A stretch of DNA of 41,578 nucleotides, taken from positions 1 through 41,578 of the forward strand of contig CANQYD010000015.1 of NCBI GenBank assembly GCA_947627985.1, written 5' to 3'. Origin of the DNA: an uncultured Clostridia bacterium. GTDB lineage: Bacteria > Bacillota > Clostridia > Oscillospirales > Ruminococcaceae. The notes beneath the pieces are model-generated. The model was given only the letters and a program-made list of their open reading frames with translations. It ran no database searches and was not told where the DNA came from. A program made the translations under genes and the position numbers. This document shows positions 1-41,578 of the stretch, in pieces (positions within the stretch are counted from its first letter, which is position 1; every line of letters begins with the position of its first letter).

Positions 1-184
1 TTGCTTGCTCGCGAACCTCCTCGCTGTACTGCCACGGGCGCGGCTCGGGGGTATAGTCTATGTTGCAGTCGTTGCAGCGGTATTTCTGCGAGCCGGACTT
101 GTTTTTGCCGTGTTTTACCTGATGTTCATGCTTCCCGCATCTTGGGCAATATATGTTTTCATCAATTTTTGCTACTCTCGACAT
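1..184 (-). CDS. IS1-type transposase, N-terminal zinc-ribbon part (runs off the window edge)
   Basis: The visible 61 residues start at an ATG preceded by GAGGTG and contain a zinc-ribbon with two CxxC knuckles: CPRCGKHEHQVKHG, then KYRCNDCN. The spacing and the basic KNKSGSQKYRC stretch resemble the InsA/IS1-type and IS1595-type transposase N-terminus, which binds the element's terminal inverted repeats. The catalytic part lies beyond the left edge, so I cannot say whether the gene is intact. A likely inverted repeat of this element ends at position 236, 52 bases upstream of the start codon. Confidence 0.7.
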   Translation of the reverse strand, partial: MSRVAKIDENIYCPRCGKHEHQVKHGKNKSGSQKYRCNDCNIDYTPEPRPWQYSEEVREQA

Positions 185-245
185 TTTTATCACCTCGTGG
201 TTATTATAACATATTGTGGGCGGGTTGGACACTCCCTTTTCCCCC

Positions 246-357
246 GGGAGTGTCCCAAACGACCACATTATAATAATTTTTTTCTTGGTGATTCGCCGCT
301 ACTAATCGCTTTCCATTAACTGCTTTGGGCTTAAATGTGGGCAGATGGGACACTCCC
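246..357. mobile_element. 112-bp MITE with IS-like terminal inverted repeats
   Basis: Both ends begin GGGAGTGTCCCA reading inwards and share CCACATT about 17 bases in; the interior is AT-rich and has no coding capacity. The same end sequence, GGGAGTGTCCAA, closes the neighbouring transposase element at position 236 (minus strand), and a further copy, GGGAGTGTACAA, starts at 366. The MITE is therefore probably mobilised by a transposase of the adjacent type. The gaps between neighbouring ends are 9 bp (237-245) and 8 bp (358-365), in the size range of IS1-type target duplications, but the two gaps are not identical. Confidence 0.6.
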
Positions 358-407
358 TCAGAATTGGGAGTGTACAAATCGCCCTCATTATCCTCAGTAA
401 TTTAATC

Positions 408-424
408 TGTCACCACCGGTGACA
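408..424. repeat. Small perfect hairpin
   Basis: TGTCACC and GGTGACA form a perfect 7-bp stem around a 3-nt loop. It lies between the IS-like ends and the heptamer array. No function is evident; it could be a terminator remnant, but no T-run follows. Confidence 0.5.
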
Positions 425-433
425 CCTTGAAAT

Positions 434-533
434 TCTGATATCTGACATCTGACTTCTGTCCTCTTGATGTGGTCGCTTCGACCACATCTTCAGAATTCGG
501 AAATCGGATATCGGATTGTCAGAAGTTCAAGGC
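434..533. repeat. Mini-element: heptamer arrays in inverted orientation around a hairpin
   Basis: TCTG/TCTT heptamers begin at 434, 441, 448, 455 and 462, exactly 7 nt apart. They are followed by a hairpin with GTGGTCG and CGACCAC arms, and then by five heptamers of the complementary type (CAGA and CGGA starts, also 7 nt apart) ending in a CAGAAG near 525. The outer edges TTGAAATTCTGA and TCAGAAGTTCAA are partly inverted copies. This is the simplest example in the window of the heptamer-bounded palindrome units found at larger size elsewhere. Confidence 0.65.
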
Positions 534-576
534 GTTGCCTGCGGCAACATTTTATAAACAGGCGGGGCGAAGACCG

Positions 577-951
577 TTAAATCATTCTGCCGTCTTTTAC
601 GCGTACCGCTATCTGCCACCCGTCCTCGTAGATGATTGTGCCGACGAAGTTTGTGCAGATTATATCATACGGCTGATCATATTTTTCGAGCAGGCGGAGC
701 ATCGGTTCAGCTTTTTCGATCATTTCGGAGGCGGTCGTCTTGAAAAAGGTAATGACCTGTTCCTGATTTTTGCAGGGTTCGGGCTCCGGGAGGTTTTCGA
801 CGAACCATTTATCGATCGCCCTGAACCGTTCGGCGTCCTCCTCGCTCATCTTGCCGTCGAGCAGAAGGCGCCAGCACATGCCGAAGACGCCTTTGGGATA
901 TTTTGTCATGTAGGCGTTCTCACGCCCTTGAATGCGGATGTATTTTTGCAT
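577..951 (-). CDS. Conserved hypothetical protein, 124 aa
   Basis: The start ATG is preceded by AGGAGG four bases upstream, so translation is well supported. The protein is soluble and acidic, with no signal peptide or membrane segment. It begins MQKYIRIQGRENAYMTKYPK and contains a FGMCWRLLLDGKM motif and a C-terminal GTIIYEDGWQIAVR strand. I recall similar small proteins of unknown function in Firmicutes but cannot name a domain. It stands alone between the IS-rich left end and a repeat island; its upstream region carries two copies of a 30-bp palindrome (see 1018-1160). A function cannot be assigned. Confidence 0.75.
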   Translation of the reverse strand: MQKYIRIQGRENAYMTKYPKGVFGMCWRLLLDGKMSEEDAERFRAIDKWFVENLPEPEPCKNQEQVITFFKTTASEMIEKAEPMLRLLEKYDQPYDIICTNFVGTIIYEDGWQIAVRVKDGRMI

Positions 952-1017
952 GAGGTCCTCCTATTTTTTGAAAAAATGTTGATGTGTGGGGGATTGTGGG
1001 GGCGGAAAAATGATGGT

Positions 1018-1160
1018 GCATTAAAGCGTAGAACTTTAGTATGGCGAGGTGCGTGATTTGGGGTTAAAGCCTTGTTGCTGTGCGGGGGTATGCGGGGGAT
1101 TTGGGCGGGGGCAGAAGAATATGGCGGCGAGTTGAAGTGTAGAACTTTAGTGCGGAGGGG
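1018..1160. repeat. Two copies of the AAAGT-loop-ACTTT palindrome
   Basis: Copies at about 1018-1050 and 1128-1160 each contain AAAG, a short loop including GTAGA, and ACTTTAG. They are close relatives of the six-copy cluster at 27213-27785, here in the opposite orientation when their flanks (CGCCNCCAT-like) are compared. They lie upstream of the 577-951 gene, in a region otherwise rich in G-runs (TGGGGGATTGTGGGGGCGG). Another degenerate copy lies near 21286. Confidence 0.65.
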
Positions 1161-1189
1161 TATATATAGCTTGGGTTTATTTTCTATCT

Positions 1190-1850
1190 TGCTGCTATGT
1201 GGGGACAACCCTTGCAGGGTTTTCCCCAAACCCCTTTCCGATGTGGGGCACCCCTGCGGGGTTCCCCACACCTCTCCGGCTCTTGCCCCCACCCCCGGAC
1301 CCCCTCCCCCTTTTAGGGGGAGGGGGCTCTGCTTGACTATAAGTCTGCGCATGGGTTGGCGGGGTGGGGGTCTGCTTTGAATAGCATATCAAATTTTCGC
1401 TCCTGCGGGAATTTGATATACCTTTTGACCAAGGGAGTGGCGGGTATGGGGTTCTATTCATATTATCATGGGGTTCCTTTGTTTACCTTGTTATGAGGCA
1501 CAAAGCACTTTTTCAATTTGCGCTGCTGTTTTGCCTCGCTTCGCTCGGCTCCGGGCGACTTCGTCGCCGGTTTTCGTTGGGGACAACCCTTGCAGGGTTT
1601 TCCCCAACCCCCTTTCCGGCTGTGGGGCACCATTGCATGGTTCCCCACGCCCCTCCGGCTTCGGGCGACTTCGTCGCCCTCTTTGAAGGCAATAAGCCGC
1701 AAGATTATGCCCTGTCGGTCATAATCTTGCGGTGGGGGATTTCGCGCTCTGCGGAGCGCGACCAAGGGCTCCGCCCTTGGAACCCGCAAGCCCTTTAAAA
1801 AGGGCTTGACCCTAAACTTGTCTTATCTCTCTTAAGGTCGGGCTCAGAAT
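1190..1850. repeat. Palindromic mosaic island I
   Basis: No credible gene. The region is a chain of hairpin modules: a GGGGACAACCC... stem at about 1200-1230; a GTGGGGCACC/GGTTCCCCAC stem at 1240-1270; a CCCTCCCCCTTTTAGGGGGA stem near 1306-1330; a long AT-rich module at 1380-1530 (CATATCAAATT/AATTTGATATAC arms, then ATGAGGCACAAAGC); the CGCTTCGCTCGG and GCGACTTCGTCGCC hairpins near 1539-1570; a second copy of the first two stems at 1580-1650; CAAGGGCTCCGCCCTTG near 1763; and AAGCCCTTTAAAAAGGGCTT at 1789-1808. The same modules recur in islands II, IV, V, VI and VII. Confidence 0.8.
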
Positions 1851-1856
1851 CCCCCA

Positions 1857-3095
1857 TCATTCCTCCGCCCTGCTCAGCAGCTTCTTCATCTCCTCCGTCG
1901 CAGCTTTGCCCATGACGTCGTAGCCGTTGGAGTTGGGGTGCAAGCCGTCGCCGGAGTCGTAGATCGTCTGGAGCGTGTTCTCTTTCTCGGGGTAACACGT
2001 TACGCCGGCAAAATCAACATAGCCGTCAAACACGCTGTCGGGGCTCATGATCCACTTATTGACCGTCGTCCTGATCTTCTCATGCAGCTCCGAATACCAA
2101 GTCTCGTTGTTCCCGAAAGGCGTGATAGTGCCGCCGTAAACCGCGATCCCGCGCTCGTGACATGCCTTGATCATCGTCTTGTAGGCGTCGATAAATTCCT
2201 CCGAAGTGTCATATTGCGCGCCGGGGATATCATTCGTCCCGAGTAAAATTATGACATGATGTACGCCGGGAATATTCAGAACATCCCTCTCAAAGCGCTC
2301 AAGACCGGTTTTCCCCCAGCCGCCCGACATCAGCGCGCCCCCGGCAATCGCCGAATTCACAACCGAAACATGCTGAGTAGCGGGGTCGGATTGAAGCGCC
2401 GTGCTGAGGTTATCGACCCAGGAATTGAAGCCGTTGAAGGTCGAGCATGCGCCGTCGGTGATGGAATCGCCGAAGCAGACCAGCGTCTCGGTGCCCGCCG
2501 ACGCCCATGTGTCGGCTCGGCAAAGCCCGAAGTAGCTCCACATCAGCTCCATTGAGGAGTAGGTTTGGTCGGATACATGATCTCCCTCGACCACCCACGA
2601 CGTGCAGTCAGCCTCGCGGTGGCAGGTCGGCATGGTCGGGACCGAGCCGAATTTTGTCGTGACGGCAAGAAAATCGAGATTGCCGAAGGAAATATCCGTC
2701 TCGTCGGATGTCACCGTCTCGCCCGCGGGAATCGTCACGCTCTCGCTTCCCCCGAAAGTCACGGCGGTGTCGGTCGCGACGTCGATCCCGGGACTTCCCG
2801 GCGATATCAGCTTCGCGATATGTACCTTTTCGATGACGAGCGGCGAGCCCGACTCCTCGTTTGAGAAGGTCAGGCGGATTTTGTCTCCGCCGATCGACGT
2901 CCGAAACTGCTGGCGGCAGGTATTGCCGTCAAGCGACGGCGTTTTCGGGACGACGTCCGGCTCGGAATCGAGCGTCGCCGCAGCCCATGTGCAGTACCAG
3001 CCGTCCTCCGGTTTGATGGTTTTTCTGCGACCGCAGCCGACGGCATTGAGGCAAAGCGCGGCGCACAGAGCGGTGATGAATATTTTTCTTTTCAT
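1857..3095 (-). CDS. SGNH/GDSL-family esterase lipoprotein
   Basis: A 412-residue secreted hydrolase, probably acting on acyl or acetyl esters of glycans or lipids outside the cell. Residues 1-20 form a signal peptide ending in AVGC, so Cys21 is the likely lipid-modified residue of a lipoprotein. After an N-terminal beta-rich region (about 30-195), the SGNH catalytic domain shows block I CFGDSITDGA (nucleophile Ser211), block III LLGTNDIPGA (Asn288) and block V GDGLHPNSNGY (Asp383, His386). The start ATG follows GGGAGGG. It is monocistronic, with repeat islands on both sides. The exact substrate cannot be told from sequence. Confidence 0.85.
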   Translation of the reverse strand: MKRKIFITALCAALCLNAVGCGRRKTIKPEDGWYCTWAAATLDSEPDVVPKTPSLDGNTCRQQFRTSIGGDKIRLTFSNEESGSPLVIEKVHIAKLISPGSPGIDVATDTAVTFGGSESVTIPAGETVTSDETDISFGNLDFLAVTTKFGSVPTMPTCHREADCTSWVVEGDHVSDQTYSSMELMWSYFGLCRADTWASAGTETLVCFGDSITDGACSTFNGFNSWVDNLSTALQSDPATQHVSVVNSAIAGGALMSGGWGKTGLERFERDVLNIPGVHHVIILLGTNDIPGAQYDTSEEFIDAYKTMIKACHERGIAVYGGTITPFGNNETWYSELHEKIRTTVNKWIMSPDSVFDGYVDFAGVTCYPEKENTLQTIYDSGDGLHPNSNGYDVMGKAATEEMKKLLSRAEE

Positions 3096-3159
3096 AGTCA
3101 GCCCTCCCGGGTGGGTGTAGTTGATAATATTTTAGCATGTTTTGGGGGGATAGTCAAGT

Positions 3160-4255
3160 AGAGGGGGGGATTTGAGAAGTCGGAGGACAGAGGCGGGGAA
3201 CGGAGCTGATGCTTCTATGGGGGTTGAGGGGTAGAGGGTAGAGGCTGTACTAAACTTGCAATTGAGACAAGTCGAAAGTTTTCGATCGAGCCTTTTTCAA
3301 AAGGCTCGCGTGGTTCCATTACATGCCGGTTTTGTTACTGCTCGCACTTCGCAATCAAAAACGTGAGATTGCTCGTGCTTGCAGACAAAACCCCGCATGT
3401 AAGGCGGAGCTCTTGGTCGCTCACCTCAGTGAGCGAAATCCCTTTTACCGCAAGATTATGACCGACAGGGCATAATCTTGCGGTTTTTTGCCTTCAAAGA
3501 GGGCGACGAAGTCGCCCGGAGCCGAGCGAAGCGAGGCTCGAATGCCCCTCCCCGCCGGGGAGGGGTTGGGGGAGGGGGAAACGGGAGGGGCGTGGGGAAC
3601 CCCGCAGGGGTGCACCACAGCTCGGAAAAGGGTTGTCCCCCATATTTGCCGAGCGAAGCGAGGCAAAACAGCAGTGCAGCCGTAAAAAGTGCTTTGTACC
3701 TCATAACAAGGGAAATAAAGAGTCCATGATAGTATGAATAGAGTCCCATGCCCGCCGCTCCCTTGGTCAAAAGGTATATCAAATTCCCGCAGGGGCGGAA
3801 ATTTGATATGCTATTTTAAGTAAACCCCCACCCCCGCCGAAGTCTGCTCAGACTTATAATAAAGATAAGCCCCTCCCCCTAAAAGGGGGAGGGGCTGGAG
3901 TGGGGGTGGGTAAAATTTGCAGGGAGTATGCTGCTTCTATCATGGGCTTGAGCTATATGTAAGGCTTGGCACAGAGCTGGGTGCCGCTACGGAGGCTTGG
4001 GAGGGGCAGAAGGGAGGGCGAAGCCCGTGCGACGAAGTCGCACCGCCGACGCGAAGCGTCGGCGTGCTGCCTGCGGCAGCGGGGCTTCGCCCGGTGCACC
4101 CTCCGGCTGCACAGAGGATAGAAATCAGAAGTCAGAGGTCGGATTTTTATCTTTTCCCTCCTACTCCTATCAAGGGTGCGGTAGGGCACCAAGCCCGGTA
4201 CCAAGGTCTCAGCTCCTATCCGGCTTGATAGGAGGCACCCAGCCCCCTTCCTCGC
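3160..4255. repeat. Palindromic mosaic island II
   Basis: No credible gene. At the left, heptamers starting GAGA/CGGA/CAGA at 3174, 3181, 3188 and TAGA at 3232, 3239 read as TCTN on the minus strand. Next come a GAGCCTTTTTCAAAAGGCTC hairpin (3288-3310), a long imperfect GGTTTTGT-type hairpin (3325-3395) with GCAATC/GATTGC inner stems, CTTGGTCGCTCACC, the GCGACGAAGTCGC and GAGCGAAGCGAG hairpins (3500-3535), a run of GC-rich stems to 3650, and the long AT-rich module in reverse (3650-3830). A CCCCTCCCCC/GGGGGAGGGG stem lies at 3871-3893 and the cloverleaf-like element at 4016-4092. Heptamers at 4112, 4119, 4126, 4133 and 4140 follow. Confidence 0.8.
4016..4092. repeat. Cloverleaf-like nested palindrome, copy 1 (77 nt)
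   Basis: The outer arms GGGCGAAGCCC and GGGCTTCGCCC are reverse complements and enclose three consecutive hairpins: GTGCGAC/GTCGCAC with a GAA loop, CGCCGACGC/GCGTCGGCG with a GAA loop, and GCTGCC/GGCAGC with a TGC loop. Each outer arm can also fold on itself (GGGC-GAA-GCCC). Near-identical copies at 41264-41340 and 41505-41578 differ from it only in loops and a junction base. Confidence 0.75.
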
Positions 4256-4259
4256 GCCC

Positions 4260-5612
4260 CTATTTCCCCACGCAAAACCGCCTGAAAACGTCCTCCACCA
4301 CGGCGTCCGTCACCCGCTCGCCGGTCAGCTCCAGCAGCGCGCCCGCGGCTGCCTCGCACAAAACCGTCACCGCGTCGAGGGTCTCGCCGGCTTGCAAAGC
4401 CTTCCGCGCCTCGGTCACATACTTCAGCGCTGTGTCGCAGCAAAGCTTCTGCCGCTCGTTCGCAAATACCTCGGGCGAGCCGATATAGCCGTCCAAAGCA
4501 AACATTTTCAGCACCGCCTCACGCAGAGCTTCCACCCCGGAGCCGGATTTTGCCTCTACTTCAAGTATAAATTCATCATTAAAATACGATTTGTCTATTT
4601 TTTGCGGCAGGTCGTTTTTGTTTATGATGATGATCCGCCGGCGCTCTTTGGTTCTTTCGAGGATTTTCTCGTCGTCGCCGTTCAGCGGCTCCGAGCCGTC
4701 GAAAACCGCCAAGATCAGCTCCGCCCGCTCAATCGCGCGATTTGCAAGCTCGACGCCGATCTTCTCAACCTCATCTTCCGTCTCCCGGATTCCGGCGGTG
4801 TCCGAAATCTTCAAAATCACATCGCCCAAGTTCAGCCGCTCCTCGACGACGTCCCGCGTAGTGCCGGCGTGAGAGGTCACGATGGACCGCTCAAAGCCGA
4901 GGAGGGAATTCATCAGGGTCGATTTCCCGACATTCGGGCGACCCACTATCGCGCAGGATATGCCGTCACGGAACAAAATCCCCGCGTCATAGTCCCGAAT
5001 GAGCTTCTCAAGAGCGGACTCTGCGTCATCCAAAACCGACAGCATACCCGAAGGATCTGCCTCGGGAAGGTCCTCGTCGGGATAATCCGTCCACGCGGCA
5101 AGAGCGGAAAGCACGTTTACCAATTTTTTGGATATTTCCGACGCCCGGCGGTAAACGGCGCCCTCACGCATCAGGTTTGCGCTCGCAAGAGACGCCTTTC
5201 CCTCGGCTGAGATGATGTCGGCGACCGCCTCAGCCTGCGTGAGGGTCAGTTTGCCGTTCAGAAATGCGCGCTTCGTAAACTCCCCGGGACCGGCCGGAAC
5301 TGCTCCCGCGGAAATTATCTCCCGAAGAATTCGCCGGGTGACATAGAGCCCGCCGTGGCAGGAGATCTCGACCGTGTCCTCGCCGGTGTAGCTCTTCGGC
5401 GCGCGAAAAACCGTCAGCAGGACGTCGTCAAGGACCTCTCCCTGCGCGACAATACGACCGTAGGCGCAGGTATGTCCCGGCATTTCAGAGACCGGTTTTT
5501 TGCCGAACGGTCTGAATATTTTTTCCGCGATTTCTATCGCCTCGCTTCCGGAAATCCGGATCAGCGAGATTCCGCCGACTGCCGCCGGGGTACTGATTGC
5601 TGCGATGGTCAT
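4260..5612 (-). CDS. mnmE: tRNA uridine-5-carboxymethylaminomethyl modification GTPase MnmE
   Basis: With MnmG (not in this window), MnmE installs the carboxymethylaminomethyl group at U34 of several tRNAs. The 450 residues match the family length. The N-terminal formyl-THF-binding domain begins MTIAAISTPAAVGGISLIRI and includes GPGEFTKRAFLNGK. The inserted G domain has GRPNVGKS (224-231), TTRD (251-254), DTAG (271-274) and NKND (331-334), and the protein ends in the conserved C-terminal FCVGK with its catalytic Cys. The ATG follows AAAGGGGTG. In many Firmicutes it sits directly beside jag and is followed by mnmG; here a repeat island separates it from khpB, and mnmG does not follow. Confidence 0.97.
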   Translation of the reverse strand: MTIAAISTPAAVGGISLIRISGSEAIEIAEKIFRPFGKKPVSEMPGHTCAYGRIVAQGEVLDDVLLTVFRAPKSYTGEDTVEISCHGGLYVTRRILREIISAGAVPAGPGEFTKRAFLNGKLTLTQAEAVADIISAEGKASLASANLMREGAVYRRASEISKKLVNVLSALAAWTDYPDEDLPEADPSGMLSVLDDAESALEKLIRDYDAGILFRDGISCAIVGRPNVGKSTLMNSLLGFERSIVTSHAGTTRDVVEERLNLGDVILKISDTAGIRETEDEVEKIGVELANRAIERAELILAVFDGSEPLNGDDEKILERTKERRRIIIINKNDLPQKIDKSYFNDEFILEVEAKSGSGVEALREAVLKMFALDGYIGSPEVFANERQKLCCDTALKYVTEARKALQAGETLDAVTVLCEAAAGALLELTGERVTDAVVEDVFRRFCVGK

Positions 5613-5633
5613 TTTATCACCCCTTTTAGGTGT

Positions 5634-5990
5634 TAGAAATCAGATGGTTAGAGGGTAGAAGCTTGGCACAAGGCTTCTGCTCCTCCCGAAGCTCGGCGAG
5701 GTATGCAAGCCTTGCGGCAGGGCTGGGTGCTGCTATCGGGGGTGGGCTGGGGAGAAGGGTACAGGGGCGAAGCCCCCCGACGCCGAAGGCGTCGGGCTCC
5801 GTCCCTTCGGGACGGAGCGGTCGCGCGCTCGCGCGCGACCGGGCTTCGCCCGATCCTCCCGCCCCTATCAAGGTCGGTAGACATACGCAAGCCCCGTACA
5901 CGGTCCCCCTCCTACGCCACACCCCGACAGAAGCATGAAGTATCCTCTCTCCCTCTGCCTTCCGACATCTGCCATCTGCCTTCTATGCGA
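5634..5990. repeat. Palindromic mosaic island III, bounded by outward-facing heptamer arrays
   Basis: The left edge has TAGA/CAGA heptamers at 5634, 5641, 5649 and 5656 (TCTA/TCTG on the minus strand); the right edge has TCTC/TCTG/TCCG/TCTA heptamers at about 5946, 5954, 5961, 5968, 5975 and 5982. Between them lie two matching AAGCTTGGCACAAGGCTT-like segments and the cloverleaf-like element at 5764-5851. With both edges intact and inverted, this 350-bp unit looks like one complete element between mnmE and khpB. A G+C-rich hairpin at about 5994-6018 lies just after the khpB stop but lacks a clear U-run. Confidence 0.75.
5764..5851. repeat. Cloverleaf-like nested palindrome, variant with three different arms
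   Basis: The outer arms GGGGCGAAGCCCC and GGGCTTCGCCC are those of the 77-nt element, but the three enclosed hairpins are entirely different in sequence: CCCGACGCC/GGCGTCGGG with a GAA loop, CTCCGTCCC/GGGACGGAG with a TTC loop, and CGGTCGCGCG/CGCGCGACCG with a CT loop. Architecture is therefore kept while arm sequence is replaced. Confidence 0.7.
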
Positions 5991-6023
5991 ATCCCCCCGC
6001 CTTTATCGGGCAGGGGGTCATGC

Positions 6024-6824
6024 TCAGAACTCGATCTTGGAATAGAGCCCGGTGGAGCCCATCTCGTCCTCGGGCTTGGGCTTTTTGTAGTCCCTTTCAA
6101 ATGTTGAGGATATGTCAAGGCTCCTCGCTTTGAAGTCCTCTCTGCGGCGACCGCCTTTGCGACCTTTACCACCTTTGAAATTGCCGTCGCGCTTGCGGAA
6201 CTGCCTGTCGGGATCGGTGGAGGTGATCAGCACCTTGCGGTAAGGCTCCTCACCAACCGAGCGCGACGTCGCATTCTCGATCTGAGAAACGGCGGCATGG
6301 ATTATCCTTCTCTCATAGGGATTCATCGGCTCAAGGGCGACGGTCCTGCCGGTCCTCTTTGCCTTCGCGACCATCTTTGCGGCGAGCTCTTCGAGCTGGA
6401 CCTTTCTCTTGTCGCGGAATCCGCAGCAATCGGTCGCGATGCGGTAATAATTTCTGTCGTTGCGGTTGGCGACCAGCGACGCCAAATACTGAAGCGCGTC
6501 CAGCGTTTCTCCGCGTCTGCCGATGATACCTTCAACTCCCTCGCCCTTGATCTCAAGAAGGGAGCCTCCCTCGATCTCGGAAATCTCTATCTCGGGGGTC
6601 TTGAAGCCCATCGACTCCATGACCGTGACGATGTAGTCGGCGGCGAGCTCCGGTTTGGATTTTTCATACTCCGCCTCTACCTTCGCCTCTCCTCTCATTC
6701 CGAAGAGCGTCTTTTTGGGCTCTTCCAAAATGTTGAACGCGATCTTCTCAGCCTCTACACCGAACTGCTTTACCGCAAGCTCCTTAGCCTCTTCGACCGT
6801 CTTTGCGACAAATACTTCTTTCAT
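6024..6824 (-). CDS. khpB: RNA-binding protein KhpB (Jag), Jag-N/KH/R3H domains
   Basis: KhpB, with partner KhpA, is a cytoplasmic RNA chaperone affecting cell elongation and envelope genes in Firmicutes. The 266 residues show a Jag-N domain at 1-50 (FVAKTVEEAKELAVKQFGV), a KH domain with its GxxG loop in EGIIGRRGETLDALQYL (about 98-114), and an R3H domain with the Arg-x3-His core in NPYERRIIHAAVS (Arg172, His176). The C-terminal 60 residues are an unusually basic, glycine-rich tail (GNFKGGKGRKGGRRRED), likely disordered and RNA-binding. The ATG follows AAGGAGG. It lies 55 bp downstream of yidC, probably in the same transcript. Confidence 0.93.
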   Translation of the reverse strand: MKEVFVAKTVEEAKELAVKQFGVEAEKIAFNILEEPKKTLFGMRGEAKVEAEYEKSKPELAADYIVTVMESMGFKTPEIEISEIEGGSLLEIKGEGVEGIIGRRGETLDALQYLASLVANRNDRNYYRIATDCCGFRDKRKVQLEELAAKMVAKAKRTGRTVALEPMNPYERRIIHAAVSQIENATSRSVGEEPYRKVLITSTDPDRQFRKRDGNFKGGKGRKGGRRREDFKARSLDISSTFERDYKKPKPEDEMGSTGLYSKIEF

Positions 6825-6879
6825 TGTTTAAACCTCCTTGGTATGCGCTATATCTTAACTCCGGTGCCGGGTTAATGCC

Positions 6880-8217
6880 TTAATAATCGTCTCCGTACTT
6901 CTCGGCGATCCTCTTTCTCGCCTCGAGCACTCTCGGGTCGACTTCCTCGTCGTCATCGACAAGTTTTGCCCTCGCGTCATTTATCTTCTTCCTCTCGAGC
7001 TCCTTTCTCTCGGAACGGGAGAGCTTGATATCTTCATCATTAAGATCATCATCAGAATTTACGCCGTTCTGAGCGTTCATCGCCTTCTGCTGCTCAAGCG
7101 CCATCTGATAGATAGACGGTCTGCGGTTTTTCTTTGATTCTTTAGCAAGTATTACTTCCATCCTCTTAGGCGTGAAGTAAAGATTCAGTCCGACCGTGAC
7201 CGCAAGCTGCACGATTGAGTTGAATATCCAGTAAATTCCGAGCCCCGCGGGGAAGGAAAACGCGATCCAGAACGAGATCAGCGGAAGGATATATAAGCCC
7301 ATCATCATGCCCTTCGCCTGACCGAGGTCTCCGCCGTTTTTCTTCATGAAGTACTGGGACAGGAACATCATCAGAAGCTGGGTGACGAGCGAAAGTATCG
7401 GGATTATTACATAGACCGACTTCCAGCTCGGATATCTTCCGAGATAGAGCCCGAAGATCGTATAGTCAAACTCCTCGCAGAAATCGGTGACCTCATGATC
7501 AAATATCCCGGGATAATCCTTCGCGACCGACAGAACAAGCAGCTGCGGACGGTAGATAAGCCTCTTTGAGACCTTCGTCTGGTCGTTGAAATATTCATCA
7601 AGCCCGGGATTAGCTTCAAATGCCGCTGTTATCTCGGAAAGCCTTTCATCGCTCATGCTGTTTGCGTTTGAGATGCCGGAAGCGTCGGAAAGATTTTCAT
7701 TATAACCTTTTAAAAGCTCCGCGAGATTGGTGCCGTCAGCAAGCCTTTCCTCCAAAGTCGGAGCCGCGTCGGACCCCTCCGGGATATCCCGCGCTACCGC
7801 CTGAGAGACATAATAGCAGTCAACGACGGTCTGCTCGGCGTTTGAAATCTTATCCTTTGGCACGCTCGAAATGTAGCTCATCGGCGCGTAGACGACCTCT
7901 ATAACCGCAAAGAGAACGACGTAGGTGACTATCATCGGCAGGCAGGAACCCATCGGCGAAATGCCGTTTTCGGAATAGAGCTCCATCTGCGCCTCGTTGA
8001 GTTTTTCACGGTTGTTGGCATATTTTTTCTGGATCTGTTCGAGCTTGGGACGCAGTTTTGCCTGCTTTCCCGATTCCTTCTGCTGCTTGATTCTCGAAGG
8101 CAGCATCACCAAATTTATAATGATCGTAAACAGAAACAGCGCGACGCCGTAGTTCTTGACCAGCTGATACGCGATCTTCAGGACAAAGCCCAAAGGCGCG
8201 GCGATTATCTTCATCAT
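6880..8217 (-). CDS. yidC: Membrane protein insertase YidC/Oxa1 family
   Basis: Inserts membrane proteins, alone or with SecYEG. The 445-residue protein has a first hydrophobic helix around VALFLFTIIINLVMLP followed by RIKQQ, carrying the conserved positively charged groove residue. A second (GSCLPMIVTYVVLFAVIEVV) and three C-terminal helices (VIIPILSLVTQLLMMF; YILPLISFWIAF; IYWIFNSIVQLAV) follow. A roughly 110-residue polar insertion separates helices two and three, longer than in B. subtilis SpoIIIJ, and a 75-residue acidic/basic tail follows the last helix. No lipobox is seen. Two tandem ATGs are possible; the first sits 10 nt from AAGGAG. Confidence 0.93.
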   Translation of the reverse strand: MMKIIAAPLGFVLKIAYQLVKNYGVALFLFTIIINLVMLPSRIKQQKESGKQAKLRPKLEQIQKKYANNREKLNEAQMELYSENGISPMGSCLPMIVTYVVLFAVIEVVYAPMSYISSVPKDKISNAEQTVVDCYYVSQAVARDIPEGSDAAPTLEERLADGTNLAELLKGYNENLSDASGISNANSMSDERLSEITAAFEANPGLDEYFNDQTKVSKRLIYRPQLLVLSVAKDYPGIFDHEVTDFCEEFDYTIFGLYLGRYPSWKSVYVIIPILSLVTQLLMMFLSQYFMKKNGGDLGQAKGMMMGLYILPLISFWIAFSFPAGLGIYWIFNSIVQLAVTVGLNLYFTPKRMEVILAKESKKNRRPSIYQMALEQQKAMNAQNGVNSDDDLNDEDIKLSRSERKELERKKINDARAKLVDDDEEVDPRVLEARKRIAEKYGDDY

Positions 8218-8241
8218 AATGACGGCACTCCTTGATTTTCT

Positions 8242-8496
8242 CTACATATGAGTATTTTTGTTTTTGAGTGTGTACAGGTGAAATTTTTCCGGCACGGGAT
8301 CAATCCCTCCCATGCTCCACGGGTTGCAGCGAAGTATTCTCCAGACCGCAAGTATCAGTCCTTTAACGGCTCCGTGCTTTCTTATCGCGTCGATGGCGTA
8401 CTGCGAGCAGGAGGGGTAATATTTGCAGCATGGCGGCTTAAGCGGGGAAATGAGCTTCTGATAGAGCAGTATCGGCAGTTCAAGCAGTTTTTTCAC
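8242..8496 (-). CDS. yidD: Membrane protein insertion efficiency factor YidD
   Basis: An 84-residue protein with the diagnostic YidD features: an amphipathic N-terminus ([18 protein letters not shown]), the cysteine cluster [18 protein letters not shown], and the [12 protein letters not shown] motif. YidD assists YidC-dependent insertion at the inner face of the membrane. The start overlaps the end of rnpA by 17 bases and the stop lies 24 bases before the yidC start, indicating translational coupling in an rnpA-yidD-yidC-khpB operon. Confidence 0.95.
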
Positions 8497-8824
8497 GGCT
8501 CTTCATATCCTTTGAAAGCTTTTTGAAAAAGGGGTCGAGATCGGTGGATTTTTTGCCGCGGATATCCGGTCTTGCGACGATGACGATATCGTAGCCGATG
8601 GGAAGATTTTTCTCGTTTTTGCGGTATGCGGCGCGAATGATTCTCTTTGCGCGGTTTCTCTCGACGGCTCCTCCGACCTTTTTTCCGGCGGTGATACCGA
8701 GGCGGGAAAGGGGCGATTTATTTTTTTGGAAGTATGCGCAGATTACCGGGCTATGGGACCGATCGCCTTTTTTATAGAGGCGGGAGAAAGCCCGGTCGTC
8801 CTTAAGGGTCAGAGTGAAAAGCAT
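8480..8824 (-). CDS. rnpA: Ribonuclease P protein component
   Basis: The protein cofactor of RNase P, which matures tRNA 5' ends. It contains the RNR signature in [19 protein letters not shown] and the usual basic fold of about 114 residues. I start it at ATG 8824 ([10 protein letters not shown]), with GGAG six bases upstream; an in-frame TTG 12 bases earlier at 8836 is less likely because it lies inside that binding site. Unusually, rpmH is not adjacent: 846 bp of repeat island and rpmH terminator lie between. A five-unit heptamer array sits directly upstream of the ribosome binding site. I see no convincing sigma-A promoter next to the gene. Confidence 0.95.
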
Positions 8825-8837
8825 GATTAGCTCCAAT

Positions 8838-9570
8838 CAGATGTCAGAGTTGAGAGGTCAGAGGACAGATTGTTGACAGAGTGCGTAAGAGACAAGATAA
8901 AAAGTTCGCCAGCCTTTCAAGGCTGCGGGGGTCTTGGGGGCGGCGCCCCCAAGTCGCTCGTCGCAACGAGCGAAATCCCAAGCAAGAGGACGGCGGAGCC
9001 GTCGTCTTGCTTTTAATCTTTCAAAGAGCGCAGGAAGGGGACATGAAAACAGTCCTGTGGACTGTTTTCATCGGGGGAACCCTCGCCGGGGGTTCCCCCA
9101 ACCAAAAACCGGCGACGAAGTCGCCTGGAGCCGAGCGAAGCGAGGCGCGGAGCCCCCTTCCCCTTCAGGGGGAGGGGGTTGGGGGTGAGGGGAAGCCCCT
9201 CCCCACCGGGGAGGGGCTTGGGGTGGGGGAAAAGCCGGAGGGGTGTGGGGAACCCTGCAAGGGTGCCCCACATTAGGAAAGGGGGAAGCAGAAGCTGGTT
9301 TTGTTCCTGCTCAACTTCCCTCGGCGTAAACGCCCGCCTCGGTTGTTTCGCAGACAAAACCCCGCGTCTGCGGGAAAACCCCGCAGGGGTTGTCCCCACA
9401 CGGATTTGCCGCGCGAAGCAAGGCAAAACAGCACCACGCACTCAAAAACCCGCTCTGTCCCCAAAAGCCCTCAAAAACACCCCGCAGCCTATATCTCCCG
9501 CCAAGCATTCCAAGAAGCAGAAGCCGAAAGCTGACTTTCTATCCTCTATCCCTCTACTCTCTATCCTCTA
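8838..9570. repeat. Palindromic mosaic island IV, separating rnpA from rpmH
   Basis: Bounded by outward-facing heptamers: CAGA/GAGA starts at 8838, 8845, 8852, 8859 and 8866 on the left, TCTA starts at 9538, 9545, 9553, 9560 and 9567 on the right. Inside, in order: AGCCTTTCAAGGCT, GGGGGCGGCGCCCCC, GACGGCGGAGCCGTC, GAAAACAGTCC/GGACTGTTTTC (9046-9070), GGGGGAACCC/GGGTTCCCCC (about 9074-9100), GGCGACGAAGTCGCC (about 9109-9123), GAGCGAAGCGAG, several CCCTCCCC/GGGGAGGGG stems (9150-9220), the GTGGGGAACC/GGTGCCCCAC stem, a GGTTTTGT/ACAAAACC hairpin (9297-9361) holding the 34-nt covarying module at 9312-9345, and GGGAAAACCCCGCAGGGGTTGTCCCC. No real gene. Confidence 0.8.
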
Positions 9571-9600
9571 AAAAGAATGACCACCGCACAAGATGGTCAT
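9571..9600 (-). terminator. Probable intrinsic terminator of rpmH
   Basis: On the minus strand, ATGACCA and TGGTCAT form a stem followed by TCTTTTT. A second, stronger hairpin lies immediately before it (9626-9653). Together they would end rpmH transcription before the repeat island, uncoupling rnpA from rpmH. Confidence 0.6.
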
Positions 9601-9625
9601 AAGAAAATGCAAAACATCAGAGATG

Positions 9626-9653
9626 CCGATGATAGGGTGCTCCCTATCATCGG
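9626..9653 (-). terminator. Perfect 12-bp hairpin after rpmH
   Basis: CCGATGATAGGG and CCCTATCATCGG pair perfectly around a 4-nt loop, 17 bases after the rpmH stop codon. There is no U-run directly after it, so it may stabilise the rpmH mRNA 3' end, with termination at the next hairpin. Confidence 0.55.
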
Positions 9654-9670
9654 GGTCCGGATCGGATTGA

Positions 9671-9814
9671 TCAGTAAGTGAGCCTTGCTCTTCCCTTGGC
9701 GCGTCTGCGGGCTAAAACCTTACGACCGTTTTTGGTAGACATTCTCTTGAAAAAACCGTGCTCTTTTTTTCTGTGGATCTTCTTCGGCTGGTAGGTTCTC
9801 TTGATCTGAGCCAT
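9671..9814 (-). CDS. rpmH: 50S ribosomal protein L34
   Basis: A 47-codon gene encoding a typical basic L34: [20 protein letters not shown] at the start and [12 protein letters not shown] at the end, with the conserved [18 protein letters not shown] core between. The ATG follows GGGAGGG. It has its own consensus promoter (9916-9945) and terminator hairpins, so it appears monocistronic. In almost all Firmicutes it is directly followed by rnpA; here 846 bp intervene. Confidence 0.97.
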
Positions 9815-9883
9815 TATTTTACCCTCCCTTGTCTTTGATAACTATATTACCCTTTATCACAGAGTGAATATCATTTACGCTTC

Positions 9884-9899
9884 GTCTGCAAATGCAGAC
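9884..9899 (-). promoter_or_regulatory. Hairpin in the rpmH 5' leader
   Basis: GTCTGCA and TGCAGAC form a perfect 7-bp stem with a 2-nt centre, about 15 bases downstream of the predicted rpmH transcription start. A second near-palindrome, ACACT/AGTGT, lies at 9901-9912. They could be protein-binding sites or an mRNA-stabilising stem; role unknown. Confidence 0.45.
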
Positions 9900-9915
9900 T
9901 ACACTACAGTGTAAT

Positions 9916-9945
9916 ATTATATAACAAATGAGCCGCAATTGTCAA
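9916..9945 (-). promoter_or_regulatory. Sigma-A promoter of rpmH
   Basis: On the minus strand, TTGACA (9940-9945), an 18-nt spacer and TATAAT (9916-9921). The leader to the rpmH ATG is about 95 nt. Confidence 0.75.
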
Positions 9946-10004
9946 GGGTTTTTTCTTTATTTTTTTGCCGCGGACCCCGATTTTTTAACATATGAACGCG
10001 ATTT

Positions 10005-10013
10005 TGTTGAAAG
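10005..10013 (-). promoter_or_regulatory. Putative DnaA box upstream of dnaA
   Basis: Reads CTTTCAACA on the minus strand, the same core as the boxes between dnaA and dnaN. It lies about 50 bases upstream of the dnaA -35 element, where DnaA autoregulation is common. The rest of 9815-10201 is AT-rich, holds the rpmH and dnaA promoters, and shows no canonical TTATCCACA box. Confidence 0.45.
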
Positions 10014-10060
10014 TTACAAAAATTCTTTCCCGCTTTCATACTATTTATAATATATAAGAC

Positions 10061-10088
10061 TTGAATTTTTTCAGTTTTGTGGTATAAT
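10061..10088 (+). promoter_or_regulatory. Sigma-A promoter of dnaA
   Basis: TTGAAT (10061-10066), a 16-nt spacer and TATAAT (10083-10088). The leader to the dnaA ATG is about 107 nt and contains a GCCGCCTGACGTGTTAC... AATTCAGACGGTTTT segment in which CCGCCTGA and TCAGACGG could pair ahead of a U-run, possibly an attenuator-like hairpin. Confidence 0.7.
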
Positions 10089-10201
10089 AATAACAGATAA
10101 ATGCCGCCTGACGTGTTACTAATTCAGACGGTTTTTTGGGAGATATGCGATCTCCGATTACAAATGCATTACCAATTTACATATTTAAAGGAGTAAAAAC
10201 A

Positions 10202-11572
10202 ATGGACTCATTTTATGAGCTCTTTGAGAGCGTAAAGCGCGCCTGTCAAGCCGATCCGCATGTGAGCGAGGTCGGATATAACAAATGGATAAAAAGCCTC
10301 GAAGCGGTCAAGTTTGAAAACGGCGTCGCGGTCTTGGCAGCGGTCAACGACTTCATGAGAAGAACTACTGCCGAAGCCTATGGGGAGACCTTAAAGCGCG
10401 CCTTTGAACAGGTGCTCGGGTTCCCGGTCGAAATCGAATTCACCGTCTCCGGAAATCAGGAAGACGCAAATAAGCCCGCCGACGGCTTTTCCGATATCGA
10501 GCAGAGAATGGCTGATCTTTTATCCAGTCATTCAAGAAGCGACTATGAGCTGACCTTTGAAAACTTCATCAAGGGAAAGTCAAACGAGCTCGCATACGCC
10601 TACTGCATCGCCGTCTCGGGCAAGAACAACATCGCCAAAACCACCGGCAGGACCGTTTTTAACCCGCTCTTTATCTACGGAGATTCTGGTCTTGGAAAAA
10701 CCCATCTTTTAAAAGCCATCGAGCACGAGGTCAAGAAAAATCACCCGGAATTAAACGTCATCTACACCACCGGCGAAAGCTTCACAAACGAGCTTGTAAA
10801 ATCCGTCGCCGACAAGGATACATACTCCTTCCACGAAAAATACCGCGGAGCCGATTATCTTCTTTTGGACGACATTCAGTTCATCGCCGGCAAGGAGATG
10901 ACGCAGGAGGAATTCTTCCACACCTTCAACGAGCTCTACAACGCGGGTAAACAGATTGTAATAACTTCCGATATTTCTCCTAACCGTATAAAAAAATTGG
11001 AGGAGAGGATCAAGACCCGCTTCGCTTTGGGAGTACAGGCTGACGTCCAGCCGCCGGATTTCGAGACCAGAATGGCGATCGTCCAGAGAAAGGCGGAGCT
11101 TTTGGATCTCAATCTCCCCGACCCGGTCGCAAGGATCATCTCGGAAAAGATCAAAAACAACATCAGGCAGCTTGAGGGCGCCGTCAACAAGATCAAGGGC
11201 TTGACGATGTTCTCAAACGAGAGCCCTTCAATATCGATGGCGCAGCGGGTCATCAAGGAGACGCTCATCGACGCCCAGCCCGCCGAGATAACCGTCGAGC
11301 GCATCTTAAACGACGTCGCTGCCGCCTTCGGCGTTCAGGCTGAAGAGATAAGAAGCGCTACCCGCAGTTCCCAGATATCCCTTGCGAGGAAAGTCGCGAT
11401 CTACATTATAAGAGAGGTCAAGGGCATGAGTTTCACCTCCATCGGAGACGAGTTCAAGCGCAACCATTCCACCATGACGATCTCTTACGGCGACATCAAG
11501 GAGCAGATGAAGAAGAACAACGATCTGCGGGAGACGGTGGAGGATATTATTAACAATCTTAAGGGGGCTTGA
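10202..11572 (+). CDS. dnaA: Chromosomal replication initiator DnaA
   Basis: DnaA binds boxes at oriC, oligomerises with ATP and melts the DNA. The start is ATG 10202 (MDSFYELFES), with AAAGGAG eight bases upstream; the frame is open further upstream but has no binding site there. The 456 residues hold domain I (1-80), a short linker, the AAA+ domain with Walker A GDSGLGKT (160-167) and Walker B LLLDDIQF, and the DNA-binding domain IV. The domain IV signature reads KRNHSTMTISYGDI (Arg420, Asn421, His422, Ser423, Thr424) where most DnaA proteins have GRDHTTV. The Asp that contacts box bases in the E. coli structure is thus Asn. Confidence 0.97.
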   Translation: MDSFYELFESVKRACQADPHVSEVGYNKWIKSLEAVKFENGVAVLAAVNDFMRRTTAEAYGETLKRAFEQVLGFPVEIEFTVSGNQEDANKPADGFSDIEQRMADLLSSHSRSDYELTFENFIKGKSNELAYAYCIAVSGKNNIAKTTGRTVFNPLFIYGDSGLGKTHLLKAIEHEVKKNHPELNVIYTTGESFTNELVKSVADKDTYSFHEKYRGADYLLLDDIQFIAGKEMTQEEFFHTFNELYNAGKQIVITSDISPNRIKKLEERIKTRFALGVQADVQPPDFETRMAIVQRKAELLDLNLPDPVARIISEKIKNNIRQLEGAVNKIKGLTMFSNESPSISMAQRVIKETLIDAQPAEITVERILNDVAAAFGVQAEEIRSATRSSQISLARKVAIYIIREVKGMSFTSIGDEFKRNHSTMTISYGDIKEQMKKNNDLRETVEDIINNLKGA

Positions 11573-11574
11573 CG

Positions 11575-12150
11575 GGAGAGGGTTTTTAGGGCTTCGCTCA
11601 TCAAACCTTAAGGGGGAGACCCCTTTGAAAAGGGTTCTCCCCCTGTGACCCCCACTCCTAAAGTTGGAGGCAAGCTTCTGCTACTTTCTTTCCTTGGTCG
11701 GTAAACCATTTGGGACAACCCCTGCGGGGTTTTCCCCAAACCCTTTTCCGAGCTGTGGGGCACCACTGCGTGGTTCCCCACACCCCTCCGGCTTTCCCCC
11801 ACCCAAACCCCTCCCCGAGGGGAGGGGCTTATGAGCCTCGCTTCGCTCGGCTCCGGGCGACTTCGTCGCCGGTTTTTGGTTGGGGGAACCCCCGGCGAGG
11901 GTTCCCCCGATGAAAACAGTCCACCGGACTGTTTTCATTCCCCCTCCTGCGCTTATGAACGAGTGAAGCAAGACGACGGCTCCGCCGTCCTCTTGCTTGT
12001 GGATTTCGCCCGTTGCGACGGGCGACTTGGGGGCTCTGCCCCCAAGACCCCCGCAGCCTTGAAAGGCTGGCGAACTTTTTGACTTGTCTCTTAAATGCTC
12101 TTGTGCAGAATCTGACATCTGATCTCTCTTTTCTGCCTTCTGCTCTGCTT
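11575..12150. repeat. Palindromic mosaic island V, between dnaA and oriC
   Basis: Modules in order: GGGGGAGA/TCTCCCCC stem (11612-11643); AAAGTTGGAGGCAAGCTTCTG; GGGACAACCCCTGCGGGG stem; GTGGGGCACC/GGTTCCCCAC stem (about 11755-11781); CCCCTCCCC/GGGGAGGGG; CGCTTCGCTCGG and GGCGACTTCGTCGCC hairpins (about 11835-11872); GGGGGAACCC/GGGTTCCCCC (about 11880-11909); GAAAACAGTCC/GGACTGTTTTC (about 11912-11938); GACGGCTCCGCCGTC; GGGGGCTCTGCCCCC; AGCCTTGAAAGGCT. It ends with heptamers TCTG/TCTG/TCTC/TCTG/TCTG at 12111, 12118, 12125, 12132 and 12139, exactly in phase. No gene. Confidence 0.8.
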
Positions 12151-12154
12151 TTAA

Positions 12155-12440
12155 CACTTTTGTCAACATGCCGTTTGCCCTTGCCTGCTCAGATTACTCC
12201 CGTTTTTCATCAGCTTTCGACACCCGATTTTCAACTTTCAATGAAATCTCAACTTTCAACGCGTTGATTTCAACTGCGTCAACAGGGGGAAAAACTCTTC
12301 ACGGGTTTCAACAAATCGGCGTGGGAAGTGTTGGAGCGACGAGCCCCATTCAAACCGCGTTTGGGTGCCGGGTTTCAACTTTTCAACGCTCCCTACTACT
12401 CCTACTAAATTTATTGATATATTGATTTTTTTAAAATCCC
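12155..12440. other. Replication origin oriC with diverged DnaA boxes, DnaA-trios and AT-rich unwinding tract
   Basis: Box-like sites with a TTTCAAC core occur at 12228-12236 (TTTTCAACT), 12253-12261 (CTTTCAACG), 12267-12275 (ATTTCAACT), 12305-12313 (GTTTCAACA), 12372-12380 (GTTTCAACT) and 12380-12388 (TTTTCAACG), with weaker ones between. The last two adjoin a GC-rich spacer (CTCCC), then TACTACTCCTACTAA (12394-12408) and the AT tract at 12406-12438. This order of boxes, GC spacer, trio repeats and AT-rich DNA just before dnaN is that of the B. subtilis basal unwinding system. No TTATCCACA box is present. The gene strand switch at dnaA agrees with an origin here. Confidence 0.75.
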
Positions 12441-12495
12441 GGATTCCGGGACATGGCTGATAAAGTTTAAACATCTCTTTTAGGAGGTTAAATTT

Positions 12496-13599
12496 ATGAA
12501 AATTATATGCAACAAGGCGAGCCTTTCGGAAGCTCTGACAAACGTCTCAAAGGCGGCTGCCGATAAGTCTACGATCCCCGCTTTAGAGGGCGTCAAGATC
12601 GTCCTCGCGAACGGAAATCTCTCATTTACGGGGTATGATCTTGAGATCGGCATTATCACTTCTATCCCGGTGGTTTCCAATGACAAGGGAGAGGCGGTCA
12701 TCATCGACGTCAAGAATTTCATTTCGATGATCCGCTCCATGCCGACCGACGAAGTGGCTATAGAGTTTGATGATAATCTCGGCATTCATATAAGCGGCGG
12801 TGTCACGAAGTACGACATAGCGGCGCTTTCTGCCGAAGAATTCCCGGCGGTTCCCGCGACCGATGAAGGCGACGAGATCGTCCTTGCTCAGAGCGTGCTG
12901 AAAAGTCTTATAAATGAGACGGTTTTTGCGGTCGCGACTAACGACACGAAGCCCATCTTCAAGGGCGAGCTCTTTGAGATCGAGGACAACCGGTTAAATG
13001 TTGTGGCTCTTGATTCCTTCAGAATGGCTGTGCGGTCGGAGACGGTCAAGTGCAGTGAGAACATGAAATTTGTGGTGCCGGCTAAGACTTTGAATGAAGT
13101 ATCGAGAATGCTTAAAGATGAAGATGATCTGACGGTCTCGATCCGGGTCACGAAAAAGCAGGTGGTCTTCAATTTCTCGGGGTATATGGTATTTTCAAGA
13201 TTATTGGAAGGCGAATTCCACAATTACCGCGGATCAATACCTAAAACCAGCGTGACCGAGGTCATCATCTCCAAAAAGGAGCTTATCGACTGTCTTGACC
13301 GTGCTTCGCTTCTTATCAGCGAGAGGATCAAGAATCCTGTCAGGTGCATTTTTGACGGCGGGTCTTTAAAGATCACATGTTCGACGCAGATCGGAAAATT
13401 TGAGGACGAGAACCCGGCTGAGATCACCGGACCGAAGATCGAGATCGGCTTTAATTGCAGATATTTCCTCGACCCGCTTAAGGTCATCAGGGACGATAAG
13501 GTAAAGCTTTTGATGAACAGCGGCAATCTGCCGATGAAGATCGTTCCACTTGACGGCGACGATTATACATATCTTGTTTGTGCGGTGAGATTAAAGTAA
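12496..13599 (+). CDS. dnaN: DNA polymerase III beta subunit (sliding clamp)
   Basis: The ring-shaped processivity clamp for DNA polymerase III and partner of many repair proteins. The 367 residues match the family length. It starts MKIICNKASLSEALTNVSKA and ends LPMKIVPLDGDDYTYLVCAV, close to the family's C-terminal consensus in which MP(V/I) and YLV are typical. The ATG lies eight bases after AGGAGG. It opens the dnaN-yaaA-recF operon, with yaaA 18 bp downstream. It is separated from dnaA by 923 bp holding island V and oriC. Confidence 0.97.
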   Translation: MKIICNKASLSEALTNVSKAAADKSTIPALEGVKIVLANGNLSFTGYDLEIGIITSIPVVSNDKGEAVIIDVKNFISMIRSMPTDEVAIEFDDNLGIHISGGVTKYDIAALSAEEFPAVPATDEGDEIVLAQSVLKSLINETVFAVATNDTKPIFKGELFEIEDNRLNVVALDSFRMAVRSETVKCSENMKFVVPAKTLNEVSRMLKDEDDLTVSIRVTKKQVVFNFSGYMVFSRLLEGEFHNYRGSIPKTSVTEVIISKKELIDCLDRASLLISERIKNPVRCIFDGGSLKITCSTQIGKFEDENPAEITGPKIEIGFNCRYFLDPLKVIRDDKVKLLMNSGNLPMKIVPLDGDDYTYLVCAVRLK

Positions 13600-13617
13600 T
13601 ATATCTTGGTGATAATT

Positions 13618-13851
13618 ATGCCTAAAAAAGAAACCGTAAAAATTTCCGGCGATTTTATCAAGCTCGATTCGCTTTTGAAATTCGCGGGATTTACCGACAC
13701 CGGCGGCATCGCGAAGGAAGTGGTGCAGGCAGGTAAGATCAAGGTGAACGGCGAAGTCTGCACCCAAAGGGGAAAAAAGATTCGTCCCGGCGACGCCGTC
13801 GGAATAGACGAACTCGACGTTTTGGTAACTGTGGAAAATGACGGTAACTGA
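13618..13851 (+). CDS. yaaA: S4-domain RNA-binding protein YaaA (RlbA-like)
   Basis: A 77-residue S4-domain protein always found between dnaN and recF in Firmicutes; linked in B. subtilis to ribosome assembly. It shows the S4 fold motif FIKLDSLLKFAGFTDTGG, AKEVVQAGKIKVNGEVCTQR and GKKIRPGD. I choose ATG 13618 (MPKKETVKIS) with GGTG about eight bases upstream, rather than the in-frame TTG at 13606. The end overlaps the recF start by 14 bases, so the two are translationally coupled. Confidence 0.92.
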   Translation: MPKKETVKISGDFIKLDSLLKFAGFTDTGGIAKEVVQAGKIKVNGEVCTQRGKKIRPGDAVGIDELDVLVTVENDGN

Positions 13852-14965
13852 ATTTTTCGCGGACGGATATAAAAATCTTAAAGATGTCAATATAAGCCCG
13901 TCACCGGGGGTAAACATCTTCTACGGCGAGAACGCTCAGGGAAAGACAAATCTTATAGAGGCGATATGGATTCTGTCCGGCGCCAAGAGCTTTCGGGGCA
14001 CCAAAGAGAGGGACGCCGTAGCGTTTGATCGGGATTTGGCGAGGCTGAATTTATCTCTTGAAGATTCAGAACGCGAGCAGAAGATAGAAGCCGTGCTGAC
14101 GAAAAATCCGAGGGAGAAAAAAATCCTCTTAAACGGAATAAAACAGAGGTCTTTGACGTCGCTCTTCGGGGTTTTGAAGTGCGTGGTTTTTACTCCCGAG
14201 GATTTGGAATTGTCGAAAGGTTCACCCGACATCAGGCGGGATTTTATAGACCTCTGCGTGTCGCAGATAAAGCCGAGATATCAAAAAACCGTGCAGAAAT
14301 ATGAAACGGTGCTGGCTCAGAGAAACGCGCTTCTAAAAAATATCGCGATCGGGATATCAAATCAAAACGACCTTGACGTCTGGGACGATCAGATGGCGAA
14401 GTTAGGGGCGTATATATCGGTGATAAAACACCGCTATACCGAGAAATTGTCGGTCTTTGCGGGAAAGCTCTACTACGAGATATCGTCGGGGAAAGAGGCT
14501 CTGCGGCTTGAATATTTCTCGACGGTTTATCCGAATTTATCGGGCAGGACAGATTGGCAGAACGAACTGTATCTTGAATATTTAAACATCTTAAAAAAAT
14601 CGAGGGCTGACGACATAAGAGCGGGGTTTACGACGGTAGGAATACATCGCGACGACGTAATAGTGACGGTGAACGGAAAAATCGCGCGGGACTTCGGTTC
14701 GCAGGGTCAGAACCGCTCGGCGGCGCTTTCGATGAAGCTTGCGCAGGCGTATATTTTAAATGAGGAGACCGGGGAGATGCCGGTGATCCTTTTGGACGAC
14801 GTCCTTTCGGAACTTGACAAGACCCGCAGGGAGTTTATCATCTCAAAGCTTGAGGGCATGCAGATTTTTATAACCTGCTGCGAGACGGTAAAGAAGCTGC
14901 GGGGGAAAAGGTTCAGGGTCGAGGGGGGTAATGTGGGGAAGAAGGCGGAGAAGGAGAAGGGATAG
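13838..14965 (+). CDS. recF: DNA replication and repair protein RecF
   Basis: An ABC-type ATPase that helps load RecA at gapped DNA with RecO and RecR. The 375 residues show Walker A GENAQGKT (30-37), the signature GSQGQNRSAALSMKLA, and Walker B VILLDDVLSELD. The C-terminal 15 residues (GKKAEKEKG and before) are lysine-rich and beyond the usual family end. The start lies inside the 3' end of yaaA. A strong hairpin module of the repeat family follows 65 bases after the stop and may terminate the dnaN-yaaA-recF transcript. Confidence 0.96.
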   Translation: MTVTEFFADGYKNLKDVNISPSPGVNIFYGENAQGKTNLIEAIWILSGAKSFRGTKERDAVAFDRDLARLNLSLEDSEREQKIEAVLTKNPREKKILLNGIKQRSLTSLFGVLKCVVFTPEDLELSKGSPDIRRDFIDLCVSQIKPRYQKTVQKYETVLAQRNALLKNIAIGISNQNDLDVWDDQMAKLGAYISVIKHRYTEKLSVFAGKLYYEISSGKEALRLEYFSTVYPNLSGRTDWQNELYLEYLNILKKSRADDIRAGFTTVGIHRDDVIVTVNGKIARDFGSQGQNRSAALSMKLAQAYILNEETGEMPVILLDDVLSELDKTRREFIISKLEGMQIFITCCETVKKLRGKRFRVEGGNVGKKAEKEKG

Positions 14966-14984
14966 GGGGACAAAGTGAGGATTT

Positions 14985-15745
14985 TTGGGGCTTAATGCTG
15001 TTTTGCCTTGCGAAGCAAGGCAAAGATGAGGGGGAAACCCCTTTAGAAAAGGGTTTTCCCCCTGTGACCCTCTTTTCCTAAAGTTGGAGGCGGGCTTCTG
15101 CTGCTATCTTTACTTTGGGCGGTAAACCGTGTGGGGACAACCCCTGCGGGGTTTTCCCGCAGACGCGGGGTTTTGTCTGCGAGACAACCGAGGCAATCGT
15201 TGTTGCCGAGGGCAGTTGGGCAGGAACAAAACCAGCTTCTGCTTTCCCATTTCCGGGCTTTCCCTCACCCCCAACCCCCTCTCCCAAGGGAGAGGGGGCT
15301 CCGCGCCTCGCTTCGCTCGGCTCTGTGGGGCACCGTTGCACGGTTCCCCACACCCCTCCGGCTTCGGGCGACTTCGTCGACGGTTTTTTGTTGGGGGAAC
15401 CCCCGGCGAGGGTTCCCCCGATGAAAACAGTCCACCGGACTGTTTTCGTTCGCATACGCGGGGTTTTGTCTGCAAGCACGAGCAATCTCACGTTTTTGAT
15501 TGCGAAGTGCGAGCAGCAACAAAACCAGCTTATGCTACTTCCTGCGCTCATTACGATAAAAAGCAAGACGACGGCTCCGCTGTCCTCTTGCGGGGATTTC
15601 GCCCGTTGCGACGGGCGACTCGGGGACGCTGTCCCCGAGACCCCTGCAAGCCCTTTAAAAAGGGCTTGATCCTAAACTCGCCTTTTCTCTCACCGGGCTT
15701 AATCAATATCTAACCTCTACCCTCTAACATTCTATCTTCTAAAAG
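14985..15745. repeat. Palindromic mosaic island VI, between recF and remB
   Basis: Order: TTGCCTTGCGAAGCAAGGCAA (about 15003-15023); GGGGGAAA/TTTTCCCCC stem (15030-15062), terminator-like; AAAGTTGGAGGCGGGCTTCTG; GTGGGGACAACCCCTGCGGGG; a GGGGTTTTGT-type hairpin (15167-15232) enclosing the 34-nt covarying module at 15185-15218; CCCTCTCCC/GGGAGAGGG; CGCTTCGCTCGG; GTGGGGCACC/GGTTCCCCAC; GGCGACTTCGTCGAC; GGGGGAACCC/GGGTTCCCCC; GAAAACAGTCC/GGACTGTTTTC; a second long GGTTTTGT hairpin (15462-15527); GACGGCTCCGCTGTC; GGGGACGCTGTCCCC; AAGCCCTTTAAAAAGGGCTT. Heptamers TCTA at 15709, 15716, 15723, 15731 and 15738 run into the remB leader. No gene. Confidence 0.8.
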
Positions 15746-15759
15746 CGTGGTTTTCATCT

Positions 15760-16023
15760 ATGAATCTTTCCCTCGGCTCCGGTCTGACCGTTCCCGCCAA
15801 AAATATCATCGCTATCATGGACATCGAAAAGTCCTCGACTTCCCGCGATACCCGCGAATACCTCGCCCGCGCGGGAAAACATAAACGGGTCGTCAGCGTC
15901 ACCCTCGACCTCCCGAAAAGCTTCGTCGTGTCCATCGACGAAAATCTCACGGAGACTGTATATATCTGCCAAGTCTCTGCCGAAACCCTTAGAAAACGCA
16001 TGATAAATCTCTACAATATGTAG
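15760..16023 (+). CDS. remB: RemB-type regulator (DUF370, extracellular matrix regulatory protein)
   Basis: An 87-residue member of the RemA/RemB (DUF370) family, located between recF and gyrB exactly as remB (yaaB) is in B. subtilis. The N-terminus MNLSLGSGLTVPAKNIIAIM and the C-terminal ETVYICQVSAETLRKRM follow the family pattern; KSSTSRDTREYLARAGK and LDLPKSFVVSIDE lie between. RemA relatives are DNA-binding regulators; the role of RemB is less clear. No good ribosome binding site is visible before the ATG; the preceding bases are the TCTA heptamer array. Confidence 0.88.
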   Translation: MNLSLGSGLTVPAKNIIAIMDIEKSSTSRDTREYLARAGKHKRVVSVTLDLPKSFVVSIDENLTETVYICQVSAETLRKRMINLYNM

Positions 16024-18021
<1,998 letters not shown>

Positions 18022-18033
18022 CGGGGTAGGATC

Positions 18034-18606
18034 ATGGAAAATATCACTCTCAGCTACAAAATTTCCCTTGAGGAGCGCCTTGAGGGGTACGACATATATT
18101 ACCGCGTGAAAAAGCGGAAATTCACCTTCATAAAAGCCGCCGCTTTCGCGATCATGCTGATACTTTTTATACAGCAGGTAATAATGAATCCAAAATATAC
18201 TTTAGGGTGGATATGTATAATCGTCTGCCTCGGGGCGATCGCCTGCATTTTCGCGACTCCCAAGATGGAGAGGAAAAATTACGGATATGCAAACGAAGCC
18301 CTTAAAGACGACGTCTACCGCTTTGAGATGAGTAAGGATAAGATACTGGTCTCGACGGTTTTGCCCGACAGCGACGAGAAATATCTTGATATCGACAAAG
18401 AGGGGAACACTGTTTCGCAGCCCGAGATCCGGCCGACGGCGGTCGATATGACCGATAGAAAATTTTCGGCATATGAGAGCGAAAACGTCTTTACGGTTTC
18501 CGACAGCGGGGCATTCTTTACGGTGCCTAAATCCGGGCTTTCCAAATATGAGGAGCAGGAACTCAGAGACCGCTTAAAGCCCGTCCCGATAGCGGTTAAA
18601 AAATAA
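18034..18606 (+). CDS. YcxB-like membrane protein between gyrB and gyrA
   Basis: A 190-residue protein with two adjacent transmembrane helices (about residues 33-50, FIKAAAFAIMLILFIQQV, and 57-74, LGWICIIVCLGAIACIFA) followed by a soluble domain of about 110 residues. The layout, and strand patterns such as YRFEMSKDKILVST and FSAYESENVFTVSDSGAFFTVP, resemble YcxB-like/PH-type proteins of Firmicutes; no catalytic motif is visible. Function unknown. The ATG follows GGGTAGGAT 12 bp after the gyrB stop, and gyrA begins 30 bp after its stop, so it is probably co-transcribed with the gyrase genes. Confidence 0.8.
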   Translation: MENITLSYKISLEERLEGYDIYYRVKKRKFTFIKAAAFAIMLILFIQQVIMNPKYTLGWICIIVCLGAIACIFATPKMERKNYGYANEALKDDVYRFEMSKDKILVSTVLPDSDEKYLDIDKEGNTVSQPEIRPTAVDMTDRKFSAYESENVFTVSDSGAFFTVPKSGLSKYEEQELRDRLKPVPIAVKK

Positions 18607-18636
18607 TCAACATTATTAGCAAGGAGCGAAAAGAAC

Positions 18637-21207
18637 TTGTTTGCAGAAGATAAAAAAGTAACGGTTACCGAAATCAACGACGAGATGAAATCAAGCTTTT
18701 TGGCTTATTCCATGTCGGTCATCATTCAGCGCGCGCTTCCAGACGTCCGCGACGGCTTGAAGCCGGTCCACCGCAGAATCATCTACACGATGTACGAGGA
18801 CGGTCTCACGCCGGATAAAAAATATCTAAAGTGCGCGACGACGGTCGGCGACACTCTGGGACGCTATCACCCCCACGGCGACGCCTCGGTCTATGACGCG
18901 ATGGTAAGGCTCGCGCAGAAATTTTCCATGCGCTATCCTTTGGTGGACGGTCACGGAAACTTCGGTTCGATAGACGGCGACCCCCCGGCTGCTTATAGGT
19001 ACACGGAGTCCAAGATGGCTAAGATGGCGATGAATATGGTCACCGACATCGACAAGGACACCGTCGACTGGATGCCTAACTACGACGACAGATTGCAGGA
19101 GCCGGTGGTGCTGCCTTCAAGATATCCGAATATTTTGGTGAACGGCTCTGTAGGTATCGCCGTCGGCATGGCGACGAACATTCCCCCGCATAATCTGGGA
19201 GAAGTCATCGACGGGCTGAAACTCGTCGCCCGAAATCCCGACTGCTCTTTGGAGGAGCTGATGGAGCACATCAAGGGTCCCGACTTCCCGACAGGCGGAA
19301 TAATCATGGGAAGAGCCGGCATCAGAGCCGCGTATGCCACCGGCAGAGCAAAGATCACCCTTCGCTCAAAAACGAATATCGAAGAGGTGCACGGCAGAAC
19401 GTCCATCATCGTGACCGAGATACCCTACATGGTCAACAAGGCGAGGCTTCTTGAGTCCATCGCGCAGCTTGTCAAGGACAAGAGGCTGGACGGGATACAT
19501 ACTCTTCGCGATGAATCCGACCGCTCGGGCATGAGAATGGTGATCGAGCTTAAGAAGGACGCGAATCCGCAGATCGTTTTGAATAAACTTTTCAGCTTCA
19601 CGCAGCTTCAGGACACCGTTGGCGTGATTATGCTGGCGCTTGTCAACGGCGTGCCGAAGGTCTTGAGCTTAAAAGAGATTTTGCAGGAATATCTGAAATT
19701 CCAGGAGGAAGTCATCACACGCAGGACAAGATATGATCTCAAAAAGGCAAAAGAGAGAGAGCACATCTTGCAGGGTCTTGTGATCGCGCTCGATTATATC
19801 GACGAGGTCATCAGGATCATCAGGGCTTCGGCGGGTCCTTCGGAGGCAAAGGCAGCGCTTATCGAGCGGTTCGGGATCACCGAGATTCAGGCGGAGTACA
19901 TCGCGAACATGCGCCTCATTCAGCTTTCCGGACTTGAGAGGCAGAAGATATATGATGAACTGGCTGAACTTGAAAAGAAGATAGCCGATCTTGAAGATAT
20001 ACTTGCAAACGAGCAGAGGGTCATCGATATCGTGATATCCGAGAGCGAGGAGATCGCCCGCAAATTCTCCGATGAGAGAAGGACGGAGATTCAGTCGGTG
20101 TCGGGCGAAGTGGATATTGAAGATTTGATTCCCGAAGATATGAACGTCATCGCCCTGACGAATAACGGCTACATCAAGAGGACCAGCTCCTCGGAGTACA
20201 GCGTGCAGCGCAGAGGCGGAAAAGGCGTCTCCGGCATGAAGCAGCGCGAGGAGGATTTCGTCAGCTTCATGAACGTCTGCTCGACGCATGACAACGTCCT
20301 CTTTGTCACCGACCGCGGGATCATGTATAAGCTGAAATGCTTCGAGATTCCGGAGGGCGGCAAGTCGTCGAGGGGCACGAACGTCGTCAATCTCCTGCCG
20401 CTTGAACAGGGCGAGAAGATCGCTGCGATTTTACGGTGCCGCGATTTTGATGAGGAAAAATACGTCACGATGGTGACCAAAAACGGCAAGATCAAACGCA
20501 CCAAGCTTGAGCAGTACCGTAATGTCCGCAAGAACGGACTTATCGCGATCGGTCTTGACGAAGGCGACGAGATAAGAGGAGCTTTGATGTCGGGCGGAGA
20601 CGATGAACTTTTAGTCGCCACAAGGGGCGGAAGGATCATCAGATTCGGCGAGCAAAGCCTTCGGAATATGGGAAGGTCGGCTCACGGCGTGCGCGCTATA
20701 AAACTTCGCGACGGCGACGAGGTCGTGTCAATGGAGACGGTCCGGGAGGACTCGATGGTCCTGACCGTCACGGATATGGGCTTCGGCAGAAGAGTGCCGC
20801 TTGAACAGTATCGCGAACAGCATCGCGGGGGTTACGGCATCCTGAATTACAAAACGGGCGGAGCCAAAGGCGAAGTCTGCGGCATAAAAGTCGTGAACGA
20901 GGACGAGGACGTCATCATGATCTCGAACGACGGCGTTATTATCAGGGTTCGCGCCTGCGATATTTCGGTGATGGGAAGGTACTCGGGAGGCGTGACGATC
21001 ATGCGCACGAAGGGCTACGACGACAGGCGGGTCGCCGCGTTTACGGTCGCCGAGCACGACGAGGAAGCCGAGACCGAGGAGGTCGAGCAGCTGAGCGCCG
21101 AGGAGCTCCGGGCGATCGCCGAGGCTGAGAAGGCTGAGGAGGAGAAGGAGAATGCAGAGGCGGAAGCTGAGAGCGAGGTTGATGATGAGGAAGAGGATGG
21201 GGAGTAA
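18637..21207 (+). CDS. gyrA: DNA gyrase subunit A
   Basis: The DNA-breaking subunit of gyrase, 856 residues. The catalytic Tyr122 lies in AAYRYTESK, and numbering through the quinolone pocket equals that of E. coli: [18 protein letters not shown], with Ala83, Ser84 and Asp87. E. coli has Ser83, so the residue that anchors the drug-metal bridge is absent, as in mycobacteria. The C-terminal domain has the GyrA box QRRGGKG needed for DNA wrapping. The last 35 residues are strongly acidic ([20 protein letters not shown]). Translation starts at TTG 18637, with GGAG ten bases upstream. A terminator follows. Confidence 0.97.
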
Positions 21208-21220
21208 GTGAGTGTAGAAA

Positions 21221-21252
21221 ATGCCCTCTCCGGGTGGAGGGGGCGTTTTTTG
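21221..21252 (+). terminator. Intrinsic terminator of the gyrB-gyrA operon
   Basis: GCCCTCTCC and GGAGGGGGC form a GC-rich stem with a GGT-type loop, followed by GTTTTTTGG. It begins about 15 bases after the gyrA stop codon. Confidence 0.8.
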
Positions 21253-21254
21253 GG

Positions 21255-22100
21255 GGAATGAGTACATTGAATGATGATGGGCGGCCGCATTAAAGTTCTG
21301 AAATTTAGCGGGACGGGGCGATGATTTTCCACCTGCCGCACTCTCCGGTAAAAGGTATGTCAAATATCCGATTAAAAGAAAACCCGTCCTGCCCGACCCT
21401 TTGCCAAAAGGTATATCAAATTCCCGCAGGTGCGGAAATTTGATATGCTGTTTAAAGCAGACCCCCACCCCCGGAGAAGCTTGTGCGGACTTATAGCAAA
21501 GATAAGCCCCCTCCCCCTAATAGGGGGAGGGGGTTCCTCTCTCTTACGAGTCCGCACAAAAGTAAACCGGGGGAGGGGGTCTATTTTAAACAGCATGAGT
21601 TCATTTTCCGGCGGGAAAATGAACGAATACCTTTTAACCAAGGGCGCGGCGGGCAGGGGAGTGCAATTCATATTATCAAGGGCTCCTTTATTTCCCTTGC
21701 TATGAGGTACAAAGCGCTTTTTAAGGCTGAGCTGCTGTTTTGCCTTGCTTCGCTCGGCAAACCCAAGGGGAGAACCCTTTTATAAAAAGGGTTCTCCCCT
21801 TAAACCCCTCTCCTAAAACTTTCCCCCTCCCCAACCCCTCCCCGGCGGGGAGGGGCTTTTCGAGCCTCGCTTCGCTCGGCTCCAGGCGACTTCGTCGCCC
21901 TCTTTTGAACGATAAAGGCAAAAAGGACAGCTCTCGCTGTCCTTTTTGCAAGGATTTCGCTCACTGCGGTGAGCGACCAAGGGCTCCGCCCTTGGAACCC
22001 GCGAGCCTTTTGAAAAAGGCTCGATCGAAAACTTTTGACTTGTCTCTCCCAAGCCCGGAGTACAGCCTCTGCCCTCTGACCTCTCAATTCTGCCTTCTGC
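21255..22100. repeat. Palindromic mosaic island VII, between the gyrA terminator and a convergent gene
   Basis: Starts with a degenerate AAAGT palindrome near 21286. It then holds the AT-rich module twice: CCTTTTGCCAAAAGGTATATCA... with AATTCCCGCAGGTGCGGAAATTT (about 21420-21445), and CATTTTCC GGCGG GAAAATG (about 21602-21620). Then follow a CCCTCCCCC/GGGGGAGGGGG stem (about 21510-21533), CGGACTTATAG/CGAGTCCGCAC segments, ATGAGGTACAAAGC (about 21702), the CGCTTCGCTCGG hairpin and a perfect 17-bp stem at 21765-21801. After it come CCCCTCCCCGGCGGGGAGGGG, GGCGACTTCGTCGCC, AAGGACAGCTCTCGCTGTCCTT, CAAGGGCTCCGCCCTTG, and GAGCCTTTTGAAAAAGGCTC. Ends with heptamers at 22068, 22075, 22082, 22089 and 22096. 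No gene. Confidence 0.8.
21765..21801. repeat. Perfect 17-bp inverted repeat, terminator-like module
   Basis: AAGGGGAGAACCCTTTT and its exact complement flank a 3-nt ATA centre. Related but not identical stems lie just after dnaA (11612-11643) and recF (15030-15062). The stem strength suggests a transcription stop in either direction, but no U-run follows beyond the TT of the arm. Confidence 0.6.
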
Positions 22101-22711
22101 TATGCATGCCCTACGATCAGCTTCCTGAACCTCGACGCGATCTGGATCGCCTGCCGGGTCTTGGCAATATGCTGCAAATACGGGTCCTCACCCCAGCTCG
22201 GATTGTCGAGAATATCCACAGCCCTGCCTTCGGTGTAGGGGTACTCGCTCAGCGCAAGCTCCATCTCCCGAATATTCGCCTTTTTCGGCATCGTTATCCC
22301 CGCGGTCCTCATGACCTCGTGGGCAAACTCGGCGCAGGTAAAGGCGTTTTTACGGTCAAATTTCTTGCCGAAGGGGTACGCGGCAGCCGAGAAATAATTG
22401 TAGACATACTCGTCTCCGCAGTCCTTCATCTTGGAAATAAATTCCTTAACATGTTGATAGCTGACGTCGGGCAGGGGAATCCTGACGATCTTCATGCCGG
22501 TCTTTGAGGACAGGGTATATCGGCAGGGCGATTCGGTCACAAAACCCCCTATCAGCGGGTTTGAGCGGTAGACCCGGGAGAAGGAATAGAACTTCCCGAG
22601 GTCCTCTTTTAAGCAGATCGAGCAGTGATTATAGCGGTTTTTAGTGACGATCCGGATCATCTTGCCGATCCGAAGATCGGTCGCCGAAAATATCATAAAT
22701 ATGTACTTCAT
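22100..22711 (-). CDS. Papain-like (NlpC/P60-related, permuted) hydrolase-like protein
   Basis: A 203-residue soluble protein, start MKYIFMIFSATDLRIGKMIR. A His in TKNRYNHCSICLKE precedes a Cys in AFTCAEFAHEVMRTAGI. This order, His first and Cys later, with the pattern sensed from related clostridial proteins, fits the circularly permuted papain-like (YiiX-type) group. Whether it is enzymatically active, and on what, is unknown. Its start overlaps the end of the DUF1015 gene by four bases (ATGA), so the two are translationally coupled. No signal peptide is evident. Confidence 0.65.
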   Translation of the reverse strand: MKYIFMIFSATDLRIGKMIRIVTKNRYNHCSICLKEDLGKFYSFSRVYRSNPLIGGFVTESPCRYTLSSKTGMKIVRIPLPDVSYQHVKEFISKMKDCGDEYVYNYFSAAAYPFGKKFDRKNAFTCAEFAHEVMRTAGITMPKKANIREMELALSEYPYTEGRAVDILDNPSWGEDPYLQHIAKTRQAIQIASRFRKLIVGHA

Positions 22712-23934
22712 ACGATCTTTCTCGCTTCAAGATAATATCTCTTGTCGGCTGCCGAACCCATTGAGAAGGTCTTTCTCGGCAGGGCGCCGTGCTTCATCAC
22801 CGTCGGGAAGAGCTGCTCCTTTTTCATCGGTTCCAGCTCGATACCGATGACGCCGTCCTCCATCGCGAGCCGTCTTAGGACGTCGCTTCCGTGGATATAA
22901 TCGACCGTCCCGGGGTTTTCTTTGAGATAGTTGTCGATGAATATCTGCACGCTCCCGACCGCAAGATCGTGAAGCGGGTTTCTTATGTAGAGGCTTCTGG
23001 CGCCGTAATTTCTGTGAATCCTCACGATCTGCTCCGCCGCGAGTCCGCTCAGACCCAGATCCATCGACATCTCAAGGATAAATTTGTATGGGTCAGCAGG
23101 CTTGACGATTCTGTGTATCGCCTCGAATTTAAGGGCAGGGGAGTGGAGGTTTACAAGCTCGCACAGGGCATATCTTGCCGGGTGATTGGATAGGTCTTTG
23201 CCGGGATTTGCGGCTTTAAGAGCCTCATAGTGAGCCTTCGCCGTAGCTAAAGAATGGTTCCCGTCGCCCATCGCAAAAGGCATTTCCCTGCCGTCCGAAT
23301 ATTCATCAAGAGCGCTTAAGAATATCTCCTGCTCCCTCTTTCCCATCAGCCAGCCCGAGACGGAGCCGCCGTTTTGCATTAAATCAAACGAGTAAAGTTT
23401 CGGCATGTTTGATTTCTCGTCGCCGAGCTGCTCGATGACGGATTTTTTCAGGTCGTCGATCAGAATCATGATGTGCGGAAGCTCGATCTCGGCGTTTTTT
23501 CTGATCTCAAGACGAGGGGGAATCCTCTCGACCACCGTCGCCTCGGTCGCCCTGATCTTCGACTTCGAGCCGGGGGTGTAATCATAATCCTCAAGATCGA
23601 CTGCGCCCACAACCCCCTGCCTGAGCTCTCCGTCCGACTGAATTCTCTCGACGTAGATGAGCGAATTTTTATACTCTTTGAATATTCCCACGGAAATATA
23701 CTCTCTGATATTTTTATTGACCCGCTCGATCCTCTGCGGGGTCTCGCTGGTGCCGAGATAGATCTCCGGCAGGATAAGCCGAAGGGAGGAGGGTTCGCCT
23801 CCGACGGTGTTGCTGACTTTTTCCCAGTATTCGGGCTGGGAGGTGTACTGGTCGCACGCCACGACCGACCATTTTTTCATGTCCGGGACGCTTGGGATCA
23901 ATATGTCCGCCGGCATAAAAGCTCGCTTAGTCAT
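22708..23934 (-). CDS. DUF1015 family protein
   Basis: A 408-residue protein of the DUF1015 family, common in Clostridia and of unknown biochemical function. The family motifs visible are DQYTSQPEYWEKV near the N-terminus, the central GDGNHSLATAKAHYE, and the C-terminal LFPTVMKHGALPRKTFSMGS. The ATG follows AAAGGG. It is the first gene of a two-gene unit with the papain-like protein. Some relatives lie near serine or amino-acid metabolism genes, but nothing in this neighbourhood supports that role. Confidence 0.85.
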   Translation of the reverse strand: MTKRAFMPADILIPSVPDMKKWSVVACDQYTSQPEYWEKVSNTVGGEPSSLRLILPEIYLGTSETPQRIERVNKNIREYISVGIFKEYKNSLIYVERIQSDGELRQGVVGAVDLEDYDYTPGSKSKIRATEATVVERIPPRLEIRKNAEIELPHIMILIDDLKKSVIEQLGDEKSNMPKLYSFDLMQNGGSVSGWLMGKREQEIFLSALDEYSDGREMPFAMGDGNHSLATAKAHYEALKAANPGKDLSNHPARYALCELVNLHSPALKFEAIHRIVKPADPYKFILEMSMDLGLSGLAAEQIVRIHRNYGARSLYIRNPLHDLAVGSVQIFIDNYLKENPGTVDYIHGSDVLRRLAMEDGVIGIELEPMKKEQLFPTVMKHGALPRKTFSMGSAADKRYYLEARKIV

Positions 23935-24026
23935 AGTGAAAAGCCCTTTCGTATTTATTTTTGTTCCATTTTATGGGATATTTCCCTCTTTCATTCAGAT
24001 CATCTCCGAAAGAGATACCTTGCAAT

Positions 24027-24059
24027 TCTGACCTCTGACAATCTGTTTTCTGTCCTCTG
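24027..24059 (+). repeat. Heptamer array in the gap between secA and the DUF1015 gene
   Basis: TCTG occurs at 24027, 24034, 24042, 24049 and 24056, phased at 7 or 8 nt. No palindromic island accompanies this copy; it stands alone in the 141-bp gap between two minus-strand genes. Confidence 0.7.
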
Positions 24060-24075
24060 AATTTATGATTTTAAA

Positions 24076-24085
<10 letters not shown>
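24059..24085. terminator. 27-bp palindrome across the secA stop codon
   Basis: GAATTTATGATTT and AAATCATAAATTC are exact complements around a single T. The secA stop (TGA, 24078-24076) lies inside the right arm, so the hairpin would form from the last codons of secA onwards. It is AT-rich and has no U-run after it, so a weak terminator or mRNA-end structure is only one reading. Confidence 0.45.
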
Positions 24086-26814
<2,729 letters not shown>

Positions 26815-26879
26815 CTTCTTAAAATCCTTTCCGTAAAACTATCGCAGACAAACACTGCGGCATGGTAATATCATTATCT

Positions 26880-26908
26880 ATTATAACCTGTTTTCGGCAA
26901 AATGTCAA
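26880..26908 (-). promoter_or_regulatory. Sigma-A promoter of secA
   Basis: On the minus strand, TTGACA (26903-26908), a 17-nt spacer and TATAAT (26880-26885). The leader to the secA ATG is about 60 nt. It is divergent from the tRNA-Pro promoter 48 bp away. Confidence 0.85.
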
Positions 26909-26955
26909 ATGATTTTGGCGGCAAACCGAGAAATTAAAAAATATTGTGAAAAGCA

Positions 26956-26984
26956 TTGACATTTTGAGAGTTTTGTGATATGAT
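26956..26984 (+). promoter_or_regulatory. Sigma-A promoter of tRNA-Pro
   Basis: TTGACA (26956-26961), a 17-nt spacer and TATGAT (26979-26984). A small CGGC-AAGA-GCCG hairpin lies in the 20-nt leader. Confidence 0.85.
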
Positions 26985-27011
26985 ATTTGAGCGGCAAGAG
27001 CCGTTTAATAT

Positions 27012-27088
27012 CGAGGTGTGGCTCAGTTTGGTAGAGCGCCACGTTCGGGACGTGGAGGCCGTGGGTTCGAATCCCGTCACCTCGACCA
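27012..27088 (+). tRNA. tRNA-Pro (anticodon CGG)
   Basis: A complete 77-nt cloverleaf. Acceptor CGAGGTG pairs with CACCTCG, followed by the encoded ACCA. The anticodon stem CCACG/CGTGG encloses the loop TTCGGGA, giving anticodon CGG for codon CCG. The T arm reads GTGGGTTCGAATCCCGT. Confidence 0.95.
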
Positions 27089-27124
27089 ATCCCCCACCAT
27101 CCCAACGGGATGGTGGGGGATTTT
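27089..27124 (+). terminator. Terminator after tRNA-Pro
   Basis: ATCCCCCACCATCCC and its complement form a stem of about 15 bp with an AAC loop, followed by TTTT. It begins immediately after the tRNA CCA end. Confidence 0.85.
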
Positions 27125-27166
27125 AGATGATAGAGGGTAGAAGGTGGGAAAATAGAAGGTAGAAGC
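27124..27166 (-). repeat. Heptamer array after the tRNA-Pro terminator
   Basis: TAGA at 27124, 27131, 27138, 27153 and 27160 (TCTA on the minus strand), mostly 7 nt apart with one missing unit. It borders the palindrome cluster that follows. Confidence 0.6.
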
Positions 27167-27212
27167 GGGGAGGGATTAAGGGAGGCTGTATTATTGCAAT
27201 AATGCGGCAGGG

Positions 27213-27785
27213 CAAAGTGTAGAAATTTAAATCGGCGTCCAAATTAAAATCAGGAACACTTCTGAATGAGAGCGGGGGCTCCATCTAAAAAAGTTTGCAG
27301 GAGAGAGAAAATCTTTTAAGAAAATGTCTCACGCTAAAGTGTAGAACTTTAATGCGGCGCCCATGCTTTGGAAAGAGCTCTTCAATAGGGGGATAATAAT
27401 TCTCGAATTATTTAAAATATCGTGCACTAAAGTGTAGAACTTTAATGCGACGTTTTTATATAATAGGTGTTTGCTACATATTAAAAGGAGAGATGAGAGC
27501 GCTCATTTTTTAAGTCGGCAGGGGAACGGGAAAAATTACGTCGAAAAGATACTGCCGCACTAAAGTGTAGAACTTTAGTATGGCATCCTTGCTTCCAGAC
27601 AGAGAAGAAAAAAGAAGTCAGGAATCCGTTGTCCCTGATAATGTCGCATTAAAGTTTAGAACTTTAAATCGGCACCCATACTTTTTTCGAGATTTATTTA
27701 ATAATAGGGGGAGAGAGATACATAATCCCACTACTCCAAAAACTCGGCGCGTTAAAGTGTAGAACTTCACCACGCCACCCCCATT
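27213..27785 (+). repeat. Cluster of six palindromic repeats with unit spacing of about 90-130 bp
   Basis: Copies begin at 27213, 27332, 27424, 27557, 27645 and 27747. The consensus is a GCAYTAAAGT arm, a GTAGA loop and an ACTTTAATGC arm, followed by GGCRCCCAT. The copy at 27557 has CTAAAGT/ACTTTAG, the one at 27424 has CTAAAGT/ACTTTAA, and the one at 27645 has ATTAAAGT/ACTTTAAA. Three interspersed segments share an ATAGGGGGA or ACGGGGGGGA box about 40-60 bases after the palindrome, so the longer unit may be an eroded tandem repeat. Irregular spacing and non-identical copies argue against CRISPR. No credible gene lies in 27125-27832. Confidence 0.75.
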
Positions 27786-27832
27786 TTACTGAAAAAATAT
27801 CTGAACGGGGGGGAGTACACATATCCCCACCC

Positions 27833-27866
27833 CAAAAAATTCCCCCACTCCAACCGGAGCGGGGGA
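27833..27866 (-). terminator. Terminator of the hydrogenase operon
   Basis: On the minus strand, CCCCCGCTCC and GGAGTGGGGG form a stem with a GGTT loop, followed by AATTTTTTGGGG. It lies 27 bases after the hydA stop. Confidence 0.8.
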
Positions 27867-27892
27867 AAATTATGCCTATACCTAACTACGCC

Positions 27893-29650
27893 TTATTTCA
27901 CAACGCCCTTCGACCTATCCACATAGCTCGTGTGCAGGATCTCGTGTGCCTTGTGGGAGCCGGGCTCGCCGAAGAATTCGCCGTAGACGGTCTTGACGGC
28001 TTCGCTCTCGTGGCTCTTGCGCTTGACGTTCGCCTGATCGTAGCTGTAGAGCGCCTTCGCGCGCTTGCCCTTGATGTCGACCGTCGCTCTCGTCGTCGCC
28101 GACTGGATCGGCTGTCCGCCGCCGTTTACACAGCCGCCGGGGCAGCACATGATCTCGATGAAGTGATAATTCTTCTCGCCGTTCTCGACAGCTGTCAGAA
28201 CCTTGTGCGCGGCGTCAAGACCGGAGCAGACGCAGATGTTGACGTCCATACCTGCGATATTCAGGGTCGCTTCCTTGATGGCGTCGGTGCCTCTGACGGC
28301 GTGATAATCGACATTATCGATGACCTTGCCCTCCAAAACTTCGGCAACCGTCCGAAGCGCCGCTTCCATAACGCCGCCCGTCGCACCGAAGATAACTCCG
28401 GCTCCGGTGCCCTCTCCGAGCGGGCTGTCAAACTCCTCGTCGGGAAGATTCTTGAAATCGATACCCGCGCGCTTGATCATTCTCGCGAGCTCGCGGGTGG
28501 TGATGGAGATGTCGAGGTCGGGGATTCCCGCCGCAGACTGGTCGTCGCGCTTGATCTCAAACTTCTTGGCGGTGCAGGGCATGACCGACACGGAGACGAT
28601 GTTCTTCGGGTCGATGCCGTTTTTCTCGGCGTACCATGTCTTGATGATCGCGCCGAACATCTGCTGAGGCGACTTGCAGGTCGAGAGGTTAGGGATCATG
28701 TTAGGGTGATATGTCTCGCAGAACTTGACCCAGCCGGGCGAGCAGGAGGTGATCATAGGAAGCACTCCGCCGTTTTTGACGCGGTGGATAAACTCGGTTC
28801 CCTCCTCCATGATGGTGAAGTCGGCGCCTACGTCGGTGTCGAACACCTTGTCAAAGCCGAGCCTGCGAAGAGCCGCGACCATCTTGCCTTCAACGCCGGT
28901 GCCGATCTCCATGCCGAACTCTTCGCCCAAAGCGGCTCTTACGGCGGGAGCGGTCTGCACGATGACGACCTTCTCGGGATCGTTAATCGCAGCAAAGACC
29001 TTGTCGGTGTCGTCCTTCTCGCGAAGAGCGCCGGTCGGGCAGGCGACGATGCACTGTCCGCAGCTTACGCAGCCCGTCTCGGCAAGACCGAGCCCGAAGC
29101 CGCAGCTGATGTTGGTGTCGATACCTCTGTCGTTGGTGCCGATGACGGCGACATGCTGTGCGGCGCAGGCGGCTACGCAGCGGCGGCAGAGAACGCACTT
29201 GTTGTTGTCTCTTATCATGTGCGGCGCGGAGGTATCAAGCTCGTAGTGGGGCTTATCGCCGTCGAACTTGTCCTCTTTATCGACTCCGTAGTCCCGGCAG
29301 AGCTTCTGGAACTCGCAGTTATCCGACCTTACGCAGGAAAGGCACTTTCTGTCGTGGGTCGATAAAAGAAGCTCTAAGGTCATCTTTCTTGACTTCTGGA
29401 CGTTTACGGAGTTGGTCTTTACCTCCATTCCCTCGGTGACGGGATATACGCAGGAGGCGACGGTGCGGAAGCCTCTTCCCTCGTTGGCTTCGACGACGCA
29501 GATACGGCAGGCGCCGATCTGGTTCATATCCTTCATGTAGCAAAGGGTGGGGACGTTGATGCCCGCCTGTCTTGCCGCTTCGAGGATAGTGGTACCGTCC
29601 GGTACGCTGACGGCGACGCCGTCTATCTTAAGATTGATCATTTTATCCAT
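27893..29650 (-). CDS. hydA: [FeFe]-hydrogenase subunit HydA (NADH-dependent, multi-FeS)
   Basis: The catalytic subunit of a trimeric, probably electron-bifurcating hydrogenase that makes H2 from NADH and reduced ferredoxin. Of 585 residues, 1-80 form a [2Fe-2S] domain (Cys37, 48, 51, 67), then a His-Cys3 [4Fe-4S] site (His99, Cys103, 106, 112), and a 2[4Fe-4S] ferredoxin (CVLCRRCVAAC; CVSCGQCIVAC). The H-cluster motifs follow: L1 TSCSPGW (301-307), L2 MPCTAKKFE (Cys359) and L3 IMCCPGGCVNGGG (Cys503, Cys507). A small-subunit-like tail ends it. L1 has Ser304 where TSCCPGW enzymes have the second Cys. It is the last gene of the operon, 16 bp after hydB. Confidence 0.95.
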   Translation of the reverse strand: MDKMINLKIDGVAVSVPDGTTILEAARQAGINVPTLCYMKDMNQIGACRICVVEANEGRGFRTVASCVYPVTEGMEVKTNSVNVQKSRKMTLELLLSTHDRKCLSCVRSDNCEFQKLCRDYGVDKEDKFDGDKPHYELDTSAPHMIRDNNKCVLCRRCVAACAAQHVAVIGTNDRGIDTNISCGFGLGLAETGCVSCGQCIVACPTGALREKDDTDKVFAAINDPEKVVIVQTAPAVRAALGEEFGMEIGTGVEGKMVAALRRLGFDKVFDTDVGADFTIMEEGTEFIHRVKNGGVLPMITSCSPGWVKFCETYHPNMIPNLSTCKSPQQMFGAIIKTWYAEKNGIDPKNIVSVSVMPCTAKKFEIKRDDQSAAGIPDLDISITTRELARMIKRAGIDFKNLPDEEFDSPLGEGTGAGVIFGATGGVMEAALRTVAEVLEGKVIDNVDYHAVRGTDAIKEATLNIAGMDVNICVCSGLDAAHKVLTAVENGEKNYHFIEIMCCPGGCVNGGGQPIQSATTRATVDIKGKRAKALYSYDQANVKRKSHESEAVKTVYGEFFGEPGSHKAHEILHTSYVDRSKGVVK

Positions 29651-29666
29651 GTAAAGCAGTTCCTCC

Positions 29667-31493
29667 TTATTCCTTCGTGATGGCTTTGAACTTGCAGGTC
29701 GACATGCAGGCTCCGCACTTCACGCACTTCTCGGGATCGATCGCCATCGCGGGCAGCTTCTTGCCGGGAGCGGTGTAGTCGGTCTTGGAGATGGCGTTTG
29801 CAGGGCACTGTCTTGCGCACATTCCGCAGCCGATGCACTTCTCTTTGTCGATCTTGTAGGTGAGAAGATTCTTGCAGACTCCGGCAGGGCACTTCTTGTC
29901 GACGATATGCGCGACATACTCGTCCCTGAAGTATCTTAAGGTCGAAAGGACGGGGTTGGGCGCAGTCTGACCGAGACCGCAGAGAGCGTTGTTCTTGATA
30001 TAGTAGCAGAGCTGCTCCATTTCGTCAAGATCCTCCATTGTTCCCTTGCCCTCGGTGATCTTGGTGAGCATTTCAAGAAGTCTCTTGGTACCCACGCGGC
30101 AGGGGGTGCATTTTCCGCAGGATTCGTCGACCGTGAATTCGAGGAAGAATTTCGCGATATCGACCATGCAGTTGTCCTCGTCCATGACGATAAGTCCGCC
30201 GGAACCCATCATCGAGCCGATCGCAAGAAGGTTGTCGTAATCTATCGGAACATCGAGGTGCTCCGCGGGGATGCATCCGCCGGAAGGACCGCCGGTCTGA
30301 GCCGCCTTGAACTTCTTGCCGTTCGGGATTCCGCCGCCGATCTCCTCGACTATCTGGCGAAGAGTGGTACCCATAGGAACCTCGACAAGACCGGTGTGCT
30401 TGATTTTCCCGCCGAGGGCGAACACCTTGGTGCCTTTGGACTTTTCGGTACCCATCGAGGCGAACCAATCGGCGCCCTTTAAGATGATCTGGGGGATATT
30501 TGCGTATGTTTCAACATTATTTAAGATAGTAGGCTTTCCGAAAAGACCCTTGACAGCCGGGAAGGGAGGACGGGGTCTCGGCTCGCCTCTCTTGCCCTCG
30601 ATAGAGGTCATGAGAGCGGTCTCCTCGCCGCAGACGAAAGCGCCCGCGCCGAGCCTGAGCTCGATATCGAAATCGAAGCCGGTTCCGAATATATTCTTAC
30701 CCAAAAGCCCGTATTCATGCGCCTGCTGAATAGCTATTTTAAGACGCGCGACGGCGATCGGGTACTCGGCTCTTACATAGATAAAGCCCTGATTTGCGCC
30801 GATAGCATATCCCGCGATAGCCATAGCCTCAAGGACCGCGTGCGGGTCGCCTTCGAGGACGGAACGGTCCATGAACGCGCCCGGGTCGCCTTCGTCGGCG
30901 TTGCAGCAGACATATTTCTGATCCGCGTCGGGTACCAAAGTGCGAGCCATGCTCCACTTTCTGCCGGTCGGGAAGCCCGCGCCGCCGCGTCCGCGAAGTC
31001 CGGACTTGAGAACGACGTCGATTACCTCTTCGGGGGTCATCTCGGTGAGGACCTTGCCCAAAGCCTGATAGCCGTCCATGGCGATATACTCGTCGATGTT
31101 CTCGGGGTTGATAACGCCGCAGTTACGGAGCGCTACGCGGTGCTGAGCCTTGTAGAAGGCGGTGTCGCCGAGGGAGACCTGCGTTACGTCCTCCACCTTT
31201 TCCTCGCCGGTGTCGGCATAGACAAGGCGCTCGACAACTCTACCCTTGAGAAGGTGCTCGGTGACGATCTCGGAGACGTCCTCGGGGGTAACTCTTGAAT
31301 AGAATGTGCCGTCGGGGTAGATGATGACGACGGGACCCAAGGCGCAAAGTCCGAAGCAGCCCGTCTGGACAAGTTTTACCTCTTCGGAGAGCCCTGCCAG
31401 CTCGATCTGTTCGTTAAACGCCTGCTGAATTGCTTTACTGCCGCTCGAAGTACAGCCGGTACCGCCGCAGATCAGCACTTGTGCTCGAATCAT
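29667..31493 (-). CDS. hydB: HydB / NuoF-like flavin subunit of the [FeFe]-hydrogenase
   Basis: The NAD(H)- and FMN-binding subunit, 608 residues. A thioredoxin-like [2Fe-2S] domain comes first (CGGTGCTSSG and TGCFGLCALGP), then the NuoF core with GLRGRGGAGFPTGRKW for FMN and CNADEGDPGAFMDRSVLEGD for NADH. Next are the SLBB region and the [4Fe-4S] motif ESCGKCTPCRVGTKRLLEM, and a C-terminal 2[4Fe-4S] ferredoxin (CIGCGMCARQC; CVKCGACMSTC). This domain set is that of HydB in bifurcating HydABC. The ATG follows TAGGAGGT. It sits between the small [2Fe-2S] protein and hydA. Confidence 0.95.
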   Translation of the reverse strand: MIRAQVLICGGTGCTSSGSKAIQQAFNEQIELAGLSEEVKLVQTGCFGLCALGPVVIIYPDGTFYSRVTPEDVSEIVTEHLLKGRVVERLVYADTGEEKVEDVTQVSLGDTAFYKAQHRVALRNCGVINPENIDEYIAMDGYQALGKVLTEMTPEEVIDVVLKSGLRGRGGAGFPTGRKWSMARTLVPDADQKYVCCNADEGDPGAFMDRSVLEGDPHAVLEAMAIAGYAIGANQGFIYVRAEYPIAVARLKIAIQQAHEYGLLGKNIFGTGFDFDIELRLGAGAFVCGEETALMTSIEGKRGEPRPRPPFPAVKGLFGKPTILNNVETYANIPQIILKGADWFASMGTEKSKGTKVFALGGKIKHTGLVEVPMGTTLRQIVEEIGGGIPNGKKFKAAQTGGPSGGCIPAEHLDVPIDYDNLLAIGSMMGSGGLIVMDEDNCMVDIAKFFLEFTVDESCGKCTPCRVGTKRLLEMLTKITEGKGTMEDLDEMEQLCYYIKNNALCGLGQTAPNPVLSTLRYFRDEYVAHIVDKKCPAGVCKNLLTYKIDKEKCIGCGMCARQCPANAISKTDYTAPGKKLPAMAIDPEKCVKCGACMSTCKFKAITKE

Positions 31494-31521
31494 ATTTTAT
31501 ATACCTCCTAAAATAAATAAC

Positions 31522-31890
31522 TCACTGGTTCTGACCGATGGTGTACTCGGCAACGGGGGAGCCGCCTTTAAGATGCTTCTCGATGACTTCCTTTGCCTTG
31601 TCGGCAGTCATCTTGACATAGGTGACCTTTTCTTTTCCCGCTTCAAAGACTTCGACAACCGGCTCATACTGGCAGATGCCGATGCAGCCCGTCTGGGTGA
31701 CGGTGACTTTGTCCGAGAGACCCTCGTCGGCAACTCCCTGAACGAAAGCCGAGAGAACGGGTCTTGCGCCCGCGGCTATTCCGCAGGTCGCCATTCCGAC
31801 GACGACTCTGATGTCGCCCTGACCCTCGCGAAGTACAACGCGATCCTTCATTTTCTCTCTGATTGCTGCGAGTTCCGCTAATGATTTCAT
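31522..31890 (-). CDS. Thioredoxin-like [2Fe-2S] protein
   Basis: A 122-residue protein with the four-Cys thioredoxin-like ferredoxin pattern GMATCGIAAGA and TQTGCIGICQYEPVVEV, as in the N-terminus of HydB and in NuoE. It lacks other domains. In Clostridia such a gene regularly precedes hydB and probably passes electrons to, or helps assemble, the complex. The ATG lies 11 bases after AAAGGAC. A 113-bp gap with a direct repeat separates it from the upstream kinase-like gene, the largest gap within the operon. Confidence 0.88.
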   Translation of the reverse strand: MKSLAELAAIREKMKDRVVLREGQGDIRVVVGMATCGIAAGARPVLSAFVQGVADEGLSDKVTVTQTGCIGICQYEPVVEVFEAGKEKVTYVKMTADKAKEVIEKHLKGGSPVAEYTIGQNQ

Positions 31891-31949
31891 GATAAAATCG
31901 TCCTTTCTGTAAATATTTATTAAATATACGGTTTAAAACCTTTATATCC

Positions 31950-31997
31950 TTTTTCGATTATCCATTTTCCGCTAATTTTTCGATTATCCATTCTCCG
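31950..31997. repeat. Tandem 22-bp direct repeat inside the hydrogenase operon
   Basis: Two copies of TTTTTCGATTATCCATTYTC plus CG, at 31950-31971 and 31976-31997, differ at one base and are separated by 4 bp. They lie between the HATPase stop and the [2Fe-2S] gene, 60-110 bases upstream of its ATG. Two sites with a 26-bp period suggest a regulator-binding site for an internal promoter, but no clear promoter hexamers are visible. Confidence 0.55.
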
Positions 31998-32003
31998 AAC
32001 GGC

Positions 32004-32552
32004 TTAATTGCCGTATTGCTCCTCTAAATTACCCCTTATCCACGCAAGTACGTCCGGCAGATCGAGCGGGACTTCATCTCCCAAAACTTCCCGAAGCTCC
32101 CTTGTATCGAGCCTTACCTGCCCCGAGGGACGGTTGTGGATAAATAAGAAATCCGTCTCGGGATCGCCCTGTATGAGGGTCACGACCGAGCTGATGACAT
32201 CGCCCAAGGGGGTCATGTCTATGTGGTTTTTATAAAACGTAGCCTCCGTCACGGTGCCGTGGCTGTCGGGGTATTCGCTTTCGTGCCGGGAGGTGATGTT
32301 AAAGCTGCCTCCCGTCTGCTCGGCTTCGAGTTTTAAAAGCGGTATTCCGAGCCCCACGGCTCTTGTGGTGCGCGTAGTGCAGAACGGGTCCGTCACGTTT
32401 TTTAAAAACTCCTCCGTCATTCCGCAGCCGTTATCAGAAAAGCGCAGGGTCAGGGTCTCGTCGGTCTCGATTATCTCTATCGTCGTGAGCGTAGCCCCCG
32501 CTTTGACGGAGTTTTTTGCGATGTCTAAAATATTCAGTGAAAGCTCTTTCAT
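32004..32552 (-). CDS. GHKL-type ATPase (histidine-kinase-like) in the hydrogenase operon
   Basis: A 182-residue protein with an HATPase_c domain: N box LNILDIAKNSVKAGAT, G1 FSDNGCGMTEEF, and G2 AVGLGIPLLKLEAEQTGG. It has no His phosphorylation domain or sensor, so it may phosphorylate a protein partner or act as an ATP-dependent switch. Its start overlaps the PHP gene stop by four bases (ATGA). Such standalone kinases recur in clostridial HydABC clusters with a sensory [FeFe] protein, so a part in H2- or redox-responsive control is a reasonable inference. Confidence 0.85.
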   Translation of the reverse strand: MKELSLNILDIAKNSVKAGATLTTIEIIETDETLTLRFSDNGCGMTEEFLKNVTDPFCTTRTTRAVGLGIPLLKLEAEQTGGSFNITSRHESEYPDSHGTVTEATFYKNHIDMTPLGDVISSVVTLIQGDPETDFLFIHNRPSGQVRLDTRELREVLGDEVPLDLPDVLAWIRGNLEEQYGN

Positions 32553-33289
32553 CCGGTCTCCCTCCTAAGCTTTTCAAAGAGGCTCTTTCTGACTTTATCC
32601 CCCGAATAGGGCTCGTCGTCAAGTTCAAACCAGCAGTCGGCGTCGCGAATATCCCAAAGATAGTGAGCGTCCGAGCTGACAACGAGCTGCTTGCCGTTTA
32701 ATATCGGGAAGCGGGAGGATAGATCCCCAAGCTTTTCCTTGTCGTGAAGCTCAAAGCAGTCAAATTTCGGATAGTCGGGAAATGTTCCCAAAACCGCAAC
32801 TATCCCGTTTGCCTGACGGTCGATGTGAGCGGGATAGCATATTCCGCCGTACTTTTTAACGATCCCCGGCGCCTCGTCGACGGAAATTTCCGTCGCGTTC
32901 GGGAGCATGTTTTCATCGGTCCCGATCACGTTTTCGTTTTCGTCCATGATGAGCTGATCCCCGAAGATGTCCACCCGGTTCGGGATCATCACCCGCCTTG
33001 AATCCACCTCTTCCCCGAAGGCAAGAGCCTGATTTAAGTCTTCAAAGAGGCAGACGGCGTGGATATCCTCGGCGGTGGTGAGTTCCATTCCCGCTACCGG
33101 GATAACGCCGTATTTTTTGCAGGCTTTGAAGAATGCCGGGCAGTTTTTAACGGAATTGTGATCGGTAAGAGCCATTATCTGTATTCCCGCCAATGTTGCC
33201 GTTCCGGCGATGTTTGCCGGGGTCATGTCGTTGTCGGCGCAGGGAGACAGGCAGGAATGTATATGAAGGTCGTAAAAATATCTGTTCAT
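32549..33289 (-). CDS. PHP-domain metal-dependent phosphoesterase
   Basis: A 246-residue PHP-domain protein. The metal-site motifs are visible in order: FYDLHIHSCLSPCADNDMTP, MALTDHNSVKNC, PVAGMELTTAEDIHAVCLF, CYPAHIDR and VVSSDAHYLWDI. Related proteins hydrolyse phosphate esters such as nucleotides or histidinol phosphate; the substrate here is unknown. It begins two bases after the preceding DRTGG gene's stop and overlaps the next gene. Location in the hydrogenase operon suggests a signalling or protein-dephosphorylation role opposite the GHKL ATPases. Confidence 0.88.
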   Translation of the reverse strand: MNRYFYDLHIHSCLSPCADNDMTPANIAGTATLAGIQIMALTDHNSVKNCPAFFKACKKYGVIPVAGMELTTAEDIHAVCLFEDLNQALAFGEEVDSRRVMIPNRVDIFGDQLIMDENENVIGTDENMLPNATEISVDEAPGIVKKYGGICYPAHIDRQANGIVAVLGTFPDYPKFDCFELHDKEKLGDLSSRFPILNGKQLVVSSDAHYLWDIRDADCWFELDDEPYSGDKVRKSLFEKLRRETG

Positions 33290-33291
33290 TT

Positions 33292-33618
33292 TTAAATCAA
33301 CCCGCCGAGGAGCTTTGCCGCCTCATAGGTCGGCAGCGGGGTCTTAAGAACATTTACGCCTTTTGCTTCGGCGACGTTTTTTACGTCGCCGTCAAGCGCC
33401 ACGCCCTCGGAAAGTATTATGCAGCTGACGTCGCAAAGGGTGGCGACGGCAACGATGTTGATGTTTGACATGATAGTGATCCATGCCTGTGAAGACTTCG
33501 CTCTTCCCATCACCCAGCTTAAAAGATCGCCGCAGTAGCAGCCGTCGATATCTCTTTCGGGATCGGGAAGGGTAACAGCCTCAAATTCGCCTTTTTTGGA
33601 TAATTCTTCGACCGTCAT
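33292..33618 (-). CDS. DRTGG-domain protein (copy 1)
   Basis: A 108-residue single-domain protein with the DRTGG-type pattern (DGCYCGDLLSWVMGRA; IMSNINIVAVATLCDVSCIILSEG; LKTPLPTYEAAKLL). DRTGG domains occur in HPr kinase N-termini and CBS proteins and may bind a small molecule. A second copy lies in the same operon at 35360-35716. The ATG follows the HydS-like gene's stop by one base, so translation is coupled. Confidence 0.8.
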   Translation of the reverse strand: MTVEELSKKGEFEAVTLPDPERDIDGCYCGDLLSWVMGRAKSSQAWITIMSNINIVAVATLCDVSCIILSEGVALDGDVKNVAEAKGVNVLKTPLPTYEAAKLLGGLI

Positions 33619-33619
33619 G

Positions 33620-34915
33620 TCAAACCTGCTTTCTGTCGTGGCTTTCGGGATGTACGGGTTCCCCGTTTGCGAGCCGGTGAGCTCTTATTATGCAGCTTTC
33701 GAGCGCTCTCTCGCCTTTTATGACGTCCTCCGCAAACGCCCGGCAAGTCGGAGCACCGCAGGAGCCGCAGTCTATCCCGGGTAAATCGTCTCTGAGTTTT
33801 TGAATGTCCGACATCATTCTCATGCTCTCGCCGATAGAGCCGCCCAAGCGGTTCATCGGTTTATAGTCCGGCACGTCCTCAAAGAAGTATTCCGGCGGGA
33901 TATATCTCTCGTCGGGTCCCAAGAAGTTCTGGGAGACAGGCATATATCTTCTTAAAGTCTGGAGACGGGCTTTTGCGATGAACGGGTTCTCGACCGTCAT
34001 CACCCCGCCGACACAGCCTCCCGTACAGGCGTTCAGCTCGATGAATTCAAGAGGAGGTATGGTGCCGTTTTCGATCTGTTCTAACATCTCGACGACGTTC
34101 TCGATGGAGTCGGCGGCAAGATATTTGTCGTTGAAGATCGCAGCCGCTTCTCCTCCCGAAGTCGCCCAGCTTATCCCGATCATGCCGGAATTCGAGACCG
34201 GCTGGGGCACCTTGTCCCTGCTCATCAGATTCAAGAGCGAGAAGTAGATGTCCGACATGGATACAACCAAATCAACAGCCGATTTGTAGCTTCCGAAGCC
34301 GTTTCTGACATAGCTCGTCTTTGCGGGGCAGGGGGATATGAAGCATATCCCGATGTCCTCGTCCGAAAGGTCCGGGTGTTCGCGCTTCGCCTTTTTGCGC
34401 GCCTCTATCGCCGCTATCTCCATCGGCGGGAGGATCGGCAGAAGATTATCCTTTAAATAAGGAAATCTTAAGGCGATAAGCCTTGCGATGACGGGACATG
34501 CCGAACTGATGACCGGCTTTTTGACGCCTTCGGTCTTTATGTAGAGCCTTGTGTACTCCGAGACTATCTCGGCTGCCTGAGAGACTTCATAGACCTCGTT
34601 GAAGCCCATGTCCAAAAGCCCCTGGAGGACGTAATCGACGTCGTCCAAGCCTTCAAACTGACCGTAGAGGGTGGGAGCCGGGAGAGCAATTCTCCACTTG
34701 TAGTCGTAGAGGGTGTCGAGCTTGTTGCAGATGGCGATCTTTGCGTGGTTCTGGCAAACTCTTATGCATTCTCCGCAGTCGATGCAGCGGTCGGAATTTA
34801 TCTTCGCCTTGCCGCCGTCCACCCTTATCGCTTCGGTGGGGCACCTTTTGATGCAGGTCGTGCAGCCGGTGCAGCGCGAAGCGTCCAAGGAGACGGAATG
34901 CTCATATGTATTCAA
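33620..34915 (-). CDS. HydS-like sensory [FeFe]-hydrogenase homologue
   Basis: A 431-residue protein with a 2[4Fe-4S] ferredoxin (CTGCTTCIKRC, residues 15-25; CIDCGECIRVC, 44-54), a shortened H-cluster domain and a C-terminal [4Fe-4S] domain (IDCGSCGAPTCRAF, Cys383-391, plus Cys408). The H-cluster motifs are L1 SSACPVI (Cys140), L2 SPCPAKTS (Cys196) and L3 ACTGGCVGG (Cys297, Cys301). The cluster ligands remain, but Ala139 replaces the proton-relay Cys of TSCCPGW, as described for sensory HydS-type enzymes. It therefore probably senses H2 or redox state rather than making H2. No PAS domain is fused; flanking DRTGG and GHKL genes may supply the output. Confidence 0.85.
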   Translation of the reverse strand: MNTYEHSVSLDASRCTGCTTCIKRCPTEAIRVDGGKAKINSDRCIDCGECIRVCQNHAKIAICNKLDTLYDYKWRIALPAPTLYGQFEGLDDVDYVLQGLLDMGFNEVYEVSQAAEIVSEYTRLYIKTEGVKKPVISSACPVIARLIALRFPYLKDNLLPILPPMEIAAIEARKKAKREHPDLSDEDIGICFISPCPAKTSYVRNGFGSYKSAVDLVVSMSDIYFSLLNLMSRDKVPQPVSNSGMIGISWATSGGEAAAIFNDKYLAADSIENVVEMLEQIENGTIPPLEFIELNACTGGCVGGVMTVENPFIAKARLQTLRRYMPVSQNFLGPDERYIPPEYFFEDVPDYKPMNRLGGSIGESMRMMSDIQKLRDDLPGIDCGSCGAPTCRAFAEDVIKGERALESCIIRAHRLANGEPVHPESHDRKQV

Positions 34916-34944
34916 AACAAATCCCTCCGCTCATTTTAAAATAG

Positions 34945-35367
34945 TCAGAAATTGACCGTCATGGTGATCTTGGTGCCGACTCCGAGCTCGGTTTCGATCT
35001 TCATGTCGTCGGTGTATCGCTTCATGTTCGGAAGCCCCATTCCCGCTCCGAATCCGAGGGAACGGATATTGTCGGGAGCCGTGGAGTAGCCTTCCTTCAT
35101 GGCGAGCTCGACGTCTTTGATGCCGGGACCGTGGTCGTTTAAGATGATGACGATTTTGTCCTCATAGACTTCGACGTCCGCTTCTCCTCCGTGGGCGTGG
35201 ATAACCATGTTGATCTCGCCTTCATACATCGCGATGGAGACCCTTCTTATGACCTCGGGGGAAATCCCGAGCTCCCGAAGGCTCTTTTTCACAGCCACCG
35301 ACGCCTGACCCGCGGAAGTGAAGCTCTGTCCGTTTACGTCAAAATGAAACTTTACCGACTCACTCAT
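34945..35367 (-). CDS. RsbW-like HATPase (anti-sigma-factor-type kinase domain)
   Basis: A 140-residue protein with an anti-sigma-type HATPase_c fold: MYEGEINMVIHAHGGEADVE (N box), LNDHGPGIKDVELAM (G1) and RSLGFGAGMGLPNMKRY (G2). RsbW and SpoIIAB proteins of this type bind or phosphorylate protein partners. No sigma factor or anti-sigma antagonist is encoded nearby, so the partner may be a DRTGG or PHP product. It overlaps the upstream DRTGG gene by eight bases. Confidence 0.85.
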   Translation of the reverse strand: MSESVKFHFDVNGQSFTSAGQASVAVKKSLRELGISPEVIRRVSIAMYEGEINMVIHAHGGEADVEVYEDKIVIILNDHGPGIKDVELAMKEGYSTAPDNIRSLGFGAGMGLPNMKRYTDDMKIETELGVGTKITMTVNF

Positions 35368-35716
35368 GCTGCTCTCCGTTTCCCCGGAGACCTCCCGTAT
35401 AGAGGAGTCCGCACGCTTCGTACATTCTCTTTTTTGAACTCATCAGCACGACGCCGCTCTCCTTTGCGAGCTCGATCATGTCCTCCGTCGGCTTTTTCGA
35501 GCGGACGAAGACGATGCAGATCATGTCCATCATCTCCGCGGTCCTGATGACCTGAGAGTTGACGAGCCCGGTCAGAAGCACCGCCTGATCCTTGACATAT
35601 GCCAAAACGTCGCTCATCATGTCGGACCCGCAGGCTGAATAGACGTCGCGGTCAAGATGCTCCTCCCCGCAGATGAGCTCTGCGTCAAGAAGCTGCCTGA
35701 TGTCGGAAATTTTCAT
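35360..35716 (-). CDS. DRTGG-domain protein (copy 2)
   Basis: A 118-residue DRTGG-domain protein beginning MKISDIRQLLDAELICGEEH and containing YSACGSDMMSDVLAYVKDQ and LLTGLVNSQVIRTAEMMDM, followed by IVFVRSKKPTEDMIELAKES and GVVLMSSKKRMYEACGLLY. It is more typical of the family than the copy at 33292-33618. It lies 29 bp after hydC and overlaps the RsbW-like gene. It may bind a ligand that controls the partner kinases; this is inference from context. Confidence 0.82.
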   Translation of the reverse strand: MKISDIRQLLDAELICGEEHLDRDVYSACGSDMMSDVLAYVKDQAVLLTGLVNSQVIRTAEMMDMICIVFVRSKKPTEDMIELAKESGVVLMSSKKRMYEACGLLYTGGLRGNGEQHE

Positions 35717-35745
35717 AACTTTACCCCTCAGCTAAGTACAGCGGT

Positions 35746-36240
35746 TTATCTGTATTTCTCGATGATCCCGTCGACGTCTGCCTTTGTAAGACGCCCGTAG
35801 ACGTCCTCGCCCACCGTCATGACGGGAGCCAAGCCGCAGGCGCCGATGCAGCGGCAAGCCTCAAGAGAGAACTTTCCGTCGGGAGTGCACTCTCCCGAGC
35901 CGATGCCTAAGATTTCCGAGATGCGGTCGATGATGTCCTGCGAGCCCTTGACGTAGCAAGCGGTGCCTAAGCATACCGAAATCTGGTGCTCGCCTTTGGG
36001 GGAGAGGGCAAACTGAGCGTAGAAGGTCGCGATGCCGTAGACCTGCTCGACCGAAACGCCCATTCCTTCGGCGATGATCGTCTGGACTTCAAGGGGAAGA
36101 TAGCCGTAGATCTCCTGAGCCTCCTGCATTACCTGCATGAGGGAGCCTTCGACATGCTTCTTTTCCTCGATAACAGCCCTTAGCTTTGCCTCCTGCTCGG
36201 GTGTACCCCGAAACGGAACTGTTGAGATGCGTTTTTTCAT
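35746..36240 (-). CDS. hydC: HydC / NuoE-like [2Fe-2S] subunit
   Basis: The thioredoxin-like [2Fe-2S] subunit of the HydABC hydrogenase. It carries the four cysteines in SVCLGTACYVKGS and LEACRCIGACGLAPVM, and the NuoE-type helical N-terminal region (EAQEIYGYLPLEVQTIIAEG; YGIATFYAQFALSPKG). I choose ATG 36240 (MKKRISTVPF) because AAAGGA lies nine bases upstream; an ATG three codons earlier abuts that site directly. It is the first gene of the operon, behind a likely sigma-A promoter. Confidence 0.93.
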   Translation of the reverse strand: MKKRISTVPFRGTPEQEAKLRAVIEEKKHVEGSLMQVMQEAQEIYGYLPLEVQTIIAEGMGVSVEQVYGIATFYAQFALSPKGEHQISVCLGTACYVKGSQDIIDRISEILGIGSGECTPDGKFSLEACRCIGACGLAPVMTVGEDVYGRLTKADVDGIIEKYR

Positions 36241-36340
36241 GGTATCCATTCCTTTCGTTCTTTTTGAGACTCCTTACTCGGGAGGTCTCGGTGTCTGCAC
36301 AATAATCCGAAATAAACTTAACAATTATACATACAATAGA

Positions 36341-36369
36341 AGTATAGCACATTCAAGATGAAAAGTAAA
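36341..36369 (-). promoter_or_regulatory. Promoter of the hydrogenase operon
   Basis: On the minus strand, TTTACT (36364-36369), a 17-nt spacer and TATACT (36341-36346). The leader is about 95 nt. TTGTTAA lies just after the predicted start (36318-36324); it matches one half of a clostridial Rex operator, but the second half is poor (see rejected items). Between this promoter and the XRE promoter (36370-36560) I see only an AAAAATCC/GGATTTTT stem at about 36382-36410, a weak candidate for a bidirectional terminator. Confidence 0.6.
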
Positions 36370-36566
36370 GCCTAAAATCCAAAAAATCCGCAGGAAAACG
36401 GAGGATTTTTATTTCCCGGGGGATTAAAATTTCGTCGGCTAAAGCGGATTCGGTATATAGCGTCTCATGTGGGACGGTTATTATTTATCGATATCTACAA
36501 AACGAGCCGGTTTGACGTATTTTCGCTAAAATGTCCAAAAAAATTCCTGAAAGTTTATCTAATCTG

Positions 36567-36599
36567 CGATTTTACAATTTGTAAAATCGGGTGTATAAT
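36567..36599 (+). promoter_or_regulatory. Promoter and palindromic operator of the XRE regulator
   Basis: A perfect 23-bp palindrome (36567-36589) has arms CGATTTTACAA and TTGTAAAATCG around one T. It covers the -35 element TTTACA (36571-36576) and most of the 17-nt spacer before TATAAT (36594-36599). This placement is typical of repression by the regulator encoded just downstream. Confidence 0.75.
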
Positions 36600-36655
36600 A
36601 ATCATTATGTATTCACCTTTTTGGGTAAACCATGGACAAGCCGGAGGGAAAAGAC

Positions 36656-37369
36656 GTGACTACGGAATTTGCGAGAATAATGACGCTTTTGAGAAAAGAG
36701 AGGAAGCTCTCCCAGAAAAAGGCAGCCGAGGACCTCGGGGTATCTCAGGGGCTGCTTTCCCACTATGAAAAGGGGAAGAGGGAGTGCGGGCTGGACTTTT
36801 TGGTCCGCGCCGCCGACTATTACGGGGTGAGCTGCGACTATCTCTTGGGACGTTCTCCCGAGCCGGGGGGACAGACGATCTCGGTGGACGACATTCCCGA
36901 AGAGGACCCCAACGCGAGGGACAAGGTCACGCCGGGGTCGGTGATGATCGCCTTCAACAAAAAGCTGATCTCAAATTCGCTGTCGGTCTTTTTCTCAATG
37001 CTGTCCCGCTGCGGTTCGGCTTCTGTGATAAAAGAGGCTTCGGGGTATTTAATGCTCGCGGTGTATAAAGTTTTCCGATATATTTATTCCATAAATCCCA
37101 AAAACGACCAGAATTTCTTTATGATCGACAAGGAAGCGGCGCCTGCGGGGACCGAGGCGGCGATGAATCTCTGCGAGGCTAAAATAAGCGCTGCGGTGAG
37201 CGGCAAGGAGCTTCCCGGGGAGGACGCCGTGAAGGAGCCGGAGGCTGAGGAGCTGATGTTCTCGACGCAGATTTTAGCGGAGGAATATCCGAAGCTCTAC
37301 TCGTCCACGGTGAATCTCATCAAGAACAGCGAAGGCAGGATCAAGAAGGTCTGCGGGTTTGATCAGTAA
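36656..37369 (+). CDS. XRE-family transcriptional regulator
   Basis: A 237-residue protein with an N-terminal Cro/C1-type HTH: ARIMTLLRKERKLSQKKAAE, DLGVSQGLLSHYEKGKRE, then the tail AADYYGVSCDYLLGRSP. The C-terminal 170 residues are helical, with a pre-terminal acidic segment (GKELPGEDAVKEPEAEELM); no known ligand domain is recognised. I choose GTG 36656 because GGAGGG lies seven bases upstream; the in-frame ATG at 36632 has no binding site. The strong palindrome in its promoter suggests autoregulation. The targets are unknown. Confidence 0.85.
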   Translation: MTTEFARIMTLLRKERKLSQKKAAEDLGVSQGLLSHYEKGKRECGLDFLVRAADYYGVSCDYLLGRSPEPGGQTISVDDIPEEDPNARDKVTPGSVMIAFNKKLISNSLSVFFSMLSRCGSASVIKEASGYLMLAVYKVFRYIYSINPKNDQNFFMIDKEAAPAGTEAAMNLCEAKISAAVSGKELPGEDAVKEPEAEELMFSTQILAEEYPKLYSSTVNLIKNSEGRIKKVCGFDQ

Positions 37370-37387
37370 AAAATTTTGAAAAAGGGC

Positions 37388-37416
37388 TTGACAAACCGCC
37401 CCGTCGGTGATATAAT
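37388..37416 (+). promoter_or_regulatory. Sigma-A promoter of the tRNA-Leu transcript
   Basis: TTGACA (37388-37393), a 17-nt spacer and TATAAT (37411-37416). The predicted start at about 37423 coincides with the first base of the leader hairpin. Confidence 0.9.
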
Positions 37417-37422
37417 GATAAA

Positions 37423-37520
37423 GCTCGATAAAACGAGCAACCCCTTTAAAGACATTCCGAGCCACCCCATCCCCTCGGGTGTCTATAGATAACTAAGGAC
37501 CCCCCATCCCTCCTTAGTTA
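37423..37520 (+). ncRNA. Structured leader upstream of tRNA-Leu
   Basis: About 100 nt lie between the promoter and the mature tRNA. Three hairpins fill it: GCTCG/CGAGC (37423-37438), AGACA..CCGAG/CTCGG..TGTCT (37450-37484) with a C-rich loop CCACCCCATCCC, and TAACTAAGGA/TCCTTAGTTA (37490-37520), a perfect 10-bp stem whose loop CCCCCCATCCC repeats the same motif. It does not resemble a T-box. A small RNA released by tRNA 5' processing, with C-rich loops able to pair with ribosome binding sites, is one possibility. Confidence 0.5.
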
Positions 37521-37526
37521 TCGCCT

Positions 37527-37610
37527 GCGGCAGTGCTGGAATAGGCAGACAGGCACGTTTGAGGGGCGTGTGTCATAGACGTATGGGTTCAAGTCCCATT
37601 TGCCGCACCA
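37527..37610 (+). tRNA. tRNA-Leu (anticodon GAG)
   Basis: An 84-nt type II tRNA. Acceptor GCGGCAG pairs with TTGCCGC (one G-U), with encoded ACCA. The D arm region is CTGGAATAGGCAGACAGG. The anticodon stem CACGT/GCGTG encloses TTGAGGG, giving GAG for CTC/CTT leucine codons. A variable arm TGTCATAGACGTA precedes the T arm TGGGTTCAAGTCCCA. Confidence 0.93.
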
Positions 37611-37652
37611 AATAAAAAAAGGAGTCCGCAGGGCTCTTTTTTTATTTGGTGC
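37605..37652. terminator. Terminator hairpin including an inverted copy of the tRNA 3' end
   Basis: GAGTCC/GGGCTC with a GCA loop is followed by TTTTTTT. The stem extends outwards through A7/T7 to GCACCAAATA and TATTTGGTGC, so it takes in the last bases of the tRNA (GCACCA) and pairs them with an inverted copy after the T-run. Confidence 0.75.
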
Positions 37653-37659
37653 GCCAGAT

Positions 37660-37731
37660 GCGATTATTTCTCCGCAAGACGACCGAGGCGGGCGTTTCCG
37701 CCGAGGGAAGTCGAGCGGCAAGAAATAACGC
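37660..37731. repeat. Nested palindrome containing the 34-nt covarying module
   Basis: The outer arms GCGATTATTTCT and AGAAATAACGC (one bulged base) enclose the 34-nt module at 37680-37713, whose own stems are CGAC/GTCG and GGCGG/CCGCC. In islands IV and VI the same module lies inside a different outer stem (GGTTTTGT/ACAAAACC). Confidence 0.65.
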
Positions 37732-37748
37732 TTCTGATTCCGGCTTTA

Positions 37749-37776
37749 CCCCACAAAATCCACGGATTTTGCGGGG
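37749..37776. repeat. Hairpin downstream of the tRNA-Leu unit
   Basis: CCCCACAAAATCC pairs with GGATTTTGCGGGG around two bases, with one mismatch. It lies between the nested palindrome and a terminator; role unknown. Confidence 0.5.
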
Positions 37777-37783
37777 ACCCCTG

Positions 37784-37806
37784 AATCCGCGAAAGCGGAT
37801 TTTTTA
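37784..37806 (+). terminator. Rho-independent terminator before the nucleotidyltransferase gene
   Basis: AATCCGC and GCGGATT pair around a GAAA tetraloop, followed by TTTTA. It ends only 31 bases before the next start codon, so it might instead regulate that gene. Confidence 0.7.
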
Positions 37807-37837
37807 TTGCTGATTTATGACAAAAGAGGCGCTTAAA

Positions 37838-38485
37838 ATGAACAATCTGATTAAGCAATCAAACGAATTATTAAAGCAGGGAGGCTTTGAATACGCCTAT
37901 TGCGGCGGGCAGGCGATAGATATGTTCTTGGGATATGAAAGCCGCGTCCACGGAGATATCGACATCTGCGCTTATTGGAATGAGCGGGACGAGATTATCC
38001 GCTTCATGCAGTCCCGCGGGTTCTTGGTCTATGAAATGCTCGGGGGAGGAAGAGCTCACCGAATTTCGGACATATCGAAGCAGATAAGGGAAAAGCGGAA
38101 CATCTTCTGCTTTAAAGATGGCTGCCCGCTTGTAAAACTCTATCCCCACGATGAAAACGACTGCTGTTTGATTGAGTTTTTCCACGTCGGACAGACGGAG
38201 TTTGATTTTATCGAATTCCTTTTCAATGACAGGTCGGAAACCTGTTTTGAATATGCCCGCGACAGGGAGATAAAGCTTGAAATCGAAAAAGCCGTGCTTT
38301 ATGCCGACGGCGTGCCCTATCTTGCTCCGGAACTTTCCCTTCTGTACAAGTCGACCGATACGGAACGGGAAGGGTATCGGCAGGACTTTGAACTTGCATA
38401 CGGCAAGATGACCGAGGATCGGCGCTCATGGCTTCAAAGCGCGCTGAAAAGGCTTTATCCGCAGGGACATGTCTGGATAAGATGA
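37838..38485 (+). CDS. Nucleotidyltransferase-fold protein (aminoglycoside/lincosamide ANT-like)
   Basis: A 215-residue protein with the nucleotidyltransferase active-site pattern YCGGQAIDMFLGYESRVHGD followed by IDICAY, in which Asp49/Asp51-type acidic residues bind metal, and a second acidic strand in the FEYARDREIKLEIEKA region. The fold is that of the lincosamide (LinA-like) and ANT(2'')-like nucleotidyltransferases, but many family members do not confer resistance, so the substrate is open. I use ATG 37838, with AGAGG eight bases upstream; an earlier in-frame ATG at 37817 has none. It stands alone between two terminators. Confidence 0.75.
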   Translation: MNNLIKQSNELLKQGGFEYAYCGGQAIDMFLGYESRVHGDIDICAYWNERDEIIRFMQSRGFLVYEMLGGGRAHRISDISKQIREKRNIFCFKDGCPLVKLYPHDENDCCLIEFFHVGQTEFDFIEFLFNDRSETCFEYARDREIKLEIEKAVLYADGVPYLAPELSLLYKSTDTEREGYRQDFELAYGKMTEDRRSWLQSALKRLYPQGHVWIR

Positions 38486-38534
38486 AAGCTCCGGACAGGT
38501 CGCATAAACCTTCCTTTTATTTAAAAAATACCGG

Positions 38535-38564
38535 CTCCGGCAGAAAATGCCGGGGCATTTTTTA
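38535..38564 (+). terminator. Terminator after the nucleotidyltransferase gene
   Basis: CCGGCA and TGCCGG pair around GAAAA, followed by GGCATTTTTT. Confidence 0.75.
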
Positions 38565-38582
38565 TATCCCTCAAATTTTATG

Positions 38583-38612
38583 TTGCAAAATTCCCCCCGA
38601 ATGTGCTATACT
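38583..38612 (+). promoter_or_regulatory. Promoter of polA
   Basis: TTGCAA (38583-38588), an 18-nt spacer and TATACT (38607-38612), giving a leader of about 28 nt to the polA start. Confidence 0.65.
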
Positions 38613-38645
38613 GTAAATAAACAATCCCCGAAAGGAGTTTTATCT

Positions 38646-41177
38646 ATGCGCGTGCTGATCGTTGACGGCAACTCCATACTCAACCGTGCCTTCTACGGGA
38701 TCAAGGTCCTGACTTCGTCAAAAGGCTTCCCGACAAACGCCGTCACCGGGTTCATGAATATCCTTCTGCGCGAGGCTGAGACCTTAAAGCCGGACGGTTT
38801 GGCTGTGGCGTTCGACCTCCCGGAAAAGACTTTTCGCCATTTAAAGTGCGACTACTACAAGGCAAACCGCCACGGAATGCCGGACGAGCTCGCGGTGCAG
38901 CTCCCGAAGGTCAAGGAGATTCTGCGGGGGCTCGGGATAAATATAATCGAGATTCCGGGATATGAGGCTGACGACGTCTTGGGGTCGGTCTCGGCGCTCT
39001 TTTCGGGTCCCGACGACGAGGCATTTATTCTCTCGGGGGATAGGGATACTTTCCAGCTCGTGACGGATCGCACGACCGTGCGGTTCTCCTCGATGAGAGA
39101 AGTCGCCAATGTCGACCGCGATAAATTTTTTGAGGATTACGGGGTGGAGCCGGCTCGCCTTGTCGATATCAAGGCGCTGATGGGGGATTCCTCCGACAAT
39201 ATCCCGGGGGTCCCGGGTATCGGTGAAAAGACCGCAAAAGCGCTCATTAAAGACTACGGCTCCCTCGACGGGGTTTATGAAAGCCTTGAGACGGCTCCTC
39301 TCACGCCGGGGGTAAAGAATAAGCTCCTGAGCGGCAAGGATTCGGCATATGAATCGAAGTGGCTGGCGACCATCGTAAAGGACGCGCCGGTGCCTCGGGA
39401 TAAAGACGCATACAGAGTGGGCGAGCCCGATGAAAACGCGGTTTCCGAGATTTTGACCGAGCTTGAATGCTTCAAACTTTTGGATAGATTGGGGCTGAAA
39501 AAATCAGCAGGGCAGCCCAAAATATCCCAAGAAAAAAGGGAGAGAAAGGCGCTTTCGCTGCATGAACTTTCGGAAGCCGATATCAAAAAAATCAGCGAAA
39601 AGAGAAGCTGGTTCATCTACTCGGGCGGCAGGCTCACCCTGACCGACGGCGAGGCTGCATATTCGTCGGAGGACGGGGATTTGATCCTCAAATATCTGAC
39701 CTCTCCCGGCTCCAAGACGGCTTTTTCCGGCAAGGCTGCATATAAGCTCTGCTTTGAGACCGGCGATGAACTTACGGGGCTCGACTTTATCTGCGACCTT
39801 GCGGGCTATCTGCTGAATTCGCAGGCTGCCGATTATACCGTAAGTAATCTATGCGGAGTATATTCCGTAATGTATAACGAAAATTCCGACTGCGGAGACG
39901 TCGAGGCTCTGCCGGAGCTGGCTGACGTCCTAAAAAAAGGCATTGAAGATCTGAAGATGGATTCTCTTCTTTATGACATCGAACAGCCGCTCTGCGAGGT
40001 CTTGGCTTCGATGGAGGTCTTGGGGGTGAAGGTGGATTCCGACGGGATAAGATCATTCGGGGAAGGCTTGAAAGCCGACATTCACGAGCTCGAGGAGAAG
40101 ATATATCTTCAAGCCGGTCATGAATTCAACATCAGCTCTCCGAAGCAGCTCGGGGAAGTGCTCTTTGACGAACTCGGGCTTAAAAAGGGCAAGAAAAATC
40201 ACCGGGGATATTCAACCGGCGCCGAGGTCCTTGAGGAGCTGGTGCCGATCCACCCGATAGCCCAGGATATCTTGGATTACCGCACCCTCACAAAGCTTTT
40301 ATCGACCTATGTCGACGGGCTTCTTGCCGAGGTCTGTCCCGACGGAAGGGTCAGATCGGAATTCAAGCAGACCGAGACCCGCACGGGAAGAATATCTTCA
40401 TCTAATCCGAATATGCAGAATATCCCGGTCAGAAAAGAGCTCGGGAGGAATATGCGGAAATTCTTCGTCGCGGAAGATGGGAGAGTGCTCCTTGACGCCG
40501 ACTACAGTCAGATCGAACTCAGAGTCCTTGCCTCGATGAGCGGCGACGAGAACATGAAAGAGGCGTTTTTATCCGGCGCCGATATCCATACAAGAACCGC
40601 GGCGCAGGTCTTCGGATTGCCGGAGGAATTTGTGGACCCGAACATGAGGCGTGCTGCGAAGGCGGTAAACTTCGGCATCATCTACGGGATCGGGGCGTTC
40701 AGCTTATCTAAAGACATCAACTGCTCGGTCGCCGAGGCGGACAGATATATCAAAAACTATCTCGGAACATATCCCGAGATCGACAGGTTCATGAAGGAGA
40801 CGGTGGAAAACGCCGAGCGGGACGGCTATGTCACGACGCTCTTCGGGAGGAGAAGGTATCTTCCCGAGCTCAAGGCGTCAAACCGCAACCTCAAGGCTTT
40901 CGGGAAGCGCGCCGCGATGAACGCGCCTATTCAAGGGACCGCCGCCGACATCATCAAGATCGCGATGATTAGGGTCTACAGGCGCTTGCGGGAGGAAAAA
41001 CTGGACGCGAGGCTGATCTTGCAGGTGCATGACGAGCTGATCGTCGAGGCGGCGGAGGGGTGCCGCGAGCAGGCTGCGAAGGTGCTTTCCGAGGAGATGG
41101 AGCGGGCTGTGAGCATGGCGGTGCCGCTGACGGCTGAGGTCGGGGTGGGGAAGAGCTGGTATGAGGCGAAGAACTGA
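38646..41177 (+). CDS. polA: DNA polymerase I
   Basis: Fills gaps and removes RNA primers during lagging-strand synthesis and repair. The start is ATG 38646 (MRVLIVDGNSILNRAFYGIK), with AAAGGAG ten bases upstream; the open frame before it is not coding. The 843 residues comprise a 5' nuclease domain (EIPGYEADDVLGSVSAL, LSGDRDTFQLV, GDSSDNIPGVPGIGEKTA), a 3'-5' exonuclease-like domain, and the polymerase domain with motif A DADYSQIELR (Asp617), the O helix RRAAKAVNFGIIYG and motif C QVHDELIVEA (about 792-801). In the middle domain I see no proofreading DxE motif, as in many Gram-positive enzymes. Confidence 0.97.
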   Translation: MRVLIVDGNSILNRAFYGIKVLTSSKGFPTNAVTGFMNILLREAETLKPDGLAVAFDLPEKTFRHLKCDYYKANRHGMPDELAVQLPKVKEILRGLGINIIEIPGYEADDVLGSVSALFSGPDDEAFILSGDRDTFQLVTDRTTVRFSSMREVANVDRDKFFEDYGVEPARLVDIKALMGDSSDNIPGVPGIGEKTAKALIKDYGSLDGVYESLETAPLTPGVKNKLLSGKDSAYESKWLATIVKDAPVPRDKDAYRVGEPDENAVSEILTELECFKLLDRLGLKKSAGQPKISQEKRERKALSLHELSEADIKKISEKRSWFIYSGGRLTLTDGEAAYSSEDGDLILKYLTSPGSKTAFSGKAAYKLCFETGDELTGLDFICDLAGYLLNSQAADYTVSNLCGVYSVMYNENSDCGDVEALPELADVLKKGIEDLKMDSLLYDIEQPLCEVLASMEVLGVKVDSDGIRSFGEGLKADIHELEEKIYLQAGHEFNISSPKQLGEVLFDELGLKKGKKNHRGYSTGAEVLEELVPIHPIAQDILDYRTLTKLLSTYVDGLLAEVCPDGRVRSEFKQTETRTGRISSSNPNMQNIPVRKELGRNMRKFFVAEDGRVLLDADYSQIELRVLASMSGDENMKEAFLSGADIHTRTAAQVFGLPEEFVDPNMRRAAKAVNFGIIYGIGAFSLSKDINCSVAEADRYIKNYLGTYPEIDRFMKETVENAERDGYVTTLFGRRRYLPELKASNRNLKAFGKRAAMNAPIQGTAADIIKIAMIRVYRRLREEKLDARLILQVHDELIVEAAEGCREQAAKVLSEEMERAVSMAVPLTAEVGVGKSWYEAKN

Positions 41178-41263
41178 TAGTAGTCAGAGATTAGGGGGGT
41201 AGAAGGCTGGGAGGAGACTTTCTGCTTCTGAGCAGAGGGTTGGTGCAAGGTGCGGGTGAGGGA

Positions 41264-41340
41264 GGGCGAAGCCCGTGCGACGAAGTCGCACCGCCGACGC
41301 GGAGCGTCGGCGCGCTGCCTCCGGCAGCGGGGCTTCGCCC
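41264..41340. repeat. Cloverleaf-like nested palindrome, copy 2
   Basis: 77 nt with the same outer arms and three hairpins as copy 1. It differs from copy 1 in two loops (GAA to GGA; TGC to TCC) and in one junction base (T to C) before GCTGCC; every stem base is unchanged. Confidence 0.75.
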
Positions 41341-41504
41341 CGAGCCCGCAGCTCCTGCCGGGGTTCGGTAGGGGCAGAAGGCTGGGTGCAAGGTCGGGAC
41401 TTGCACTCAGGTGCGATGAGGAGAAGAGAGTGGGGTGGGAAGGTTTGGTGCTTGCCGGGCTTGCTGCTTCTGAGTAAGGGGTGGGTGCAAGGTGAGGGGG
41501 AGGA

Positions 41505-41578
41505 GGGCGAAGCCCGTGCGACGAAGTCGCACCGCCGACGCGGAGCGTCGGCGCGCTGCCTCCGGCAGCGGGGCTTCG
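41505..41578. repeat. Cloverleaf-like nested palindrome, copy 3 (truncated by the window end)
   Basis: Identical to copy 2 over the 74 bases visible; the last three bases of the outer arm are outside the window. Confidence 0.7.

Follow-up and report, generated by a model that had tools for sequence, protein, structure and literature searches.

What are the phased arrays of TCT-purine units that recur through this 41,578-nt stretch of DNA (the window), and how did they come to lie at the edges of genes and repeats? The units (TCTR, each followed by three variable bases, N3) succeed one another every 7 nt, and the question concerns both their reality and their mode of spread.

Array counts and unit sequence

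Arrays were scored by the number of letters, out of 20, that match phased TCTR units, with one 8-nt step allowed. The window contains 3 arrays at 20/20, 10 at 19 or more, 11 at 18 or more and 12 at 17 or more, against averages of 0.0, 0.0, 0.0 and 0.1 in 30 dinucleotide-preserving shuffles of 200-nt blocks, which bears out the expectation that shuffled sequence would lack such arrays. At 16 or more there are 14 arrays, compared with 1.2 in ten cruder block shuffles, so that the count of at least 15 sites given in the preliminary description is about right only with weak arrays included. Its five perfect examples (434, 4112, 8838, 12111 and 22068) are each one letter short (19/20), and the true 20/20 arrays, at 9538, 15709 and 24027, each contain one 8-nt step. 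The reversed motif matches the window 3 times at 17 or more and 8 times at 16 or more, and 3 and 7 of these matches, respectively, overlap real arrays. Across the whole genome, four strict units occur 212 times (132+80) as TCTR and 0+3 times as the reversed motif. In the sample used for the array survey (841,578 bases, 39% of the genome), TCTR and reversed counts are 51 vs 1 at 20, 97 vs 3 at 19 or more, 128 vs 7 at 18 or more and 138 vs 35 at 17 or more. The phased arrays are confirmed as real and far above chance.

The array module is about 32 nt long, mostly with 4-5 units, and has a consensus near TCTGACM-TCTGACT-TCTGACT-TCTGTCC-TCTR (M = A or C). Its pyrimidine strand reads outward and is G-poor and C/T-rich. 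In family B copies found by their body alone (21 distinct rows), the TCT columns hold 1.52 bits, the remaining columns of the array 0.99 and the sequence preceding it 1.00. When B arrays are chosen by their TCTR letters, TCT reaches 1.88 bits, with N3 at 0.93 and flanks at 0.89 and 1.04; this TCT value is inflated by the selection, and 1.52 bits is the unbiased figure. The earlier view that phase and TCT are conserved while N3 differs from array to array is upheld for TCT and phase, but N3 is constrained: A predominates at its first base and C at its second, and G is rare. Since TCT stands out in B, the array may possibly be the binding site of a repeated-module protein.

The idea that N3 is unlinked to position in B was rejected (position-matched identity 0.67, 0.56, 0.48 and 0.60 vs 0.44). 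The penultimate N3 is TCC in 19 of 31 B arrays, 12 of 14 C arrays and 13 of 59 A/other arrays, and the unrelated families B and C share a common unit order. Among 116 intergenic B-type GGGCGAAGCC places, 30 are preceded by an array of at least 18, none by one of 15-17, and the rest reach at most 14; such places have either a full array or none. Array sequence does not track body identity in family A and hardly does so in B. Identities between neighbouring units, distant units and units of other arrays are 0.494, 0.512 and 0.499 in A, 0.448, 0.434 and 0.472 in B, and 0.53, 0.474 and 0.425 in the "other" group. The arrays have the 7-nt period, intergenic position and many loci of tandem heptamers; units that copy each other are not seen in A or B, where neighbours show no special similarity, and "other" shows a slight neighbour excess. 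Internal arrays occur in families B and C and, by eye, in G186. A general rule placing arrays between hairpins was also rejected: alignment shows the arrangement in C, and B has hairpins on the downstream side, but the rule fails for A/other, where 16 of 81 arrays have a hairpin on either side, compared with 98 of 510 single control 60-mers.

Gene edges, islands and empty sites

Table 1. Arrays and associated elements in the window; scores are letters matched out of 20.
Feature	Position	Strand	Score or remark
C left target duplication CTCAGAATT	364..372	.	
Mini-element C (116 bp): left end GGGAGTGT, followed by the first hairpin, the array and the second hairpin	373..488	+	
TCTR array within mini-element C	434..465	+	19/20
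Weaker opposite array, past end of C	488..523	-	17/20
C right target duplication TTCAGAATT	489..497	.	
Family B array (unit about 290 bp), then GGGCGAAGCCC hairpins	4108..4143	-	19/20
Array immediately upstream of mnmE start	5624..5659	-	19/20, one 8-nt step
Array facing 3' end of gene 6024-6824 (-), jag by gene order	5954..5989	+	19/20
rnpA-rpmH island, left outward array, flush with rnpA start region	8834..8869	-	19/20
rnpA-rpmH island, right outward array	9538..9573	+	20/20
dnaA-dnaN island, right array	12111..12146	+	19/20
recF-remB island	14966..15744	+	absent in 9/11 relatives compared
recF-remB island, right array	15709..15744	+	20/20
Array abutting stop codon of gene 22100-22711 (-)	22068..22103	+	19/20
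Array facing secA 3' end	24027..24062	+	20/20
Weaker array downstream of tRNA-Pro	27128..27163	-	18/20
Weak array at polA 3' end	41171..41217	-	16/20

In the 39% sample, 124 of 128 arrays are intergenic. With the internal arrays of B and C left out, repeated DNA lies on the inner flank of 42 of 81 arrays and on the outer flank of 1 of 81, so the arrays mark the outer edges of repeats and point outward. Array neighbours within the same gap are outward in 13 cases, inward in 1 and of the same sense in 21. An association with island edges, as first proposed, is therefore supported within the genome; across species, arrays do not follow the island body of the dnaA-dnaN type. Of 123 arrays, 89 have their pyrimidine strand directed to the nearest gene, as do 40 of 48 outside the genus. 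Where arrays face gene 3' ends on the outer side, 17 of 53 finish no more than 8 nt from the stop codon, with 2.7 expected; on the inner side the figure is 4 of 67, with 2.8 expected. In all, 18 of 57 arrays lie within 3 nt of a stop. Arrays that face a gene 3' end in antisense (45) are about as numerous as those that face a 5' end in sense (44). Arrays are found 1-18 nt ahead of the called rnpA, mnmE and remB starts, pointing into these genes; judged by eye, many 5'-side arrays leave only a few nt between their end and a -35-like box or ribosome-binding site, and some sit inside operons.

Comparison with relatives separates the islands. The recF-remB gap measures 794 nt in the window, whereas the matched genes lie 11-50 nt apart in 9 of 11 relatives; the rnpA-rpmH gap is 854 nt compared with 119-207 nt in 13 of 13 relatives. 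For dnaA-dnaN an insertion is not demonstrated, because the gaps of relatives (375-1284 nt) range around the window's 926 nt. Two islands had been described as flanked on both sides by outward arrays; this is true of the rnpA-rpmH island (8834-9573), but the dnaA-dnaN island (about 11573-12146) has a right array only, with no left array down to 15/20, and the recF-remB island is likewise one-sided. The empty sites of relatives contain no arrays at the loci compared, and the recF-remB empty site in particular shows that arrays were gained together with the insertions there. Directly 5' of AGCGTGG lies the array at 15709-15744, and three empty relatives have GGCGTGG. The last TCTA of the array at 9538-9573 enters a TCTAAAAAGAA tract, a version of which is present in several relatives, and overlaps apparently native sequence. 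The array at gene 22100 lies directly 3' of the native stop, a placement found at 2 of 16 loci examined, and the C-terminus is intact.

The suggestion that the arrays are the end signal of a mobile element survives insofar as they were gained with insertions, point outward and bound repeats. Simple terminal inverted repeats are not supported, because 30 outward pairs from several genomes lack target duplications at their outer ends (longest shared word 4.87, compared with 4.89 for shuffled pairs) and because the array is internal in B and C.

Mini-element C and the spread of arrays

Among carriers of the array module, mini-element C is the most clearly mobile. The region 434-533 had been read as one mini-element with inward arrays; the array at 434-465 is present, but the region combines two things, C itself and a weaker opposite array outside it. 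The window copy has a target duplication of 8-9 bp, and in the core of C an unpaired array stands between two hairpins that show some paired changes. The genome holds at least 29 matches to C, a lower bound since only part of the candidates was scored, and 9 of 20 copies have exact 7-9 bp target duplications in a simple test run without a shuffle control. Only 15 of the 128 sampled arrays lie within C. The array at 24027-24062 is preceded by CCTTGCAAT, which is close to CCTTGAAAT of family C.

IS1 elements produce target duplications of 8-10 bp, and C, being multi-copy and short with duplications near this length, resembles a miniature of that type. The genome contains an IS1-like element, an N-terminal reading frame of which (window 2-268) matches the InsA zinc ribbon, and the left end of C is similar to that of this element. 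The two ends of C do not both match the inverted ends of the parent; judged by eye, the left end is similar, but the right end is a hairpin without a matching inverted end. Unlike C, the two IS1-like copies read have no array between their ends. One BLAST search of phages with C and one of plasmids with the dnaA-dnaN island gave no match.

Strict array matches range from 0 to over 600 per sister species, a patchy distribution within one genus. The number of C copies follows array number over 25 genomes (rho 0.96), a correlation to be read with the relatedness of the genomes in mind, with C counts as lower bounds, a C query that includes the array, and some array matches inside C. In 13 genomes of one clade, array number follows C (rho 0.91) and not the island body (rho 0.13). 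A constant pairing of island bodies with arrays is rejected by the sister species G003, G005 and G011, which have body matches and 3, 6 and 0 strict array matches. Y1_Tnp, IS1595, RVT_1 and IS1 were rejected as a common driver, since each lacks matches in several array-rich genomes, although for IS1, whose matches are weak, absence is uncertain. Outward heptad arrays of a similar kind, with different fillers, occur in other Clostridia, some of which carry true tandem copies (TCTGTAC, TCTACTT).

Competing readings and known heptamer systems

The explanation we favour, tentatively and at a little short of an even chance, is a phase-read module carried and dispersed by small non-autonomous mobile repeats such as C. 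The module would ride on these repeats; at the loci compared it was gained with the inserts, some of which at least entered very short gene junctions. A putative genome-encoded factor, needed by the elements, would read TCTR on one strand in 7-nt steps. Recombination between look-alike arrays may then swap bodies and erode leftover native spacer, so that arrays would come to abut stop codons, -35 boxes and ribosome-binding sites. It is conceivable, with appreciably less confidence, that a degenerate TCT-purine-per-7 signal with lineage-specific N3 is read by a putative factor in several unrelated Clostridia, as a mobility or boundary module common to unrelated repeat families in which phase is kept over sequence.

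A boundary or insulator, at which another factor or RNA polymerase would halt transcription from island into gene on either strand and which selection would keep at gene edges, is unlikely: it suits the conserved TCT, the orientation toward the nearest gene and the outer-side clustering at stops, but arrays ahead of start codons and ribosome-binding sites, or within operons, would silence the gene, and presence is patchy within one genus. Polymerase slippage over about 7 nt, cited as a source of abundant repeats in one study (PMC4679880), would yield ordinary heptanucleotide tandem repeats that later diverged. We consider this rather improbable, despite the true tandem copies in other Clostridia, as in A and B a unit resembles its neighbour no more than it does other units (some excess exists in "other"), and TCT and phase persist in mostly 4-5 units while N3 varies. 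Regulatory sites acting on the following gene, in its transcription or its translation, have been proposed for TAACTGA repeats and would suit arrays that end just before -35-like boxes and ribosome-binding sites; this reading is less probable still, given the near-equal numbers of antisense 3' and sense 5' arrays and given that cold-shock-domain proteins, one reader candidate named for TAACTGA, were found in 0 of 31 genus genomes and are rejected as heptamer readers.

That arrays pre-exist as landing sites for islands is also quite improbable: two C copies do sit inside TCTA arrays (G007 L152, G022 L165) and the 9538-9573 array runs into native-looking sequence, but the array-free empty sites argue against it. 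The possibility raised earlier of a Rho loading site, where pyrimidine dimers every 7 nt would recruit Rho to RNA leaving islands, can be set aside almost entirely. The arrays share with rut sites a pyrimidine-rich strand, here G-poor, and regular spacing, but the Pfam Rho_RNA_bind domain (PF07497) was found in 0 of 31 genus genomes by a search positive in 9 of 14 control genomes, and arrays point into rnpA, mnmE and remB from just before their starts. The failure to find either a Rho or a cold-shock domain in the genus removes two obvious readers. The genus is useful for its sister species with and without arrays, its mobile carrier and its clean empty sites, and it makes the nature of a seven-base-phase reader accessible to species comparison and pull-down.

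Bacterial heptamer repeats have been reported before without a mechanism, and the TCTR arrays are best read as a variant of these systems. The small dispersed repeats of Nostoc, as reportedly described by Elhai and others (2008), are tiny hairpin-forming elements that show compensatory changes and lie within tandem heptamers; compared with these, C is longer and leaves target duplications. In the TAACTGA study (PMC4679880), the direct repeats of marine Beggiatoaceae, Cyanobacteria and Bacteroidetes consist of 2-6 copies of a single fixed heptamer and lie mostly at 5' ends; 147 of 170 sets are oriented toward start codons, and no mechanism is reported. Both systems have a 7-nt phase, are mostly intergenic, are patchy across lineages, and are oriented toward start codons and end next to them, with some arrays overlapping stop codons; in our own reading, TAACTGA can be re-phased as ACTGATA with a CTG core. 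The TCTR arrays differ from the repeats described there in their variable N3, in their mostly 4-5 units, in their use of both 5' and 3' gene edges, and in bounding repeats while also occurring inside a mini-transposon.

Phased TCTR arrays in the window and its genome

The genome containing the window is assembled as 2.16 Mb in 72 contigs, of which the window is contig 15, carrying mnmE, rnpA, rpmH, dnaA, dnaN, recF, gyrB, gyrA, secA and polA, several of these names being our assignments, partly from gene order. Among the 80 DnaA-matched loci listed (15 taken for one locus comparison, 13 for the junction-spacer comparison), the nearest named ones belong to uncultured Clostridia with isolate names starting Lapin, presumably from rabbit gut, with Ruminococcus and Oscillospiraceae farther out. 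An array was scored over 20 letters, made up of five TCTR units, each step being 7 nt except for at most one of 8 nt. Phased TCTR arrays, claimed in the preliminary description, clearly exceed chance: 11 in the window match at least 18 letters against a mean of 0.0 in 30 dinucleotide-preserving block shuffles, and 14 match at least 16 against 1.2 in a separate, cruder set of block shuffles. The reversed motif gives 8 window hits at the latter threshold, 7 of them overlapping real arrays. Four strict units occur 132+80 times genome-wide versus 0+3 for the reversed pattern (overlapping hits included), and 841,578 sampled bases, equal to 39% of the genome, contain 128 arrays of at least 18 letters versus 7 with the reversed motif. 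Intergenic DNA, which makes up 14.6%, accommodates 124 of these 128. Density differs between contigs, with 25 arrays in 100 kb of contig C3 versus 4 in 100 kb of C2, 6 in 100 kb of C1, 1 in 60 kb of C7 and 2 in 40 kb of C8; the low contigs perhaps reflect uneven spread, another replicon or a binning error.

Array anatomy, repeat families and position

Most arrays have 4-5 units, in which TCTR is followed mostly by A/T/C, then C/T, then C/T/A. Three repeat families account for 78 of the 128 arrays: A (31, or 28 under another rule), the right-hand terminus of hairpin-mosaic islands; B (32), a unit of about 290 bp, often tandem; and the mini-element C (15); 50 lie outside. The bodies of B and C are unrelated, yet unit order is common to both, the penultimate filler being TCC in 19/31 arrays of B, 12/14 of C and 13/59 of A and the remainder. 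Adjacent units in A and B are no closer in identity than units from different arrays, so arrays there are unlike tandem duplications; the mixed remainder has a slight neighbour excess (0.53 adjacent versus 0.425 between arrays). Neighbouring units agree in the R base in 91-93% of cases in A and the remainder, versus 53-56% across arrays, and in only 74% versus 62% in B. At 116 intergenic places with GGGCGAAGCC, from the body of B, collected without selecting on TCTR, an array of at least 18 letters precedes 30, one of 15-17 precedes none, and 14 or fewer letters match before 86. Aligned on the GTGCRNCC motif that lies downstream, 21 distinct rows give the TCT columns 1.52 bits, versus 0.99 in other array columns and 1.00 preceding the array.

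Features of the window
Position	Feature	Detail
2-268	IS1-like element	this span is its reading frame, which matches the InsA zinc ribbon
247-363	117-bp mini-element	both ends IS1-like (GGGAGTGTCC ... GGACACTCCC type); similar copy in contig C3 near 92846
373-488	family C mini-element, 116 bp	from GGGAGTGT to terminal hairpin
1003-1156, 27316-27776	seven imperfect palindromes	copies resembling TTAAAGTGTAGAACTTTA, ~90-130 nt apart inside each cluster
~1200-1832, 3264-3896, 8886-9533, 11577-12090, 14966-15691, 21371-22047	hairpin-mosaic islands	many near-perfect hairpins; stems vary between copies, compensatory-looking by eye
22100-22711	gene	ortholog in 30/31 genus genomes
37817-38485	nucleotidyltransferase family named for aminoglycoside resistance	weak match (E 3.7e-5)
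41261-41578	77-bp family B-type stretch	exact repeat at contig end, probably the cause of the contig ending there

By a simple test, 9 of 20 C copies, that of the window among them, lie between exact duplications of 7-9 bp. Alignment of 19 copies (one diverged copy omitted) places two hairpins around an unpaired array, with several pairs changed on both sides and a pair broken in a few sequences. The left end of C resembles, by eye, that of the IS1-like element. C lies within a family A hairpin at one site; two other species have it embedded in TCTA arrays.

The 100-nt flank is repeated elsewhere on the inner side of 74 of the 128 arrays and on the outer side, toward which the array points, of 36. 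Arrays are internal in B (inner 17/32, outer 31/32) and C (15/15 and 4/15), and the 81 arrays outside these families have a repeated inner flank in 42 cases and a repeated outer flank in 1, random intergenic 100-mers being repeated in 70/248. Of 123 arrays that could be scored, 89 have the TCTR strand pointing at the nearest gene, in antisense to its 3' end 45 times and in sense to its 5' end 44 times, and neighbours sharing a gap are outward in 13 cases, inward in 1 and of the same sense in 21. The outer end falls within 8 nt of the stop codon in 17 of 53 arrays facing a 3' end (uniform placement predicts 2.7); for the inner end the count is 4 of 67, with 2.8 expected. On the 5' side many arrays stop, by eye, a few nucleotides before a -35-like box or ribosome-binding site; an automated promoter pattern matched only 1/71.

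Insertion history and distribution

The recF-remB spacer measures 11-50 nt in 9 of 11 relatives (670 and 380 nt in L051 and L052) versus 794 nt in the window, with the same gene order. In three short-spacer relatives GGCGTGG begins two bases after the stop codon; the window insert ends in an array followed by AGCGTGG. The rnpA-rpmH spacer is 119-207 nt in 13 relatives and 854 nt in the window, while for dnaA-dnaN the relatives' range (375-1284 nt) spans the window's 926, so no insertion is shown there. Among 16 loci examined for the gene at 22100-22711, only those of G000 (the window's genome) and G020 carry an array directly after the native stop, the C-terminus being intact. The relatives with empty sites show that, at the loci compared, the arrays arrived with inserts rather than pre-existing. 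The flush fit at gene ends arises in part because ancestral spacers were very short, as at recF-remB.

Strict arrays are common in 10 genus genomes (24 to 619 hits), scarce or absent in G003, G005 and G011 (3, 6 and 0), and number 0 in the remaining 12 measured. By identity of a 203-aa protein, the first 13 group together, along with G046, which lies outside the array count. In the 25 genomes for which both counts were made, array number correlates with C (rho 0.96) and with island body (0.79), and within the 13-genome group with C at 0.91 and with the dnaA-dnaN island body at 0.13, values to be read knowing that the genomes are related, that C counts are lower bounds, that the C query contains an array and that in some genomes arrays inside C add to the array count. 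Matches to this island body elsewhere are chiefly one hairpin module; the main hairpin module of the mosaic islands is present also in array-poor sister species.

A set of 291 genomes from the class, G000 counted, contains 18 with five strict units. In several, the numbers of array hits and reversed-motif hits are comparable (for example 14 versus 11 in G178, 33 versus 21 in G284, 15 versus 8 in G230), so the 7-nt period is clearer there than the TCTR phase. Stretches of seven non-genus genomes, these three included, yielded 59 arrays; of the 48 that could be scored, 40 point at the nearest gene, genes being long reading frames only and many stretches having been picked for containing hits; neighbours within 150 nt are outward in 9 cases, inward in 0 and of the same sense in 1. 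Fillers there are lineage-specific, e.g. TCTGGYR, TCTGTAC and TCTAACY.

Candidate mechanisms and known heptamer repeats

The proposal that arrays are the end signal of a mobile element holds in part: they were gained with inserts and lie at outer edges of repeats, whereas B and C arrays are internal and target duplication was found at the outer ends of none of 30 outward pairs, which argues against plain terminal repeats. The suggested Rho loading site fails, a Rho domain being detectable in 0/31 genus genomes; a cold-shock domain is likewise detectable in 0/31. Y1 transposase, IS1595, reverse transcriptase and IS1 transposase were rejected as common driver, each being unmatched in several array-rich genomes, although IS1 transposase matches are weak, which makes IS1 absences uncertain. 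Array sequence in family A does not track body identity, consistent with recombination between look-alike arrays. Together, the missing target duplications, the lack of a body link in A, the absence of Rho and cold-shock domains and the transposase mismatch favour a phase-read module spread by mini-elements, with a putative reader. The main rival is a boundary function of the arrays that does not involve Rho.

No description of TCTR arrays was met in the titles and abstract beginnings listed from a collection with few subscription papers. Among described repeats, the closest found is TAACTGA in marine Beggiatoaceae: in that study (PMC4679880), 147 of the 170 sets are oriented toward start codons, and the largest class stops 1 nt ahead of the start codon.
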